64,000 nucleotides of DNA. Origin: Microbacterium immunditiarum (GTDB taxonomy: Bacteria; Actinomycetota; Actinomycetes; Actinomycetales; Microbacteriaceae). Positions within the stretch are counted from its first letter, which is position 1; each line of letters opens with the position of its first letter. Below are positions 1 to 64,000 of the stretch, piece by piece. The notes beneath the pieces are model-generated. The model was not told the DNA's origin and ran no database searches. It saw only the letters and a list, made by a program, of their open reading frames with translations. The position numbers and the translations under genes were made by a program. The stretch is from NCBI RefSeq assembly GCF_013409785.1, contig NZ_JACCBV010000001.1, positions 682,001 to 746,000 on the forward strand. The letters are read 5' to 3'.

Positions 1-729
1 CGCTACCTCTCGGCCATGATCGTCGACCGCGACCACCACGTGCGGGCGGTGCTGCACGGCGCCGGTCGCTACGATCTCGCGGCGCTCGCGCCGGACTCCG
101 ACTACGCGCTCGTCGCGGTGCGCACGCTCGTCGACCCGCGCGACCCCGAGGACATCGCGGCGGTCGCCGCGGTGCAGGACGAGATCGGAGTGGAGGCGGC
201 ATCCGCCCGGCCCTTCGAACTGCCCGACTACGACATCGCCTCGATGGACGCCACCCGCGCGGCGCTGCTTCAACTCGCCGCCGGACTCCGCGGGTTCGAC
301 CGCATGTTCGGCGGGGCCGGCGAGGTCGATCCGGTGCGCCACCTCATCGGCACGGCGGCCGGCTGGGGAGGGTTGCCGTCGAGCGAGGCGTCGTATGTCG
401 GCTTCGATCCGCAGCGGCCCGTCGGGCGCTACGACCTCACGCTGCGCGACGTGCCGGTCGACGCGTTCTGGTCGATCTCGGTGTACAACGCAGAGGGCTT
501 CTTCGAGAAGAACGACGAGGGCCGCTATACCGTGAACAGCATCACAGGAGTTCCCGATGCCGACGGTGCGATCACCGTGCGATTCCGGCCGCCGGGCGAC
601 GCCGGCGAGCCGAACGCGATACCCGTCCCCGAGGGCTGGAACTACCTCTTGAGGCTCTACCGCCCGCGGGCCGAGTTCTTCGACGGAGCGTGGAGACTGC
701 CCGAGCTGGTGGACGCTCCTGACCACTGA
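1..729 (+). CDS. DUF1254/DUF1214-type protein, C-terminal part (5' truncated by window edge)
   Basis: The reading frame is open from the first base, so the gene starts outside the window; the first ATG at 16 is not claimed as the start. About 242 residues are visible. The C-terminal half (residues about 130-235) has the pattern of DUF1214: an RYDLTLRDVPVDAFWSISVYN segment, then FFEKNDEGRYTVNS and a closing NWYLLRLYRP-like motif (here NYLLRLYRP). Family members are often exported or cell-envelope proteins of unknown enzymatic role. A hairpin follows 47 nt after the stop. The family call rests on recognised motifs; no function is proposed. Confidence 0.75.
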   Translation, partial: RYLSAMIVDRDHHVRAVLHGAGRYDLAALAPDSDYALVAVRTLVDPRDPEDIAAVAAVQDEIGVEAASARPFELPDYDIASMDATRAALLQLAAGLRGFDRMFGGAGEVDPVRHLIGTAAGWGGLPSSEASYVGFDPQRPVGRYDLTLRDVPVDAFWSISVYNAEGFFEKNDEGRYTVNSITGVPDADGAITVRFRPPGDAGEPNAIPVPEGWNYLLRLYRPRAEFFDGAWRLPELVDAPDH

Positions 730-775
730 TCGCGACGAAAACTGAAAGTTTCCTGAGAGAGCGACGCGGCTGTAT

Positions 776-793
776 GTCCCCCAAATGGGGGAC
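776..793. terminator. GTCCCCC-AAAT-GGGGGAC hairpin in the 730-944 gap
   Basis: A perfect 7-bp stem with an AAAT loop lies 47 nt after the first gene and before the converging Pr6Pr gene. It has no clear T-run, so it may instead be a regulatory palindrome: a TAGTCT box follows at about 799. The rest of the 730-944 gap shows nothing I can interpret. Confidence 0.4.
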
Positions 794-944
794 AAGCTAG
801 TCTGGCATTCGTCACGCCGGCACTGGGGGCCGAAGACGTGACGCTGGGGGGTTCAAGGGCTGGGGTCCAAGGCCTTCCGATCTTGGGAAAACCTCGGGCG
901 CGCCTGACTGCAGCGGGCGCGCCTGAGGGTACCGGGATCACCGC

Positions 945-1700
945 CTACGGGGCCACCGCCGGTTCCTGCTCGGGTGCGGCTGCGGCATCCGTCTCGCCCA
1001 CGCCTGTTCGCCGGCGCCACCACACGACGAGCGCGCCGATGCCGAGGATGACTGCCGCGATCGCGACGACGTAGACGGCGACGCCGGGGTACCCCGGGAT
1101 GGGCTCGAGGGCCGTGTTGTTCGGGTTGAGAAACGGGTACGGATACCAGTACGGATCGCCCGTGACGGGGTTCACCGTGAGGGGACCACGGGCCAGCGTG
1201 TACACCGCCCACAGGATCGGGAACGCGGCGACGATCCAGACGGTCGACCACGGCACACGGCGCCGGGGGGGTCCGACGAAGACATCGACCAGGAGGAAGA
1301 CCGGTCCGATCAGGTGCAGGATCTCGTTCGACCACGGGATCGGCTCGCTCCCCTGCGGCAGCTCGATGTTGCGCAGCAGCGTGTTGTAGACGACCCCCGT
1401 GACGACCATGTACGTGCTCACGCACGTGAGCGCGACCGCGAGGGGTGCCGGCTCGGCATCCGCCTTTCGTCCTCGCCTCCAGTACCAGACCACGGCCCAC
1501 AACAGCACGCCCGCTGCGGCGGTGTTCGAGAGGATCGTGAAGAAGCTGAAGAAGTTCACGATCGTGACCGAGACGTCGCGCCCGAGCTCGGCGGCCGTGC
1601 CGACCGACTTCGCGAGCTGGGCGACGACCGCCGCGATGATCGCCAGCGCCATCACGGCGCGAGCGGCCGACCAGACGGACGCCATCGTCGTGCTTCGCAT
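945..1700 (-). CDS. Pr6Pr family integral membrane protein
   Basis: A 251-residue polytopic membrane protein with about six hydrophobic segments: near residues 12-30, 45-70, 88-108, 125-140, 150-170 and 205-225. Features match the actinobacterial Pr6Pr family: an SVTIVNFFSFFTILSN segment after the first helix, a VYNTLLR loop, and a YPFLNP motif late in the chain. The tail after about residue 228 is charged and Pro/Ala-rich. No function is known. The start ATG at 1700 is preceded by TAAGGT (1707-1712) with only 6 nt between and no Shine-Dalgarno, so the mRNA is probably leaderless. Confidence 0.8.
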   Translation of the reverse strand: MRSTTMASVWSAARAVMALAIIAAVVAQLAKSVGTAAELGRDVSVTIVNFFSFFTILSNTAAAGVLLWAVVWYWRRGRKADAEPAPLAVALTCVSTYMVVTGVVYNTLLRNIELPQGSEPIPWSNEILHLIGPVFLLVDVFVGPPRRRVPWSTVWIVAAFPILWAVYTLARGPLTVNPVTGDPYWYPYPFLNPNNTALEPIPGYPGVAVYVVAIAAVILGIGALVVWWRRRTGVGETDAAAAPEQEPAVAP

Positions 1701-1858
1701 GCGCTCACCTTAGCGGCGCAATGACTGCTGACCGGGGGATTTCGCGGATGCCGCGCCGTCGCGCCGCGGCACCGATGGCTCCCGGGGACCCGATGGGCGG
1801 GGCATCCGGGGCGCGTCGATAGGATGGGGTGTAACCGTCCGCAAGCGGGGGAGAGCCC

Positions 1859-3145
1859 ATGCCAGGCATCGTGATCGTCGGAGTGCAGTGGGGAGACGAG
1901 GGCAAGGGCAAAGCCACTGACCTGCTCGGCGATCGCACCGACTGGGTCGTCAAGTTCAACGGCGGCAACAACGCGGGCCACACCGTCGTGATCGGCGATG
2001 AGAAGTACGCGCTGCACCTGCTTCCGTCGGGCATCCTCTCGCCGGGCGTGAACGCCGTCATCGGCAACGGCGTCGTCGTCGACCTCGAGGTGCTCTTCGC
2101 CGAACTCGAGGCGCTGCACGCCCGCGGCGTCGACACCTCCCGCCTGCGCGTGAGCGCGAACGCGCACATCATCACGCAGTACCACCGGACGCTCGACAAG
2201 GTGACCGAGCGCTTCCTCGGCAAGCGTCAGATCGGAACGACGGGTCGAGGCATCGGGCCGGCGTACGCCGACAAGATCAACCGCGTCGGCATCCGCGTGC
2301 AGGACCTGTTCGACGAGAACATCCTGCGCCAGAAGGTCGAGGGCGCCCTCGACCAGAAGAACCACCTCCTGCTCAAGGTCTACAACCGCCGCGCGATCAC
2401 GGTCGACGAGGTCGTCGAAGACCTGCTGTCGTACGTCGAGCGCCTGCGTCCGCTCGTCGCCGACACGTCCCTGCTCCTCAACGACGCGCTCGACAGCGGC
2501 GACGTCGTGGTGTTCGAGGGCGGGCAGGCGACGATGCTCGACGTCGACCACGGCACGTACCCGTTCGTGACGTCGTCGTCGGCGACCGCGGGCGGCGCCG
2601 CGACGGGCTCGGGCGTCGGCCCCAACCGCCTCGATCGCATCGTCGGGATCGTGAAGGCGTACACCACGCGCGTCGGGTCGGGCCCCTTCCCCACCGAGCT
2701 GCACGACGAGAAGGGCGACTGGCTGCGCTCGCGCGGCTTCGAGTTCGGCACGACGACCGGCCGTCCGCGCCGCGTCGGCTGGTACGACGCGCCCCTCACG
2801 CGCTACGCGACGCGCATCAACGGCATCACCGACCTCGTGCTCACGAAGCTCGACATCCTCACCGGGCTCGAGCAGATCCCCGTGTGCGTCGCCTACCACG
2901 TCGAGGGCGAGCGGTTCGACGACGTCCCGGTCAGCCAGTCCGACTTCCACCACGCGAAGCCGATCTACGAGTACTTCCCGGGCTGGAGCGAAGACATCAG
3001 CACCGCGCGCTCGTTCGACGACCTGCCTCAGGCCGCGCGCGACTACGTGCTCGCGCTCGAGGAGATGAGCGGAACCCGCATCTCCGTCATCGGCGTCGGC
3101 GCCGCACGCGACGCGGTGGTCGTGCGGCACGACCTCATCGACTGA
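1859..3145 (+). CDS. purA: adenylosuccinate synthetase
   Basis: Joins IMP and aspartate using GTP to give adenylosuccinate, the first committed step from IMP to AMP. At 428 residues it is full length for bacterial PurA. The N-terminal WGDEGKGK loop (residues about 11-18) binds GTP and supplies the catalytic Asp; NGGNNAGHT follows at about 38-46, and [13 protein letters not shown] at about 122-134 is the IMP-binding signature. A GGGGGAGAG ribosome binding site lies 6-7 nt before the ATG, and TAGGAT at 1820-1825 may be the -10 box. It is transcribed alone and is one of eight pur genes scattered through the window. Confidence 0.97.
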
Positions 3146-3192
3146 TCGGGGCGCTCGTGTCGGTGCACCGCGAGCCCGTTTCCCTTCGCCCG

Positions 3193-3261
3193 GATCAGGA
3201 CATCCGGTGTGCGCAGGAGGTTCCGGCCGGGATCGTCCTGTCCTCGCCGGATGTCCTGATC
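3193..3261. repeat. four-armed intergenic palindrome after purA
   Basis: The outer arms GATCAGGACATCCGG (3193-3207) and CCGGATGTCCTGATC (3247-3261) are perfect complements centred on 3227. Nested inside are CAGGA (3214-3218)/TCCTG (3236-3240) and TTCCGG/CCGGGA, all on the same centre. The core word CAGGAnnTCCGG therefore appears twice forward and then twice reversed. It may also terminate purA. It ends 26 nt before the next start. Confidence 0.75.
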
Positions 3262-3287
3262 TCGGCGAGGGTTCGGAAGGGGAGCGC

Positions 3288-4550
3288 GTGAGGTTCTGGC
3301 TCGGCGGGTACACGCCCGAGATGGAGGGCTCCGCGCGCGGCATCGGCGGTCTGCTTGCGGGCGCTCCGGACGACCCTCTCGCGGGCGGTCCGCTCGCGTA
3401 CACGGGCGGTGTCGTGCGCGCGCGCCGCGAGGACGAGATTCCGGATGCCGCAGCAGCCGACCCTTCGATCGCGCGCGACCCCGCGGCGATGGGCTCGCCG
3501 TCGTGGCTGGCGGCGCATCCGCGACTCGATGTCGTGTACGCCGCGCTCGAAGGCTCCGCGCAGGTCGTCGCCCTGCGCCGTGCGGGCGACTCCGAGCTGG
3601 AGTACCTCGGCGCGCCCGTTCCGGTGGGAGACACCGTGTGCCACGTCGCGGTCGCGCCGGACGCGTCGTCGCTCGTCGCCTCCGCGTGGGGCGACGGCAA
3701 GGTCGTGCGGGTCGCGCTCGATGCCGCGGGGCGGCCTGGGCGGCCGGTGACGGCGGCCGCGGCATCCGACCCCTACGGCGACGACTCCGACGAGGCATCC
3801 GCGGCGACATTCGCGTCGGCCGGTGCCATCGACCTCGCGGCGGCCGCCCGCGCGCTGCGCGAGGCTGCGGGTGAGGAGTATGCGCACTTCGTGCCCGACC
3901 ACGACGCCGCGCCCGCGCCCGAGCCCGGGACCGATGCCGCGGAGGAGCCCGCGCGCACCTCGCGCGCGCACGCGGCGGCGTTCCTGCCGGATGGCCGCAT
4001 CGCGACGACCGACCTCGGGTTCGACCTCGTGCGCATCTGGCGCGACACCGCCACCGGGTTGCGCCTCGACCACGAGGTCGTCCTGCCGAAGGGATGCGGT
4101 CCGCGGCATATGGTCGTGCACCCGAGCGGGCACCTCCACGTCGTGACCGAGTTCTCGGGCGAGGTCTTCACGCTCGGGCGCGATCGCGAGGGTCGGTGGC
4201 GCGTGCTCGCGGGCACCGCCGCATCGCCGGCGGCCGGCCTCGGCGACACCGGTGCCGAGCTCGCGATGTCGCGCGACGGGCAGTTCCTCTACGCCGGTCT
4301 GCGCGGCTCGAACACGATCGCGACGCTGCGCGTGCGCGGCGCGGGCGAGACGGTGGAGCCGGTGGCCCTCGCCGACTCGGGGGTCGACTGGCCCCGCCAT
4401 CACCTCTTGGTCCGCGACACCCTGCTGGTCGCGGGCCAGCGCTCCAACGAGGTCGTGTCGCTCACGCTCGACGAGCGCACCGGAGCTCCCGGGCGCGTGC
4501 GGCACCGCGCGGAGGTGCCGTCGCCGTCCTGCATCCTTCCGGCGCGTTGA
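3288..4550 (+). CDS. lactonase-family beta-propeller protein
   Basis: About 420 residues, resembling the 6-phosphogluconolactonase/3-carboxymuconate cyclase seven-bladed propeller family. It begins FWLGGYTPEM; WLAAHPRLDVVYAA, HVAVAPDASSLVASAWGDG, LPKGCGPRHMVVHPSG and ELAMSRDGQFLYAGLRG are typical blade motifs. GTG 3288 is preferred over the upstream GTG-type start at 3207 because GGAAGGGGA sits just before it and the earlier start would run through the palindrome at 3193-3261. An Asp/Glu/Pro-rich insert lies at about residues 195-240. There is no signal peptide, so it is probably cytosolic. The substrate is not predictable from sequence. Confidence 0.75.
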   Translation: MRFWLGGYTPEMEGSARGIGGLLAGAPDDPLAGGPLAYTGGVVRARREDEIPDAAAADPSIARDPAAMGSPSWLAAHPRLDVVYAALEGSAQVVALRRAGDSELEYLGAPVPVGDTVCHVAVAPDASSLVASAWGDGKVVRVALDAAGRPGRPVTAAAASDPYGDDSDEASAATFASAGAIDLAAAARALREAAGEEYAHFVPDHDAAPAPEPGTDAAEEPARTSRAHAAAFLPDGRIATTDLGFDLVRIWRDTATGLRLDHEVVLPKGCGPRHMVVHPSGHLHVVTEFSGEVFTLGRDREGRWRVLAGTAASPAAGLGDTGAELAMSRDGQFLYAGLRGSNTIATLRVRGAGETVEPVALADSGVDWPRHHLLVRDTLLVAGQRSNEVVSLTLDERTGAPGRVRHRAEVPSPSCILPAR

Positions 4551-4584
4551 CCACGGGCGCACCGGGGGCGCCGGCGGCAGCCCG

Positions 4585-5766
4585 CTACTCCTTCGCGTCC
4601 TGCCTCGGAATGAGCACCTGCTTGATGATGAGCAGGATCGACGCCGTCACCGGGATCGCGACGAGAGCGCCGAGCAGGCCGAGCAGCGTGCCGCCGACGA
4701 GTGCGCCGATGACGACGAGCGCCCCCGGCACCGAGATCGTCTTGTTCATCACGCGTGGGGTGAGCAGGTATGCCTCGATCTGCATGTACACGAGGTAGAT
4801 GGCGGCGAAGATGAGCGCCGGCACCCATCCCGTGAAGAGCGCGACCGTCGTGGCGATGACCCAGTACAGCACCGAGCCGATGAGCGGTATCAGCGTGATC
4901 GCGAAGGCGAGCACCGCCATGAGCGCCGGGAACGGCAGTCCGAGTGCGAGGTGCAGGATGAACGCCACGACCGAGTTGCAGAAGGCGAGGATCACCATCC
5001 CCATGAGGTAGCCGCCGATGGAATCGGTGATCTCCTCGGTCATGCTCGCGACCTTCGCGCGGTTGCGGGCCGGCGCGAATCGATTGAACGACTCCTTGAT
5101 GACCGGCAGCGACGCGAGGAAGTACAGGCTCAGCACCAGCACGATGATGAGACCCGAGATCGTGGTGGCGACTCCCACGCCGATCCGGAGAATGCCTCCG
5201 CCGATCGCGGCGATGTTCGCGGGATTCGTCAGGAAGCCCTCGACCTCGCTGAGAATCGTGCCGATCTGATCGCCGACATTCGCCTGCAGCCACGCGTACA
5301 GGTCGGATGACTCGAAGTCGTCCACCATTTCGGGGATGGAGCCGATGAACTGTGCGATCTGCGTGACGACAGCAGGCACGATCAGCCACAGGGCGACGAT
5401 CATGACGACGGCGAACGCCGCATAGACGATGACGATGGCCCATGGCCGCTTCACATTGCGCCGCTCGAACCAGCGCACGATCGGGTCGAGTCCGAGAGCG
5501 GCGAACAGGGCGAAGACGATGTAGATGATGATCGTCGACAGGTTCGAGACCGCGACGCCGAGCACGAACGCGAACAGACCGCCCAGCGTGATGAAGAAGC
5601 CGAGGGCGACCGGATGGTTGATGTGCGCCAATCGCGCGGGAGGTGACGCCTGGGGTGGTGGAGCGTCGAAGATCGAGACGGCGGGGTCGGCAACCGCCGC
5701 ATCTGTGCCGGCAGCCGGATCGGCTGCGACGGATTCAGGACCAGGGCTCGCCGTGCCGTCGCTCAT
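4585..5766 (-). CDS. AI-2E family (PerM-type) transporter
   Basis: A 393-residue polytopic membrane protein with the family layout: a low-complexity N-terminus (residues 1-50), two close pairs of helices near 50-95 and 110-150, a soluble middle, and a C-terminal helical bundle from about 245 with VLAFAITLIPLIGSVLYW and MNKTISVPGALVVIGALVGG. Family members include putative autoinducer exporters and Na+/H+ antiporters, so the substrate stays open. The start ATG 5766 is preceded by TAGAGT (5773-5778) with a 6-nt gap, implying a leaderless mRNA. It converges with the lactonase-like gene across 34 nt. Confidence 0.85.
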   Translation of the reverse strand: MSDGTASPGPESVAADPAAGTDAAVADPAVSIFDAPPPQASPPARLAHINHPVALGFFITLGGLFAFVLGVAVSNLSTIIIYIVFALFAALGLDPIVRWFERRNVKRPWAIVIVYAAFAVVMIVALWLIVPAVVTQIAQFIGSIPEMVDDFESSDLYAWLQANVGDQIGTILSEVEGFLTNPANIAAIGGGILRIGVGVATTISGLIIVLVLSLYFLASLPVIKESFNRFAPARNRAKVASMTEEITDSIGGYLMGMVILAFCNSVVAFILHLALGLPFPALMAVLAFAITLIPLIGSVLYWVIATTVALFTGWVPALIFAAIYLVYMQIEAYLLTPRVMNKTISVPGALVVIGALVGGTLLGLLGALVAIPVTASILLIIKQVLIPRQDAKE

Positions 5767-5845
5767 GCGAACACTCTAGGACCGCGCGCCCTCACCGCGC
5801 CGGAACCCGAGGGCACCGGTATCGTCGGAGGTCGAGGAGGACGCC

Positions 5846-6145
5846 ATGACAGACGACGCCGACCCGACGGGCACTCTGCTGCGACTGCGGGCCAGTATCG
5901 ACAACATCGACGCCGCCCTCATCTATCTCCTCGCGGAGCGGTTCCGCTGCACGAAGCAGGTCGGCGAGCTCAAGGCCGAGCACGGGCTCCCGCCCTCCGA
6001 CCCCGCGCGGGAGGAGCAGCAGATCGCCCGTCTGCGCCGTCTGGCCGAAGACGCCGACCTCGACCCCGAGTTCGCGCAGAAGTGGTTCACGTTCGTCGTG
6101 GCCGAGGTGATCCGTCACCACACCGCCGTCGCCAACGGCCGCTGA
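5846..6145 (+). CDS. AroQ-type chorismate mutase
   Basis: A 99-residue all-helical protein, the usual size for stand-alone AroQ chorismate mutases, which convert chorismate to prephenate for Phe/Tyr synthesis. RASIDNIDAALIYLLAERF matches the first long helix, whose Arg and the following RFRCTKQVGELK region line the active site; the final helix contains FVVAEVIRHH. AGGAGGAC just before the ATG is a strong ribosome binding site, and a TATCGT -10 candidate lies near 5820. A bidirectional terminator separates it from the converging ABC operon. Confidence 0.85.
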   Translation: MTDDADPTGTLLRLRASIDNIDAALIYLLAERFRCTKQVGELKAEHGLPPSDPAREEQQIARLRRLAEDADLDPEFAQKWFTFVVAEVIRHHTAVANGR

Positions 6146-6163
6146 AACCGGCGGCGGAAAGAG

Positions 6164-6203
6164 CGGATGCCCCGACCCGCGTTGGGGCCGAGGCATCCGT
6201 TTC
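6164..6203. terminator. bidirectional terminator made of CGGATGCC/GGCATCCG
   Basis: CGGATGCC (6164-6171) pairs with GGCATCCG (6192-6199), with further interrupted pairing inside and a short T-run after. It lies between the converging chorismate mutase and ABC permease genes. Confidence 0.75.
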
Positions 6204-6232
6204 CCCGGGCGAAGCCCGATTCCCGAGGCGTC

Positions 6233-6928
6233 TCAGGGCACCGCACGCCGCAGCGTGAGGAACGAGATCGCCGCGAGCACCGCGCCGAGGAGCAGCCCCC
6301 ACAGACCGAGGCCGAGCGCGCCCTGGGCGCCGATCCAGCCGAACACCTGCCCCCACGCCTCGAGCAGTCCGGTGAGGAACATCCCGAGCACCAGGAGGGC
6401 CGCGATCCCCGCGAGGACGGCTGTGAGCACGACCGATCCGAACCGCTTGTAGATCGTCGCCGCCCAGAATCCGACGACGAAGAACAGCATCGTGACCGCG
6501 AAGAAGAACAGGGCGGCGCCGAGCGGGCCCGCCTCCCAGATCCATGGCAGGTAGAAGAAGTAGCCGTTCATGCCCCACCCGCCGGTGGCGTTCTCGATGA
6601 CACCGCCGATCACGAACACCGCGGAGAGGATCGCTCCGGTCATCGCGGCGGCGAGCAGCGTTCCGAGGTAGAACTCGCGCCGCGTTACGCTCATCGCCTG
6701 CGAGAACGGAAACGTGAGCGTGAGCGACTGCACGCCCACGACCGCGAAGTACCACAGGGGGGCTTGGGCGCCGCCGCCGTACAGCGGGCTGTCGGCGCCG
6801 GCGTTGCGGATGATGGCGTAGATCGCGAGGGTGATCAGCAATGAACCGCCGAGCACCATGAGAGGCACCCAGATGTAGGTCTGGCGGTTGATCAGCTGCA
6901 TGCGGACGACGTTGACGGTGCGGTTCAT
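6233..6928 (-). CDS. ABC transporter permease subunit
   Basis: A 231-residue protein with about six membrane segments: residues about 18-38, 52-72, 95-118, 130-158, 168-190 and 195-215. It is the last gene of a GntR-ATPase-permease operon; its start overlaps the ATPase stop by 4 nt, which suggests translational coupling. QAMSVTRREFYLGTLLAAA is the cytoplasmic loop before the third helix seen in ABC-2-like permeases. The small size and partner fit an exporter or lipid/antibiotic resistance system similar in plan to YtrA-controlled operons. The substrate is unknown. Confidence 0.8.
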   Translation of the reverse strand: MNRTVNVVRMQLINRQTYIWVPLMVLGGSLLITLAIYAIIRNAGADSPLYGGGAQAPLWYFAVVGVQSLTLTFPFSQAMSVTRREFYLGTLLAAAMTGAILSAVFVIGGVIENATGGWGMNGYFFYLPWIWEAGPLGAALFFFAVTMLFFVVGFWAATIYKRFGSVVLTAVLAGIAALLVLGMFLTGLLEAWGQVFGWIGAQGALGLGLWGLLLGAVLAAISFLTLRRAVP

Positions 6929-7875
6929 CGCAGAGCTCCTTCGTCGAGGTCGGCGTCGGTGGAGGAGGCCGCAGAGGCGGATGCGGCGGCGCCGGCCGCC
7001 GTGCCCGAGACGTGCTGCGTCAAGCGCACGATGAGCTGCTGCAGCGACACCGGGGCGAGGTCGAGTCCGGCCGCGGCGAGGCGCCCCCGCTCGGCGGCCG
7101 TGAGCGTGCCGAGGACGGTCACGCTGGAGACGTGCCCGAGGCTCTCGCGGTGGATCACCTCGCGTCCGGCGACGAATGCCTCGACTGCGGCGGAGTCGCC
7201 GACGATGTTCGTGGCGCGGTCGCGCACGGCATCCGTGTCTTCATCCATGATGATGCGCCCGCGATCGATCACGAGCACCTTCTCGATGAGGTTCGAGACC
7301 TCGTCGATCAGGTGGCTCGAGAGGATCACCGTGCGGGGGTGCTCGGCGTAGTCCTCGAGCAGGCGATCGTAGAAGATCTGGCGCGCGACGGCGTCGAGTC
7401 CGAGGTACGGCTCGTCGAAGAACGTGATCTCGGCGCGCGACGCGAGCCCGATGATGACCCCGACGGCCGAGAGCTGACCGCGCGAGAGCTTCTTGATGCG
7501 GCGCTTGACGGGCAGCTGGAAGTCGTCGATGAGGCGCTCGGCGAACTCCTGGTCCCAGTTCGGGAAGAAGAGTCGAGCCGTGTCGAACGCGTGGCGCGGC
7601 ATCGCGTCGTCGGGGTACTTCTGGCTCTCGCGCACGAAGCACATGCGGCTGAGCACGCGTGCGTTCTCGTACGGATGCTCGCCGAACACGCGCAGGTCGC
7701 CGCGTGTCGGGAAGTTCTGCGCCGTGAGGATCGACATCACGGTGGTCTTTCCGGCGCCGTTGCGCCCGAGCAGGCCGTAGATGGTGTCTTTCTCGATCGA
7801 GAAGCTCACGTCGTCGACCGCGAGCGTGTCGCGGTAGCGCTTCGTGAGACTCGTCACCTCGATCACGGAGGTCAT
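6925..7875 (-). CDS. ABC transporter ATP-binding protein
   Basis: A 316-residue ATPase with all nucleotide-binding motifs: Walker A GRNGAGKTT near residue 37-45, an LSRGQLSAVG signature at about 134-143 (the usual SGGQ is replaced by SRGQ), Walker B ITFFDEPYLGLD at about 155-166, and the H-loop in SSHLIDEVSN. The C-terminal third has the extension typical of exporter ATPases, ending in a low-complexity Ala/Ser tail. It overlaps both neighbours by 4 nt, so the three genes form one transcription and translation unit. It powers the small permease encoded next. Confidence 0.92.
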   Translation of the reverse strand: MTSVIEVTSLTKRYRDTLAVDDVSFSIEKDTIYGLLGRNGAGKTTVMSILTAQNFPTRGDLRVFGEHPYENARVLSRMCFVRESQKYPDDAMPRHAFDTARLFFPNWDQEFAERLIDDFQLPVKRRIKKLSRGQLSAVGVIIGLASRAEITFFDEPYLGLDAVARQIFYDRLLEDYAEHPRTVILSSHLIDEVSNLIEKVLVIDRGRIIMDEDTDAVRDRATNIVGDSAAVEAFVAGREVIHRESLGHVSSVTVLGTLTAAERGRLAAAGLDLAPVSLQQLIVRLTQHVSGTAAGAAASASAASSTDADLDEGALR

Positions 7876-8276
7876 CGGATCGTCCCTTCGGTGGTGGTCT
7901 GGTTCGGTTTCGAGGGCAGTTCGGCGTCGCGTTCGCGGATGAGGCGCGCGACGTCATCGGGCGTGAAGCCCAGCCTCCGCGCCTCGGTCATCAGCGGCTC
8001 GATGAAGTTGTCGGCGAACGCCGTCCGTCGCTCGGCGAGCAGCATCTCGCGCGCTCCAGTCGCGACGAACATGCCGATGCCGCGGCGCTTGTAGAGCACG
8101 CCCCGGTCGACGAGCATGGCGATCCCCTTCGCTGCGGTTGCGGGATTGATGCGATGGAAGGCGGCGAGCTCATTCGTCGATGGAGCCTGCGACTCTTCGG
8201 CCAGGCTGCCGTCGACGATGGCGTCTCCGACGCTCTCCGCGATCTGCACGTAGAGCGGTCGCCCCTCTTCGATCAC
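7872..8276 (-). CDS. GntR family regulator, YtrA type
   Basis: At 134 residues this is a short GntR protein: a winged helix at residues about 5-75 (PLYVQIAESVGDAIVDG, then INPATAAKGIAMLVDRGVLYKRRGIGMFV) followed by a helical tail of only about 55 residues. That size and its position as the first gene of an ABC operon define the YtrA subfamily, usually repressors of their own transporter. The GTG start at 8276 has CAGGGAG upstream. A TTACT/AGTAA palindrome overlaps its promoter (8302-8317), so autorepression is likely. Confidence 0.88.
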   Translation of the reverse strand: MIEEGRPLYVQIAESVGDAIVDGSLAEESQAPSTNELAAFHRINPATAAKGIAMLVDRGVLYKRRGIGMFVATGAREMLLAERRTAFADNFIEPLMTEARRLGFTPDDVARLIRERDAELPSKPNQTTTEGTIR

Positions 8277-8301
8277 ACGTGCTCCCTGGTTCGGTGGTGC
8301 A

Positions 8302-8341
8302 TTACTCGACTAAGTAACCATACAACCCCGTTGCGTGTCAA
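8302..8341 (-). promoter_or_regulatory. promoter and palindromic operator of the GntR-ABC operon
   Basis: On the minus strand TTGACA (8336-8341) is followed after 17-18 nt by GTTACT/TTACTT. The palindrome TTACTCGACTAAGTAA (8302-8317), with 5-bp TTACT/AGTAA arms, covers this -10 region. A repressor bound here would block RNA polymerase, as known for YtrA-type regulators. Confidence 0.65.
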
Positions 8342-8386
8342 CTGCGAGCCGGGGTGACATCCTGAGAGCGGCGAGAGGAGGGCCGG

Positions 8387-9250
8387 ATGCGGCGACCCGT
8401 CTCATTCGTGCTCGGCGGTGGCGGCATCCGCGGCGCCGTCGAGATCGGCATGCTGCGGGCGCTGCTGGAGCGGGGAATCCGTCCCGACCATGTCGTCGGC
8501 ACCTCGATCGGTGCGATCAACGGCGCCCTCGTCGCGGCAGACCCTACCCCGGCGGTGGTCGAGGCGCTCATGGCCGCATGGACTTCGCCCGAGGCGGGCG
8601 CCGTGTACGGGGAGTCGCTGTTCACGCAGTTCCGCCGGTTCCTGCGCACGAAGACGCACCTGAACTCGCCGGCGCCGCTGCGCGAGATCCTCGAGCGCGC
8701 CCTCGGCGAGGACACGACGTTCGAGGGGCTGCCCGTCCCGCTGCAGGTCGTCGCCGCGAGCATCGAGCGGGCGGCCGAGCACGTGTTCGACTCGGGACCG
8801 CTCATCCCGGCGATCCTCGCCTCGTCCGCGGTGCCGGGCCTGCTGCCGGCCGTCGAGATCGACGGCGAGCACTACGTCGACGGCGGCATCGTGAACTCGA
8901 TCCCGATCGAGCAGGCGGTGCGCGCGGGTGCGCGGACCGTGTTCGTGCTCCAAGTGGGTCGCGTCGAGGCGCCGCTCACCGCACCGAAGACCGCGCTCGA
9001 CACGGCGCGCGTCGCGTTCGAGATCGCGCGGCGCCACCGGTACGCGCGCGATCTCGCCTCGCTCCCGGAGGGCGTGGAACTGCACCTGCTGCCGTCGGGC
9101 GGACCGCTCGACGGGGACGACTCGCTCATGGCATACCGGCGCATGACGACCGTGCGACGGCGCATCGACCAGGCGTTCGAGGCGAGTCGCGCGTACCTCG
9201 ACGAGCTCGACGCTCGCGGTCGCGCGGCCGCCGGCGAAGGGCGCGCGTGA
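8387..9250 (+). CDS. patatin-like phospholipase
   Basis: A 287-residue hydrolase of the bacterial patatin family, using a Ser-Asp dyad. All motifs are intact: the GGGGIRGAVEIG oxyanion loop (about residues 8-19), GTSIGAIN with the nucleophile Ser (about 37-44), and DGGIVN carrying the catalytic Asp (about 164-169). It would act as an acyl hydrolase on membrane lipids or acyl esters. GAGAGGAGG precedes the ATG. Its stop overlaps the ATG of the acyltransferase-like gene (TGATG), so the two are translated together, pairing a lipid deacylase with a putative acyltransferase. Confidence 0.9.
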   Translation: MRRPVSFVLGGGGIRGAVEIGMLRALLERGIRPDHVVGTSIGAINGALVAADPTPAVVEALMAAWTSPEAGAVYGESLFTQFRRFLRTKTHLNSPAPLREILERALGEDTTFEGLPVPLQVVAASIERAAEHVFDSGPLIPAILASSAVPGLLPAVEIDGEHYVDGGIVNSIPIEQAVRAGARTVFVLQVGRVEAPLTAPKTALDTARVAFEIARRHRYARDLASLPEGVELHLLPSGGPLDGDDSLMAYRRMTTVRRRIDQAFEASRAYLDELDARGRAAAGEGRA

Positions 9251-10323
9251 TGCGCGTGCCGCCGAAGTGGGTGCGACGAGTGGTGATCGCTCCCTTGGTG
9301 GTGATCCTGGGGCTCGTGCTGCTCGTGCTCATCCCGGTCGGCTGGCTGATCTTCTTCGCGCTGCTGTCGCTCATCCCCCGCCATATGCGCGCTCCGCGGA
9401 TCGTGTGGCTCGTGTTCGTCTACGTCGTGTGGGACGCGGCACTGCTCGTGTGCCTGTTGGCGCTGTGGCTCGCGTCGGGGTTCGGCTGGAAGCTGCGATC
9501 GCCCGCCTTCGTGCGCGCGCACTATCGCCTCGCCGCCTTCTTCCTGCGCGTGCTGTTCTGGATCTTCGAGGCGGTCCTGCGCCTGCACGTCGTGACGGCA
9601 GGGTCGGATGCCGCGGACACCGCGCTCGCCCACGACGAGTTCGTCGAGCTCTTCGACCACGACCTGCCGCTCGTCGTGGCGAGCCGCCACGGAGGGCCGG
9701 GCGATTCGTTCATCGTCGTGCACACGATGCTGAACGGAGTGGGGCGGATGCCGCGCATCGTGCTCAAGGACACGCTCCAATGGGACCCGGCGATCGACGT
9801 TCTGCTCAACCGGATTCCCACTCGGTTCATCGTGCCGTCGGGCTTCGCGAAGGTCGCGATCGGCGGCGGCCGCGCCGTGGAGGCGCAGATCGGGGCGCTC
9901 GCCGAGGGGCTGGCGGGCGACGACGCGCTCGTCATCTTCCCCGAGGGCGGTCAGGCCACCCCGCTCCGGCGGATCAGCCGCATCGAGCGGCTGCGCAAGG
10001 CGGGCCGCACCGACATGGCGGTCCGCGCCGAAGCGCTGCGCCACGTCATGCCGCCGCAGCCCGGCGGTGTGCACGCGGCGCTCACGGCGGCGCCGGACTC
10101 GGACGTGGTGCTCATCGCGCATACGGGTCTCGAGCGGCTCTCGTCGATGCACGACCTCTGGCGCGAGCTTCCGATGGAGAAGCGCATCAGGATGCGCGCG
10201 TGGCGCATCCCACGCGCGGACATCCCGGCCGAGCCGGATGCCCAGGCGGAGTGGCTCTTCGGGTGGTTCGAGCGCCTCGACGCGTGGATCGACGCGCACG
10301 ACGACGCACCGCGGGCGGACTGA
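9250..10323 (+). CDS. PlsC-like acyltransferase, membrane-anchored
   Basis: A 357-residue protein; the ATG at 9250 overlaps the patatin stop. Three N-terminal hydrophobic segments (about residues 12-45, 52-78 and 90-115) precede a soluble domain. RHGGPGD (H-x4-D, near residue 150) and IFPEGG (near 230) match the catalytic and acyl-acceptor motifs of glycerolphosphate acyltransferases; a later PRADIPAEPD segment has no assigned role. It probably re-acylates lysophospholipids or a related acceptor. It converges with the next gene with only 3 nt between stops. Confidence 0.75.
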   Translation: MRVPPKWVRRVVIAPLVVILGLVLLVLIPVGWLIFFALLSLIPRHMRAPRIVWLVFVYVVWDAALLVCLLALWLASGFGWKLRSPAFVRAHYRLAAFFLRVLFWIFEAVLRLHVVTAGSDAADTALAHDEFVELFDHDLPLVVASRHGGPGDSFIVVHTMLNGVGRMPRIVLKDTLQWDPAIDVLLNRIPTRFIVPSGFAKVAIGGGRAVEAQIGALAEGLAGDDALVIFPEGGQATPLRRISRIERLRKAGRTDMAVRAEALRHVMPPQPGGVHAALTAAPDSDVVLIAHTGLERLSSMHDLWRELPMEKRIRMRAWRIPRADIPAEPDAQAEWLFGWFERLDAWIDAHDDAPRAD

Positions 10324-10326
10324 CGG

Positions 10327-11277
10327 TCAGGACGACGGGCGCTCGCCGCGACCCGGCTCGGGCGCCTGCCGCGGCGACGGAGACGGCGTGGGAGACGATC
10401 GGCGCGAGGGCACCGGCCATGGGGCGGCGTCGCCGACCGGGTGGGGCTGGGCCGTGGCATCCGAGTCTGTCTCGGAAGATGATGCGGCAGGCGACGCGGA
10501 TGCCGCGCCCTTCGCACCGGCGGACCCCGGCGCTCCCGGACCCAGCTCGAGCATGACCTTCTTCTCGAGCACCTCGATCGCCTCGTCGGACAGCAGGATG
10601 AGCCCGTCGAGCTCCTCTCGCACGCGGCGGTAGGCGAGCTGCCGCTCGGCTGGTGTCGCCGCCTGATCGACCGCGACCGTCAGGAGCTGCTTGGCCGTGT
10701 CGAGGCGCTTGCGCTCGCCCGCCGAGAACGACGAGTCGCGCAGTCGGCGGGCGTCGCGCTCGGCGACATCGAACGCGACCTCGTAATCGGTCACGGCGTT
10801 GCGGTACTCGGCGAGCTGCTCGGGCGTGATGCGGGCCTTCGACGACGCCGGTCGCAGACCGTCGGCCACGCGCTTCGCGCGCAGGAACGCCGCCGTCAGC
10901 GGCTGGCGCCCGTCGCTCATCGCCGGGAACGCGATGAGCTTCGCGATGTCGAGCTCGTACTCGAGCCAGCGGGCGGTCGTGGCGTCGTGCTCCGCGAAGA
11001 GGCGGTCGAGCTCGGCCGACATCGAGTCGGCGGAGGGCTTGGGTGGGGCGCTCGCCCGCGCAGCGGCGCCCACGGCCGGGATCGGGACCGCGCCCGTTCC
11101 GGCGCGCGCGGCGGCCTGCGCGGCCTTCAGCTCAGCCTTGGCCTTGAGCACCTCGAGACGCCGCCTGTGCCGGCGGCGGGCACCGCGCTCCCACGCACTG
11201 CCGATTCCACCCAGCACGAACATGGTGGGGAAGATCAGCCACCAGTACTGCCGGAGGAAGTCGAATAACGGCTCCAC
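10327..11277 (-). CDS. membrane-anchored helical protein of unknown function, paralogue A
   Basis: 316 residues with an N-terminal membrane segment (MEPLFDFLRQYWWLIFPTMF; residues about 5-30), a basic patch, a long charged helical region, and a Pro/Ser-rich tail from about residue 245. The middle (about residues 95-185) contains the signature HDATTARW, YELD, AFPAMSDGRQPLT, AFLRAKR, which is repeated in the neighbouring gene. I do not recognise a named family. GTG 11277 is preceded by TAGCAT (11284-11289) with a 6-nt gap and no Shine-Dalgarno, so the transcript is probably leaderless. Confidence 0.8.
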   Translation of the reverse strand: MEPLFDFLRQYWWLIFPTMFVLGGIGSAWERGARRRHRRRLEVLKAKAELKAAQAAARAGTGAVPIPAVGAAARASAPPKPSADSMSAELDRLFAEHDATTARWLEYELDIAKLIAFPAMSDGRQPLTAAFLRAKRVADGLRPASSKARITPEQLAEYRNAVTDYEVAFDVAERDARRLRDSSFSAGERKRLDTAKQLLTVAVDQAATPAERQLAYRRVREELDGLILLSDEAIEVLEKKVMLELGPGAPGSAGAKGAASASPAASSSETDSDATAQPHPVGDAAPWPVPSRRSSPTPSPSPRQAPEPGRGERPSS

Positions 11278-11286
11278 CCTGTCATG

Positions 11287-12024
11287 CTACTGAGGTCGGC
11301 CGGGGGCGTCGCGGTCGGGCCCCCGGCGGATCTGCGCCCGTGGGGCTCCGAAGACCCCCGCCTGCCGTTCGGCCGCCTCGAGCGCGGCGGCCAGCGCGTG
11401 CACCGCCGCGCGGTACTCGACGTACTGCTGCGGCGTGACGCGCTCGCGCTGCGACGGCCGCAGGCGCCCGGCTTCGCGCTGGGCGCGGAAGAACGCGAGA
11501 GTCGCCGGATGCCGCGAGTCCAGCATCTGGGGAAACGCCAGTGCGAGCGCGGGATCCGTCTCGTAGTCCATCCACCGCGCGTTGATGCCGTCGTGCGCCG
11601 AGGTCAGCCGGTCGATGGGCAGCGGATCCGAGCGCGACCCTGCGCTGTACTGCGCCTGGACGGCCTTGATGCGCGTGCGGGTGGCGCGCAGGGTGAGCGA
11701 TGCCGCCCTCTCGGCGCGCTTCGCCTCGCTCAGCTGTCGCCGGGCCTCGATCGCCGCGGACGTGGTCGGGAGCACGGCGCCGAGCAGCGGGGAAGGCTCC
11801 TCGGCTCGCGCGGCGATCGCGTTCGATCGCGCGTGACGGAGTCGGGCCTTCGCGTCGACGAGCGCGAGGTACGCCTGCCTCTCCTCGTGGCGAGCGGCGT
11901 CGAGCTCGAGGCGACGCGCGCGCCGGCTGCGGGTCGTCACCCCGGCGTAGACCGCGCCGCCGAGGGCCGCCGCGGTCGGAGCGGCCCACCACCAGTCGGC
12001 GAGGAAGAGGAGGATCGGCTCCAC
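11287..12024 (-). CDS. membrane-anchored helical protein of unknown function, paralogue B
   Basis: 245 residues and clearly related to the next gene downstream: MEPILLFLADWWWAAP at the membrane anchor, a long charged helix (about 32-135), then HDGINARW, YETD, AFPQMLDSRHPAT and AFFRAQR, closing with VEYRAAVHAL. It lacks the Pro/Ser-rich tail of its partner. Its start region copies the partner's: TAGCAT (12031-12036), 6 nt, then GTG, again suggesting a leaderless message and separate promoters for the two paralogues. The pair points to a duplicated, possibly interacting, envelope component. Confidence 0.8.
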   Translation of the reverse strand: MEPILLFLADWWWAAPTAAALGGAVYAGVTTRSRRARRLELDAARHEERQAYLALVDAKARLRHARSNAIAARAEEPSPLLGAVLPTTSAAIEARRQLSEAKRAERAASLTLRATRTRIKAVQAQYSAGSRSDPLPIDRLTSAHDGINARWMDYETDPALALAFPQMLDSRHPATLAFFRAQREAGRLRPSQRERVTPQQYVEYRAAVHALAAALEAAERQAGVFGAPRAQIRRGPDRDAPGRPQ

Positions 12025-12046
12025 CCAGCCATGCTAAGCCCGGGCT

Positions 12047-12181
12047 TCAGCCGAACAGCAGCGAGATGACGGTCGCGCCGCCGCCGACCAGGATCAGCGA
12101 GATGATCACGACCCACGCGACGATGCGCGTGCGCCGCTGTCGGGTGTCTGCGAATCCCGTGTACTCGTCATCGGCAGCCAT
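12047..12181 (-). CDS. small single-pass membrane protein (44 aa)
   Basis: A 44-residue protein read from ATG 12181: a charged N-terminus (MAADDEYTGFADTRQRRTR) followed by one hydrophobic helix (residues about 20-42) ending LLFG. CGGAG lies 9 nt before the ATG. It sits 43 nt downstream of purL on the same strand and may share its transcript. The topology suggests a small inner-membrane protein with the N-terminus inside. No family is recognised; the ORF could be extended to 12349, but that would overlap the purL coding end. Confidence 0.6.
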   Translation of the reverse strand: MAADDEYTGFADTRQRRTRIVAWVVIISLILVGGGATVISLLFG

Positions 12182-12224
12182 CTCAGTCGTCTCCGTTCGC
12201 TCTCTCGGTCGAGGAATCGGCGGG

Positions 12225-14570
<2,346 letters not shown>

Positions 14571-14658
14571 GCGGCTGAGCTCCAGGAATCGCGGGCGCCG
14601 GACGGCATCCATCCTAGCCGTGGCCCCTGGGAGCCGAACCGCCCGCCGTGGACGCCTG

Positions 14659-15069
14659 TCAGCGCACGACCGGCTCGCCGATGAGGCGCTCCGGAGTCAC
14701 GTCGCCCGAGTCGAGCACGCTCGTGTAGTAATCGATCTTGAAGTTGAGCCGGTCAAGGTGCTCGCGGTCCTCGGCCATGCGCTTGACGAGCGTCTCGCGA
14801 GACCGGGTGAGCACCTCGACGCGCTGCGCGATCGTGTGGTCGCCAGCGTTGGTCAGTGCGACGAAGTCCTTCATGTCGCGGATGGGCATGCCCGTCGCGC
14901 GCAGCAGCTGCAGGAACCGGATCCAGCCGATGTCGTCCTCGGTGTAGCGGCGGTGGCCGCTCGGGGCCTTCGCGATCGCGGGGAGCAGCCCTTCGCGCTC
15001 GTAGTACCGCAGCGTGTGCTTCGAGACCCCGGTCAGCTCGGCCGCCTCTTCGATCGTGTGGTCGCTCAC
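14659..15069 (-). CDS. MerR family transcriptional regulator
   Basis: About 136 residues from GTG 15069: a MerR winged helix ([22 protein letters not shown], then [27 protein letters not shown]) and a dimerisation helix (about 80-120). I prefer GTG 15069 to 15078 because TACCGT (15077-15082) would then end 7 nt upstream, the leaderless spacing seen across the window; 15078 would overlap that -10 box. It is transcribed away from an aldo/keto reductase whose promoter has the stretched spacer typical of MerR targets, so it probably activates that gene. Confidence 0.88.
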
Positions 15070-15076
15070 GGCCTCC

Positions 15077-15140
15077 ACGGTACGCCCGGAATCGACTCTG
15101 CGGCAGGTGTTGACTTTGAGCGCACTCTAACTTCTACGGT
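15077..15140. promoter_or_regulatory. divergent MerR / aldo-keto reductase promoters with 19-bp spacer
   Basis: Rightward: TTGACT (15110-15115), a 19-nt spacer, TACGGT (15135-15140), 7 nt to the ATG. The over-long spacer is the hallmark of MerR-activated promoters, and the spacer TTGAGCGCACTCTAAC is partly palindromic. Leftward: TACCGT on the minus strand (15077-15082), 7 nt before the regulator's GTG. Confidence 0.75.
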
Positions 15141-15147
15141 CGTCCGC

Positions 15148-16224
15148 ATGACAGAGAACACCACCCTCACGGGCCGCCGCGCGTTCGCCTTCGGGCCGTC
15201 AGCGACCCCTCTCGTGCCGATGGCCGTCGGCGCGATGCTCATGGGCACGAGCACGCCCGAACCGGAGGCTCGGCGCATCCTCGACCACTTCGCCGGGACC
15301 GTCGTGCCGCGCTACGCGGGCTCGGACGGAACTCCCGCCCGGGGCATGATCGACACCGCCGACTGCTACTGCTGGTGGCTGGCGCCCGGTGAGACGGGAG
15401 GCCACAGCGAGGCGCTCCTCGGCCGCTGGTTCGCCGACACGGATGCCCGTGACTCGGTGTACCTCGCGACGAAGGCGACCGGCATGCTTCGCGACTACGA
15501 CGGCGTGTGGAACGCCGACGGCACCCCGAACTGGGACCTTGCCCGCACGAGGTACATCGGAGCTGATCCCGACGTGCTGCGCGGGGCGCTCGCCGCATCT
15601 CTGGAGCGCCTCGGCATCGAGCACATCGACCTGTACTACAACCACGTCGACGATCGCTCGACACTGCTCGCCGATGCGGTCGGCACCTTCGCCGGGTTCG
15701 TCGCCGACGGCCGGGTCGGCGCATACGGGTGGTCGAACGTCGCGACGTGGCGCCTCGCACAGATCGCGGCGGTCGCCGAGGCGAACGGCTGGCCGCAGCC
15801 GATCGCGCTGCAGCAGCAGCACAGTTACCTGCGCCGGCGCGCGGGGCTCGACCACCAGAGCATCGTCGACTCCGAGCAGCTCGACTACCTGCGCGAGTCG
15901 CCCGGCCTCCAGCTCGTGGCGTACTCTCCCGTGCTCAAGGGCCTCTACAGCGACCGCTCGAAGCGCTCGCTCGACTACTGGGCGATGGACCCGTACGCCG
16001 GACCCGACGCCGACGCGCGTCTCGCGGCGGTCGACCGCGTGGCCGCGGCATCCGGTGCCACCGGCAACCAGGTCGTGCTCGCGTGGCTCATGGCCGCGGA
16101 CTCCCCACGAGTCCTCCCTCTCATCGGCGCGCGCACGTTCGACCAGTACCTCGAATGCATCGAGGCGCTCGACGTCGAGCTGACGGCCGAGCAGCTCGAG
16201 GAGCTCGACTCCGCGGGGGCGTGA
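15148..16224 (+). CDS. aldo/keto reductase
   Basis: A 358-residue NADPH-dependent oxidoreductase with TIM-barrel fold. The tetrad is readable: Asp and Tyr in GMIDTADCYCWW, Lys in VYLATKATG, and His in DLYYNHVDD. GAYGWSNVATWRL and VAYSPVLKGLY are further family motifs; the C-terminal half contains the NADPH-binding QVVLAWLMA and RVLPLIGARTFDQ. It is driven by a 19-bp-spacer promoter next to a divergent MerR gene, so expression is probably induced by a small molecule or electrophile that the MerR protein senses. Substrate unknown. Confidence 0.9.
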   Translation: MTENTTLTGRRAFAFGPSATPLVPMAVGAMLMGTSTPEPEARRILDHFAGTVVPRYAGSDGTPARGMIDTADCYCWWLAPGETGGHSEALLGRWFADTDARDSVYLATKATGMLRDYDGVWNADGTPNWDLARTRYIGADPDVLRGALAASLERLGIEHIDLYYNHVDDRSTLLADAVGTFAGFVADGRVGAYGWSNVATWRLAQIAAVAEANGWPQPIALQQQHSYLRRRAGLDHQSIVDSEQLDYLRESPGLQLVAYSPVLKGLYSDRSKRSLDYWAMDPYAGPDADARLAAVDRVAAASGATGNQVVLAWLMAADSPRVLPLIGARTFDQYLECIEALDVELTAEQLEELDSAGA

Positions 16225-16312
16225 CCGCGCACCGTGGAGATCCGCCCCAACGCCGAGTTTTCGCCCCAAACCTTCGACGTGGGCGTTGCCGGGGAAACTG
16301 TTCGTACAGGGG

Positions 16313-16358
16313 TTGACGGATGCCGCATCCGCTCGTAATCTACAACCAAATGGTTGTA
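16313..16358 (+). promoter_or_regulatory. ArsR-SRPBCC promoter with palindromic operator over the start codon
   Basis: TTGACG (16313-16318), 17 nt, TAATCT (16336-16341). TACAACCA-AA-TGGTTGTA (16341-16358) is a perfect 8-bp-arm palindrome that covers the predicted transcription start and the ATG at 16350. This is the expected position for ArsR-type autorepression. Confidence 0.8.
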
Positions 16359-16742
16359 CGTAATGAGTTGAGCGATGAAGAGATCGACCGGATCTTCCAA
16401 GCCCTCGCGACCGCGACGCGGCGTGACATCCTGCGGCGCACGATCGAGGACGAGCTGTCGGTCTCGTCGCTGGCGCGTGACTACGACATGTCGTTCGCGG
16501 CGGTGCAGAAGCACGTCGCCGTGCTCGAAGCCGCGGGCCTGGTCATCAAGCGGGCCGAGGGTCGCGAGCGTCTCGTCCGGGCGGATCCGACGATGATCGC
16601 CCGCGCCCGCGCGCTGCTCGCGCGCTACGAGGAGCTGTGGCGATCGCGCATCGCCCGGCTCGACGCCCTGCTCGCCGAGCAGGCCGGAACCGAACCCCCG
16701 CACGACGACGCGAGAGACCCTCGCACGAGAGAAGGAGAGTGA
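16350..16742 (+). CDS. ArsR family winged-helix regulator
   Basis: About 130 residues from ATG 16350. The upstream ATG at 16320 lies inside the promoter spacer, so it cannot be the main start if TTGACG/TAATCT is right; 16350 lies about where transcription should begin, giving a leaderless mRNA. The winged helix reads IFQALATATRRDILRR, SVSSLARDYDMSFAAVQKHVAVLEAAGLVIKRAEGRE. It lacks the Cys-containing metal site of ArsR/SmtB sensors, so it likely senses something else. It is followed one base later by an SRPBCC gene, a common actinobacterial pairing. Confidence 0.88.
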   Translation: MVVRNELSDEEIDRIFQALATATRRDILRRTIEDELSVSSLARDYDMSFAAVQKHVAVLEAAGLVIKRAEGRERLVRADPTMIARARALLARYEELWRSRIARLDALLAEQAGTEPPHDDARDPRTREGE

Positions 16743-16743
16743 C

Positions 16744-17724
16744 ATGCCCGTCACCGCCGTCACCACCGACCCCGAAGCACTCACGATGACGGTCACGGCG
16801 GACTTCGCCGCGCCCGTCGACCGGCTGTGGAACGCGTTCACCGATCCGCGCCAGCTCGAGCGTTTCTGGGGTCCTCCCGGCTGGCCGGCCACGTTCACGC
16901 AGTTCGACTTCCAGGCCGGCGGATTCGTGAGGTACCACATGACCAGCCCGCGGGGTGAGTCCTCCACAGGCATGTGGGAAGTCCTCTCGATCGACGAGCC
17001 GCGCAGCTTCGAGGTGCTCGACTCCTTCGCCGACGAAGCGGGCAACCCGATCGCGGACATGCCCGCGTCGCGCATGGTCTTCACCTTCACCGAGACGGCC
17101 GAGGGCTCGCGCCTGACGAACGTCACGCACTTCACCTCGGCAGAGGCTCTCGAACAGGTTGTCGAGATGGGCGCCGTCGAGGGCGCGACGATGGCCATGA
17201 ACCAGCTCGACCGGGTGCTCGAAGGTCTGCGGGCGTACGCGCAGGGCAAGGGTGTGCAGACCGAGATCCTCGACGACCAGCACGTGCGCATCACGCGGCT
17301 CATCGAGGGTCCGATCGACCTCGTGTGGCGCGCCCACACCGAGCCCGAGCTGCTCGAGAAGTGGATGCTCGGCCCCGAGGGCTGGCGCATGTCGGCGTGC
17401 GAGGTCGACCTCTCCGTCGGCGGGCGCTACCGCTACGCGTGGGAGCCCGTCGGCGACACGGAGGGCCAGGCGTTCGGATTCGACGGCGAGCACCTGCTCA
17501 TCGACTCCCCTCGCCGCATCGTGACGACCGAGCACATGACCGGCACGGACTACCCGTCGACCCTCAACGATCTCAACCTCTACGAGGAGGACGGCGCCAC
17601 TCTCGTCACGCTGCTCATCGAGTATCCCGACGCGCAGACGCGCGACGCGGTGCTCGCGACCGGCATGACCGAGGGGATGGAGTCGAGCTACCAGCGGCTC
17701 GAGGGCGTGCTCGCGACGGTCTGA
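16744..17724 (+). CDS. tandem SRPBCC (AHSA1-like) domain protein
   Basis: A 326-residue protein with two START-like SRPBCC domains in a row: residues about 10-155 (FAAPVDRLWNAFTDPRQLERFWGPPGWPATF) and about 180-320 (IEGPIDLVWRAHTEPELLEKWMLGPEGWRM). Single-domain homologues bind hydrophobic ligands or Hsp90-type partners; a fused pair is less common. GAAGGAG precedes the ATG and the ArsR stop is 1 nt upstream, so the genes are co-transcribed under the 16341-16358 operator. A strong terminator follows 14 nt after the stop. Confidence 0.85.
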   Translation: MPVTAVTTDPEALTMTVTADFAAPVDRLWNAFTDPRQLERFWGPPGWPATFTQFDFQAGGFVRYHMTSPRGESSTGMWEVLSIDEPRSFEVLDSFADEAGNPIADMPASRMVFTFTETAEGSRLTNVTHFTSAEALEQVVEMGAVEGATMAMNQLDRVLEGLRAYAQGKGVQTEILDDQHVRITRLIEGPIDLVWRAHTEPELLEKWMLGPEGWRMSACEVDLSVGGRYRYAWEPVGDTEGQAFGFDGEHLLIDSPRRIVTTEHMTGTDYPSTLNDLNLYEEDGATLVTLLIEYPDAQTRDAVLATGMTEGMESSYQRLEGVLATV

Positions 17725-17738
17725 CGCACGAGACACGA

Positions 17739-17770
17739 CGGATGCCGCGGCCCCGTGGTCGCGGCATCCG
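17739..17770 (+). terminator. terminator hairpin CGGATGCCGCG / CGCGGCATCCG
   Basis: An 11-bp perfect stem (17739-17749 with 17760-17770) and a 10-nt loop, 14 nt after the SRPBCC stop. Both arms carry the over-represented GGATGCC word. Confidence 0.85.
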
Positions 17771-17789
17771 CGTCTCTCGGGGCGACGTG

Positions 17790-17865
17790 GTGAAACCGCC
17801 GGGCCGAATCGGCGCAAACCCGGTCCTTCGCAACCCCTCGGCCGCATCCGTCCCGGCGCTTTCAC
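17790..17865. repeat. intergenic inverted repeat GTGAAACCGCCGGG
   Basis: GTGAAACCGCCGGG (17790-17803) faces CCCGGCGCTTTCAC (17852-17865), matching 13 of 14 positions; similarity extends inward for about ten more bases. A related single arm recurs at 42981-43004, so this is a repeat family. Confidence 0.7.
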
Positions 17866-17921
17866 GCAGCGCCGACCTCCCCCGCCCGACCGGCCTGTCG
17901 CGGCGCGGCCCACCTCGCCCC

Positions 17922-17982
17922 GCCGAGATTGCCCGAATCGCCGTTCCGGCCCTTGCGCGAACGTCATTCGCGCAATCTCGGC
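17922..17982. repeat. intergenic inverted repeat GCCGAGATTGC
   Basis: GCCGAGATTGC (17922-17932) and GCAATCTCGGC (17972-17982) are perfect complements centred on 17952, with a nested CGAAT/ATTCG pair on the same centre. A TTGCGCGAA word recurs inside. Together with the element at 17790 it fills the 17725-18007 gap. Confidence 0.7.
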
Positions 17983-18007
17983 ACCCGTGGACCCCTAACG
18001 TGGGGAC

Positions 18008-18562
18008 GTGAACACCGACTTCCCGCGCGACCTCGTCTTCACCGCGGCACTGTTCGGCGTCGCGGCCTTCGTGTGGGCGGGGTGGGCGCAGGAGTCCCCG
18101 CCGAGATCCGTGTGGTGGCGCGTGCTGCTCGGCGCGATGGGCCTCGCCGGGGTGGCGCTCGCGGCGCTCACGATCCCGACGCTCATCGCGAACTGGGGCT
18201 CGCCGTCGGCGCTGCGGCCGGGCACCGGGGCGTTCATCACCTACATCGTCGTCTTCTGGGTCGAGTTCCTCCTGGCAGGGGTCCTGGCCTTCTTCGCGAT
18301 CCGCGCCGGGCTCAGCGATCTCGTGGCGCCGCTCATCCTCGCGATCGTGGGCATCCACTTCTTCGCGCTCGCGCCCGTCCTCGGGCAGCCGGTGCTGTTC
18401 ATCCCGGCGGTGCTGCTGACGCTCATCGCGGTCGGGACGGCGGTGCTCCCGGCATCCGATGTCGCCCACAGCTTCTGGTGCGGGGTGCTCGGGGCGCCCG
18501 TGTTCCTCGCCGTCGGGGCGTGGTGCGGGGTGGTGGGCACCGCCGCCCTGCGCACGGGCTGA
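18008..18562 (+). CDS. integral membrane protein of unknown function
   Basis: 184 residues with six hydrophobic segments: about 8-27, 36-57, 76-98, 103-123, 128-150 and 160-180. Loops are short, with no catalytic motifs. No named family is recognised, though small six-helix proteins of this kind are frequent in Actinobacteria. GTG 18008 is preceded by TAACGT (17996-18001) with a 6-nt gap and no Shine-Dalgarno, consistent with a leaderless mRNA. It converges with the phosphoesterase gene across 21 nt. Confidence 0.75.
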   Translation: MNTDFPRDLVFTAALFGVAAFVWAGWAQESPPRSVWWRVLLGAMGLAGVALAALTIPTLIANWGSPSALRPGTGAFITYIVVFWVEFLLAGVLAFFAIRAGLSDLVAPLILAIVGIHFFALAPVLGQPVLFIPAVLLTLIAVGTAVLPASDVAHSFWCGVLGAPVFLAVGAWCGVVGTAALRTG

Positions 18563-18583
18563 AGACACGGCGCGGGCCGCGCG

Positions 18584-20368
18584 TCAGTCGTCGAGTGTGC
18601 CGAACAGGCCCCGGCCCTTGTCCATGAGCGCCTCGTACGCCTCGCCGTAGGTCGTCGGGATCCGGGCGCCGGGATCGAACCGCGCCGTGAGCAGGCCGAG
18701 CAACCCGCGCGCGGGCGCTGTGAGCGGACGCCGCTTGTGCTTCTCGTGCGACGCCGACTCCTCGGTCTTCTCGGGGTTCGGCGGCGCGTACAGCGACTGC
18801 GGCTGCGGCCACGAGTAAGGCTGACGCGGAACCGTCGTGTTGATCGCGTTGAAGATCGGGTTCGCCGTCTCATCGCGCACGGTGAGCGGGCTCAGCCCGT
18901 GCAGGCGGCACAGCGTGTTGATGACCGACCCGTGGTGCATCTCGTCGTGGATGACCGTTCCGGAGGCGGTGTACGCGCTCACGACGACGGCCGGCACGCG
19001 CACGCCGAGGCGGTTGAACTCGAAGCCCATCTCGCCGGGACCGGAGTTGTCGGGCGGCACCGCGTCGGGTGGTGCGACGTGGTCGTATGTGCCGCCGTGC
19101 TCGTCGAACGTGATCACGAGCGCGGTGTTCATCGCGTTCGAGCCCTGAGCCGACGACGCCGTGCGGATCGCGTCGTAGACGTCCTGCACGAGCTTGTCAC
19201 CCGCACGCACATCGGACTCGGAGCTGTTGGACACGCGCATCGTCGTGCCGTCGGGCAGCTGCACCTCGCCTTCGCGCTCTTGGCCCCACGGCGGGTGCAT
19301 GTCGTTGTGGTTGTAGACCATGCGCGGCTCGATGAACGCGTAGTCGGGCAGGTTCCCGGATGCCGCGTCGGCGTAGAACTGCTCCATCACGCGGAAGTTC
19401 GTCTGCCAGTACGGCTCGAGCACGGGCGCGTGCAGCATGCCCGTGAGCGACACGAGCTGGGTCGCGTCGTAGTACACGCGCCACGTGAGCCCCGCGTCGT
19501 CGAGCCGGTTGAAGATCGTGGCCGCGGCCGGCGCGTCGATCCACTTGTAGTAGTCGTCGCCCGTGTGGTTGACCACGTACCCGTGCGACGTCGACGCGTG
19601 GAAGAACGACCGGTTGCAGAAGGTCTGCGACGGCACGCCCGCAAACCACCGGTCGTACACGGCGAACTCCCGCGCGAGCGTCGACAGCACGGGCAGCATC
19701 TCGGGGGCGAAGCCGCCCATGGCGACGCGGTACTCCTCGGGCTTGGGCTCGCGCTTCTTCGTGAGGCGGAAGTTGACGATGTAGTCCGTCACGAAGCCGC
19801 TGTTGGTCGGCTCCTGCCCGGGCGAGGGCGCGTTGTACGGATGCCGGTGGCCGTACCTCTCGACGTGGGCGTTCGACTGCGGGGCGATGATGTCGAAGAG
19901 CTGCGTGTTGACGTGCGGGTACGTTTCGCCGGGATCCGGCTGCGGCTGCTGCATCACCGTGTCGGTCGGACCGTCGTAGACGTACGCGGGGATGTCGGTC
20001 CCGTCCGGGCCCTTGTTCGAGTAGCTGCCCTGGTTGATGCCGTCGAAGTCGTCCGTCGTCTTCTCGGCGGCGGAGTACAGGCGGCCGACGATGTTGTCGA
20101 AGCTGCGGTTCTCGAACATCACGACGACGATGTGGTCGAACCCCGGAACATGTCGCGGCGGGAGCGGCGTGAACTCGGGCGGGTGCGTCGTCGCGGCCGC
20201 GGTGACGGCGGCGCCGGCGGATGCCCCGATCGCCAGCCCCGCGGCGCCGAGGCCCGCGCGGCGGAAGAACTCGCGGCGCGACGGCAGCTCGGGCGCGTCG
20301 GCGGGCGCGGCGTCATCCGGCGCGGCATCCGCCCCGTCGTCGCGCTCGTCGTTCGTCGTCCGTGCCAC
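18584..20368 (-). CDS. Tat-exported phosphoesterase (phospholipase C / acid phosphatase family)
   Basis: About 594 residues from GTG 20368 (GAGGTGGGGG just upstream; TACAAT at 20396-20401). Residues 30-60 hold a twin-arginine signal, SRREFFRRAGLGAAGLAIG, so it is exported folded. The mature part starts HIVVVMFENRSFDN, the active-site signature of the PF04185 phosphoesterases; HPYNAPSP, DRWFAGVPSQTFCNRSFFH, ITFDEHGGTYDHVAPP and the late MHHGSVINTLCRLHGL complete the family pattern. It would cleave phosphate or phospholipid esters outside the membrane. Whether it is a phospholipase C or a phosphatase cannot be settled from motifs alone. Confidence 0.88.
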   Translation of the reverse strand: MARTTNDERDDGADAAPDDAAPADAPELPSRREFFRRAGLGAAGLAIGASAGAAVTAAATTHPPEFTPLPPRHVPGFDHIVVVMFENRSFDNIVGRLYSAAEKTTDDFDGINQGSYSNKGPDGTDIPAYVYDGPTDTVMQQPQPDPGETYPHVNTQLFDIIAPQSNAHVERYGHRHPYNAPSPGQEPTNSGFVTDYIVNFRLTKKREPKPEEYRVAMGGFAPEMLPVLSTLAREFAVYDRWFAGVPSQTFCNRSFFHASTSHGYVVNHTGDDYYKWIDAPAAATIFNRLDDAGLTWRVYYDATQLVSLTGMLHAPVLEPYWQTNFRVMEQFYADAASGNLPDYAFIEPRMVYNHNDMHPPWGQEREGEVQLPDGTTMRVSNSSESDVRAGDKLVQDVYDAIRTASSAQGSNAMNTALVITFDEHGGTYDHVAPPDAVPPDNSGPGEMGFEFNRLGVRVPAVVVSAYTASGTVIHDEMHHGSVINTLCRLHGLSPLTVRDETANPIFNAINTTVPRQPYSWPQPQSLYAPPNPEKTEESASHEKHKRRPLTAPARGLLGLLTARFDPGARIPTTYGEAYEALMDKGRGLFGTLDD

Positions 20369-20395
20369 CGAGACCCCCACCTCGACTTGGCCCGA

Positions 20396-20422
20396 TTGTA
20401 GGGGCAGTCGATGGGCTAGTCT
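20396..20422. promoter_or_regulatory. divergent promoters between phosphoesterase and membrane protein
   Basis: TACAAT on the minus strand (20396-20401) would serve the phosphoesterase with a short leader, and TAGTCT on the plus strand (20417-20422) lies 6 nt before the ATG at 20429. The two -10 boxes are only 15 nt apart, so the promoters are likely to interfere. Confidence 0.6.
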
Positions 20423-20428
20423 CCCGCC

Positions 20429-21043
20429 ATGGCACCGCGACTCCGGTTCGACCGAGGCGCGCGCTACGGCGCAGCCATCGTCGGGATGCTCGCGACGACG
20501 TACCTCGCGTCGGCGACGGACTTCTCGGCGATCGTGCAGTCCGAGTCGTACGCCGGCACGATCCGCACCGACGTGCCGCTCGTGAACATCGTGCAGTTCC
20601 TGCTCATCGTGGGTGGAATGGTGGCGTCCTTGGCCCTGCTGCCCACGCCGGGGATGCGCCGCGTGGGCGGCGTGACGCTCGTGTGCGTGACGCTGTTCCT
20701 GTGGGCGACGCTCGGGCTCGAGCGGGGCGTCGGCAACATCCACGAGCCCGACGCGCTGTGGGCGTTCGTGCTGGATCAGGGCTTCGTCACGCTGCTCGCC
20801 GCCGTGGGCGGGTGGGTCATCGCCCGCGGGCGGCATCCGCTCTCGTGGATCGTCGTGATCGTCGCGATCGTGCCGCCGATCGTCGGTCCGGCGCTCATCG
20901 AGGCGGACTTCACCACTGGCGGGTACGCGCTCGTGATCCAGGCGATCGTCGTGTTCGGCGGTCTCGCCGCGGTGTGGGCGGCGGCGTGGATCGACCGGCT
21001 TCTCGAGAGGCGTCAGGCCGGGTCGTCGAGCACGAGCCGATAG
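20429..21043 (+). CDS. integral membrane protein of unknown function
   Basis: 204 residues with about five to six hydrophobic segments (about 12-30, 55-75, 80-98, 110-132, 138-156 and 165-188). The extracytoplasmic loop after helix 1 contains ATDFSAIVQSESYAGTIRTDVP. No catalytic motif or named family is recognised. TAGTCT (20417-20422) ends 6 nt before the ATG, suggesting a leaderless mRNA. The C-terminal end overlaps a small reverse-strand ORF by about 30 nt. Confidence 0.75.
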   Translation: MAPRLRFDRGARYGAAIVGMLATTYLASATDFSAIVQSESYAGTIRTDVPLVNIVQFLLIVGGMVASLALLPTPGMRRVGGVTLVCVTLFLWATLGLERGVGNIHEPDALWAFVLDQGFVTLLAAVGGWVIARGRHPLSWIVVIVAIVPPIVGPALIEADFTTGGYALVIQAIVVFGGLAAVWAAAWIDRLLERRQAGSSSTSR

Positions 21044-21150
21044 CCCATGCCGGCCTCGGTCAGCAGGCGCCGGTGGTGAGCATCGGGCACGGGCTCCCCG
21101 TCTGTGGCGAGCACGGTGCCGTCGGATGCCACGAGCCGGGCCCCCGTCAT
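21013..21150 (-). CDS. possible 45-residue protein downstream of sufU
   Basis: A short ORF (MTGARLVASDGTVLATDGEP, then PDAHHRRLLTEAGMGYRLV and LDDPA) begins 31 nt after the sufU stop on the same strand. The frame stays open upstream to within sufU as KAREAFG before the ATG, without another start codon, and its composition looks protein-like. It has no clear ribosome binding site. It could be a small suf-operon gene, the remnant of a longer one, or chance. No family is recognised. Confidence 0.35.
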   Translation of the reverse strand: MTGARLVASDGTVLATDGEPVPDAHHRRLLTEAGMGYRLVLDDPA

Positions 21151-21181
21151 GCCGAACGCCTCGCGCGCCTTCGTGACGACG

Positions 21182-22920
<1,739 letters not shown>

Positions 22921-22966
22921 CTACGCCGGGGCGGGGCATCCGGCTCTGCCCGGGTGTTCCGATCGC

Positions 22967-23046
22967 CGAGTGCACGACTTGCCGCCGAGCGCACGCCCTG
23001 GCCGCGCACGCGACCCGTGCACTCGGCGCGCCGCCGTGCACTCGCG
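22967..23046. repeat. four-armed GTGCACTCG repeat, copy 1
   Basis: CGAGTGCACGAC (22967-22978) and CGAGCGCACGC (22986-22996) run forward; CGTGCACTCGGCG (23016-23028) and CGTGCACTCGCG (23035-23046) run in reverse. It lies between the divergent sufS and VanZ genes. Related copies are at 25525 and 38692. Confidence 0.8.
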
Positions 23047-23135
23047 AGGACGGCGAAGCGCCTCACGGCCGCTCCAGACTCGAGCGCGACGCGAGGACAA
23101 CGGGCCGCGTGGGCGCCCCGCCGTAGACTCGCTGC

Positions 23136-24203
23136 GTGGACGACAGGGTCGGCCTCGGACTCGTGGCGATGCTGATCGGAGTGCTGATCGGAGTCGCACT
23201 CCTCGTGCCGTTCGTCGCCCTCAGCTACCGGCGTCGGGGCAGGCTCGGGGCCGGGCGAGCGAGCCTGTGGTTCGCGGCGCTCGTCTACTTCTTCGCGATC
23301 TGGACCTACACTCTGCTGCCGCTCCCAGACCCGGACGCCGTGACGTGTGCCGGCGCGAACCTCGACCCGTTCGCGTTCGTCGACGACATCGGGCGCGCCG
23401 TCGGGCCCACAGGCCCCGTGCTCACCGACCCTGCGCTGCTGCAGCTCCTGCTCAACGTCGTGCTCTTCGTGCCGCTCGGCTTCTTCGTGCGCGTGCTGGG
23501 CGGACGCGGCATCGTCGTCGCGGGGCTCGTCGGGCTCGGCGTATCCGCGTTCATCGAGACGACCCAGCTCACCGGCGTGTGGGGCCTTTACCCGTGCGCC
23601 TATCGCGTGTTCGACGTCGACGACCTGCTCACGAACACGGTCGGCGCGCTCCTCGGATCCGTCGTGGGACTCATCGTGCCCAAGAGCCGGCGCGGCATGT
23701 CGCGCCTGCCCGACGCCGATCTGCCGCGGCCAGTCACACGCCGTCGGCGGCTGCTGGGGATGCTGTGCGACGTCCTCGGCGCCGCCCTGACGTCCTGGGC
23801 GTCCGCAGTGATCGTGCAGGCGGCGCTCTACGCGCTCGGCGCGCACGAGGAGGTCGCCGACGGAACCGCCGCGGGCGTCGTGGGCGACGTGACCGCGATC
23901 GTCATCTGGTTCCTCGTCATCATGACGACCGGCCGTTCCGTGGGCGACTTCGCGGTGCTGCTGCGGTTCGAGGGCACGACCTACCCCGTGTGGCTCGCGC
24001 GGCTGCTCCGCTTCGCGGGTGGAATCGGGGGGTACCTCGTCCTCGTCGCCCTGCCCGGCGCATGGGGGCTTGTCGGAGGGATCTTCGCCGCGCTGTCTCT
24101 CGTCCTCATGCTCACGACCGACGATCGCGGCGGCCTCCCGGGGATCGTGTCAGGACAGAAGCTCGTCGACGCGCGCGTGCGAGAGCTGCTCGAGTACGGG
24201 TGA
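23136..24203 (+). CDS. VanZ-like and RDD-like membrane protein
   Basis: A 355-residue polytopic protein. Residues about 1-185 match VanZ: a first helix, then YFFAIWTYTLLPLPD, LLNVVLFVPLGFFVRVLGG, SAFIETTQL and VFDVDDLLTNTVGALLG. The C-terminal part (about 205-345) has three more helices starting RRRLLGMLCDVLGAALTSW and resembles an RDD domain. Such VanZ-RDD fusions occur in Actinobacteria; VanZ proper gives low-level teicoplanin resistance, but the role here is unknown. TAGACT (23124-23129) is 6 nt before GTG 23136, a leaderless arrangement. Confidence 0.82.
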   Translation: MDDRVGLGLVAMLIGVLIGVALLVPFVALSYRRRGRLGAGRASLWFAALVYFFAIWTYTLLPLPDPDAVTCAGANLDPFAFVDDIGRAVGPTGPVLTDPALLQLLLNVVLFVPLGFFVRVLGGRGIVVAGLVGLGVSAFIETTQLTGVWGLYPCAYRVFDVDDLLTNTVGALLGSVVGLIVPKSRRGMSRLPDADLPRPVTRRRRLLGMLCDVLGAALTSWASAVIVQAALYALGAHEEVADGTAAGVVGDVTAIVIWFLVIMTTGRSVGDFAVLLRFEGTTYPVWLARLLRFAGGIGGYLVLVALPGAWGLVGGIFAALSLVLMLTTDDRGGLPGIVSGQKLVDARVRELLEYG

Positions 24204-24221
24204 CGGATGCCGCGGCATCCG
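24204..24221. terminator. CGGATGCCGCGGCATCCG palindrome between converging genes
   Basis: A perfect 18-bp palindrome directly after the VanZ stop and 5 nt before the M20 stop. It is an inverted pair of the GGATGCC word and probably terminates both genes. Confidence 0.7.
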
Positions 24222-24226
24222 CGCCG

Positions 24227-25489
24227 CTACTTCGCCTCGGCCGGCTCGCCCTCCGGGGCCCCCAGGAACTCCCGCGCCGCGACCACCAGCGCGTCGACGC
24301 CCCGCTCGATCGTCGGGTGCAGCACGGGTGCGAAGAACGGCGAGTGGTTGGTGGGGATCGCGCTCTCAAGCGTGCCGGATGCCTTCGCCTCCGCGAACTT
24401 CTCGGGGTCGATGCCGCCCCAGAACCAGTACACGAGCGGAACGCCCGCCTCGCGAGCGAACCACGAGACGTCCTCGCTGCCGGTGAACATGCCCGGGTCG
24501 ACGACGGTCCCCTCGCCGAACGCGCCGTTGAAGGCGTGCGTGAGCCGCGTCGTCGCGACGGGGTCGTTGATCGTCGGGGGAAGCGTGTGGTCGGTGACGA
24601 TGGTCGGCGGGACCTCCGCACCGGATGCCGCGGCCTCGGCCCGCACGATGCGCTCGACCTTCTCGAGCACGCGCTCGCGGGCCGCGTCGTCAGGGTAGCG
24701 CAGGCTGAGCTCGAGCGTCGCCTCGGCGGGGATGATGTTGTTCTTGAGGCCCGCGTGGATCGAGCCGACCGTCACGACGGCGACGTCGCGCGGGTCGATC
24801 TCGCGCGACACGATCGTCTGCAGCCGCATGACGGTCGCCGCGGCCATCACGACGGGGTCGATCGTCGAGTGCGGGCGCGATCCGTGGCCGCCGCGGCCGA
24901 AGAGCGTGACGGTGAGCCCGTCGGAGGCCGCCATCTGCGTGCCCGGGCGCACGCCGATCGTGCCCGCCGGCAACGGGGTGATGTGCTGGCCGAGGACGAT
25001 GTCGGGCTTGGGGAACCGGTCGAGCACGCCGTCGGCGATCATCGACTGCGCGCCGGCCCCGTGCTCCTCCGCGGGCTGGAACACGGCGACGACCGTCCCA
25101 GCCCATTCGTCCTTCGTCGCGACGAGCCGCTCGAGCGCGCCGAGCATCGCGGTCACGTGCATGTCGTGTCCGCACGCGTGCATGACCGGGACATCCGTGC
25201 CGGAGGCGTCGACGCCGCGCGCGGTGCTCGCGTACTCGAGGCCCGTCCGCTCCTCGACGGGCAGGGCGTCCATGTCGGCGCGCAGCCACACGACGGGTCG
25301 GTCGGTCCCTGAGCCTGTCGAAGGGTTGCGGATCACCGCCGCGACGCCCGTCTTGCCGATGCCCTCCTCGAACTCGATCCCGAGATCGGTGAGGTGCTGG
25401 GTGACGATCCCCGCGGTGCGCGTCTCTTGAAACGAGAGCTCCGGGTGCCGGTGCAGGTCGATGTACAGCGCCTCGAGGTCTATCGTCAT
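24227..25489 (-). CDS. M20 family amidohydrolase (hippurate hydrolase-like)
   Basis: About 420 residues from ATG 25489, a zinc-dependent amidase of the M20D group that releases amino acids from N-acyl or conjugated substrates. It contains LHRHPELSFQE, LRADMDALPVEE, MHACGHDMHVTAMLG and FQPAEEHGAGAQSM, which hold the metal ligands and catalytic Glu. TAGGCT (minus strand, 25497-25502) is 7 nt before the ATG, so the longer frame to 25552 is rejected. Residues about 55-62 (NPSTGSGT) are encoded by a CCCTGAGCCTGTCGAAGGG repeat inserted between strands. Confidence 0.9.
   Translation of the reverse strand: MTIDLEALYIDLHRHPELSFQETRTAGIVTQHLTDLGIEFEEGIGKTGVAAVIRNPSTGSGTDRPVVWLRADMDALPVEERTGLEYASTARGVDASGTDVPVMHACGHDMHVTAMLGALERLVATKDEWAGTVVAVFQPAEEHGAGAQSMIADGVLDRFPKPDIVLGQHITPLPAGTIGVRPGTQMAASDGLTVTLFGRGGHGSRPHSTIDPVVMAAATVMRLQTIVSREIDPRDVAVVTVGSIHAGLKNNIIPAEATLELSLRYPDDAARERVLEKVERIVRAEAAASGAEVPPTIVTDHTLPPTINDPVATTRLTHAFNGAFGEGTVVDPGMFTGSEDVSWFAREAGVPLVYWFWGGIDPEKFAEAKASGTLESAIPTNHSPFFAPVLHPTIERGVDALVVAAREFLGAPEGEPAEAK
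25307..25325. repeat. CCCTGAGCCTGTCGAAGGG repeat inside the M20 gene
   Basis: A 19-nt word with CCCT/AAGGG ends, well known as an abundant dispersed repeat in high-GC Actinobacteria and sphingomonads. Here it lies in frame and adds a Ser/Gly loop. Confidence 0.65.
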
Positions 25490-25524
25490 GCGGACGAGCC
25501 TAGCCGGGAGGCTCTTTCCGGCGC

Positions 25525-25604
25525 CGAGTGCACGACTTCCCGTCGAGTGCACGGACTGGGCGCGTCGCGAAGCCGTGCCCTGGACGCGAAGCCGTGCACT
25601 CGCG
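25525..25604. repeat. four-armed GTGCACTCG repeat, copy 2
   Basis: Forward CGAGTGCACGAC (25525-25536) and CGAGTGCACG (25544-25553); reversed CGTGCCCTGGACG (25574-25586, diverged) and CGTGCACTCGCG (25593-25604). It lies between the LacI stop and the M20 start. Confidence 0.75.
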
Positions 25605-25632
25605 AACGTGGAGCGGGGAAGGGGGCCGGTGC

Positions 25633-26661
25633 TCAGCCCTCGCGCTCGGACGGGCGCGAAGTCGAGCCGCGCACGATGAGCTCGAACGGAAGCCGGCCGG
25701 GCTCGTGGATCGGGGGCGCCTCGTCCTTCGTCTCCAGCGCCTCGAGGATCGCCTCGGCGGCCCGCTCCCCCTGCCCGAGCGGGAACTGGTCGATCGTGGT
25801 CAGGCGGAAGAACTCGCCGAGCTCGTGCCCGTCGATGCCGATGACCGAAAGGTCCTCGGGCACGCGATAGCCGAGCTCGCGCGCGGCGAGGATGGCCCCG
25901 ATGGCCATCTCATCGGATGCCGCGAAGATCGCCGTCGGGCGCTCGCCGGGTCGCCCGAGCAGCTGCTTCGCCGCGCGGAACCCGCCCTCGATCGTGAAGT
26001 CGGCGGGCTCGTACAGCGCGGGGTGCGCCGGGATCCCGGCATCCGCCAGCGCCTGCTCGAAGCCCTGGCGCCGACGCGTCGGGATGTGGAAGTCGATGTC
26101 GAACTCGGGGCTCGCGCCGATGTGCGCGATGTCGCGGTGTCCGAGCGCGATGAGGTGCTCGGTCGCGAGCCGCGCGACGGCGATGTCGTCGACCGTGAGG
26201 GTCGTGAGGCGGGGGTTGGGCCCGCCGATCGCGATCACGGGAAGGTCGAGCTCGCGCAGGCGCTCCGTCTCGTCGTCGCCGAGCTCGATCGAGATCGCGA
26301 CGACCCCGTCGACGCGCTGCCGCCGCAGGAACGTCTCGAAGATCACGCGCCGCTGCTCGCGGTCGGCCGTGAGGCTGTAGAGCGTGATGTCGTAGCCCCG
26401 CCGCATGAGCGTGTTCGCGATGCCGCTCAGCACCGTCGAGAAGAACCACCGGTCGAGGAACGGCACGAGCACGCCGATGTTGCGCGTGCGGCCCGACGCG
26501 AGGCTCGACGCGGACGACGACACGACGTAGCCGAGGCTCTTCGCGGCCGACTCGACCCGGGCGCGGGTCGTCGGCGAAACCTGGCCGCGGCCGCTCAGGG
26601 CGCGCGAGACCGTCGCGGTCGACACACCCGCCAGGCGGGCGACCTCATCGATGCTGACCAT
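25633..26661 (-). CDS. LacI family repressor of the alpha-glucosidase locus
   Basis: 342 residues from ATG 26661, with AAGGAG 8-9 nt upstream. The N-terminal headpiece is MVSIDEVARLAGVSTATVSR with ALSGRGQVSPTTRARV; the sugar-binding core follows with NIGVLVPFLDRWFF, FAASDEMAIGAILAA and LSVIGIDGHELGEFF. The ORF could extend to 27090, but this overlaps the GH13 gene. It lies 53 nt downstream of that gene on the same strand, so it is probably co-transcribed and represses the operon through the operator at 28421-28434. The inducer is likely an alpha-glucoside such as maltose or isomaltose, by context only. Confidence 0.93.
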   Translation of the reverse strand: MVSIDEVARLAGVSTATVSRALSGRGQVSPTTRARVESAAKSLGYVVSSSASSLASGRTRNIGVLVPFLDRWFFSTVLSGIANTLMRRGYDITLYSLTADREQRRVIFETFLRRQRVDGVVAISIELGDDETERLRELDLPVIAIGGPNPRLTTLTVDDIAVARLATEHLIALGHRDIAHIGASPEFDIDFHIPTRRRQGFEQALADAGIPAHPALYEPADFTIEGGFRAAKQLLGRPGERPTAIFAASDEMAIGAILAARELGYRVPEDLSVIGIDGHELGEFFRLTTIDQFPLGQGERAAEAILEALETKDEAPPIHEPGRLPFELIVRGSTSRPSEREG

Positions 26662-26714
26662 GCGCGCTCCTTCGCGGCGTTCCCCAGACGGCCGGCTCCG
26701 TCGATCCTGCCGGA

Positions 26715-28406
26715 TCAGCCCTCCGCGAGCCACACCGCCGTGTCGGTCGGAAGCAGATTGCCGTCGAGGGGACCACTCGCGACCACGACCGTACCCGCGG
26801 GCAGCTCGACAGGCTCCTCGCCGAAGTTCACGACGACCGTGACGTCGCCGTTGCGGAATGAGACGACCTCCGGGTCGGAATCGATCCACTCGAGCCGGCC
26901 CGCACCGAGCCCGTGCGCACGGCGCGCGGCGAGCAGGCTCTTGTAGAGCTCGAGCGTCGAACCCGCCACGCCGTTCTGCGCGTCGCGCGCGAGCGTCGCC
27001 CACTCGGCCGGCTGCGGCAGCCACGAGGCACCCGTCGCGCTGAAGCCGTAGGCGGGGGCAGCCGACGTCCACGGGATCGGCACGCGGCATCCGTCACGTC
27101 CGTATCGCTCGCCGTTCGTGCGGAACCACGTCGGGTCCTGCCGAGCCTCGCCGGGGATGTCGATGACCTCGGGAAGGCCGAGCTCCTCGCCCTGGTAGAG
27201 GTAGGCCGAGCCGGGCAGCGCGAGCATGAGCGTCGTCGCGGCGCGGGCGCGGCGCAGACCGACCTCGGGGATCGGCTTGCCGGGCGAGTCCGGTCCGATG
27301 CCGTGGCCCTGCGGGTTCTCGGCGGTGAGCGCGAGGCGCGACGCGTGGCGCACGACGTCGTGGTTCGAGAGCACCCACGTGCTCGGAGCGCCCACGGCGG
27401 AGTAAGCGGCGAGGGACTCGTCGATCACGCGGCGCTGGGCCTCGGGGTCCCACTTCGTCTCGAGGTAGTTGAAGTTGAACGCCTGGTGCATCTCATCGGG
27501 ACGCACCCACAGCGCGGTCTTCTCGGCGTCGGGCAGCCACGCCTCCGCGCACAGCGCGCGGTCTCCGTCGTACTCGGCGACGAGGCGGTGCCAGTCGCGG
27601 TAGATCTCGTGCACGCCCTCCTGCCCCCAGTACGGCACGTCGGCCTCTTCGCCGCCCATCGCGTCGGCGTTCTCGGGGTGGTGGTAGTCGGGCAGGCCCT
27701 CGGCCTTGATCAAGCCGTGCGCGACGTCGACGCGGAAGCCGTCGACCCCGCGGTCGAGCCAGAAGCGCAGGATGCGGCGGAACTCCTCGCGCACCTCCTC
27801 GTTCGTCCAGTCGAAGTCGGGCTGTGACGGGTCGAACAGGTGCAGGTACCACTGCCCCGGAGTGCCGTCGGGCTCGGTGACGCGCGTCCACGCCGGACCG
27901 CCGAACACCGAGTCCCAGTTGTTCGGCGGCAGCTCGCCGTTCTCGCCCTTGCCGTCGCGGAACATGTACCGCGCGCGCTCGCGGCTGCCGGAGGCGGCCT
28001 TGAGCGCCTGCTGGAACCACACGTGCTGATCGGACGAGTGGTTGGGGACGAGGTCGACGATGAGGCGGATGCCCCGCGCATGCGCCTGCGCGAGCATCTC
28101 GTCGAAGTCGTCGAGGCTTCCGAACAGCGGGTCGACGTCGCAGTAGTCGGAGACGTCGTACCCCGCGTCCTTCTGCGGCGACCGCTGGAACGGGCTCAGC
28201 CAGATCGCGTCGACACCGAGGTCGCGGAGGTCGTCGAGGTGCGCGGTGATGCCGGCGAGGTCGCCGATGCCGTCGCCCGAGAGGTCGGCGAACGACCGCG
28301 GGTAGATCTGGTAGATGACGGCCGTGCGCCACCATTCGGAACCCGGAAGAGCCGGCAGCTGCGCCGCGTCGGGCCGGGTCGTGGCATCCGTCTTCGTCGA
28401 AGTCAT
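26715..28406 (-). CDS. GH13 alpha-glucosidase
   Basis: 563 residues from ATG 28406. A cytosolic retaining glucosidase that would hydrolyse imported maltose, isomaltose or short oligosaccharides. The catalytic residues are in place: nucleophile D227 (GFRVDVAHG), acid/base E288 (CAEAW) and transition-state stabiliser D350 (SNHDVVRH). YQIYPRSFADLSGDGIGDLAGI at the start and VDLVPNHSSDQH are subfamily signatures of the oligo-1,6-/alpha-glucosidase group. No signal peptide. A LacI-type operator lies 15 nt upstream of the start. No linked transporter gene is present in the window. Confidence 0.93.
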   Translation of the reverse strand: MTSTKTDATTRPDAAQLPALPGSEWWRTAVIYQIYPRSFADLSGDGIGDLAGITAHLDDLRDLGVDAIWLSPFQRSPQKDAGYDVSDYCDVDPLFGSLDDFDEMLAQAHARGIRLIVDLVPNHSSDQHVWFQQALKAASGSRERARYMFRDGKGENGELPPNNWDSVFGGPAWTRVTEPDGTPGQWYLHLFDPSQPDFDWTNEEVREEFRRILRFWLDRGVDGFRVDVAHGLIKAEGLPDYHHPENADAMGGEEADVPYWGQEGVHEIYRDWHRLVAEYDGDRALCAEAWLPDAEKTALWVRPDEMHQAFNFNYLETKWDPEAQRRVIDESLAAYSAVGAPSTWVLSNHDVVRHASRLALTAENPQGHGIGPDSPGKPIPEVGLRRARAATTLMLALPGSAYLYQGEELGLPEVIDIPGEARQDPTWFRTNGERYGRDGCRVPIPWTSAAPAYGFSATGASWLPQPAEWATLARDAQNGVAGSTLELYKSLLAARRAHGLGAGRLEWIDSDPEVVSFRNGDVTVVVNFGEEPVELPAGTVVVASGPLDGNLLPTDTAVWLAEG

Positions 28407-28420
28407 GCGGTACACCATAC

Positions 28421-28434
28421 TGCAAGCGCTTACA
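28421..28434. promoter_or_regulatory. LacI-family operator TGCAAGCGCTTACA
   Basis: A palindrome with the central GCGC/AAGCGCTT core recognised by LacI-family repressors, 14 nt before the GH13 start. The divergent apt gene begins 70 nt to the right, so it might also be affected. Confidence 0.8.
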
Positions 28435-28503
28435 TTCTCAGACTCCGAGTTCGCTCATCGGCCGCCGGGGCGGCGCCCCGGGGTGCGCGACTATCGTGGG
28501 CGG

Positions 28504-29025
28504 GTGCCCTCCGCCGAATCGCTCGCCCGCGCCGAATCGCTCATCCGCACGATTCCGGACTACCCCGAGCCGGGCGTGCTCTTCCGCGACATCACGCCGC
28601 TGCTCGCGGACCGCGACGCGCTGCGGGCGACGATCGACGCGATGATCGAGCCGTTCGAGGGACGGTTCGACGTCGTCGCGGGGGTCGAGGCGCGCGGGTT
28701 CATCCTCGCGGGCGCCGCCGCGATCGCCGCCGGAGTGGGTCTCGTGCCGATCCGCAAGGCGGGCAAGCTGCCGCGGCCGGCGGCATCCGTCTCCTACGAG
28801 CTCGAGTACGGCACCGCGACGATCGAGTGCCACGACGACATCGCGCCGGGCACGCGCGTGCTGCTCATCGACGACGTGCTGGCGACCGGGGGCACGCTCG
28901 TCGCGGCACACGAGCTCGTCGCGCGGCTCGGTGCCGAAGTCGTCGGCACCACGGTGCTCATGGAGCTCGAAGCGCTCGGCGGGCGTGCGCTCGTCGGCGA
29001 CGTGCACGCCGTGTTCACGGCCTGA
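28504..29025 (+). CDS. apt: adenine phosphoribosyltransferase
   Basis: 173 residues from GTG 28504. Salvages adenine to AMP using PRPP. IRTIPDYPEPGVLFRDITPLLAD at the N-terminus, GVEARGFILAGAAA, and the PRPP loop VLLIDDVLATGGT (residues about 119-131) are all intact, and length is normal. TATCGT (28492-28497) ends 6 nt before GTG and there is no Shine-Dalgarno, so the mRNA is probably leaderless. In many Actinobacteria apt sits next to relA; here it lies alone between sugar genes. Upstream in-frame codons to 28315 are not used. Confidence 0.95.
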   Translation: MPSAESLARAESLIRTIPDYPEPGVLFRDITPLLADRDALRATIDAMIEPFEGRFDVVAGVEARGFILAGAAAIAAGVGLVPIRKAGKLPRPAASVSYELEYGTATIECHDDIAPGTRVLLIDDVLATGGTLVAAHELVARLGAEVVGTTVLMELEALGGRALVGDVHAVFTA

Positions 29026-29052
29026 CGCCCCCGCGGCGAAGGGGCGCGTCAG
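29022..29052. terminator. terminator between apt and the converging dehydrogenase
   Basis: CTGACGCCCCC (29022-29032) pairs with GGGGCGCGTCAG (29041-29052) with one bulge. It spans both stop codons and can act in both directions. Confidence 0.7.
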
Positions 29053-29978
29053 CCGCCGATCACGACGTTGAGCGGGGGCTCGCCCGCGAGCATCCGGTCG
29101 ATCTGCCTGCGCACCAGACGCGCCATGCGGGGCCGCATCGCGCTGGACGCACCGCCGACGTGCGGCACGATGAGCGCACCCGGAAGGGACCACAGCGGAT
29201 GCCCCTCCGGCAGCGGCTCGGGCTCGGTCACGTCGAGCGCCGCCCGGATCCGCCCGCGGCGCACGTGGTCGACGAGCGCGCCGGCGTCGATGAGCGACCC
29301 GCGACCGACGTTCACCACGAGCGCGCCGTCGGGCAGCGCCGACAGGAACCCGTCGTCGACGATGTGCCTCGTCTCGTCGCCGCCCGGAAGCGTCAGGATC
29401 ACGATCTCGGCGTGCGGCAGCAGCGCGGGCAGCTCGTCGACGCCGTGCACGGCGACCCCGTCCTCGTCGCGCGCCCGCGACGCGACCGCCGTCACGTGCA
29501 CCTCGAACGGCGCGAGACGGACCGCGACCGCCTTGCCGATGCCGCCGTAGCCGAGGAGCAGCACGCGGCGGTCGGCGAGGCTCTCGGCGACCTCCGGAGC
29601 CCACCTGCCCTCGGCCTGCGATCGCAAGAACGACGGGATGTGCCGCTGCGCCGCCAGCGTCAGCGCGAGCGCGAGCTCCGACGTCGACGTCTCGTGCACG
29701 CTCGACGCATTCGCGAAGACGAGCCCGCGGGGCAGCCGCTGCTCGATGCCGTCGAACCCGATCGACTGCCCCTGCACGAGCCCCACGTCGACGGCCTCGA
29801 GGTGGTGCAGCGTGCGGCCGACGCTCATGTACGGAGGCACCACGATGTCGAGGCGCTCGCGCGGCGCGGCATCCGACATGTCCCACACGATCACGTCGAC
29901 TCCCTCGGGCAGGTCGCCGAGCGAAGCGGCGAAGTCGGCGGTCGGGACGGTGACGGTCAGACGGATGCCACGGCTCAC
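29049..29978 (-). CDS. D-isomer-specific 2-hydroxyacid dehydrogenase
   Basis: About 309 residues from GTG 29978. An NAD(P)H-linked dehydrogenase of 2-hydroxy acids. The cofactor loop is VLLLGYGGIGKAVAVRL (about 146-162); VVNVGRGSLIDAGALV and a late IVPHVGG carry the catalytic Arg and His region. The start is fixed by TAGCGT (29986-29991) lying 7 nt upstream; the GGAGGG between them is too close to act as a ribosome binding site. Substrate (for example glyoxylate/hydroxypyruvate or a D-lactate analogue) is not predictable. Confidence 0.9.
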   Translation of the reverse strand: MSRGIRLTVTVPTADFAASLGDLPEGVDVIVWDMSDAAPRERLDIVVPPYMSVGRTLHHLEAVDVGLVQGQSIGFDGIEQRLPRGLVFANASSVHETSTSELALALTLAAQRHIPSFLRSQAEGRWAPEVAESLADRRVLLLGYGGIGKAVAVRLAPFEVHVTAVASRARDEDGVAVHGVDELPALLPHAEIVILTLPGGDETRHIVDDGFLSALPDGALVVNVGRGSLIDAGALVDHVRRGRIRAALDVTEPEPLPEGHPLWSLPGALIVPHVGGASSAMRPRMARLVRRQIDRMLAGEPPLNVVIGG

Positions 29979-30085
29979 GCCCTCCACGCTAGCCGCGCCG
30001 CCCCGGGCGTCGGCGCGGCTGCCCACTCCGCGGAAAGCTCCGGGCGTATCGTCGGAGCCGTACCGCAACGAGGCGAGGAGGATCC

Positions 30086-30517
30086 ATGATTCCCGAGATC
30101 AACTACTGGGCTGTGCTGCTGGCTACGCTCTCGGCCATGGTCGTGGGTTCGATCTGGTACACGCCGAAGGTGTTCGGGGCTCGGTGGATGAGACTCGCGA
30201 AGGTCACCCCCGCCCAGACGAACGTGGGCGCGTGGGTGCCGATCGTCGTCGCGATCGTGCTGTCGTTCCTGCTCGCGTGGGTGCTCGCGGGAGCGGTCAC
30301 GATCGCGTGGCAGTTCTATGGAGGCGGGTACTTCTGGGCGGCGATCGTGACGTCCGTGACGCTGTGGGCGGGTTTCACCGCGGGACGGATCATCGTGCAC
30401 GACGTCTTCGAGGGACGGCCGTCGAACCTCACGGTGCTCAATATCGCGCACGAGCTCGTCACGGTGCTCGTGATGGCCATCATCATCGGGGTGTGGCCCC
30501 CGGCCGGGACGGTCTGA
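30086..30517 (+). CDS. DUF1761 family membrane protein
   Basis: 143 residues with four hydrophobic segments (about 6-26, 53-78, 84-104 and 118-138). It begins IPEINYWAVLLATLSAMVVGSIWYTPKVFG, the family's signature, where WYTPKVFG is the conserved loop. Function is unknown. GGCGAGGAGG lies just before the ATG and TATCGT near 30046 is a plausible -10, so this gene has a normal leader. It converges with purQ with 7 nt between. Confidence 0.88.
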   Translation: MIPEINYWAVLLATLSAMVVGSIWYTPKVFGARWMRLAKVTPAQTNVGAWVPIVVAIVLSFLLAWVLAGAVTIAWQFYGGGYFWAAIVTSVTLWAGFTAGRIIVHDVFEGRPSNLTVLNIAHELVTVLVMAIIIGVWPPAGTV

Positions 30518-30524
30518 CGCGGGC

Positions 30525-31228
<704 letters not shown>

Positions 31229-31232
<4 letters not shown>

Positions 31233-31477
31233 TCGACGACCTCGATGCCGACGACGTCTTCGATGACGGAGTTCGAGAGGATCTCATCCGCGATGCGGCG
31301 CGCGGCCGCGAGCGTGTCCTCGCCGACCTCGCCGTCCACGGTGAGCTCGAAGCGCTTGCCGATGCGGACGCCGTTGAACTCCGAGACGCCCAGCCGCTGG
31401 AGGGCGCCGGCGACGGCCTTCCCCTGCGGGTCGAGCAGCTCGGCCTTGGGCATGACGTCGACGACGATGGTGGGCAT
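31229..31477 (-). CDS. purS: phosphoribosylformylglycinamidine synthase subunit PurS
   Basis: 82 residues, the standard PurS length. It forms a dimer that bridges PurL and PurQ and helps channel ammonia. [22 protein letters not shown] and [16 protein letters not shown] are family motifs. The start at 31477 is chosen for its CGGAGG ribosome binding site; the frame open to 31822 crosses a repeat and the CebR operator region and is rejected. A TAGACT -10 candidate lies on the minus strand near 31574-31579. Confidence 0.95.
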
Positions 31478-31511
31478 GTGGTCCTCCGAGCGGCCGGGGC
31501 CGCCAGCTATC

Positions 31512-31550
31512 GGTCGTTGAGCGACGAGCGCAGCGAGGAGTCGAGACGCC
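31512..31550. repeat. GAGCG-AGCGCAGCGAG type dispersed repeat
   Basis: A GGTCGTTGAGCGACGAGCGC stretch followed by AGCGAGGAGTCGAGACGCC. This kind of GAGCGnnCGCAGCGAG word is a familiar intergenic repeat in Microbacteriaceae; a relative in reverse is at 58405. It lies in the 31478-31834 gap in the purS leader region. Confidence 0.55.
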
Positions 31551-31691
31551 GGATGTCGCGGGAGGGGTCGCTCCCAGTCTAGGCGACCGCGCGGTGGGCT
31601 CCCTCCTGCGTGACGCGAGGGCGCGACATCCGCTCCGCGCCCTCGACCGACGCGGTCGTGGCTTGACCGTGACGAAACCGTGACCAAGTCG

Positions 31692-31760
31692 TGGGAGCGC
31701 TCCCTTGACTTTCGTGGGAGCGTTCTCATACGGTCATGGTGTCTGCTGGGAACGCTCCCA
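31692..31760 (+). promoter_or_regulatory. CebR-type operators and promoter of cebEFG-bgl
   Basis: Three copies of the TGGGAGCGCTCCCA box: TGGGAGCGCTCCCT (31692-31705), TGGGAGCGTTCTCA (31715-31728) and TGGGAACGCTCCCA (31747-31760). The promoter is TTGACT (31705-31710), 18 nt, TACGGT (31729-31734). The first box touches the -35, the second fills the spacer and the third lies just past the transcription start. This is the box bound by Streptomyces CebR. Confidence 0.92.
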
Positions 31761-31834
31761 CGCGACGCACCCGGGTTCCGGCGCTGCCGGTACCGATCAC
31801 CTGCAACACACCCTGACAACACAAAGGAGTGACA

Positions 31835-33103
31835 GTGAACTCACGTGCCTTCCGCCGGGGCGCTGTGGCGGTTGCGGCCATCTCGGCCTCCGCCATCGTG
31901 CTGGCCGGCTGCGCGGGGAGCGGCGGCGGAACGCCGTCCTCCGACGACAACGGCGAGGTCACCCTGACCCTCGCGACCTTCAACGACTTCGGCTACACGG
32001 ACGAGCTCCTCGCCGAGTTCACCGAGGAGACGGGCATCGAGGTCGTGCACAACAAGGCGGCCACCTCGAACGACGCTCGCGCCAACTTCTTCCAGAAGCT
32101 CGGCAAGTCGGGTCTCGCCGACGTCGAGGCGGTCGAGATCGACTGGTTCGCCGAGATGATGCAGTACGCGGACCTGCTCGCGCCCGCCGGCGACGACGTC
32201 AAGGGCCGCTGGCTCGACTGGAAGGAAGCCGCCGCGACGGACGCGGACGGCAACCTCGTCGCCTACGGCACCGACGTCGGCCCGCAGGGCATCTGCTACC
32301 GCGCCGACCTGTTCGAGGCCGCCGGCCTGCCGACCGACCGTGAGGCCGTCGGCGAGCTGTTCCCGACGTGGGACGCGTTCTTCGACGTCGCCGACCAGTA
32401 CAAGGAGGCGACAGGCAAGCCGTTCATCGACTCGGCCAACGCGGTGCTCCAGGGCATCATGAACCAGATCGAGTACACCTACGAGGAGCCGGACGGCAAC
32501 ATCATCGCGACCGACAACCCCGACGTGCGGGAGTCGTACGACACGGTCGTCGACCGTGCCGTCCCGGTCGCGGCCTACGCCGGCCAGTGGAGCGAGGACT
32601 GGTTCGCGTCGCTCGCGAGCGGCGAGTTCGCCACCATGCTGTGCCCGGGCTGGATGCTCGGCGTCATCTCGGGCAACGCGCCCGACACGACCGGCTGGGA
32701 CATCGCCGATGCCTTCCCGGGCGGCGGCGGCAACTGGGGCGGCTCGTACCTGGTCGTGCCCGCCAACGGCGAGAACGTCGAGGCGGCGTCGCAGCTCGCG
32801 GCGTGGCTGACCTCGCCCGAGACGCAGATGAAGGCGTTCGCCAACGCGGGCACCTTCCCGAGCCAGGTCGAGGCGCTCGAGAGCTCTGAGCTGGCGGCGG
32901 CGACGAACGAGTACTTCAACAACGCGCCCACGGGTGAGATCCTCACCAACCGCGCGAACGCGATCACGGTCGCGCCGTTCAAGGGCCCGAAGTACTTCCA
33001 GTACCACGACGCCCTTCAGAACGCTGTGACCCGAGTCTTCGACGGCCTCGAAGACAAGGAGACCAGCTGGGACAACTGGGTGACCGAGGTTTCGGCCTTC
33101 TGA
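31835..33103 (+). CDS. cebE: sugar-binding lipoprotein of a CebE-type ABC importer
   Basis: About 422 residues. The signal peptide ends in a lipobox, IVLAGC with Cys26, so the mature protein is tethered to the outer face of the membrane. It has the extracellular solute-binding family 1 fold: VTLTLATFNDFGYTDELL at the start, GYT-like strands, and AAWLTSPETQMKAF late. GTG 31835 is preferred to 31829 because AAGGAG lies 6 nt upstream. Preceded by three CebR-type boxes and followed by two permeases and a beta-glucosidase, so cellobiose or a similar beta-glucoside is the likely ligand. Confidence 0.9.
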   Translation: MNSRAFRRGAVAVAAISASAIVLAGCAGSGGGTPSSDDNGEVTLTLATFNDFGYTDELLAEFTEETGIEVVHNKAATSNDARANFFQKLGKSGLADVEAVEIDWFAEMMQYADLLAPAGDDVKGRWLDWKEAAATDADGNLVAYGTDVGPQGICYRADLFEAAGLPTDREAVGELFPTWDAFFDVADQYKEATGKPFIDSANAVLQGIMNQIEYTYEEPDGNIIATDNPDVRESYDTVVDRAVPVAAYAGQWSEDWFASLASGEFATMLCPGWMLGVISGNAPDTTGWDIADAFPGGGGNWGGSYLVVPANGENVEAASQLAAWLTSPETQMKAFANAGTFPSQVEALESSELAAATNEYFNNAPTGEILTNRANAITVAPFKGPKYFQYHDALQNAVTRVFDGLEDKETSWDNWVTEVSAF

Positions 33104-33173
33104 CACCCGACGGGGTGCGGGCGGCCGACCCCGCCCGCACCCCGCTCCTGCACCAGACCCGAGAAGGACGAAC

Positions 33174-34223
33174 GTGACCACCACCGCATCGCGGCCGGAG
33201 ACGCGCGCGCAGACTCCGGAAGAACCTCGTCAGCCCCGCGTGATCTCGTTCTCGCACCGGCTGAGCAAGTGGGATCTGAAGATCTCCCCCTATCTGTACA
33301 TCTCGCCGTTCTTCATCATGTTCGCGATCGTCGGCCTGTTCCCGATCGCCTACACGGCCGTGATCTCGTTCATGGACTGGGATCTGGTGCGCAACTCGGG
33401 CACCTTCATCGGCTTCGACCAGTACATCTGGATCCTCACGCAGCCTCACTTCTGGACGGCGCTGCGCAACACCTTCAGCATCTTCCTGCTGTCGAGCATT
33501 CCGCAGCTGATCCTCGCGATCTTCATTGCCGCGGTGCTCGACCGCAACATCCGCGCCAAGACCTTCTGGCGAATGAGCGTCCTGCTCCCCTTCGTCGTCG
33601 CTCCCGTCGCGGTCGGCCTCATCTTCACAGCGATCTTCGCCGACAACTTCGGACTCGTGAACACGTGGCTCGGAAACCTGGGCCTGCCGGGCATTCAGTG
33701 GCACAAGGACCCGTTCTGGAGTCACGTCGCGATCGCGACCATGGTCAACTACCGCTGGACCGGCTACAACGCGCTGATCCTGCTCGCCGCGATGCAGGCC
33801 GTGAACCGCGACTACTACGAGGCGGCGACCGTCGACGGCGCCGGCCCGGTGCGGCAGTTCTTCAGCATCACGATGCCGTCGCTGCGTCCGACGCTCATCT
33901 TCGTCATCATCACGTCGACGATCGGCGGCCTGCAGATCTTCGACGAGCCGCGCGTGTTCGACCAGTTCGGCCGAGGCGGCGCGGGCCAGCAGTGGCTCAC
34001 GATCACGCTGTACCTGTACGACATCGGCTGGGGTCAGTGGAACTTCGGCCGCGCGGCGGCGATGGCCTGGATCCTGTTCGTCATCATCCTGCTCATCGGC
34101 CTCGTCAACCTGCTCATCACCCGCTCGCTCGTTCGAGACGAGGGTCTGCGCCGTGAGCTGACCAAGCGACAGGAGAAGGAGCTTGCGAGACAGGCGAAGA
34201 AGGACCTGAAGGAGGCCGTGTGA
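33174..34223 (+). CDS. cebF: sugar ABC importer permease, MalF/CebF type
   Basis: 349 residues with six predicted helices (first at about 42-66, last near 300-322). The cytoplasmic EAA loop reads YYEAATVDGAGPVRQFFSITMPSLRP (about 219-244), the site that docks the ATPase. GAAGGA precedes the GTG start. It lies 70 nt after cebE and overlaps cebG by one base (TGATG). No ATPase gene is present, as in Streptomyces, where a shared MsiK ATPase serves several sugar importers; that partner is inferred, not seen. Confidence 0.93.
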   Translation: MTTTASRPETRAQTPEEPRQPRVISFSHRLSKWDLKISPYLYISPFFIMFAIVGLFPIAYTAVISFMDWDLVRNSGTFIGFDQYIWILTQPHFWTALRNTFSIFLLSSIPQLILAIFIAAVLDRNIRAKTFWRMSVLLPFVVAPVAVGLIFTAIFADNFGLVNTWLGNLGLPGIQWHKDPFWSHVAIATMVNYRWTGYNALILLAAMQAVNRDYYEAATVDGAGPVRQFFSITMPSLRPTLIFVIITSTIGGLQIFDEPRVFDQFGRGGAGQQWLTITLYLYDIGWGQWNFGRAAAMAWILFVIILLIGLVNLLITRSLVRDEGLRRELTKRQEKELARQAKKDLKEAV

Positions 34224-35140
34224 TGAGCACGCTCGGAACGCCCACGCCTCTCGCCGTGGTCGAGGAGAACATCCCCAACGAGAAGCAGCGCCGTCGCGGC
34301 GCGCGCACGATCCGCATCCGCGGCTCGCGCCCCGGCTGGATCGTCTATGCACTGCTGACCGTCGTCTTCGCCACGGGCGCGTTCCCGCTGTGGTGGTCGT
34401 TCGTCATCGGCTCGGGCGACGCGTCGTCGCTGCGGCGGCCGTTCACGTGGATCCCCGGCGGCAACTTCTGGACGAACGCGGCATCCGTCGTGACCAACCC
34501 GGCCGTCAACTTCTGGCCGGCGCTGTGGAACTCGATCTACAGCTCGTTCCTCATCGCCGCCGCGGTCGTCATCACGTCGACGCTCGCCGGGTGGGCGTTC
34601 GCGAAGCTGAAGTTCCACGGCGGCGCGGCCCTCCTCGTGTTCGTCGTCGCGACGATGGCCGTTCCTCAGCAGCTCGGCGTCGTGCCGCTGTACATCCTGT
34701 TCGCCGAGCTCGGCTGGACCGGCCAGATCGGGGCGATCATCATTCCCGCCCTCACGAGCGCGTTCGGCGTGTTCTGGATGACGCAGTATCTGCGACAGGC
34801 CGTGCCCGACGAGCTCATCGAGGCGGCGCGTGTCGACGGCGCGTCGATGCTGCGGACGTTCTGGACGGTCGGCGTCACCGCGGCGCGACCCGCCGCAGCG
34901 ATGCTGTTCCTCTTCACGTTCGTGGGCGCGTGGAACAACTTCTTCTGGCCGTTCATCGTGCTGGACCGGCAGAACCCGACGCTTCCCGTCGCGCTCTCGC
35001 TGCTCCAGTCCAACTACTTCGTCGACTACTCGATCGTGCTCGCCGGGGTGATCCTCGCCACGATTCCGCTCCTGCTGCTGTTCATCTTCGCCGGAAAGCA
35101 GCTGGTCAGCGGCATCATGGCAGGTGCTGTCAAGGGCTGA
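34223..35140 (+). CDS. cebG: sugar ABC importer permease, MalG/CebG type
   Basis: 305 residues with six helices. The EAA loop is ELIEAARVDGASMLRTFWTVGVTAARP (about 195-221). A Lys/Arg-rich N-terminus precedes the first helix at about residue 35-60. ATG 34223 overlaps the cebF stop codon. It forms the membrane channel with CebF. The next gene starts 35 nt downstream, so the operon continues into the beta-glucosidase. Confidence 0.93.
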   Translation: MSTLGTPTPLAVVEENIPNEKQRRRGARTIRIRGSRPGWIVYALLTVVFATGAFPLWWSFVIGSGDASSLRRPFTWIPGGNFWTNAASVVTNPAVNFWPALWNSIYSSFLIAAAVVITSTLAGWAFAKLKFHGGAALLVFVVATMAVPQQLGVVPLYILFAELGWTGQIGAIIIPALTSAFGVFWMTQYLRQAVPDELIEAARVDGASMLRTFWTVGVTAARPAAAMLFLFTFVGAWNNFFWPFIVLDRQNPTLPVALSLLQSNYFVDYSIVLAGVILATIPLLLLFIFAGKQLVSGIMAGAVKG

Positions 35141-35175
35141 ATCGCAGAGCGCACTCACCGATACTGAGGACACAC

Positions 35176-36672
35176 ATGACCATCGAGTTCCAGGAAGACT
35201 CCGCTCCCATGACCGAGACCGAGCGACGCGCGTTCCCCGACGGCTTCCTCTTCGGCGCGGCGACCGCGGCGTTCCAGATCGAGGGGGCGGCGTTCGAGGA
35301 CGGCCGACGGGCTTCGATCTGGGACGCTTTCTGCCGGGTGCCGGGCGCCGTGATCAACGGCGACAACGGCGACGTCGCGTGCGACCACTATCACCTCTAC
35401 CGCGACGACGTCGCGCTCATGAAGCGCATGGGGCTGCAGACGTACCGATTCTCGACGTCGTGGTCGCGCGTGCGCCCGGACGGCGGACCCATCAACCCGG
35501 CCGGCCTGGACTTCTACAAGCGTCTCGTCGACGAGCTGCTCGACGCGGACATCCTCCCGTGGCTCACGCTCTACCACTGGGATCTGCCCCAGGCGCTCCA
35601 GGACCGCGGCGGCTGGACCGTGCGCGAGACGGCGGACCTGTTCACGGAGTACGCGCTCGACATGCACGACGCGCTCGGCGACCGCGTGAAGGTGTGGACG
35701 ACGCTGAACGAGCCGTGGTGCTCGTCGTTCCTCAGCTACACCGCGGGCATCCACGCGCCCGGTCATTACAGCGTGACCGAAGGCGTGCTCGCGGCGCACC
35801 ACCTGCTGCTGGGCCACGGCCAGGTCATCCGCGAGCTCCGCGCGCGCGACGCGTCGCTCGACCTGGGGGTCACCCTCAATCTCACGGTCGCAGACCCGGT
35901 CGACCCGAGCGATCCCGCCGACCTCGACGCCGCGCGACGGATCGACGGGCAGTTCAACCGGTGGTTCCTCGACCCGATCTTCCGGGGCGAGTACCCGGCC
36001 GACGTCGTCGACGACATCCGCGCCGTGCACCCCGAGGCGATCGCCGCCCTCGATGAGGCGACGAGGCCGGGTGACCTCGAGACGATCTCGACGCCCATCG
36101 CGACGCTCGGCGTGAACTACTACCACGGCGAGTACGTCAGCGGTCACCCGGCGACCGACGAGGTCACGGGCGGTGACGCGCCGACCGATCGCCGCGCCGA
36201 GTCCCCGTTCCCCGCCGCCGCCGAGGTCCACTGGCACGATCGCGGCCTGCCGCGCACGCCGATGCACTGGGAGGTGCAGCCGGAGGGGCTGACCCGCCTG
36301 CTCGCCCGCGTCCACGAGGAGTACTCCGCGTCGGCCGGTGTCGCGCTGTATGTCACAGAGAACGGCGCCGCCTACGACGACGTCGTGGTCGAGCGCGACG
36401 GCGAGAAGTTGGTCCCCGACACCGAGCGCACCGAGTTCGTGCGGTCGCACCTGGCCGCGACGCTCGACGCCATCGACCGGGGCGTCGACGTGAGGGGATA
36501 CTTCTACTGGTCGCTGCTCGACAACTTCGAGTGGGCATGGGGGTACGAGAAGCGCTTCGGCATCGTGCGCGTGGACTACGACACGCAGGAACGCACGGTG
36601 AAGGAGAGTGGCCGGCTGTACAGCCGCATCATCGCCCAGCGCGCCCTCGAGGCGCAGAGCACGGCAGACTGA
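35176..36672 (+). CDS. bglC: GH1 beta-glucosidase
   Basis: 498 residues from ATG 35176 with GAGGA upstream. A retaining beta-glucosidase that would split cellobiose or other beta-glucosides delivered by the cebEFG importer. Acid/base E179 lies in TLNEPW and nucleophile E395 in VTENGAAYDD; FLFGAATAAFQIEG and RFSTSWSRVRPDG are N-terminal GH1 signatures, and YFYWSLLDNFEWAWGYEKRFG the C-terminal one. No signal peptide. It is the fourth gene of the CebR-boxed operon. The symbol follows the Streptomyces cebEFG-bglC arrangement. Confidence 0.93.
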   Translation: MTIEFQEDSAPMTETERRAFPDGFLFGAATAAFQIEGAAFEDGRRASIWDAFCRVPGAVINGDNGDVACDHYHLYRDDVALMKRMGLQTYRFSTSWSRVRPDGGPINPAGLDFYKRLVDELLDADILPWLTLYHWDLPQALQDRGGWTVRETADLFTEYALDMHDALGDRVKVWTTLNEPWCSSFLSYTAGIHAPGHYSVTEGVLAAHHLLLGHGQVIRELRARDASLDLGVTLNLTVADPVDPSDPADLDAARRIDGQFNRWFLDPIFRGEYPADVVDDIRAVHPEAIAALDEATRPGDLETISTPIATLGVNYYHGEYVSGHPATDEVTGGDAPTDRRAESPFPAAAEVHWHDRGLPRTPMHWEVQPEGLTRLLARVHEEYSASAGVALYVTENGAAYDDVVVERDGEKLVPDTERTEFVRSHLAATLDAIDRGVDVRGYFYWSLLDNFEWAWGYEKRFGIVRVDYDTQERTVKESGRLYSRIIAQRALEAQSTAD

Positions 36673-36709
36673 GTCCTCTGGGTCTTCCGAGCACGAAGGG
36701 CGGGGTTCG

Positions 36710-37723
36710 ATGAGCACCGAGATCGCGCGCGGGCCCGTCACGATCGAGGAGGTCGCGGCGGCCGCCGGCGTCTCGCGCTCGACCGTGTCGCGGGTCGTCA
36801 ACGGTTCGACTGCGGTGAGTCCGGCTGCCCTTGAGGCAGTGCGCCGCGCGATCGCAGAACTGAACTACGTGCCCAACCGCGCCGCCCGCTCCCTCGCGAG
36901 CCGCCAGACGCACGCGATCGCGCTCGTGGTCCCGGAAGACACGACGCGGTTCTTCGGAGACCCGTTCTTCGCGGCGATCGTGTCGGGCATCAACGCGCGC
37001 CTGAGCCGCTCGGACTACGTGCTGAACCTCTTCATCGCGAGCGACGACCCCGGCGACAAGACCACGAGCTACGTGCGCAGCGGCGCGGTCGACGGCGCGA
37101 TCATCGTGTCGCACCACACGAGCGACTCGTTCATCGACCGCATCGTGAGCAGCGTGCCCGTCGTGTACGGCGGTCGGCCCGTGCGCGAGCGCGCGAACGA
37201 CCACTACGTGGACGTGGACAACACCGCGGGCGGCCGCCACGCGACGGAGTACCTCATCGGCAAGGGCTACACGCGCATCGCGACGATCACCGGGCCGCTC
37301 ACGATGCCCGCAGGCATCGACCGGCTCGAGGGGTTCCGCGCCGCGCTCGCCGCCGCCGGCCTCGACGAGGTCGCGGTCGAGGACGGCGACTTCACCGCCG
37401 ACGGCGGCGCGGAGGCGATGCAGCGCATCCTCGACTCAGGAGAGCGCCCCGACGCGATCTTCATCGCCAGCGACCTCATGGCCCGCGGAGCGCTCGAGAT
37501 CCTGCACCGCGCCGGCGTCCGCGTGCCCGAAGACATCGCGATCATCGGCTTCGACGACTCCCCCGTCGCGACGAGCGTGACGCCGACGCTCACGACCGTG
37601 CGCCAGCCGTCGTTCGAGCAGGGCAAGCGCATGGCGAGCGCGCTGCTCGAGCTGCTCTCGGGCGGCAACCCGCCTCACGCGCAGGTGCTCGCGACCGAGC
37701 TCATCGTGCGCGAGTCGGCCTGA
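36710..37723 (+). CDS. cebR: LacI family repressor, probable CebR
   Basis: 337 residues from ATG 36710. The headpiece is VTIEEVAAAAGVSRSTVSRVVNGSTAVSP, followed by a periplasmic-binding-like core (IALVVPEDTTRFFGDPFFA, IFIASDLMARGALEIL, IAIIGFDDSPVATSVTPTLTTV). It lies 37 nt after bglC on the same strand, so it closes the operon; in Streptomyces cebR is instead divergent from cebE. The TGGGAGCGCTCCCA boxes at 31692-31760 are its expected targets, which would make it autoregulated through the operon promoter. I see no box of its own at 36673-36709. Confidence 0.9.
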   Translation: MSTEIARGPVTIEEVAAAAGVSRSTVSRVVNGSTAVSPAALEAVRRAIAELNYVPNRAARSLASRQTHAIALVVPEDTTRFFGDPFFAAIVSGINARLSRSDYVLNLFIASDDPGDKTTSYVRSGAVDGAIIVSHHTSDSFIDRIVSSVPVVYGGRPVRERANDHYVDVDNTAGGRHATEYLIGKGYTRIATITGPLTMPAGIDRLEGFRAALAAAGLDEVAVEDGDFTADGGAEAMQRILDSGERPDAIFIASDLMARGALEILHRAGVRVPEDIAIIGFDDSPVATSVTPTLTTVRQPSFEQGKRMASALLELLSGGNPPHAQVLATELIVRESA

Positions 37724-37746
37724 CGCACCACCGGGTTCGTACGGGA

Positions 37747-38631
37747 TCAGCGGCCCGGCGCGGTCGCGAGGATCGCGTTGTTCCACGGGTCGTCGAACGC
37801 GAGCGTGCGCCCGTCGTCGCGGACCGGGAACCCGTGGTGCTTCAGCCGCTCCTCGAGCGCGCCGAGCGTGTCGGCGTCGGGCAGGTCGAGGTCGACGCGG
37901 CCGAGGCCGAGGCCGGGCATGCGGGGGCCGGCACCGCGCGAGTTCCACACGTTCATCGCCATGTGGTGGTGGTAGCCGCCGGCGCTCACGAAGATCGCCT
38001 GATTGCCGAGCGACGCCGTCTCGTCGAAGCCGAGAGCGTCGACGTAGAACGCGCGCGCGGTCGCGACATCGCCGACCGAGAGATGGACATGACCGACGGA
38101 TGCCGCGTCCCCGGCGGTCGCGCCGAGCACGGCCTCTTCCGTGAGGTGCTCGTCCAGGAACGCGATCGGGTCGAGGAACAGGGTCGCCATCTCGACCTGC
38201 CCGTGGATCCAGGACCACTCGGTGCGGTCGCGGTCCCAGTACAGCTCGATGCCGTTCCCCTCCGGGTCGGTGAAATAGAAGGCCTGGCTCACGAGGTGGT
38301 CCGCCGACCCCGCGAACGTGCCCGGCGCGTGACGCGCGACCGAGTAGAGCGCCGCCGCGAGCGCCGCCTGCGTCTCGAAGAGGATCGCCGTGTGGTACAG
38401 ACCCGCCGAGCCCGGAGTGGCGTGGCGAAGTCCCGGCTCGTGCTTCAGCACGACGATCGGGCGGCCCGCACGACCAAGCGTCACCGTGTCACCGTCAGCG
38501 GCGAGCACCTGCAGCGTCACGACGTCGCGGTAGTAGCGCGTCATGCCGTCGAGGTCGCCCACGAGGAGTGTCACCGGGCCCATCGCCGTGTCGGCGGCGA
38601 GGCGGTCGGAAGTCGCGAGCCTCTTATGCAT
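37747..38631 (-). CDS. VOC family two-domain protein (CatE-like extradiol dioxygenase)
   Basis: 294 residues with two vicinal-oxygen-chelate modules, about 14-125 and 160-285. The first has TLLVGDLDGMTRYYRDVVTLQV and ends DPEGNGIELYWDRDRTEW; the second has HVHLSVGDVATARAFYVDALGF and YHHHMAMNVWNSRG. The plan matches Bacillus CatE-type catechol-2,3-dioxygenases, which need Fe(II), with candidate ligands in the HVHLSV, YHHH and GNGIE segments. Several metal positions are only inferred. A TATCC box ends about 5-6 nt before ATG 38631, so this start may also be leaderless. No aromatic-degradation genes are nearby. Confidence 0.8.
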   Translation of the reverse strand: MHKRLATSDRLAADTAMGPVTLLVGDLDGMTRYYRDVVTLQVLAADGDTVTLGRAGRPIVVLKHEPGLRHATPGSAGLYHTAILFETQAALAAALYSVARHAPGTFAGSADHLVSQAFYFTDPEGNGIELYWDRDRTEWSWIHGQVEMATLFLDPIAFLDEHLTEEAVLGATAGDAASVGHVHLSVGDVATARAFYVDALGFDETASLGNQAIFVSAGGYHHHMAMNVWNSRGAGPRMPGLGLGRVDLDLPDADTLGALEERLKHHGFPVRDDGRTLAFDDPWNNAILATAPGR

Positions 38632-38691
38632 GTGAATGGATAACGCGGGGCATCCGGTGTTTCATTCCCGCCCCGGTGAAATCATGCTCGC

Positions 38692-38772
38692 CGAGTGCAC
38701 GACATCGCGTCGAGCGCACGACCTGCCGACGCGGCGAAGTCGTGCACTCGACGGCATGCCGTGCACTCGGCG
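38692..38772. repeat. four-armed GTGCACTCG repeat, copy 3
   Basis: Forward CGAGTGCACGAC (38692-38703) and CGAGCGCACGAC (38711-38722); reversed GTCGTGCACTCG (38739-38750) and CGTGCACTCGGCG (38760-38772). This is the best preserved of the three copies. It lies between the uracil permease stop and the VOC start. Confidence 0.82.
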
Positions 38773-38794
38773 AAAGGGCGCAAGAGGGTGGCGG

Positions 38795-40123
38795 TTACCT
38801 CACCTCTTGCGGGTCGCCGCCGAGCTGCCCGACGGCGGGGATCGGGCCGCCGTCGTCGGCGCCGGTCTTGCGCCAGCGGGCGATGAGGTTGCCGAGGTGG
38901 TAGATCACCAGCGCCGCGGCCGACCCCAGCACGATCGCGCCGAGCTGGAAGTCGCCCCACTGCATCGTGAACCCGGCGATCGCCATCACGAGCGCGACGG
39001 CGGCCGTGTACTGGTTGACGGGCCGCGAGAAGTCCACGCGGTTGTCGACCCAGATCTTGATGCCGATGATGCCGATGAGGCCGTACAGCGCGGTCGTCAC
39101 GCCGCCGAGCACGCCCGGGGGGATCGTGTTGAAGATCGCGCCGATCTTGGGCGACATCGCCAGCAGGATCGCCACCGCGCCCGCGACCCAGTACGCGGCG
39201 GTCGAGTACACGCGGGTCGCCGCCATCACACCGATGTTCTCGCCGTACGTGGTCGTACCCGAGCCGCCGAAGAAGCCTGCGATCGTCGTCGCGGCGCCGT
39301 CGGCGATGAGAGCGCGGCCCGTGTGGCGGTTGACGGAGGGGTCCGTCATCGTCGCGACGGCGCGAACGTGCCCGACATTCTCTGCGATGAGCACGAGCAC
39401 GACCGGCAGGAACATCGCGATGACCGCCCACGTGCCGGGCGACGCGAAGTCGGCGATGTGGAACTCGGGCAGGCCGATCCACGCGGCGGCCTCGACGGGG
39501 GCGTAGTCGATCTCGCCGAGGATCACCGCGACGATGTACCCGACGACGACGCCGAGGAAGATCGAGATGCGCCCGAGGAATCCGCGGAACAGCACGCTGA
39601 ACAGGATGACGGCGATGAGCGTGACGGATGCCGTGACCGGCGCCTGCTCGAAGTTCGTCCACGCGACCGGGGCGAGGTTGAAGCCGATGAGCGCGACGAT
39701 CGTGCCCGCGACGACCGGGGGCATGAGCTTGTCGACCCAGCCGATGCCCGCGAATTGCACGACGAAGCCGACGATCGCGAGGAGGATGCCGACCGCCACG
39801 ATGCCGGCGAGCGCCGAGCCCATCCCGGCCGTCGCGGTCGCCGCCGTGACCGGTGCGATGAAGGCGAACGACGAGCCGAGGTAGCTGGGCAGCTTGTTGC
39901 GCGTGACGAGCAGGAACAGCAGCGTGCCGATGCCCGAGAACAGGAGTGTCGTCGACACGGGGAAGCCGGTGAGCACGGGCACGAGGAAGGTCGCTCCGAA
40001 CATCGCGACGACGTGCTGCGCGCCGATTGCGACGGTCGCGCCCCAGTTGAGGCGCTCTTCGGGCTTGACGACCTTTCCGGGTTCGACCGTCCGGCCGTTG
40101 CCGTGCAGGGTCCAGATAGGCAT
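38795..40123 (-). CDS. uraA: uracil permease (NCS2 family)
   Basis: 442 residues with up to 14 membrane segments. A proton-linked importer of uracil. QHVVAMFGATFLVPVLTGF (about 38-56) and GGSGTTTYGENIGVMAATRV (about 275-295) are close to the UraA signatures, rather than those of xanthine or urate carriers. A C-terminal soluble tail of about 25 residues follows. AAGGAG is 6-7 nt before ATG 40123. It lies downstream of purD and purC on the same strand, 120 nt after the purC stop, with room for its own promoter. Confidence 0.9.
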   Translation of the reverse strand: MPIWTLHGNGRTVEPGKVVKPEERLNWGATVAIGAQHVVAMFGATFLVPVLTGFPVSTTLLFSGIGTLLFLLVTRNKLPSYLGSSFAFIAPVTAATATAGMGSALAGIVAVGILLAIVGFVVQFAGIGWVDKLMPPVVAGTIVALIGFNLAPVAWTNFEQAPVTASVTLIAVILFSVLFRGFLGRISIFLGVVVGYIVAVILGEIDYAPVEAAAWIGLPEFHIADFASPGTWAVIAMFLPVVLVLIAENVGHVRAVATMTDPSVNRHTGRALIADGAATTIAGFFGGSGTTTYGENIGVMAATRVYSTAAYWVAGAVAILLAMSPKIGAIFNTIPPGVLGGVTTALYGLIGIIGIKIWVDNRVDFSRPVNQYTAAVALVMAIAGFTMQWGDFQLGAIVLGSAAALVIYHLGNLIARWRKTGADDGGPIPAVGQLGGDPQEVR

Positions 40124-40243
40124 ATCGCTCCTTAGCGGGGAGATCGGGTGAGTGCTGAGGAAACGATATCTGGGAGTTCGCTGAGAGCGATCACGCGGGC
40201 GGCGTGTGCGGCATCCGCGTCGTGACGCCGCGCGTCGAGACGC

Positions 40244-41212
40244 TCAGCCGGTGAGCCGCTCGAGCAGCTCGCGGTACCGCGCGGCCGTGCGCTCGACGAT
40301 CTCGTGGGGCAGCCGCGGCGGCTCGCCCTCGCGCGGCGCCGGCCAGTTGGCGGCGAGCCAGTCGCGCACGATCTGCTTGTCGAAGCTCGCCATGCGCTCC
40401 TCGGGGGTCGTGCCCGATTCCCACGCGGAGGCGTCCCAGTACCGAGACGAGTCGCTCGTGAGCACCTCGTCGGCGAGGGTCAGGACGCCGTTCTCGTCGA
40501 GGCCGAACTCGAACTTCGTGTCGGCGAGGATCAGCCCGCGCGCCTCGGCCGTGCGCGCCGCGCGGCGGTAGATCTCGAGCGACAGGTCGCGCAGCTCTTC
40601 GGCGCGCTGGGCGCCGACGATCTCGACCGTGCGCTCGAACGAGATGTTCTCGTCGTGCTCGCCCATCGGCGCCTTGAACGCGGGCGTGAAGATCGGCTCG
40701 GGCAGCCGGTCGCCGTTCGACAGGCCTTCGGGCAGGCGGATGCCGCACACCGTCCCCTCCGCGAGGTACTCGGCCCATCCCGAACCGGTCAGGTATCCGC
40801 GCACGACGCACTCGATCGGCTGCATGTCGAGGCTCCGCACGACCATCGCTCGCCCGATGACCTCGTCGGGGATGAGCGAGACCACATCGTCGGGGGTGTT
40901 CGGCACGCCGTCCGGGCCTCGCGTGAGCAGGCGCGAGGGCTCGAGGTGGTTCGGGATCGAGCGGCCGCCGTCGGCGCCCGCGAGCTGGTCGAACCACCAC
41001 AGGCTGAGGGTCGTCAGCAGCACGCCTTTGTCGGGGATGCCGGGCGACAGCACGTGGTCGAACGCGCTCACGCGGTCGCTCGCGACCACCAGCATCCGCT
41101 CGGCACGCCCCCCTTCGGGGGTGTCGGCGGGCACGTAGAGGTCGCGCACCTTGCCCGAGTACACGTGGCGCCAGCCGTCGAGCTCGAGCGGGGTGGGAGG
41201 GGCATCCGTCAC
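40244..41212 (-). CDS. purC: phosphoribosylaminoimidazole-succinocarboxamide synthase
   Basis: About 322 residues from GTG 41212. Joins CAIR and aspartate with ATP to make SAICAR. YSGKVRDLYV, VVASDRVSAFDHVLSPGIPDKG, ECVVRGYLTGSGW and LADTKFEFGLDENG are the family signatures; length fits the longer actinobacterial form. GATAAT on the minus strand (41219-41224) ends 6 nt before GTG, with no Shine-Dalgarno: a leaderless message. The longer frame to 41518 would run through the VOC gene and is rejected. Confidence 0.96.
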   Translation of the reverse strand: MTDAPPTPLELDGWRHVYSGKVRDLYVPADTPEGGRAERMLVVASDRVSAFDHVLSPGIPDKGVLLTTLSLWWFDQLAGADGGRSIPNHLEPSRLLTRGPDGVPNTPDDVVSLIPDEVIGRAMVVRSLDMQPIECVVRGYLTGSGWAEYLAEGTVCGIRLPEGLSNGDRLPEPIFTPAFKAPMGEHDENISFERTVEIVGAQRAEELRDLSLEIYRRAARTAEARGLILADTKFEFGLDENGVLTLADEVLTSDSSRYWDASAWESGTTPEERMASFDKQIVRDWLAANWPAPREGEPPRLPHEIVERTAARYRELLERLTG

Positions 41213-41244
41213 CGGCCCATTATCGCGGCTCGCTCCGGCCGCTC

Positions 41245-41622
41245 CTACTCCGCGGCCTCCCACGCGGGCGCGTACGACGGCTGGTAGAGCATCACGGGCG
41301 GGATGCCCGGAACCTCGAGCTCCACGCCGCGCCCGTACTCGCGCTCCCACACCTCGCCCTCGAAGGTCGCGCCGCGCGAAGCGAGGTCGGTCATCGTCGC
41401 GTCGAGGTCGTCGCACATGAGCGACAGCTCGTGGCGCTGGTCGTACAGCTCGTCGCGGCCCTCCCACGTGCGCGGATGCACGCCTCCTTCGGTGGGCCCC
41501 TGCGAGAAGATGAGCCACCCGGGGGAGGTCTCGATGAACGACCAGCCCACGACGTCACGGAAGAACGCGCGGGTGGCCGGAGGGTCGTCGCTGTAGACGA
41601 GCGTGTGGATGCCTGTGATCAT
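41245..41622 (-). CDS. single-domain VOC family protein
   Basis: 125 residues, one glyoxalase-like module. It starts ITGIHTLVYSDDPPATRAFFRDVVGW and contains FIETSPGWLIFSQG, HELSLMCDDLDATMTDLASRG and a late PPVMLYQPSY. Metal ligands are uncertain; HELSLM gives one His. Such proteins may isomerise, bind antibiotics or detoxify; nothing here decides which. TACCTT on the minus strand (41629-41634) is 6 nt before the ATG, so it has its own leaderless promoter between purD and purC. Confidence 0.82.
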   Translation of the reverse strand: MITGIHTLVYSDDPPATRAFFRDVVGWSFIETSPGWLIFSQGPTEGGVHPRTWEGRDELYDQRHELSLMCDDLDATMTDLASRGATFEGEVWEREYGRGVELEVPGIPPVMLYQPSYAPAWEAAE

Positions 41623-41648
41623 CCCGCAAAGGTAGTCGCGGCGAGGCG

Positions 41649-42920
41649 TCAGTGCTCGACGACCCGCTCCGCGATGTCGGTGCGGTACTGCCCGCCCTCG
41701 AGTTCGAGCTCGGCGATCGCGCGGTACGCCCGCTGCCGCGCTTGCGCGAACGTCGTGCCGAGCGCGACGACGTTGAGCACGCGCCCGCCCGACGCGACGA
41801 GCCCGGCCTCGGTCTCGGTCGTCGCAGCGTGCGCGAGGTGCACGCCCTCGACGGACGCCGCTGCGTCGAGCCCGCCGATGAGCCGGCCCGTGACCGGCGC
41901 TTCGGGGTAGCCCTCGCTCGCGAGGACGACGGTGACGGCGGTCGCCTCCGCGAAAGCGGGGCGCGGGTGGTCTTCGAGGTGACCGGATGCCGCGGCCAGC
42001 AGCAGCTCGGACAGGGGGTCGACGAGGCGCGGCAGCACCACCTGGGTCTCAGGGTCGCCGAAGCGCGCGTTGAACTCGATGACCTTGACGCCGGCATCCG
42101 TCACGATGAGTCCCGCGTACAGCAGCCCGATGAACGGCGTGCCCTCCTCGTCGAGCTGGCGGATCACCGGCTCGGCGATCTCGCGCGTCACGAGGTCGAC
42201 GAACTCCTGCTCGCTTCCGAAGCGGCCGTCGAGCCACGGCAGCGGTGAGTACGCGCCCATGCCCCCGGTGTTCGGGCCGTGGTCGCCGTCGCGCAGGCGC
42301 TTGTAGTCCTGCGCGGGGCTGAGCGGCAGCACGTGGTCGCCGTCGCACAGGAAGAAGAGCGACACCTCGGGGCCGTCGAGGTACTCCTCGACGAGCACTG
42401 CCCCGGTCGGGAGGTACGCGGCGGCGTGGGCGAGCGCAGGGTCCCGGTCGCTCGTGACGATGACGCCCTTGCCCGCCGCGAGACCGTCGGCCTTGACGAC
42501 ATACGGGGCGCCGAGCTCGTGGAAGGCGGCCTCGACCTGGGCGAGGCTCGTCGCGCGCACGGCGCGGCCCGTGGGAACGCCCGCGGCGTCCATGATCCGC
42601 TTCGCGAACGCCTTCGATCCCTCGAGCTGTGCGGCCGCCCTGCCCGGGCCGAAGACCGGGATGCCGCGCTCGCGAACCGCGTCGGCGACGCCCGCCACGA
42701 GCGGGGCTTCCGGGCCCACGACGACGAGGTCGATCGCGTTGTCGAGGGCGAACTGCGTCACGCCGGCAGGGTCGTTCGCATCGAGGGCCACGAGCGCCGC
42801 GTCCTGCGCGATGCCGGCGTTCCCCAGAGCGGCGAAGATCTCGTGATCCGCCTCTTCCGAGCGGAGGGCGAGGATGATGGCGTGCTCGCGCGCGCCCGAG
42901 CCGAGGACCAGGATTCTCAC
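41649..42920 (-). CDS. purD: phosphoribosylamine-glycine ligase
   Basis: 423 residues from GTG 42920. Makes GAR from phosphoribosylamine, glycine and ATP, the second step of purine synthesis. The ATP-grasp enzyme starts VRILVLGSGAREHAI and shows LEGSKAFAKRIMDAAGVPT, VVKADGLAAGKGVIV, QDYKRLRDGDHGPNTGGMGAY and EFNARFGDPETQ. TAGGCT on the minus strand (42928-42933) is 7 nt before the GTG, so the frame to 43145 is not used and the mRNA is probably leaderless. Confidence 0.97.
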   Translation of the reverse strand: MRILVLGSGAREHAIILALRSEEADHEIFAALGNAGIAQDAALVALDANDPAGVTQFALDNAIDLVVVGPEAPLVAGVADAVRERGIPVFGPGRAAAQLEGSKAFAKRIMDAAGVPTGRAVRATSLAQVEAAFHELGAPYVVKADGLAAGKGVIVTSDRDPALAHAAAYLPTGAVLVEEYLDGPEVSLFFLCDGDHVLPLSPAQDYKRLRDGDHGPNTGGMGAYSPLPWLDGRFGSEQEFVDLVTREIAEPVIRQLDEEGTPFIGLLYAGLIVTDAGVKVIEFNARFGDPETQVVLPRLVDPLSELLLAAASGHLEDHPRPAFAEATAVTVVLASEGYPEAPVTGRLIGGLDAAASVEGVHLAHAATTETEAGLVASGGRVLNVVALGTTFAQARQRAYRAIAELELEGGQYRTDIAERVVEH

Positions 42921-42980
42921 CTGGCCCAGCCTAGCCCCGCGCAGGCGGCGCGCCCCGGGGGACGTGCGGGCGGGCGCGGC

Positions 42981-43004
42981 GTGAAAACGGCGGGACGGAT
43001 CGGG
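42981..43004. repeat. single arm related to the 17790 repeat
   Basis: GTGAAAACGGCGGGACGGAT with CGGG following resembles the GTGAAAsCGCCGGGaCGGAT arm at 17790-17865. I find no facing arm here, so it may be a decayed copy. Confidence 0.45.
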
Positions 43005-43071
43005 AGGTTCCGGCCGCCGAGCCCGCGTGGGAGGGGATTGAGCCCGGAGCTTCGACGCGTAGCGTGGGGGC

Positions 43072-43425
43072 ATGGCCCGCAGGATCTCGACCGAGGACGG
43101 CCGCGACGCGCTGGCCGCGGTCGCGAGCGGCGACCCCGGCCGCACCGACCTCGCGACCGCCGTGCGCTACCTGCTGCAGCTGCTCGCCGAGAAGGCCCCG
43201 GGCAACTCGGTCGAGGTGCGCGTGCCGCCGTTCGCGGCCGTGCAGGTGCTCGAGGGTCCCCGCCACACGCGCGGCACCCCGCCGAACGTCGTCGAGACCG
43301 ATCCCGCCACCTGGATCGCGGTCGCGACGGGTCAGGAGGAGTGGACGGATGCCGTCTCCGCCGGCCGGATCGTCGCATCGGGCGTCCGGGCGGATCTCTC
43401 TCCGCTCCTCCCGCTGCGTGCGTGA
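43072..43425 (+). CDS. bacterial SCP-like (sterol carrier family) protein
   Basis: 117 residues. [47 protein letters not shown] and [24 protein letters not shown] match the small actinobacterial sterol-carrier-like family commonly found beside purine genes. It likely binds a hydrophobic ligand, though its role is unknown. TAGCGT (43060-43065) ends 6 nt before the ATG, a leaderless start. It is divergent from purD across 151 nt. Confidence 0.85.
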
Positions 43426-43458
43426 GCGGCGCAGGATATCGGATCGGATGGCCACCCG

Positions 43459-43489
43459 TTGGGAGCAATCCCACAAGGTGGCGTATTAT
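43459..43489 (+). promoter_or_regulatory. candidate conservon promoter
   Basis: TTGGGA (43459-43464), 19 nt, TATTAT (43484-43489), giving an untranslated leader of about 140 nt before the kinase ATG. TGGGA-gcaa-TCCCA forms a small palindrome over the -35 region. The leader shows no riboswitch I recognise. Confidence 0.45.
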
Positions 43490-43634
43490 CCCTTCAACCC
43501 GTCAGCGCCGAAGGTATGACACCCGTTACGCTTTCACATCTCCCCGGATGCACGGCCGGTGGCGGGAGGCGAGACTGGGCGCTACCCCCGGGCCCCGGCC
43601 GTTCTCGGTCACAAGTCATCGCCGGAAGGGATAT

Positions 43635-46178
43635 ATGGCCGAGCCGTCGAGCGATCGCACCGCAAAGCGGAGGTGGTGGCAGGGCATCCGACCGCGCCTG
43701 ATCGGCGTACTGCTGATCCCGATGATCGCCGCACTCGTGCTGGGTGTGCTGCGCGTCGAGTCGGCTGTCGCGGCGAGCACCGAGGCAGCGCGCGCAGAGA
43801 GCCTCGCGAATGCCCTCCCCGCCAGCTTCGCTCTCGGGATCCAGCTCACGAGAGAGCGCGAGGCGGCGAACGCCGCGATCCCGGACGCGACCAAGGAGCG
43901 CATCCGATCTGAGACCGACGAGGGGATCGACGCCTGGCGGCAGGTCGCCGCCGACGTCGACGACTCGCAGGACCCGGCGCTGGCGCAGGACCTGGATACG
44001 GCCAGGAGCGCGCTGAGCGACATCGACGAGCTGCGCGAGCAGATCCTCGAGCCGGACACACGGTCGGACGCGGTCACGGCGTACACCGACCTGCTCAACC
44101 TGCTGTTCGGGCTGTCTTCCCAGCTTCCGGCGCTCGAGGACCCGTCCATCTATGAGCAGACCAGTGCGCTCGCGAACGTGCGGACCGCTTCCGAGGTGCT
44201 CGGTGTCGTGCGCGTGGTGATCAGCCAGGCGCTCATGACCGGAGAGATCAGCCCACGGGGACTGATGCAGCTGGCCAGCGCCCAGGGGGTCTGGGACCAG
44301 GCGAGCGCAGACTTCGTCGCGGGGTCCTCGCCGGCAGCGGCGGAGCTGTTCGAGGAACTCACCGACCGTGGACCCGACAGCAGGCTGAACCCTCTGCGTG
44401 TGATGGACCAGGTGGTGCAGGACGGCGGGCTGGATGGAGTCTCCATCACCCTGTCCGCATGGCTGCAGCTCTACGCGGGGTACATCGCGGAGCTCGAGGA
44501 GGTCATCGTACTGGCTGCCGACGATCTGGCCGCAGACGTCGCCGACGTGCGGCAGGCCGCCCAGCAGTCCGCGCTTCTGACCGCGGGCATCGTCGGTGCG
44601 GTCCTCCTGATCGCCCTCGTGGTGACGCTGCTCGCGACCCGGTCGATCCTCCGGCCGCTGGTCCGGCTGCGCGGCGCCGCGCTCGAGATCGCCGGCAAGA
44701 CGCTGCCGGACCGCGTCAAGCAGGTCGAGAACGCGGACGGTCCGATCGACACCTCGGTGGAGCCGATCGGTGTCGAGCAGCGAGACGAGATCGGCGACGT
44801 GTCGGAGGCGTTCGACGCGGTCCACGCAGAGGCGGTCCGACTCGCCGGTGAGCAGGCGCAGATGCGGGCGAACGTCAACCGCATGTTCGTCAACCTGTCG
44901 CGGCGCAGCCAGAACCTGGTCGAGCGGCAGCTGCGTCTGATCGAGCAGCTCGAGGCAGGCGAACAGGACCCGGCGCAGCTGGCCAACCTGTTCCAGCTGG
45001 ACAACCTCGCCACGCGCATGCGGCGCAACGACGAGAGCCTGCTCGTCCTCGCCGGCGGTGACACCCCGCAGGCCGCGCGCGGCAACGTGCCGGTTCTCGA
45101 CGTGCTGCGTGCCGCCACCTCGGAGATCGAGCAGTTCGCCCGGGTCGAGATCGAGTCGGCGGAGGAGGGCGAGCTTCGCGGCTCCGTCGCCGGCGACCTG
45201 GTCCACCTCCTCGCCGAGCTGATCGAGAACGCCACCAACTTCTCGCCGCCGGACTCGCCGGTCGTCATCCGCACACTCCCGCGCAAGCCGGATGAGCCGC
45301 TGGTCGTCGACATCGTCGACCTCGGCCTCGGGATGACCCCGGACGAGCTGCTCGCCGCCAACGCCAAGCTGAAGAGCACCAGCGGTCTGGACGCCGACGT
45401 CGCGCGGATGATGGGCCTGGTCGTGACGGCCCGACTCGCGGATCGCCACGGCATGACCGTCTCACTGCGGTCGGGCACCCCGCGCGGCATCGTCGCCCGC
45501 GTCAGGATTCCGGCGAGTGCCCTCGCGACGGGCCAGACCAAGCCGCTGCCGGTCGTCGCAGCCCTCCCCCCGCGCCAGCCGGTGGCGGTCCGGACGCCCG
45601 CCGGCGCTCCGTCGAGCACGATGCCCGCAGAGCGGACCGAGTCGGCGCCGGTGGCCGAGGCCCGCGCGGAGGCTCGCCCCGCAGAGCCGGCGATCGCGAC
45701 GGTGGGCAGCGACAGCCCGCCGCCGTCGTTCGCGCACGACGACGCCGGCGACACGCCCATCTTCGCCGCGCTCCGGTCCGCTTGGTTCACTCGTGGCCAG
45801 CCGCTGGGCACACTCCGGGCGGTCCAGTCGGACGAGCCGGCGGCCTCGCAGAGCTGGTCCTCGCCCGGCGACGACGGCTGGAAGCGTGCGGCTGAGGTCT
45901 TCCAGCGACCAGAGGAGCCAGAACTCGTGACCGCAGGCGGACTTCCCAAGCGCGTCCCCGGGCAGAATCTCGTTCCCGGCGCGGCTCCGGCGGTGAGCCA
46001 GCCCGCACCGCAGGCGCAGCCCACGGTGGATCCGCGGCGGAGCGGCGCCCTGTCCAGCTTCCAGCGCGGCGTGAGCCGCGCGCGCGCCGACGCGCCGGAG
46101 CCGGAGCTGGAGCCGGATGACGCCATGCCGACCCCGACACCCCGCTACTTCCGATCCCAGAGAGGGGAAGACGAGTGA
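43635..46178 (+). CDS. cvnA: conservon sensor histidine-kinase-like protein (CvnA type, NIT domain)
   Basis: 847 residues from ATG 43635 (GGAAGGG upstream). Order: membrane helix about 22-42; external nitrate/nitrite-sensing-like domain about 45-300; second helix about 313-335; HAMP about 336-410; dimerisation helices about 415-475; ATPase domain about 500-620; then a 225-residue Pro/Ala-rich tail. The ATPase motifs are intact: ELIENATNFSPPDSP with N532, and DLGLGM (D562-G566). Where Streptomyces homologues read LDHLATRMRRN, this protein has LDNLATRMRRN, with Asn457 in place of the expected phospho-acceptor His. It starts a four-gene conservon with no response regulator. The Streptomyces comparison is from memory. 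Confidence 0.9.
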   Translation: MAEPSSDRTAKRRWWQGIRPRLIGVLLIPMIAALVLGVLRVESAVAASTEAARAESLANALPASFALGIQLTREREAANAAIPDATKERIRSETDEGIDAWRQVAADVDDSQDPALAQDLDTARSALSDIDELREQILEPDTRSDAVTAYTDLLNLLFGLSSQLPALEDPSIYEQTSALANVRTASEVLGVVRVVISQALMTGEISPRGLMQLASAQGVWDQASADFVAGSSPAAAELFEELTDRGPDSRLNPLRVMDQVVQDGGLDGVSITLSAWLQLYAGYIAELEEVIVLAADDLAADVADVRQAAQQSALLTAGIVGAVLLIALVVTLLATRSILRPLVRLRGAALEIAGKTLPDRVKQVENADGPIDTSVEPIGVEQRDEIGDVSEAFDAVHAEAVRLAGEQAQMRANVNRMFVNLSRRSQNLVERQLRLIEQLEAGEQDPAQLANLFQLDNLATRMRRNDESLLVLAGGDTPQAARGNVPVLDVLRAATSEIEQFARVEIESAEEGELRGSVAGDLVHLLAELIENATNFSPPDSPVVIRTLPRKPDEPLVVDIVDLGLGMTPDELLAANAKLKSTSGLDADVARMMGLVVTARLADRHGMTVSLRSGTPRGIVARVRIPASALATGQTKPLPVVAALPPRQPVAVRTPAGAPSSTMPAERTESAPVAEARAEARPAEPAIATVGSDSPPPSFAHDDAGDTPIFAALRSAWFTRGQPLGTLRAVQSDEPAASQSWSSPGDDGWKRAAEVFQRPEEPELVTAGGLPKRVPGQNLVPGAAPAVSQPAPQAQPTVDPRRSGALSSFQRGVSRARADAPEPELEPDDAMPTPTPRYFRSQRGEDE

Positions 46179-46579
46179 CGACTGCTCCTGCGAACCTCGA
46201 CTGGCTGGTCGACAGCCTGACCCAGCGCACCGCCGACGTCGCGCACGCCATCCTGGTGTCCGCGGACGGCCTGCCGATGGCCCGCTCCGCGGCGTTCCCG
46301 CCCGACCGTGCCGACCAGCTTGCGGCGATCACCTCGGGCCTCACCAGCCTCACGCAGGGTGCCGCGCGTGCTCTCGGGGCCGGTCAGGTTCACCAGATGG
46401 TCGTCGAGATGGACGGCGGCTACCTGGTGGTGATGTCCGTCGGTGAGGGCTCGAGCCTCGCGGCTCTGGCCGCCCCACAGTGCGACTTGGGTCAGGTGGG
46501 CTACCAGATGCAGCTGCTCATCGCCCGCGTCGCGACCGCGCTCACGCCCGAGATCCGCACGGCTCAGTCCGGCACCTGA
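46175..46579 (+). CDS. cvnB: roadblock/LC7 domain protein (CvnB type)
   Basis: 134 residues, a single roadblock/LC7 fold of the MglB kind. LDWLVDSLTQRTADVAHAILVSADGLPMARS begins the domain, with GAARALGAGQVHQMVVEMDGGYLVVM and VGYQMQLLIARV in the later strands and helix. In conservons this protein is the likely regulator (GAP or scaffold) of the CvnD GTPase, by analogy with MglB/MglA. Its GTG overlaps the kinase stop by 4 nt (GTGA), so translation is coupled. Confidence 0.93.
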   Translation: MTTAPANLDWLVDSLTQRTADVAHAILVSADGLPMARSAAFPPDRADQLAAITSGLTSLTQGAARALGAGQVHQMVVEMDGGYLVVMSVGEGSSLAALAAPQCDLGQVGYQMQLLIARVATALTPEIRTAQSGT

Positions 46580-46605
46580 CAGGGCAGGATGAATCAGGAG
46601 TGATC

Positions 46606-46962
46606 GTGAGCACCGTCGACCCCCCGCCGCCGCCGACGCTGGTCAGGCCGTACGCCCTGACCCGCGGCCGCACCGCGCCCTCCCGCGTGTACCCGCTGGA
46701 GGCACTGGTCCACACCGACCTTCGGATGCTCGACGGCCACGCGCTCTCCCCTGAGGAGCGGTCGATCGCCGAGCTGTGCCGCGAGAGCCGCTCGGTGGCC
46801 GAGGTTGCGGCGCTCGTGCGGATCCCGCTGGGCGTGGCGCGGGTGCTCATCGGCGACCTCGTCGACCGGGGTGTCGTGAGGGTGCACACGCAGACAGAAC
46901 CAGAGTCCGCCCCCGGCGCCGCGCTCCTCGAGCGCGTGCTGAGCGGGCTGCGCAAGCTGTAA
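46606..46962 (+). CDS. cvnC: DUF742 protein (CvnC type)
   Basis: About 118 residues from GTG 46606; CAGGAG ends 6 nt upstream, favouring it over GTG 46600. RPYALTRGRTAPSRVYPLEALV is the DUF742 opening; a winged-helix-like end follows (SIAELCRESRSVAEVAALVRIPLGVARVLIGDLVDRGVVRVH). That suggests a protein- or nucleic-acid-binding winged helix, but DNA binding has not been shown for the family. The N-terminus has a five-proline run. It lies 27 nt after cvnB in the same operon. Confidence 0.92.
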   Translation: MSTVDPPPPPTLVRPYALTRGRTAPSRVYPLEALVHTDLRMLDGHALSPEERSIAELCRESRSVAEVAALVRIPLGVARVLIGDLVDRGVVRVHTQTEPESAPGAALLERVLSGLRKL

Positions 46963-46976
46963 GGAGGACAGACACC

Positions 46977-47543
46977 GTGAGCCCCGACACCAGTCAGGCG
47001 ACCCTTTCGGCGAAGATCGTCATCGCCGGAGGATTCGGCGTGGGCAAGACGACCCTCGTCGGCTCGGTTTCCGAGATCGAGCCGCTCACCACCGAAGCGG
47101 TGATGACATCGGCGAGTGTCGGGGTCGACGACCTGTCCGCGGTGCCCGACAAGACGACGACCACGGTCGCGATGGACTTCGGGCGCATCTCGCTGGACGC
47201 CGACCTGATTCTCTACCTGTTCGGCACCCCGGGTCAGGACCGGTTCTGGTTCATGTGGGACGACCTCACCCAGGGTGCGATCGGCGCCGTAGTGCTGATC
47301 GACACGCGCCGCCTGGCGGATTCGTTCGGAGCGATCGACTACTTCGAAGCGCGCGGAGTGCCGTTCATCGTGGCCCACAACGTGTTCGGCGCGGAGTATC
47401 GCTACACGTCCGAGCAGATCCGCGAGGCCCTGTCTCTCCGACCCGACGTGCCGATCGTGGCGTGCGACGCCCGCGACCGGGCGTCCACCAAGGCGACCCT
47501 CATCACCCTCGTGGAGCACGTGCTCTCGATGATCGCCGCGTGA
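46977..47543 (+). CDS. cvnD: small Ras/MglA-like GTPase (CvnD type)
   Basis: 188 residues from GTG 46977, with AAGGAGG 9-10 nt upstream. G1 is GGFGVGKTTLVGS (about 18-30); the G3 region is LFGTPGQDRFWFMWDD, where the usual DxxG is FGTPG; the G4 position reads AHNVFG instead of NKxD, so base specificity may be relaxed; ACDARDR fits G5. In Streptomyces conservons this protein cycles between GTP and GDP at the membrane with the kinase and roadblock proteins as a complex resembling a eukaryotic G-protein-coupled system. It ends the operon. Confidence 0.93.
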   Translation: MSPDTSQATLSAKIVIAGGFGVGKTTLVGSVSEIEPLTTEAVMTSASVGVDDLSAVPDKTTTTVAMDFGRISLDADLILYLFGTPGQDRFWFMWDDLTQGAIGAVVLIDTRRLADSFGAIDYFEARGVPFIVAHNVFGAEYRYTSEQIREALSLRPDVPIVACDARDRASTKATLITLVEHVLSMIAA

Positions 47544-47650
47544 CGCGGCCGGCGTTGCCGCCGGCGTATCACCACGGGCGCGCCGACGCCGGATGCGGCA
47601 TGACGCCGACCGGCTGCCCGCGCCCCGTGCGTGAGTGAGACAATGGAGGC

Positions 47651-48064
47651 ATGGCCGATCAGGCTCCGAGCCCCCTCCCCGACGACTCCGACGACCGAGA
47701 GTCGCCGCTGACTCCCCCGACCGCTCCCGAGGCCCCGCGGCAGCACGCCGAGCTCATCGAAGACGAGGTCGAGCGCGCGACGGTCCGCCGCACGCCGAAG
47801 TATCCGGTGTTCCTCGTGGTCGGTGCCGCGCTCGGTCTCATCGTGGCGATGATCCTTACCTTCACGTTCAGCGGCACCTCTGAGGAGAGCCCGACGACCG
47901 GTCTCGTGTACTCGCAGGGCCAGGTCTTCGGTTTCCTGCTCCTCATCTGCATCCCGGTGGGCCTCGCCCTGGGCGGCATCACCGCGCTCGTCCTCGATCG
48001 CGTGTTCGCACGGCGGGCGCACGCGGTGACGGTCGACCACGAGCGGATCCACACGCTCGACTGA
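47651..48064 (+). CDS. two-helix membrane protein of unknown function
   Basis: 137 residues: an acidic, Pro-rich N-terminus (1-50), helices at about 53-75 and 93-118, and a basic C-terminus ending VDHERIHTLD. No named family is recognised; similar proteins lie beside purM/purF in related genomes as far as I recall. GACAAT (47639-47644) ends 6 nt before the ATG, giving a leaderless start. The 107 nt between cvnD and this gene hold no other feature. Confidence 0.75.
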   Translation: MADQAPSPLPDDSDDRESPLTPPTAPEAPRQHAELIEDEVERATVRRTPKYPVFLVVGAALGLIVAMILTFTFSGTSEESPTTGLVYSQGQVFGFLLLICIPVGLALGGITALVLDRVFARRAHAVTVDHERIHTLD

Positions 48065-48070
48065 GCGACG

Positions 48071-48095
48071 CCCGAGCGCCGTGGCGGCGTTCGGG
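48071..48095. terminator. bidirectional terminator hairpin
   Basis: CCCGAGCGCCG (48071-48081) pairs with CGGCGTTCGGG (48085-48095) around a TGG loop, with one G-T pair. It lies exactly between two converging genes. Confidence 0.8.
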
Positions 48096-48096
48096 A

Positions 48097-48708
48097 TCAG
48101 GCGAGCTCGGCGATGATCGGGTGGATCGCCGCATCGAACGCGACGACGTCGCCCCGCAAGCCGTCGGTCACCGCGATCGTGAGCGACCCGATCCACCACA
48201 CTCCGCGCTGCGCGAGCGGGAGCACCTGCACGTTGAGCTCGAACGAGTGCGCGCGACGGCCGACCTGGCGCTCGTGCTCGGCGATCGCGCTCGCGTAGGC
48301 GCGGTACGACACCCCGGGCTTCGACGCCGCGTCCTTCGCGTAGCGACTGTGCGCCGACTGCGAGAACGCGAGCGCTTCGGCCGCGTGCGGCATGATCGCG
48401 TTGCGCAGCTCGTCGAAGCCCTCGATCGGCAGGGCCACCAGCGTGTCGAAGCCGTCGACGAGATCGAGGGGCACGGGCGACGGATGCGCTTGCGGCTCGA
48501 CCGTCATCGCCCAGTACTCTCGCCACTGGCGCTCGAGGATGCTCTGGGCCGCGTCGGATCGGTCGTTCACGCGCGGAGGGATGCCCCGCAGGTGCGGCAG
48601 CTCGTCGGGCGAGCGGATGCCGAGGACCTGCCGGAGATAGAGCGCGAGCAGGACCGGCTGACCCGCGTCTTCACGGATCACCCATTCCGGTGCACCGGCG
48701 CCGCCCAT
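48097..48708 (-). CDS. conserved hypothetical protein
   Basis: 203 residues, predicted soluble with mixed helices and strands. LRQVLGIRSPDELPHLRGIPPRV and QRGVWWIGSLTIAVTDGLRG are notable, and the end DAAIHPIIAELA resembles a carboxy-terminal domain seen in actinobacterial hypothetical proteins. No catalytic motif is visible. TACAAT on the minus strand (48715-48720) ends 6 nt before the ATG, one of the best -10 boxes of the window and again leaderless. Confidence 0.75.
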   Translation of the reverse strand: MGGAGAPEWVIREDAGQPVLLALYLRQVLGIRSPDELPHLRGIPPRVNDRSDAAQSILERQWREYWAMTVEPQAHPSPVPLDLVDGFDTLVALPIEGFDELRNAIMPHAAEALAFSQSAHSRYAKDAASKPGVSYRAYASAIAEHERQVGRRAHSFELNVQVLPLAQRGVWWIGSLTIAVTDGLRGDVVAFDAAIHPIIAELA

Positions 48709-48756
48709 GCCGCCATTGTAGGGCGGCCCCCCGACAAGGGGACTCGCTTCGCGGGG

Positions 48757-48796
48757 CTGGACGCGCGGCTCCTGCGCTGGACGCGCGGCTCCTGCG
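48757..48796. repeat. 20-bp tandem duplication
   Basis: CTGGACGCGCGGCTCCTGCG occurs twice without a gap (48757-48776 and 48777-48796), and a third copy begins CTGGGCG. It directly abuts the palindrome at 48801. Confidence 0.85.
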
Positions 48797-48800
48797 CTGG

Positions 48801-48870
48801 GCGTAGGAGATGATCCCGACGTAGGACCGATCTCGCGGCATCCGTCCTACGCCGCGCTCATCTCCTACGC
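48801..48870. repeat. four-armed GTAGGA palindrome upstream of purM
   Basis: Outer arms GCGTAGGAGATGA (48801-48813) and TCATCTCCTACGC (48858-48870) are perfect; inner arms CGTAGGAC (48820-48827) and GTCCTACG (48844-48851) are also perfect and share the centre 48835.5. The core word is forward, forward, reverse, reverse. Confidence 0.85.
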
Positions 48871-48974
48871 TCGCAACGAAAGCGGAGAAGGGCGGAGAAG
48901 GGCGCGGCGCCGACCGCGCCGCCCACCGGGATCGCCGGGCATCCGCTCAGGCAGCCGCCGGTAGGCTGGAGGCC

Positions 48975-50120
48975 GTGGCCTCCCCCTCCCGCGACGCCCC
49001 CGCGAATCCCTACACCGAAGCCGGCGTCGACACCGCTGCGGGCGATCTCGCAGTGGAGTTGATGAAGTCGGCCGTCCGCCGTACCCACGGGCCTGAAGTG
49101 CTCGGAGGAGTGGGCGGTTTCGCCGGGCTCTTCGACGCGACGGCGTTCAAGGCGTACGACAAGCCCCTGCTCGCGACGAGCACCGACGGCGTCGGCACGA
49201 AGGTCGCGATCGCGCAGGCGATCGACAAGCACGACACGATCGGCCTCGACCTCGTGGGCATGGTCGTCGACGACATCGTCGTAGTGGGCGCGAAGCCGCT
49301 GTTCATGACGGACTACATCGCGTGCGGGAAGGTGGTTCCCGAGCGCATCGCCGACATCGTGCGCGGCATCGCGGCCGGGTGCGCCGAGACCGGCACCGCG
49401 CTCGTCGGCGGCGAGACGGCCGAGCATCCCGGACTCCTCGGTCCCGACGACTACGACGTGGCCGGCGCCGCGACCGGCGTCGTCGACGCGAACCACGTGC
49501 TCGGCGCCGAGCGCGTGCGGACAGGCGACGTCGTCCTCGCGCTCGCGAGCAGCGGACTCCACTCGAACGGCTACTCGCTCGTGCGCCACATCGTCTCTCG
49601 CGCCGGCGTGCAGTACGGCGACCGCGCGCCCGACCTCGGCTCGCACGGCACAACATGGGGCGAGGCACTCCTCGAGCCGACGCGCCTGTACACCGCTCCC
49701 CTGCTGCGGCTCATCGCCGACCACGGCGACCGCGTCCACGCGCTGAGCCACATCACGGGCGGCGGCATCGCCGCGAACGTGGCGCGCGTCCTTCCGCGCG
49801 GCACGTGGGTCGACGTCGACCGCTCGACGTGGTCGCCTCCGCCGGTGTTCCGCGTGCTCGCCGACCTCGGCGGACTCGACCTGACCTCGACCGAGGGCAC
49901 GTGGAACCTCGGCATCGGCTTCGTGGCGGTCGTGTCGGCAGACAAGGCGGATGCCGCGGCATCCGCCCTCGCCCAAGACGGCATCGCGGCCTGGCAGGTC
50001 GGCGTCGTGAACGAAGGTCCGCTCCCCGAGGGCGGTGCGGCCTTCGAGCAGGGCGCGAAGGGCGTCGACGGCGGAGCCGTGCGCCTCGTCGGAACGTACG
50101 CGGACGACGCCGCGGCATAA
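48975..50120 (+). CDS. purM: phosphoribosylformylglycinamidine cyclo-ligase
   Basis: 381 residues from GTG 48975. Closes FGAM to AIR with ATP. YTEAGVDTAAGDLAVELM, FDATAFKAYDKPLLATSTDGVGTKVAIA, GMVVDDIVVVGAKPLFMTDY and the late HSNGYSLVRHI and HITGGGIAANVARVLP are PurM signatures. TAGGCT (48962-48967) ends 7 nt before the GTG, so it is probably leaderless. purF follows 25 nt later, likely on the same transcript. Confidence 0.97.
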   Translation: MASPSRDAPANPYTEAGVDTAAGDLAVELMKSAVRRTHGPEVLGGVGGFAGLFDATAFKAYDKPLLATSTDGVGTKVAIAQAIDKHDTIGLDLVGMVVDDIVVVGAKPLFMTDYIACGKVVPERIADIVRGIAAGCAETGTALVGGETAEHPGLLGPDDYDVAGAATGVVDANHVLGAERVRTGDVVLALASSGLHSNGYSLVRHIVSRAGVQYGDRAPDLGSHGTTWGEALLEPTRLYTAPLLRLIADHGDRVHALSHITGGGIAANVARVLPRGTWVDVDRSTWSPPPVFRVLADLGGLDLTSTEGTWNLGIGFVAVVSADKADAAASALAQDGIAAWQVGVVNEGPLPEGGAAFEQGAKGVDGGAVRLVGTYADDAAA

Positions 50121-50145
50121 CGAGCAAACGGAGCATCACCACCCC

Positions 50146-51606
50146 ATGTGCGGCATCGTCGGAATGGTCGGCCAGGCGCCGGTCAACCAGGAGATCTACG
50201 ACGCCCTGCTGCTGCTGCAGCACCGAGGCCAGGACTCCACAGGCATCTCGACCGCCGAGCACAACGGCGTGTTCCACCTCGCCAAGGCGCGCGGCATGGT
50301 GCGCGAGGCGTTCCGCACGCGCGACATGCGATCGCTGCTCGGCAACATCGGGCTCGGCCACTGTCGCTACGCCACGAAGGGCACGGCGTCGAGCGAGGAA
50401 GAGGCGCAGCCGTTCTACGTGAACGCGCCGTACGGCATCGTGCTCGTGCACAACGGCAACCTCACGAACACGCGCGAGCTCACCGAGGAGCTGTTCCACA
50501 AGGACCGCCGCCACCTCAACACGAGCTCCGACACCGAGCTGCTCGTCAACGTGCTCGCGAACGAGCTGCAGGCGTCGATCTCGGGGCTGCAGCTCGACGC
50601 CGACCAGATCTTCCAGGCGGTCGCTCGCGTGCACGAGCGCGTCGAGGGCTCGTACGCCGCTGTCGCGCTCATCGCCGGATACGGCCTCCTCGCGTTCCGC
50701 GACCCGTTCGGCATCCGCCCGCTCATCATGGGAGTGCGCGACGCCGGCGACGGCAAGTACGAGTGGATCGTGGCATCCGAGTCGCTCGTGCTCGAGAACG
50801 CCGGCTTCGACGTCGTGCGCGACGTCCTGCCGGGCGAGGCCGTGTTCATCGACCTCGACGGTCACCTGCACACGAAGCAGTGCGCCCCCGATCCGAAGCT
50901 CGTGCCGTGCTCGTTCGAGTACGTGTACCTGGCCCGGCCCGACTCGATCATGAACGGTATCTCGGTGTACGAGGCGCGCCTGCGCATGGGCGAGCGCCTC
51001 GCCGACACGATCGCGAAGTACACCCCGAAGGGCGCGATCGACGTCGTCATGCCGATCCCCGACTCGTCGCGCCCCGCGGCGATGCAGGTCGCGCGCAAGC
51101 TCGGCATCGAGTACCGCGAGGGCTTCTACAAGAACCGCTACGTCGGCCGGACGTTCATCATGCCCGGCCAGGCGGTCCGCAAGCAGAGCGTGCGTCAGAA
51201 GCTCAACGCGATGTCGAGCGAGTTCAAGGGCAAGAACGTGCTGCTCATCGACGACTCGATCGTGCGCGGCACGACGTCGAAGCAGATCATCCAGATGGCG
51301 CGCGACGCCGGCGCCAAGAGCGTCACGTTCGCGTCCGCCGCTCCCCCGGTCCGCTACCCGCACGTCTACGGCATCAACATGCCCTCGCGTCACGAGCTCG
51401 TCGCCCATGGGCGCACGATCCCGGAGATCGCGAAGGAGCTCGGCGCGGACTACATGGTCTTCCAGGAGGTGGAGGATCTCAAGGCGGCGATCCTCGAGGG
51501 CTCCGACCTCGACGACCTCGACATGAGCTGCTTCGACGGCCGCTACATCACGGGAACCGTCACCGAGGAGTACCTCAGCTGGGTGGAGGGCTCGCAGGAG
51601 TCCTGA
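50146..51606 (+). CDS. purF: amidophosphoribosyltransferase
   Basis: 486 residues from ATG 50146. The first and controlling step of purine synthesis, making phosphoribosylamine from PRPP and glutamine. The catalytic Cys is residue 2 (MCGIVGMVG), so there is no propeptide to cleave, unlike the Bacillus subtilis enzyme. LLLQHRGQDSTGIS and GHCRYATKG belong to the glutaminase half; VLLIDDSIVRGTTSKQI (about 367-383) is the PRPP loop. CGGAG lies 11-12 nt before the ATG, so translation uses a leader from the purM transcript. A terminator follows. Confidence 0.97.
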   Translation: MCGIVGMVGQAPVNQEIYDALLLLQHRGQDSTGISTAEHNGVFHLAKARGMVREAFRTRDMRSLLGNIGLGHCRYATKGTASSEEEAQPFYVNAPYGIVLVHNGNLTNTRELTEELFHKDRRHLNTSSDTELLVNVLANELQASISGLQLDADQIFQAVARVHERVEGSYAAVALIAGYGLLAFRDPFGIRPLIMGVRDAGDGKYEWIVASESLVLENAGFDVVRDVLPGEAVFIDLDGHLHTKQCAPDPKLVPCSFEYVYLARPDSIMNGISVYEARLRMGERLADTIAKYTPKGAIDVVMPIPDSSRPAAMQVARKLGIEYREGFYKNRYVGRTFIMPGQAVRKQSVRQKLNAMSSEFKGKNVLLIDDSIVRGTTSKQIIQMARDAGAKSVTFASAAPPVRYPHVYGINMPSRHELVAHGRTIPEIAKELGADYMVFQEVEDLKAAILEGSDLDDLDMSCFDGRYITGTVTEEYLSWVEGSQES

Positions 51607-51634
51607 CCACCGGCCGCGCGGCGACGCGGAGACA

Positions 51635-51676
51635 CGGATGCCCCGGCCGCCCGCTCGCGCGGGCCCGAGGCATCCG
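51635..51676. terminator. terminator between purF and the DJ-1 gene
   Basis: CGGATGCC (51635-51642) pairs with GGCATCCG (51669-51676), and CCCGC/GCGGG forms an inner stem. It lies between converging genes and again uses the GGATGCC word. Confidence 0.8.
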
Positions 51677-51693
51677 GTCCCCCCGGCCTTTCG

Positions 51694-52260
51694 CTACGCG
51701 GTGACCTTCGCTCCCTCGAGCACGTCGAGGAACGCCTTCATCCAGGTGCCGTTGTCGGGCCACGCGCGTCCCGTGACGAGGTTGCCGTCGACGACCCCGC
51801 CGCCGTTCTCGAAGATGCCGCCCGCCGTCTCGACGTCGACCGCGAGCTCGGGGTACGCCGACGACGTGCGGCCCTGGAGCACGCCGGCGGCCGCGAGCAG
51901 CAGCGGTCCGTGGCACAGCGCCGCGACCGGCTCGTTGCGCTCGAAGAAGTGGCGGACGATGCGCTTCGCGTCCTCGTTGTTGCGGATGTACTCGGGCGCC
52001 CGCCCTCCGGGGACCACGATGGCGACGTAGTCCTCGGGGTTCACGTCGGCGAAGGCGATGTCGGCCTCCCACGTGTGTCCGAGCTTCTCGGTGTAGGTGT
52101 CGAAGCCGTCGACGAAGTCGTGCACGACGAACTGCAGCCTGCGCTTCTCGGGCGCGCCGATGTGCACCTCGTAACCGGCCTCCTGCAGCCGGTGGTACGG
52201 ATAGAACACTTCGAGCGTCTCGGCGGCGTCGCCGGTGAGGATGAGGATCTTGTCGGCCAT
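51694..52260 (-). CDS. DJ-1/PfpI family protein
   Basis: 188 residues with the class I amidotransferase-like fold. The nucleophile elbow is VAALCHGPLLLAAAGVLQG (Cys near residue 113), preceded by IVVPGGRAPEYIRN and followed by DGNLVTGRAWPDNG with a tentative acidic partner. Family members act in stress protection as glyoxalases, deglycases or proteases; the exact one is undecided. AAAGGAAC precedes the ATG. It is divergent from an IclR gene and might be its target. Confidence 0.85.
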   Translation of the reverse strand: MADKILILTGDAAETLEVFYPYHRLQEAGYEVHIGAPEKRRLQFVVHDFVDGFDTYTEKLGHTWEADIAFADVNPEDYVAIVVPGGRAPEYIRNNEDAKRIVRHFFERNEPVAALCHGPLLLAAAGVLQGRTSSAYPELAVDVETAGGIFENGGGVVDGNLVTGRAWPDNGTWMKAFLDVLEGAKVTA

Positions 52261-52346
52261 GGCGGGTTCCTTTCGAGACGACCGTGTCTGTCTGTCTCGA
52301 TCGTGATCGCGGATGCCCCGCCCCGGCCATCCTCGTTCTCACGATG

Positions 52347-52380
52347 TGCGAATACGCATCGGCATGCACCGGCTTACACT
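52347..52380 (+). promoter_or_regulatory. IclR gene promoter and small palindrome
   Basis: TGCG-AATA-CGCA (52347-52358) is a palindrome about 16 nt before TACACT (52375-52380), which ends 7 nt before the ATG. The palindrome is well placed for the IclR protein to control itself and perhaps the divergent DJ-1 gene. Confidence 0.5.
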
Positions 52381-52387
52381 GGGCCGC

Positions 52388-53164
52388 ATGGGCGCCGTTT
52401 CCGCGGCCCGCGACGTGGCGGGCACCCGCTCCGCCGACCGCGTGCTGCAGATCCTCGATGAGATCGGAGCGAGCGCGGAGGGGCTGACCGCCGCGCAGCT
52501 CGCGTCGCGTCTCGGACTCTCGACGGCGACGACGTACCGTCTGCTCGCGACGCTCGTCGCGCACGACTACCTCGCGCGAGGAGACGACGCGCGGTACGTG
52601 CTCGGGCGGGCGGTCGACGGACTCGGCCGTGCCGTGCGGGCGCAGCTGGTGGTGACGCCCGAGGTGCGCGGCATCCTGCGCGAGATGCACGATCGCGCGG
52701 CCGCGCCGGCGTACCTCACCGTCTTCCGCGGCGACGACATCGCCGTCGCCCACATCGCCGACTCCCGTGACCATCCGCGAATCGGACAGCTCCACGTCGG
52801 GTTCGCCGAGGCCGCGCACGTGACGGCGTTCGGCAAGCTCATGCTCGCGGCACGCGACGACGACGGTGTCCGGCGATACCTCGACAGGCACGGCGCGCCG
52901 GCGGTCTCGACGCGTTCGGTCACGAGTGAGCGGGGGCTCCTCGAGCAGCTCGACGACGTGCGCGCGCTGCAGATCGCGATCGAGGTGGAAGAGTACATGC
53001 CCAAGCTGGCATGCATTGCGGCGCCCGTGCGGTCGCACAGCGGGCGGACGATCGGCGCCGTGTCGCTCTCGACGACGGCCGAGGACTTCGCGTCGCGTGC
53101 CCACGAGCTCGAGCGAATCGTGCGACGCGGCGCGTGGCACGTGTCGAGCAGCTTGCACGCCTGA
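52388..53164 (+). CDS. IclR family transcriptional regulator
   Basis: 258 residues from ATG 52388. Winged helix at about 15-75 (ADRVLQILDEIGASAEGLTAAQLASRLGLSTATTYRLLATLVAHDYLAR), then an effector-binding GAF-like domain with VTAFGKLMLAA, VEEYMPKLACIAAPVRSHSGRTIGAVSLS. Ligands are typically carboxylic acids or aromatics; none can be assigned. The ATG lies at the predicted transcription start, so the mRNA is probably leaderless and the longer frame from 52313 is not used. Confidence 0.9.
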   Translation: MGAVSAARDVAGTRSADRVLQILDEIGASAEGLTAAQLASRLGLSTATTYRLLATLVAHDYLARGDDARYVLGRAVDGLGRAVRAQLVVTPEVRGILREMHDRAAAPAYLTVFRGDDIAVAHIADSRDHPRIGQLHVGFAEAAHVTAFGKLMLAARDDDGVRRYLDRHGAPAVSTRSVTSERGLLEQLDDVRALQIAIEVEEYMPKLACIAAPVRSHSGRTIGAVSLSTTAEDFASRAHELERIVRRGAWHVSSSLHA

Positions 53165-53207
53165 CGTCGGCGAGACTCGCGACCGGGCGTGCGGAGCTGC
53201 GGGCGGA

Positions 53208-53408
53208 TCAGCGCATCGCGCTGTTCAGCGCCGCGTCTTCTTCGTCCTCGTCCTCATCGTCGTACTGGTCGGCCCACTTGTCGACGTACTCGTCGTCATC
53301 GTGGCTGGCCAATTCACGCTCGAGCGCCGCGTAGTTCACGCTCGGGCTGAACGACTTGAGTTCACGGGCGATCTTGGTGTGCTTCGCCTTCTGACGGCCA
53401 CGCCCCAT
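53208..53408 (-). CDS. DUF3073 family small protein
   Basis: 66 residues from ATG 53408. MGRGRQKAKHTKIARELKSF is the invariant N-terminus of DUF3073, a short protein restricted to Actinobacteria. The C-terminal half is very acidic (DDDEYVDKWADQYDDEDEDEED), giving a strongly bipolar charge pattern. Function unknown; it is usually found near purM/purF, as it nearly is here. AGGGGG precedes the ATG. The longer frame to 53459 is rejected. Confidence 0.93.
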   Translation of the reverse strand: MGRGRQKAKHTKIARELKSFSPSVNYAALERELASHDDDEYVDKWADQYDDEDEDEEDAALNSAMR

Positions 53409-53559
53409 GCGAGACCCCCTCATTTTCTGAGTCGCGGGCTGTGCGGGCGCCCGCCGCATTCACGATCCGGTCACAGGCCGGTAAGAGTAGCATTCAGGAT
53501 ACCACGGGGCCCCATCCACCCAGGCGGCTCCGACACGTCGGCGAAGGGGACGATGGAAT

Positions 53560-54138
53560 ATGTCGGACGCGGCATCCGAGGGCTTCGACCAAGGCTCGGC
53601 GGACGAGACCTCATCGGAATCCGGCCCCCGGACGCCGTCGCCCGAAGAGCTGCGCGGAGCGGTCATCGCGGGCGTCGTGCCCGGTCAGCCGCCGCGTGTC
53701 CTGAAGGAGGCGGCGCGCTACGCGAAGCTGCTCGGCTCCCCGCTGATCGTCGTGCACGTCGACGTCACGCGGTTCGTGACGTACGAGGATCCCGACGGGT
53801 ACGTGCACTCGGCGCCGATCGACGTCGACCTGATGACGGGCGAGGACGCCCTCGCGCAGGTGATGGCCGAGGCATCCGAAGCCCTCGCCGGCCGCGGCGT
53901 CGAGTGGACGGTCAAGCAGCTCGTGGGCGACCCCGCCCTGGCGATGAAGCACCTCGGCGAGCAGGTCGAGGCCAAGCTCCTCGTCATCGGCACGCGCCGT
54001 CGCGGCATCGGCGAGTCGATCCGCGAGTTCTTCACGGGATCGGTCGCCGCGCGGCTCGCCCATCGGCAGCATCGGCCGATCCTGGTCGTGCCGCTCGGCG
54101 AGCCGGTCCCCGATGACGAGGAGATCTGGCCCGAGTAG
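53560..54138 (+). CDS. universal stress protein
   Basis: 192 residues with one USP domain after a 30-residue acidic, Ser/Pro-rich start. AVIAGVVPGQPPRVLKEAARYAKLLGSPLIVVHVDVT is the first strand-helix; the ATP-binding motif reads GTRRRGIGESIREFFTGSVAARLAHRQHRPILVVP (shown by its G-x2-RG-x9-GS spacing). It probably binds ATP and responds to starvation or oxidative stress. A GAAGGGG site lies about 10 nt before the ATG. The next gene converges 5 nt later. Confidence 0.9.
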   Translation: MSDAASEGFDQGSADETSSESGPRTPSPEELRGAVIAGVVPGQPPRVLKEAARYAKLLGSPLIVVHVDVTRFVTYEDPDGYVHSAPIDVDLMTGEDALAQVMAEASEALAGRGVEWTVKQLVGDPALAMKHLGEQVEAKLLVIGTRRRGIGESIREFFTGSVAARLAHRQHRPILVVPLGEPVPDDEEIWPE

Positions 54139-54143
54139 GCCGA

Positions 54144-54752
54144 TCAGCCCCGGAGCGCTCGCGTGACGTCGCGGGCGATGCGGTCGAGCTCGTTCACGAT
54201 GGCGTCCACGGTGTCGGTCGCGAGCTCCCCGCCCCGGGCGACGTGCGTGCGAAGGTCGCTGCGCACCCGGATCCGGAAGTCGTTGACAGCGGCATCCGCG
54301 CGGTGAAGCTGCTCGCGACTGCGCGCGCGGGCGTCGTCGACGGGCGCCGGCCGCTGGGCGGTCTCACGCTCCTGCCGGGCGGCGGCAGCGAGATCGGCCT
54401 GAAGGCTCTTCATCGCCTCGCGCACGCTTCCGCGGACCTCATCGGCGATGAGTCGCACAGAGTCGGCGAGGTTCGCCTCGATGCCTTCGAGCTCGCCCTT
54501 GCGGGCGGTGACCTCGGCCCGGCCGGCGTCGGTGATCGAGTAGACGGTCTTGCGGCCGTCGACGGTCTTGGTCACAAGACCCTCCTCCTCCAGCTTCGCG
54601 AGGCGCGGATAGACCGTTCCCGCGCTCGGCGTGTACGTGCCGCCCGTGCGGTCGGAGAGCGCCTGCATGATGTCGTACCCGTGCCGAGGAGCCTCGTCGA
54701 GGAGGTTCAGCAGGTACAGGCGCAGGTCGCCGTGCGAGAAGACGGGGGTCAT
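54144..54752 (-). CDS. PadR family transcriptional regulator
   Basis: 202 residues from ATG 54752. PadR winged helix at about 1-85 (LRLYLLNLLDEAPRHGYDIMQALSD, YTPSAGTVYPRLAKLEEEGLV, RKTVYSITDAG), then a long helical C-terminal part rich in Arg/Ala (about 90-200), longer than the usual dimerisation helix. Its ATG overlaps the stop of the DUF4097 gene (TGATG), so both are expressed together. The paired GATATATC palindromes at 55683-55724 are its probable operators. Confidence 0.9.
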   Translation of the reverse strand: MTPVFSHGDLRLYLLNLLDEAPRHGYDIMQALSDRTGGTYTPSAGTVYPRLAKLEEEGLVTKTVDGRKTVYSITDAGRAEVTARKGELEGIEANLADSVRLIADEVRGSVREAMKSLQADLAAAARQERETAQRPAPVDDARARSREQLHRADAAVNDFRIRVRSDLRTHVARGGELATDTVDAIVNELDRIARDVTRALRG

Positions 54753-55657
54753 CACCACTCCTCTTCGTCGATGCCGGCGCCGGCGTCATCCGAAGCCGGA
54801 CGATCGGCGTCGGCCGGGGTATCCGTGTTCGCGTTCGTGCTCGCCGAGCGCCGCAGCACCGTGACGCTGCCCGACACGCTGTTGGCGCGCACGTCGGCGA
54901 AACTGCCGCTGAGCTCGCCGACGGCTCCCGTGAAGTTCGTGAGGGGGCCGGTGCCGGTGCCCGAGACCTTCTGGCCGTCGACGATCACCCGTCCGCTGAC
55001 GCTGCGGATGACGTAGTTCGCCGGGAAGCCGTCGTCGAGGCGGACCGTCGCGTCGCCGCTCACGGTGTTGAGGCTCACCGCGTGGATGTCGCCCGTCGAG
55101 TCGACGAGCATCGAGCCCGACACGGTGTCGATGGTCGCGCTGCGCAGCGAGCCGGTCGCGGCGATGTCGCCCGACACGGTGTTGGCGTTCAGCGCGCCGA
55201 CCAGCTCGCGCACCTGCACATCGCCCGACACGGCGTTGACCGTGAGGTCGCCGGTGAGGCCGTCGACGATCAGGTCGCCCGAGACGGTGTTCAGGCGGGC
55301 GTTCTCGCGGATGCCGGACACGAGCGCGCTCGCGCTCACGACGCCCATCGTGAGGGCGACCGACCGGGGGACGGCGACGCTGATCTCGGCCTTGGGACCG
55401 CCTGCGCCGAAGTTGCGGAACACTTCGAGGAAGTTGTCCCAGCGCAGCTGCGGGTGGTCGATCTCGACGTGGTCGCCGGACACCTCGATGCGGAGGTCCT
55501 TCACGGTGACCGAATGCACTTCGATGCGGGCGCCCGGCTCGTCATGGGCGATCACGTCGAGCTGGCCGCCGACCAGCCCGATCTTGAGCGAGCGCACGGT
55601 CTCGATGTCGATCACGCGCGTCTCGCCGGGGTGGATGATCCACTTCTCGAATGTCAT
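54752..55657 (-). CDS. DUF4097 family beta-helix protein
   Basis: 301 residues built of short repeated strands: the motif NTVSGD or a variant (AVSGDV, TVSGSM, SVSGRV) recurs about every 17-20 residues between about 120 and 260, giving a right-handed beta-solenoid. There is no signal peptide or membrane helix. DUF4097 proteins often sit beside PadR or PspC-like regulators of envelope stress; the function is unknown. CAGGAG precedes the ATG. It is the first gene of the two-gene operon with padR. Confidence 0.9.
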   Translation of the reverse strand: MTFEKWIIHPGETRVIDIETVRSLKIGLVGGQLDVIAHDEPGARIEVHSVTVKDLRIEVSGDHVEIDHPQLRWDNFLEVFRNFGAGGPKAEISVAVPRSVALTMGVVSASALVSGIRENARLNTVSGDLIVDGLTGDLTVNAVSGDVQVRELVGALNANTVSGDIAATGSLRSATIDTVSGSMLVDSTGDIHAVSLNTVSGDATVRLDDGFPANYVIRSVSGRVIVDGQKVSGTGTGPLTNFTGAVGELSGSFADVRANSVSGSVTVLRRSASTNANTDTPADADRPASDDAGAGIDEEEW

Positions 55658-55682
55658 GGGATGCTCCTGCGATGTGGGGATT

Positions 55683-55724
55683 CGCGATATATCGCGTGAT
55701 GAGATGCTAACACGATATATCGCG
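55683..55724 (-). promoter_or_regulatory. paired PadR-type operators around the DUF4097-padR promoter
   Basis: CGCGATATATCGCG (55683-55696) is a perfect palindrome and CACGATATATCGCG (55711-55724) a near-perfect one, 28 bp apart centre to centre. On the minus strand TTGACC lies just upstream and TTAGCA/TAGCAT falls between the two boxes, so one operator is in the promoter spacer and one downstream. Confidence 0.8.
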
Positions 55725-55754
55725 AGCTGGTCAAGAGAATGTTCAGAAGTCGGC

Positions 55755-55785
55755 TTGACTTTGACGCAACGTCAACCTTTAGCGT
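55755..55785 (+). promoter_or_regulatory. MerR-type promoter of the tipA-like gene
   Basis: TTGACT (55755-55760), a 19-nt spacer, TAGCGT (55780-55785). The spacer contains TTGACG-CAA-CGTCAA (55761-55775), a perfect 6-bp-arm palindrome. This is the classical design of promoters activated by MerR proteins, probably the product of the gene itself. Confidence 0.85.
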
Positions 55786-55830
55786 CGTTTCTGCACGGCG
55801 AACGAGCCGAGAAGACGAAAGGAGGCAGGC

Positions 55831-56607
55831 ATGACCGAGGAGTGGTCCATTCAGCAGATCGCGAAGCTCGCGGGCACCACGAGCCGCACACTGCGTCACT
55901 ACGACGACATCGGACTGCTCGCGCCGTCCCGCATCGGCGGCAACGGCTACCGGTACTACGACGAGCGGGCCCTCGTGCGGCTGCAGCGGATCCTCCTGCT
56001 GCGCGAACTCGGACTCGGCCTGCCGCAGATCCAGGACCTGCTCGCGAACGACACCGCCGAGGTGCCCGCCCTCGAGGCGCACCTCGCGTGGCTCCGGCAG
56101 GAGCAGAGCCGGCTGGCGCGCCAGATCGCGTCGGTCGAGTCGACCATCGACGCCTTGAGAGGAGGTGAACCCCTGATGGCAGAGAACATGTTCGACGGCT
56201 TCGACCACACGAAGTACAAGGACGAGGTCGAAGAGCGTTGGGGCAAGAAGGCCTACGCCGACAGCGACCGCTGGTGGCGCTCGATGAACGCCGAAGAGAA
56301 GGCGGCGTGGCAGCAGAAGGTCTCAGACCTCGGTCGCGACTGGATCGCCGCCGCCGAGCGCGGCATCGCTCCGGACAGCGACGAGGCGCAGGCACTCGCG
56401 AAGCGCCACGTGGAGTGGCTGACCGGAGTCCCCGGCACGCCCGCGGCGACGCCGGGCGGTGATGTGAAGGCTTACGTCATCGGCCTCGGCGAGATGTACG
56501 TGGCCGATCCTCGGTTCGGTGCGAACTACGCCACGAGCGCGGGCGGCAGCGCCGGCGCAGAGTTCGTGCGCGATGCGCTGCGCGTGTACGCGGAGGCGAA
56601 CCTGTAG
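55831..56607 (+). CDS. TipA-like MerR regulator with TipAS ligand-binding domain
   Basis: 258 residues, close to the 253 of Streptomyces TipAL. MerR winged helix and coiled coil at 1-105 (SIQQIAKLAGTTSRTLRHYDDIGLL, then NGYRYYDERALVRLQRILLLRELGLGL), and the TipAS globin-like domain at about 116-258 (MFDGFDHTKYKDEVEERWG). It activates transcription when an antibiotic or other amphiphile binds. The TipAS part has no Cys, so it cannot trap thiopeptides covalently as TipA does. AAAGGAGG lies 5-6 nt before ATG 55831, and a second strong ribosome binding site occurs inside the gene. Confidence 0.92.
   Translation: MTEEWSIQQIAKLAGTTSRTLRHYDDIGLLAPSRIGGNGYRYYDERALVRLQRILLLRELGLGLPQIQDLLANDTAEVPALEAHLAWLRQEQSRLARQIASVESTIDALRGGEPLMAENMFDGFDHTKYKDEVEERWGKKAYADSDRWWRSMNAEEKAAWQQKVSDLGRDWIAAAERGIAPDSDEAQALAKRHVEWLTGVPGTPAATPGGDVKAYVIGLGEMYVADPRFGANYATSAGGSAGAEFVRDALRVYAEANL
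56160..56178 (+). promoter_or_regulatory. internal ribosome binding site and start for a separate TipAS protein
   Basis: AGGAGGTGA (56160-56168) lies 7 nt before an in-frame ATG (56176), which would give a 143-residue product with only the ligand-binding domain. In Streptomyces lividans TipAS (144 residues) is made the same way from tipA. Confidence 0.75.
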
Positions 56608-56625
56608 CGCCCGAGCGCGAAAGAG

Positions 56626-56665
56626 AGGCGGATGCCGCGACCGTCGTGGTCGTGGCATCCGCCTT
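56626..56665. terminator. strong terminator after the tipA-like gene
   Basis: AGGCGGATGCCGCGACC (56626-56642) pairs with GGTCGTGGCATCCGCCT (56648-56664) with one G-T pair around a GTCGT loop, then TTCTTCT. Both arms carry the GGATGCC word. It separates the gene from a converging small membrane gene. Confidence 0.9.
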
Positions 56666-56706
56666 CTTCTGCCGGGGTTGCGCCCGGAGAATCGCTGGAC
56701 TGCCCG

Positions 56707-56871
56707 TTACGGTGCTCGACGCCCGCTGAGGTACCGGAACAGGAACACGATCACCGCGATGACAGCGAGGATGATCGCGATCCACAGCAGGAAGTTCAGG
56801 GTGGGCACAACGCCCCACCAGATGAACAGCGCGATCGCAAGCACGATCAGGATGATGGCGAGGATGTTCAT
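56707..56871 (-). CDS. small two-helix membrane protein (54 aa)
   Basis: 54 residues from ATG 56871, nearly all hydrophobic: helices at about 2-24 and 28-47, ending FRYLSGRRAP with positive charges that should face the cytoplasm. AAGGAG ends 6 nt before the ATG, a clear signal, so the gene is likely real despite its size. The longer frame to 57279 lacks support. It may be a membrane-stress or small-protein regulator; no family is recognised. Confidence 0.7.
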   Translation of the reverse strand: MNILAIILIVLAIALFIWWGVVPTLNFLLWIAIILAVIAVIVFLFRYLSGRRAP

Positions 56872-56964
56872 GTCAACTCCTTCGGGGAGGCCGATGCGAC
56901 GGGGCGAAGCACCGGATGCCTCATGGGCACGCCTCGAGATTGGCACCGTCGGCGCCGCGTCATC

Positions 56965-57060
56965 AGGGGCTTGACGAGCGAGAAGCGCCGGTGGTAACTG
57001 CTTTCGCGCCTGCCGGCGGGTGGTTTCGCGTACTCGGCCGCGCGGCGGTGTCAAGCCCCT
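56965..57060. repeat. AGGGGCTTGAC inverted repeat
   Basis: AGGGGCTTGAC (56965-56975) and GTCAAGCCCCT (57050-57060) are perfect 11-bp complements 74 nt apart. The left arm holds TTGACG, which with GTAACT 17 nt on (56994-56999) could be a promoter for 57128. The remainder of the 56872-57127 gap shows a TACCGT box near 57080 and nothing else. Confidence 0.65.
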
Positions 57061-57127
57061 CTCGGCCGACGAACGCGCGCCGTACCGTTTCGTTCGGGCC
57101 TCGAGCCCCAGGCAGAAGGAGACGACG

Positions 57128-57394
57128 ATGCCCCGAGGACGCGGATCGAATCTCAAGGATCGCGACATGTACGAGGAGCTCCGCAAGGACGGCGCCTCGA
57201 AGGAGAAGGCCGCGCGCATCTCGAATGCGGCCGCCGGCCAGGGCCGCAAGAAGATGGGCAGCAAGGGCGGCAGCGCCAAGGATTACGACGACCGGACCGT
57301 TCCCGAGCTGCGCAAGCGCGCGAAGGAGCTCGGCCTGAAGGGATACTCGGGCAAGAAGAAGTCCGAGCTCGTCTCGATGCTGCGCAACCACTGA
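57128..57394 (+). CDS. Rho N-terminal/SAP-like small protein (DUF7218 type)
   Basis: 88 residues from ATG 57128 with GAAGGAG upstream. The first half, GSNLKDRDMYEELRKDGASKEKAARISNAAAGQG, is a motif seen in small stress-associated bacterial proteins; a Gly/Lys/Ser linker leads to TVPELRKRAKELGLKGYSGKKKSELVSMLR (about 58-87), a Rho-N/SAP-like helix-extended-helix often linked to nucleic acid binding. It lies 13 nt before the topoisomerase gene and is probably co-transcribed, which fits a nucleic-acid role. Confidence 0.82.
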   Translation: MPRGRGSNLKDRDMYEELRKDGASKEKAARISNAAAGQGRKKMGSKGGSAKDYDDRTVPELRKRAKELGLKGYSGKKKSELVSMLRNH

Positions 57395-57407
57395 CCACGG
57401 AGGGCGC

Positions 57408-58385
57408 ATGCCACGACTGACGCGGGTGCGTCCCCACCAGGACCCCGGCTACCGGCGCGTGCGCTCCGGGTCGGGGTTCCGGTACGTCGACGCGAAGGGC
57501 AAGCCGCCGCGCGAGGCCGATCTCGAACGCATCCGCGACCTCGTGATCCCGCCCGCGTGGGAGGACGTCTGGATCAGCAAGCGCGCCGACGGCCACATCC
57601 AAGCGGTCGGAACCGATGGGGTCGGGCGTCGGCAGTACATCTACAACCCGCTGTGGACGGCCGGCCGCGACCGCGGCAAGTACGCGCGGGCGCTCGCGCT
57701 CGCCGAGGCGCTGCCGCGGGCCCGGGCGCGGGTCACGACGTCGTTGCGAACCGACGGACTCGAGCAGGAGCGGGTGCTGGCCGTGGCGTTCCGGATGCTG
57801 GACACCGCCGCCCCCCGCATCGGATCCGAGCGCTACCTCAATGCGCACGGCAGCCACGGGCTCACGACGCTGCAACGGCGGCACGCTTCGGTGATCATCC
57901 CGACCGTGTCGCTCTCGTTCCCGGGGAAGAGCGGCCAGCGCCAGTTGCTCGAGATCGACGACGAAGACCTCGCTCACGTGCTCGAGCTGCTCGTCGAGGG
58001 AAAGCCGAAGGCGGCTCTGCTCGCGTGGCAGCGTGGCCGTCGGCGGGTCGCGCTCACGCCCCCGGAGGTCAACGCGTACGTGCGAGCTCTCACGGGCGGG
58101 AAGTTCACGGCGAAGGACTTCCGCACGCTGCGCGGCACGATCCTCGCGGCGGAGGCCCTCGCGCGCATCGGCGCCGCCGACACGAAGTCCGATCGCAAGA
58201 AGGCCGAGTTGCTCGCGGTGCGGGCGACCGCGCAGGCGCTCGGGAACACCCCATCGGTCGCGCGTGGCTCCTACATCGACCCGCGCGTGTTCAAGCGCTA
58301 CGCCGAGGGGAACGTGCTGGACCTCGATCGCACGCCGGAGTCGGCGATCCGCGCGCTGCTGCGGCCGGGGTCGGTCGGCGAGTAG
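57408..58385 (+). CDS. type IB DNA topoisomerase
   Basis: 325 residues, the size of bacterial (poxvirus-like) TopIB. It relaxes supercoils through a 3'-phosphotyrosine. RRVRSGSGFRYVDAKGKP opens the N-terminal clamp; WISKRADGHIQAVGTDGVGRRQYIYN and LRIGSERY-like IGSERYLNAHGSHGLTTL carry catalytic Arg/Lys region; FTAKDFRTLRGT holds another Arg; and the nucleophile Tyr is in ARGSYIDPRVFKRY near residue 288. The frame is intact. It follows the small Rho-N-like gene by 13 nt, with GGAGGG before the ATG. Confidence 0.93.
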   Translation: MPRLTRVRPHQDPGYRRVRSGSGFRYVDAKGKPPREADLERIRDLVIPPAWEDVWISKRADGHIQAVGTDGVGRRQYIYNPLWTAGRDRGKYARALALAEALPRARARVTTSLRTDGLEQERVLAVAFRMLDTAAPRIGSERYLNAHGSHGLTTLQRRHASVIIPTVSLSFPGKSGQRQLLEIDDEDLAHVLELLVEGKPKAALLAWQRGRRRVALTPPEVNAYVRALTGGKFTAKDFRTLRGTILAAEALARIGAADTKSDRKKAELLAVRATAQALGNTPSVARGSYIDPRVFKRYAEGNVLDLDRTPESAIRALLRPGSVGE

Positions 58386-58404
58386 GGCCCCGCGCGGGGC
58401 GCGC

Positions 58405-58450
58405 TTCGTCTCGCTGCGCTCGCTCCGCGGCCGAAGGGTCAGCAGACCCT
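58405..58450. repeat. TTCGTCTCGCTGCGCTCGCT repeat with AGGGTC hairpin
   Basis: The reverse form of the GAGCGAGCGCAGCGAGACGAA-type dispersed word (58405-58425), followed by the hairpin AGGGTC-AGCA-GACCCT (58435-58450). It fills the gap after the topoisomerase gene and may terminate it. Confidence 0.6.
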
Positions 58451-58559
58451 CAGGGAGAGGCCATGACCGCCATGGAATACTGAACCCGATACATTCGCGT
58501 ATCCCGCCGCGGCGCTCGCCGCGCGCGTCTCCTTCCGCACCACTCCACCGAAGGCATCC

Positions 58560-61500
58560 GTGTCGAACCTCGCCGTCCTGAGCCTGAAGAACCGCGCTCT
58601 CATCGCGCTCATCACGATCGTCGCCGCGATCTTCGGGGGCCTGGCCCTCACGAACCTCAAGCAGGAGCTCATCCCGTCGATCGAGTTCCCGGCGCTCATC
58701 GTCGTGTCGACCTACCCGGGCGCGTCTCCCGAGGTCGTCAGCAATGATGTCTCGACGCCGATCGAGGCAGCGATCCAGGGCGTGCCCGGCCTCGAGTCGA
58801 CCAGCGCCACGAGCACGACGAACGCGTCGGTCATTCAGGCCTCGTTCACGTACGGAACGAACCTCGCGACGGCCGAGCAGAAGATCACGCAGGCGATCAA
58901 CCGGATCGACAGCCAGCTCCCCGACGGCGTCGAGCCGAGCGTGCTGACGGCGAGCATCGACGACTTCCCGGTGATCCAGCTCGCGGTCACGGGGTATGAC
59001 GACGAAGAGTCGATCCAGGCGCAGCTCGAGGCATCCGTCATTCCCGATCTCGAAGACGTGCCTGGCGTCAACACCGCGCAGACCGTCGGCGCCTCGGGGC
59101 AGCGGATCACGATCACGCCCGACCAGGCGCAGCTCGCGGCATCCGGATTCAGCCAGCAGGCGATCCGCGACGCGCTCGACCAGAACGGCGTGCTGTTCCC
59201 CGGCGGTGAGATCACCGAGAGCGAGCAGACCCTCACGGTGCAGACCGGCACGAAGGTGACCTCGGTCGAGGAGCTGGCGGCGCTGCCGCTGGTGCCCGGC
59301 GACGCGGCGCAGTTCGCGGCCGGCACCACGACGATCGGCGACGTCGCGACCGTCGCGCAGGAGTCCGACCCGATCACGTCGATCTCGCGCGTCAACGGCG
59401 AGCCGGCGCTCACGATCGCGGTGACGAAGCTTCCCGCGGCGAACACCGTCGACGTGTCGCGCGGTGTGCTCGCGGTGCTGCCCGACCTCGAGGAGAGCCT
59501 CGGCGGAGCCGAGTTCACGGTCGTGTTCGACCAGGCGCCGTACATTCAGCAGTCCATCGAGTCGCTCGCGCAGGAGGGCCTGCTCGGCCTCGTCTTCGCG
59601 GTGCTCGTGATCTTCGTGTTCCTGCTGTCGGTGCGGTCGACGCTCGTCGCGGCGATCTCGATCCCGACGAGCGTGCTCGTGACGTTCGTCGGCATCCAGG
59701 CGTTCGGCTATTCGCTCAACATCCTCACGCTCGGCGCGCTCACGATCGCGATCGGGCGCGTGGTCGACGACTCGATCGTCGTCATCGAGAACATCAAGCG
59801 CCACTACGTCGGCGACGCCGACAAGCGCACCGCGATCCTGCGCGCGGTGCGCGAGGTGGCGGCGGCGATCACGGCCTCGACGATCACGACGGTCGCCGTC
59901 TTCGTGCCGATCGCGTTCGTGGGCGACGTCACGGGGGAGCTGTTCCGTCCGTTCGCGCTCACGGTGACGATCGCGATGTCGGCGTCGCTGCTCGTCGCGC
60001 TCACGATCGTGCCGGTGCTCGCGTACTGGTTCCTACGTCCGGGCAAGCAGATCCTCGACGCTGAGGGGCGGGCGATCGATCCGGAAGACCCGGATGCGCC
60101 GCCCTCGCGCCTGCAGAAGGCGTACCTGCCCATCCTGACGTGGACGCTCAAGCACTCGTGGACGACGCTGCTGCTCGCCGTGCTCGTGCTCGGCGGCACG
60201 ATCGCGGCCGCGCCGTTCATGAAGACGAACTTCCTCGGCGACTCGGGACAGAACACCTTCACGATGACGCAGGACATCGGCCCTGCCGCGAGCCTCGACG
60301 CGGAGAGCGCGGCCGCCGAGCAGGTGGAGGACGTCCTCCAGGGCATCGACGGCATCGAGACCGTGCAGGTGTCGATCGGCTCGAGCGGTTCGCCCCTGCG
60401 CGACGCCTTCACGGGCGGCGGTGGCGGCATCACGTACTCGATCACGACCGACCCCGACGCCGACCAGCTCGCCCTGCGCGACGACGTGCAGGCAGCCGTC
60501 GCCGACCTCGAGGACGTCGGAACGATCACCGTCGCCGGCGGTGGGGGCGGGTTCGGTTCGAGCGACATCGAGATCGACGTCACGGCCCCCGACTCGGCGA
60601 CGCTGCAGGAGGCGACGGATGCGGTCGTCGCCGCCGTCGACGGGCGCGAGGGGATCAGCCAGGTGTCGAGCAACCTCGCCGCATCGCTGCCGTTCATCTC
60701 AGTCGCCGTCGACCGCGACAAGGCCGCGTCCCTCGGCCTGTCGGAGGTTGCGGTCGGCGCGCTCGTGTCGAACACGATGCAGCCGCAGCGCATCGGCACC
60801 GTCGAGATCGGTGACACCGCGCTGACGGTGTTCCTCGCAGCGTCGCAGACGCCCGCCACGATCGAGGAGCTGCGCGCGCTCACGGTTCCGTCGGCGGCCG
60901 GGCCGATCCCGCTGTCGGAGGTCGCGACGGTCGAACAGAGCGAGGGTCCGACCTCGATCTCGACGCAGCGCGGGCAGCGCACGTCCACCGTCACGGTCAC
61001 GCCCGCGACCGACGACCTCAACGCGGCGTCGGCCGCGGTGAACGAGGCCCTCGCAGACACGGAGCTCCCGGCATCCGCCGACGCCGAGCTCGGCGGAGTG
61101 CTCTCGCAGCAGCAGGATGCGTTCTCGCAGCTCGGCCTCGCGCTGCTCGCCGCGATCCTCATCGTGTACATCGTGATGGTCGCGACGTTCAAGTCGCTGC
61201 GTCAGCCGCTGCTGCTGCTCGTCTCGGTGCCCTTCGCGGCGACAGGTGCGATCCTGCTGCAGATCATCACGGGCGTGCCGCTCGGGGTCGCGTCGCTCAT
61301 CGGCGTGCTCATGCTCATCGGCATCGTCGTGACGAACGCCATCGTGCTCGTCGACCTCGTGAACCAGTATCGCGAGAAGGGCCTGTCGGCCCACGACGCG
61401 ACGATCGCCGGAGGCTCTCGCCGTCTCCGCCCGATCCTCATGACGGCGCTCGCGACCATCTTCGCGCTGACCCCGATGGCGATGGGCATCACCGGACACG

Positions 61501-62441
61501 GCGGCTTCATCTCGCAGCCGCTCGCGATCGTCGTGATCGGCGGGCTCGTGTCGTCGACCGTGCTCACGCTCCTCGTGCTGCCGACGCTCTACAACCTCGT
61601 CGAGGGCGCGAAGGAGCGGCGGGCCGCGCGGCGCGCGGGGCGCGACGGCTCGTCGGCAGGCGGGACGGATGCCGCGACCGGCGACGGCCCGACCGACGAC
61701 CAGCGCGAGCTCGTCGGAGCATCTCTGGGCGCCGCGGTCGTCGGCGGTGCCGTCGAGGGCGGAACGGAGCCGGTGTACGAGACGCGGCGTGCGCGGCGTG
61801 CGCGGCAGGCAGGGCTCGCGGTGGGGAACGCTGCGGTGGTCGAGCCGGCTTCCGCGGATGCTCCCGCCGACCAGTCCCCGACGGCGGATTCGGCCGCGGG
61901 GGCGTCGGGTGCGAAACCCGAGGTGGATGAGCCCGCGGCCGGCGAGCCGCTCGTGTTCATCGCCGAAGTGCCTGCCGAGTGGACGGAGCCGGTCGAGGAG
62001 GCGCCGCGACCGGAGTTCGTCGCGCCCTTCGTGGAGGAGCCGGGTGCTGATGAGGCCGAGTCGGAGGTCGAGTCGGAATCGGCGTCCGAGTCCGATGCGG
62101 AGTCCGATCCGGCGGTCGAGGTCGAGTCCGGGCCGCGGGTCGAGGACGAGTCCGAGGCGGAGCCCGCTGCCGGGGCCGAGTCCGAGGCGGAGGCGGAGGC
62201 CGAGCCGGTGCTCGACTCCGATCCGGCGGCTGTGTCGGACCCGGAGCCCGACGGGGAGCCGCAGCCCGAAGACGAGGCGCAGACCGAGCACGAACCGCAG
62301 CCGGATCCTGACGGGACGTCCGACTCGGACGCCGACGCGAACGAGCCTCAGGATGAGCAGCCCCACGCCGACACGGACGCGGACGCGGACGCCGGCGCCG
62401 ACTCGGACGCGGACACCGACCCCGAGCACCCCGACCGCTGA
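58560..62441 (+). CDS. RND-type efflux transporter (HAE1-like) with acidic C-terminal tail
   Basis: 1293 residues from GTG 58560. Proton-driven efflux pump of the RND superfamily: helix 1 at about 10-30, first periplasmic loop about 32-325, helices 2-6 at about 335-500, helix 7 near 530, second loop about 550-865, last five helices about 870-1020. GRVVDDSIVVIENIKRH (with VDDSIVVIEN) is the helix 4 signature, and the charged residues there carry protons; the repeat is GIVVTNAIVLVDLVNQ. Residues about 1030-1293 form a long Glu/Asp/Pro-rich tail with short repeats. No adaptor or outer-membrane gene is present, as expected for a Gram-positive. Confidence 0.92.
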   Translation: MSNLAVLSLKNRALIALITIVAAIFGGLALTNLKQELIPSIEFPALIVVSTYPGASPEVVSNDVSTPIEAAIQGVPGLESTSATSTTNASVIQASFTYGTNLATAEQKITQAINRIDSQLPDGVEPSVLTASIDDFPVIQLAVTGYDDEESIQAQLEASVIPDLEDVPGVNTAQTVGASGQRITITPDQAQLAASGFSQQAIRDALDQNGVLFPGGEITESEQTLTVQTGTKVTSVEELAALPLVPGDAAQFAAGTTTIGDVATVAQESDPITSISRVNGEPALTIAVTKLPAANTVDVSRGVLAVLPDLEESLGGAEFTVVFDQAPYIQQSIESLAQEGLLGLVFAVLVIFVFLLSVRSTLVAAISIPTSVLVTFVGIQAFGYSLNILTLGALTIAIGRVVDDSIVVIENIKRHYVGDADKRTAILRAVREVAAAITASTITTVAVFVPIAFVGDVTGELFRPFALTVTIAMSASLLVALTIVPVLAYWFLRPGKQILDAEGRAIDPEDPDAPPSRLQKAYLPILTWTLKHSWTTLLLAVLVLGGTIAAAPFMKTNFLGDSGQNTFTMTQDIGPAASLDAESAAAEQVEDVLQGIDGIETVQVSIGSSGSPLRDAFTGGGGGITYSITTDPDADQLALRDDVQAAVADLEDVGTITVAGGGGGFGSSDIEIDVTAPDSATLQEATDAVVAAVDGREGISQVSSNLAASLPFISVAVDRDKAASLGLSEVAVGALVSNTMQPQRIGTVEIGDTALTVFLAASQTPATIEELRALTVPSAAGPIPLSEVATVEQSEGPTSISTQRGQRTSTVTVTPATDDLNAASAAVNEALADTELPASADAELGGVLSQQQDAFSQLGLALLAAILIVYIVMVATFKSLRQPLLLLVSVPFAATGAILLQIITGVPLGVASLIGVLMLIGIVVTNAIVLVDLVNQYREKGLSAHDATIAGGSRRLRPILMTALATIFALTPMAMGITGHGGFISQPLAIVVIGGLVSSTVLTLLVLPTLYNLVEGAKERRAARRAGRDGSSAGGTDAATGDGPTDDQRELVGASLGAAVVGGAVEGGTEPVYETRRARRARQAGLAVGNAAVVEPASADAPADQSPTADSAAGASGAKPEVDEPAAGEPLVFIAEVPAEWTEPVEEAPRPEFVAPFVEEPGADEAESEVESESASESDAESDPAVEVESGPRVEDESEAEPAAGAESEAEAEAEPVLDSDPAAVSDPEPDGEPQPEDEAQTEHEPQPDPDGTSDSDADANEPQDEQPHADTDADADAGADSDADTDPEHPDR

Positions 62442-62446
62442 GCCCG

Positions 62447-62462
62447 TGCCTCGGGCGAGGCA
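62447..62462. terminator. terminator TGCCTCG-GG-CGAGGCA
   Basis: A 7-bp perfect stem between the RND stop and the converging lipoprotein gene. It directly precedes a GGCATCCG word. Confidence 0.65.
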
Positions 62463-62466
62463 TCCG

Positions 62467-63393
62467 TCAGTTCAGAGCCGGCTCGAACTCGAGCGGTACG
62501 TCGATGCCGTCCTCGTCGCCGGTGTACTCCGCCGTCGCGACGTGGGTCGCGCCGTCGACGACGAGCTCGACACGGTAGGTGAACGGGAAGTCGCCGAGCC
62601 GCGCGGCGGCGAGAGCCTCGGAATCGGGCTCGTCGAAGAACAGCCATCCGGCGCCGGGGCAATGCTCGGCGGGGCGTGCCTCGAAGGTGCGCGACTTGCC
62701 GTTCGCGGCCGTGACCGTGATGGTCGCGGAGTACTCGGCGGGCGTCTGCGCGAGATTCGCGACCGAGAGCTCGAGGCCGTACGAGTCGGGCTCCCCGTCG
62801 TGGTTCACGACGAGCACGAGCGAGGCCTCGGGTTCGGGCAGCGGCGCGTCGGCGGTCGTCGTCCAGCGGAGCGACGCGAACATGTCTCCGGAACCGCCCG
62901 GCGGAGCCAAGACGTCGCCGCCACCCTGGGATGCGAACAGGTCGACGGTGTAATCATCGGCCGGACCCTGCGGCGTCACCCGCCACCAGCCGCCGCCGAG
63001 GTCTTCGGTCTTCGCGTCGAGGGTGCGGCTGTCGCACGTGTATCGCTCGCCGCTCACCTGGACGGCGGTGAGGAGGTCGAAGTCCGGGATGAAGACGAGC
63101 ACGTCATCGGGCGACCCGATCGACGGCGGGTCGAGGTCGATGCCGTCGGCGCATCCGCTGTTCCAGCACCAGCCCGCGGCCGCTATGCGCAGTTCCGTCG
63201 AGTCGTAGCGCACGACGAACGGCGGCGGGCCCTGCTGCGAGAGCCGGCCGTGGTCGAGCGTCTCGGTCGGCGTGGGGAGCGGCACCGGCGGGTCGGTCGA
63301 GGGCTGCTGCCCCGCTGGGCCGCATCCGATGAGGGTGCCGCACAGCAGCGCGCTGCCCGTGAGCGCGAGGACCGCGGCGATGCGTCGGCGCAC
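62467..63393 (-). CDS. secreted lipoprotein of unknown function
   Basis: 308 residues with a lipoprotein signal: basic start, hydrophobic core, and GTLIGC with Cys24 as the lipidation site. A Pro/Thr-rich linker (about 30-45) follows, then two beta-rich parts: about 55-165, which includes a WCWNSGCADG Cys pair, and about 175-305, resembling an Ig-like or DUF-type beta sandwich. No catalytic motif is visible. GGGAGG precedes the GTG start. It would be anchored on the outer face of the membrane. Confidence 0.82.
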   Translation of the reverse strand: MRRRIAAVLALTGSALLCGTLIGCGPAGQQPSTDPPVPLPTPTETLDHGRLSQQGPPPFVVRYDSTELRIAAAGWCWNSGCADGIDLDPPSIGSPDDVLVFIPDFDLLTAVQVSGERYTCDSRTLDAKTEDLGGGWWRVTPQGPADDYTVDLFASQGGGDVLAPPGGSGDMFASLRWTTTADAPLPEPEASLVLVVNHDGEPDSYGLELSVANLAQTPAEYSATITVTAANGKSRTFEARPAEHCPGAGWLFFDEPDSEALAAARLGDFPFTYRVELVVDGATHVATAEYTGDEDGIDVPLEFEPALN

Positions 63394-63445
63394 GAGGACC
63401 TCCCTGCCCTGTCACCCGAGAGGTGTCGGGCGTGCGCCGATCGTC

Positions 63446-64000
63446 TCACGCGGGCGTCGACGACGCGCGCTCCTTCCACCGCGACCAGATCTTGATCCAG
63501 CGGCGAGCGACCTTCTCGCGCGGGATGAGCCACTCGGCCGGCGCAGTCGGCAGTTCGTAGCCCAACCACTCCATCAGGAAGTCCACGGGGATCCACGATT
63601 GACCCCGTGGCTGGCTGCGGCTGGAGATCTCCTGCTGAAGCGTCCTCAGTGCGGAGTCATCCGAAGACGCGAACGCGAGCGCACATCGAACCAGGGCTTC
63701 ACGAAACCCCAGATGACCGTCGTTTCGTGATCTGTCTACGCCGACAAGCCAGCGGAGGTCAGCGTCGCCCACGGCACCCTTCTTGAGCGCCTTGGCCACG
63801 ATCGCGTCTCGCTGGGCGATGTCGTGTCCGGCGCTGGCCGCCCGGAGATGAAGCGATTCGATCTGCGATTCGGATACATCGCCATCAACCAGCGCCGCCC
63901 AGCGCCACGCGAACCCCTCGTCCTCGAGCCTGTCCTTGATCCCAGCCGTCGTGTCTGGCCGGGTGGCCGCCTCTCTGAGGATGCGCACGCGCTCGGCGGG
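63446..64000 (-). CDS. hypothetical protein, N-terminus beyond the window
   Basis: The frame is open to the end of the window (PAERVRILREAATRPDTTA upstream of the GTG at 63988), so the gene starts outside. About 185 residues are visible: helical, with two similar helix-turn stretches, followed by PVDFLMEWLGYELPTAPAEWLIPREKVARRWIKIW and a basic end. The rhythm of its short helices is like variant leucine-rich or HEAT-like repeats, a weak resemblance. I do not recognise a family or function. Confidence 0.6.
   Translation of the reverse strand, partial: PAERVRILREAATRPDTTAGIKDRLEDEGFAWRWAALVDGDVSESQIESLHLRAASAGHDIAQRDAIVAKALKKGAVGDADLRWLVGVDRSRNDGHLGFREALVRCALAFASSDDSALRTLQQEISSRSQPRGQSWIPVDFLMEWLGYELPTAPAEWLIPREKVARRWIKIWSRWKERASSTPA

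Follow-up and report, generated by a model that had tools for sequence, protein, structure and literature searches.

Why should one heptamer, GGATGCC, and its complement GGCATCC recur so densely in this stretch of Microbacterium-like DNA? The window, by which we mean the whole 64,000-nucleotide stretch analysed, contains 107 exact copies distributed over both strands from position 198 to position 62465, compared with 13.1 ± 3.5 (maximum 25) in 100 dinucleotide shuffles. The original prediction, made by eye, had marked more than 30 copies in the first 22 kb, where the actual count is 45, and its central claim of over-representation is confirmed in the window and beyond: the host genome holds 4,866 copies (2,459 + 2,407), against 250 (138 + 112) of the reversed word.

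Statistics for the host were drawn from a sample of 864 kb of the 3.907 Mb genome, made up of the window and 40 stretches, each of 20 kb. In this sample an order-3 Markov model singles out CGGATGC and GGATGCC as the two leading outliers of length 7 and CGGATGCC as the leading outlier of length 8, seen 900 times where 112 are expected; this octamer is the core of the word. We consider it very improbable that the word has no function as a signal and simply results from base composition, from codon use or from mutation that depends on neighbouring bases. Several other high-GC heptamers are indeed equally or more frequent, CGTCGAC for example occurring 1,740 times in the 864 kb against 1,097 for GGATGCC, and the original prediction had named such a result as one that would count against it. 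However, these commoner heptamers of the same composition are accounted for by 4-mer composition, which leaves GGATGCC as an outlier, and the single-base variants of the word, whose counting had also been proposed, lie at 0.6-1.9 fold with no parallel rise. The word could also have been part of a longer repeat element, a reading that is ruled out because isolated copies share only a preceding C and a weak following GCG in their flanks. REP-like elements are present elsewhere and were treated separately, and a comparison of the window with Rfam yielded no match at gathering thresholds.

The behaviour of the word within reading frames, for which we used our own codon-model gene calls, is informative regarding the level at which it is maintained. 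Codon pairs near 9604 and 3766 had been cited as examples of rare codons forced by the word, and both read in that way: G|GAT|GCC (Asp-Ala) lies at 9606-9612 on the forward strand in the called gene 9298-10323 (+), GAT making up 14% of Asp codons in the host, while the word behind G|GCA|TCC (Ala-Ser) occupies 3761-3767 on the reverse strand, in the called gene 3288-4550 (+), GCA making up 6% of Ala codons. Coding copies number 711, where three synonymous-codon nulls predict 95-135, so that a codon-aware null, another of the checks suggested at the outset, leaves the count unaccounted for. Asp is encoded by GAT in 73% of G_GCC contexts and in 11-29% of cases elsewhere; codon choice switches only where the switch completes the word. 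The phases of the copies relative to the reading frame are very unequal. In a codon-matched test, rare third bases that lie within words are two to four times as likely to be retained between species as those outside, these being directional comparisons with shared ancestry, made at L120 and 29 of 80 loci picked as word-rich and Microbacterium-like. This test replaced a weak one in which conservation of the whole heptamer was 0.40, compared with 0.41 at the 95th percentile of words of the same composition. Codon nulls, GAT switching and third-base retention support the proposal that selection, or drive, acts at the word on DNA and not on protein. Taken with the Markov model, the codon nulls and the context-specific use of GAT lead us to reject an artefact of composition or codon use.

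What kind of DNA-level signal might this be? Octamers over-represented genome-wide are familiar in HIP1 of cyanobacteria, Chi and KOPS. CGGATGCC differs from HIP1, which is a palindrome, and from Chi and KOPS, whose orientation follows replication, in having neither property. The original prediction had offered a chromosome-organising signal as an alternative, and the density of the octamer is of the order known for KOPS and Chi. Strand bias about the origin, which had been recommended as a check, proves balanced: 526 of 1,097 copies fall on the leading strand (p = 0.18), as defined by an origin inferred from gene orientation rather than located by dnaA, and for any assumed origin the imbalance is never more than 3.3 percentage points. 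A polar signal such as KOPS or Chi is accordingly disfavoured, and we consider it extremely unlikely; the chromosome-organising alternative is weakened in its polar or Chi-like form. Along the chromosome, CGGATGCC has a density of 3.1 per 10 kb in the seven bins that look foreign and of 11.3 in the 69 typical ones (p = 0.0005), although the foreign-like bins are lower in GC (0.65 vs 0.71) and lower GC alone reduces the expected count. This scarcity also tells against a by-product of composition. One low-GC island of 8 kb, compared with phages, gave no match, and word copies show no clear bias towards gene ends.

Copies of the word also occur as inverted pairs. Face-to-face pairs no more than 50 bp apart number 43, against about 17 expected and 15 arranged back to back; 24 of the 43 lie in genes and nine in convergent intergenic spaces. 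Five intergenic pairs had been picked out by eye, at 6164, 17739, 24204, 51635 and 56626, and all are real, if a few bases off. The first (6165/6192, spanning 6165-6198) lies between the convergent genes 5846-6145 (+) and 6233-6928 (-) and folds into a hairpin of -31.3 kcal/mol (z -2.8); the second (17740/17763, 17740-17769) lies between genes 16744-17724 (+) and 18008-18562 (+), with a hairpin of -39.6 kcal/mol (z -6.7). The third (24205/24214, 24205-24220) lies in the gap where the genes 23136-24203 (+) and 24227-25489 (-) converge and forms the near-perfect palindrome CGGATGCCGCGGCATCCG, at -19.5 kcal/mol (z -2.2). The fourth (51636/51669, 51636-51675) separates purF, 50146-51606 (+), from a convergent gene at 51694-52260 (-), its hairpin reaching -41.1 kcal/mol (z -3.4), and the fifth (56630/56654, 56630-56660) folds at -39.5 kcal/mol (z -7.9) on the 3' side of gene 55831-56607 (+). 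These pairs had been described as terminators. The hairpins do fold, at -19.5 to -41.1 kcal/mol, but a scan for intrinsic terminators that requires a T-run recovers none of the five, and the label is therefore unproven; the intergenic pairs may nevertheless also help to end transcription. Similar arrangements are found inside genes: the pair 12893/12908 (12893-12914; -19.5 kcal/mol, z -2.0) within purL, 12225-14570 (-), and two further instances of CGGATGCCGCGGCATCCG, at 22396/22405 (22396-22411; -15.7 kcal/mol, z -2.6; families D2 and D7) within the called gene 21619-22911 (-) and at 49949/49958 (49949-49964; -18.8 kcal/mol, z -3.0; family D7) within the called gene 48975-50120 (+).

Examination of related genomes, likewise suggested originally, shows how the word is distributed. 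Of the 59 genomes of the genus, 56 have it enriched at least 4-fold, as do 85 of the 150 from the family Microbacteriaceae; the 111 genomes sampled from 19 other families range over 0.5-3.8 fold. Among the 20 families sampled, strong enrichment is confined to Microbacteriaceae. In some relatives, even within the same genus (a comparison covering 62 of 80 loci), alternative spellings replace CGGATGCC. There are at least four dialects, CGGATGCC, GGATGCGC, GCGGATCC and CGGAACCA, and perhaps also ACACCGATG and GGAGGCGCGG; several have GGA in common, and one is built on the palindrome GGATCC. M. mitrae, for instance, differs in dialect from its sister species. A difference in spelling between species of one genus is a further point against a mere by-product. 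The dialects bear in two ways on another possibility, that the word acts inside the cell without polarity, being recognised by a chromosome-binding protein, a solitary methyltransferase or an enzyme of recombination or repair, and is retained throughout the genome for that role rather than for uptake. Maintenance at the DNA level, dispersion and inverted pairs are not specific to uptake, and the palindromic GGATCC dialect would also suit a restriction-modification site; on the other hand, the rapid changes of spelling within a genus, like the scarcity in foreign-like DNA, fit an uptake word better.

The genes that might serve uptake provide a further means of comparison. The host encodes ComEC, as do 148 of the 150 family genomes and also E. 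coli and other controls, and such a near-universal gene is therefore uninformative about gain or loss of the word. A ComEA-like neighbour was recognised in the host by inspection; ComEA, TadB, TadC, Flp, TadE, TadF and TadG were all named by position and inspection rather than by family search. The strong PF00437 matches of the host are, according to trees, two Tad-type ATPases. A ComP-type receptor on a type IVa pilus is unlikely here, because the host's PF00437 matches include no type IVa pilus ATPase, nor the PilB-like full-length matches found in genomes G035, G110, G257 and G092. The second Tad ATPase, Tad-b, occurs in 108 of the 150 family genomes, including all 30 richest in CGGATGCC. 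An enriched word is found in 86 of the 108 genomes with Tad-b and 23 of the 42 without, in a table for which GGATGCGC was counted in the 65 of 150 genomes low in CGGATGCC, G144 was scored as enriched on tiny counts (32 vs 2), and G034, G109, G010 and G035 were entered manually on account of other dialects. The association has p = 0.0006-0.0014 by genus, ignoring the kinship tree, and many exceptions: in four genera of mixed Tad-b status the Tad-b genome has the higher word value in only one, and among ten low-CGGATGCC genomes with Tad-b, seven yielded no persuasive alternative word in 40 kb, and an eighth yielded nothing beyond a repeat. Tad-b is upheld neither as necessary nor as sufficient. 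Tad-b pilins were considered as the receptor and showed no consistent pattern in a presence-only comparison; in some word-rich loci no pilins were recognised beside tadABC-b. Retention of the enriched word in half or more of genomes lacking Tad-b favours the intracellular reading, while the strongest enrichment accompanies the second Tad cluster, which does not. Overall we judge a non-polar intracellular signal to be unlikely.

The explanation that we prefer, and hold to be probable, is that the word is the uptake signal of a family-wide system with dialects, CGGATGCC being that of this Microbacterium-like host. Competent cells would carry a Tad/Flp-type pilus and a ComEC channel, and a putative surface protein would bind the word in extracellular DNA, recognition being presumably linked to a pilus. 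DNA bearing the word would be taken up and recombined more often, and imported alleles with the word would displace those without it by a drive acting through recombination, so that shared genes would accumulate copies of both orientations. The word would be kept against codon bias, would be rarer in recently acquired DNA and would settle as inverted pairs, some of them intergenic and perhaps assisting the end of transcription. Somewhat less securely, though we still incline towards it, this would be a whole Gram-positive family with uptake signals of its own, in which sequence-specific uptake is tied to Tad/Flp and not to type IVa pili and dialects have switched within one genus. The kind of system seen in Neisseriaceae and Pasteurellaceae would then have arisen independently in a third lineage, with a receptor of a new type.

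Well-documented uptake words exist in two proteobacterial families, and it has long been asked whether they evolve through kin recognition, receptor preference or drive. Were actinobacteria to supply an independent case, with dialects and another type of pilus, the reasons for such words could be tested comparatively. Such a case would also yield predictions about the DNA that is exchanged among these inhabitants of soil and water. Our literature search, whose scope excluded preprints and most subscription papers, found no title or abstract describing such a word in Microbacteriaceae or any other actinobacterium, and we came across no uptake experiment on the word.

One comparison is with Micrococcus luteus, an actinobacterium with two tad clusters, both required for its transformation, and ComEA/ComEC (PMC4322843). 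The present host is alike in having ComEC, a ComEA-like neighbour and two Tad-type ATPases, but differs in its word: the same paper mentions none, the term 'uptake sequence' having 0 occurrences there. Natural transformability is reported for two Microbacteriaceae, Rhodoluna lacicola and Aurantimicrobium photophilum, in another study (PMC11577799). The uptake sequence of Pasteurellaceae, as presented in PMC2346458, is commoner in one orientation in reading frames and biased to gene ends; both systems have an abundant short word with unequal reading-frame usage, whereas the host word is without clear gene-end bias and is a different word with different machinery. Likeness to the DNA uptake sequences of Neisseria and Haemophilus was the original suggestion, and it is partly supported, holding in most computable respects: abundance, both orientations without polarity, scarcity in foreign-like DNA, inverted pairs and lineage spellings. 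The Neisseriaceae sequences, according to PMC3630211, are short, dispersed and in both orientations, form inverted pairs at transcript ends and have dialects that share a core. Unlike them, the host word is a GC-rich, actinobacterial octamer, and several of its spellings share GGA where theirs share CTG; in common with them, it is short, dispersed and present in both orientations, forms inverted pairs and has lineage-specific spellings.

The original prediction that GGATGCC/GGCATCC is heavily over-represented was borne out, the window holding 107 copies where dinucleotide shuffles give a mean of 13.1 (sd 3.5), and the complete chromosome of 3,906,867 bases (window, bases 682,001-746,000) holding 4,866 where the reversed word, employed as a same-composition baseline, occurs 250 times. 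In an 864 kb sample, comprising the window and 40 stretches of 20 kb round the chromosome and containing 1,097 copies, CGGATGC and GGATGCC are the top two 7-mer outliers under an order-3 Markov model, and the eight-letter core of the word, CGGATGCC, is the top 8-mer outlier (900 observed, 112 expected). A profile of 932 isolated copies places C before the word in 82% and G, C and G after it in 62%, 62% and 59%. Single-base variants show no parallel rise, standing at 0.6 to 1.9 fold. Equally common 7-mers of the same composition, envisaged as a counter-argument, do exist in some cases (CGTCGAC, 1,740), but 4-mer composition predicts those. The window also has an excess of CGAGCAGCTCG, counted 13 times for 0.6 expected, and of TCTACAA, counted 14 times for 0.3 expected, excesses that may reflect codon pairs.

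Codon use fails to account for the word: the 711 coding occurrences of CGGATGCC compare with 95 in synonymous shuffles fixing amino acids and codon usage, 105 when the next base is fixed as well and 135 when the next amino acid is (sd 8-9). The cleanest single number on this question is the choice of GAT for Asp by context. GAT is used in 331 of 456 cases where the neighbours G and GCC complete the word, 89 of 604 where the G alone is missing, 83 of 289 where G precedes and a different GCN follows, and 1,227 of 10,873 with neither neighbour. Rare third bases are also kept more often within words between species, as was assessed on orthologous genes of locus L120 and 29 named loci in 7,076 directional comparisons, at a mean identity of 78% and with the amino acid unchanged. 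The retained fractions inside and outside words are 0.56 and 0.28 for GAT, 0.45 and 0.12 for GCA and, on 16 sites only, 0.91 and 0.25 for CAT, these cells being non-independent since the species share ancestry. Third bases in one-off contexts are retained at 0.30-0.40, between word and non-word values. A cruder comparison, of whole heptamers, was unspectacular.

Word density is approximately equal in genes (1.24 per kb) and intergenic spaces (1.39 per kb). With the origin placed near 725 kb from gene orientation, strand bias was looked for and no replication polarity was seen (526 of 1,097 copies on the leading strand, p = 0.18). Within 50 bp of each other, 43 pairs of copies stand face to face, against about 17 expected, and 15 back to back; of the face-to-face pairs, 24 fall inside genes and nine between convergent genes. 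The five inverted pairs previously singled out as terminators have strong predicted hairpins, but the T-run is absent at all five by the scan used, and they are therefore terminator-like hairpins at most. A dispersed, REP-like element of 84 nt, based on repeats of CGAGTGCACG and unrelated to GGATGCC, has three copies in the window (22964-23047, 25522-25605 and 38689-38772; 73-79% identical to the first). REP-like repeats with CGTATCGAGAC and CTACTCGACC occur in two relatives (L055-L058 of genome G045; L071-L074 of G057).

Ten-kilobase bins fitting the host codon model poorly, here termed foreign-like (n=7, GC 0.65), carry 3.1 CGGATGCC per bin, whereas the 69 typical bins (GC 0.71) carry 11.3; on GGATGCC counts the difference has p = 0.0005. 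Their lower GC accounts for part of the scarcity of the word, although the reversed control is no rarer in the foreign-like bins (0.86 vs 0.57). Low-GC foreign-like stretches with few words include G000:C1:1-10000 and 97501-117500 (L004, L024); an 8 kb piece of such host DNA had no match among phages.

Named relatives, found through a Tad ATPase alignment, share at best 82-83% protein identity with the host and put it within Microbacterium or beside it. In its genus 56 of 59 genomes, host included, have CGGATGCC at least 4-fold over the reversed control, the others being G215, G311 and G318. Across the Microbacteriaceae 85 of 150 genomes reach at least 4-fold and 126 at least 2-fold; the range is about 0.5- to 3.8-fold in 111 genomes that represent 19 further families of the order. 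Among 7-mers, GGATGCC ranks first in 32 of 62 named loci, which are mostly about 21 kb long.

Where CGGATGCC is weak, a different word often takes its place. Genome G106 prefers GGATGCCG; GGATGCGC stands at 1,805 vs 167 in G100 and 1,929 vs 192 in G073, and is at least 4-fold in ten further genomes with the second Tad cluster (Tad-b), and in an eleventh on tiny counts. GCGGATCC has about 2,500-2,700 copies in G215 (of the host's genus), G034 and G109, and 63 to 1,081 in other searched genomes above 2.2 Mb, its reversed control containing CTAG and being too rare for a baseline. ACACCGATG has 235 copies vs 9 in G010, GGAGGCGCGG is enriched in G035, and 21 kb of Microbacterium mitrae contains 37 CGGAACC vs 4 GGATGCC. 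GGA is common to several spellings, which in this resemble the DNA uptake sequence (DUS) dialects of Neisseriaceae, described as sharing a core (PMC3630211). Against this likeness count the palindromic nature of the GGATCC-type dialect and a survey of ten low-CGGATGCC Tad-b genomes, 40 kb each, which gave a word in two, a repeat in one and nothing convincing in seven. Genome G096 (L047-L050), without Tad-b or CGGATGCC enrichment, is rich in the palindrome GATCCGGATC (16 counted vs 0.1 expected, both strands, 80 kb). In the low-GC, 1.6 Mb genome G059 (L221-L222), 40 kb gave about 15 counts of a short repeat built around GCTACAGAGCTAC.

ComEC is present in the host by a Pfam match and is adjoined by a gene that is ComEA-like by inspection; there are also two Tad-type ATPases, the first (Tad-a) near a holB-like gene and the second heading a run read, by order and inspection, as tadA-tadB-tadC-flp-tadE-tadF-tadG. 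Transformation of Micrococcus luteus is reported to require both tad clusters (PMC4322843), natural transformability is reported for two Microbacteriaceae (PMC11577799), and a sludge study describes a spiked plasmid linked to a Microbacterium (PMC10257627). At E <= 1e-60, Tad-b is present in 108 of 150 family genomes, including all 30 richest in CGGATGCC and all top 20 genera. Median log2 enrichment is 2.66 with Tad-b vs 1.55 without (p = 4e-5 by genome; by genus, p = 0.0006 with CGGATGCC and 0.0014 with whichever of two words is stronger; all computed without tree correction).

By the criterion used for an enriched word, 86 of 108 genomes with Tad-b carry one vs 23 of 42 without. Among these 42, a PilB/PilT-like type IVa pair accompanies a single Tad ATPase in fifteen, of which 8 are word-bearing. 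Each of the remaining 27 has a single Tad ATPase, except the 66%-complete G099, where none was found; 15 of the 27 bear a word. Words of 7.6- to 13-fold occur with neither Tad-b nor the type IVa pair in G093, G026, G061, G007, G090, G043, G115 and G003. Of the four genera mixed for Tad-b, two have the lower value in the Tad-b genome, one has the higher value there and one has equal values. The exceptions are real; some could stem from recent Tad-b loss with slow word decay, and some from Tad-b not being the relevant pilus. At some word-rich loci no recognisable pilins lie beside tadABC-b. At L174, the dialect-switched M. mitrae locus, the distance from tadA to the start of the pilin genes exceeds the host's by about 3 kb, which looks like an insert between tadC and flp.

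The hallmarks of an uptake word that can be computed are mostly present, and to that extent the proposed likeness to DNA uptake sequences stands; inside genes the word does not clearly favour the ends, whereas a bias of that kind is reported for Pasteurellaceae (PMC2346458). The word is, we think probably, a DNA uptake sequence, a class whose defining trait, better uptake, lies beyond computation; another non-polar DNA-binding signal is considered unlikely, and minor rivals together have a slim chance. No earlier description of such a word was among the papers listed by a literature search. If confirmed, it would extend to an actinobacterial family, and to a host that lacks the type IVa ATPases, the logic of the neisserial DUS and the pasteurellacean uptake signal sequence (USS).
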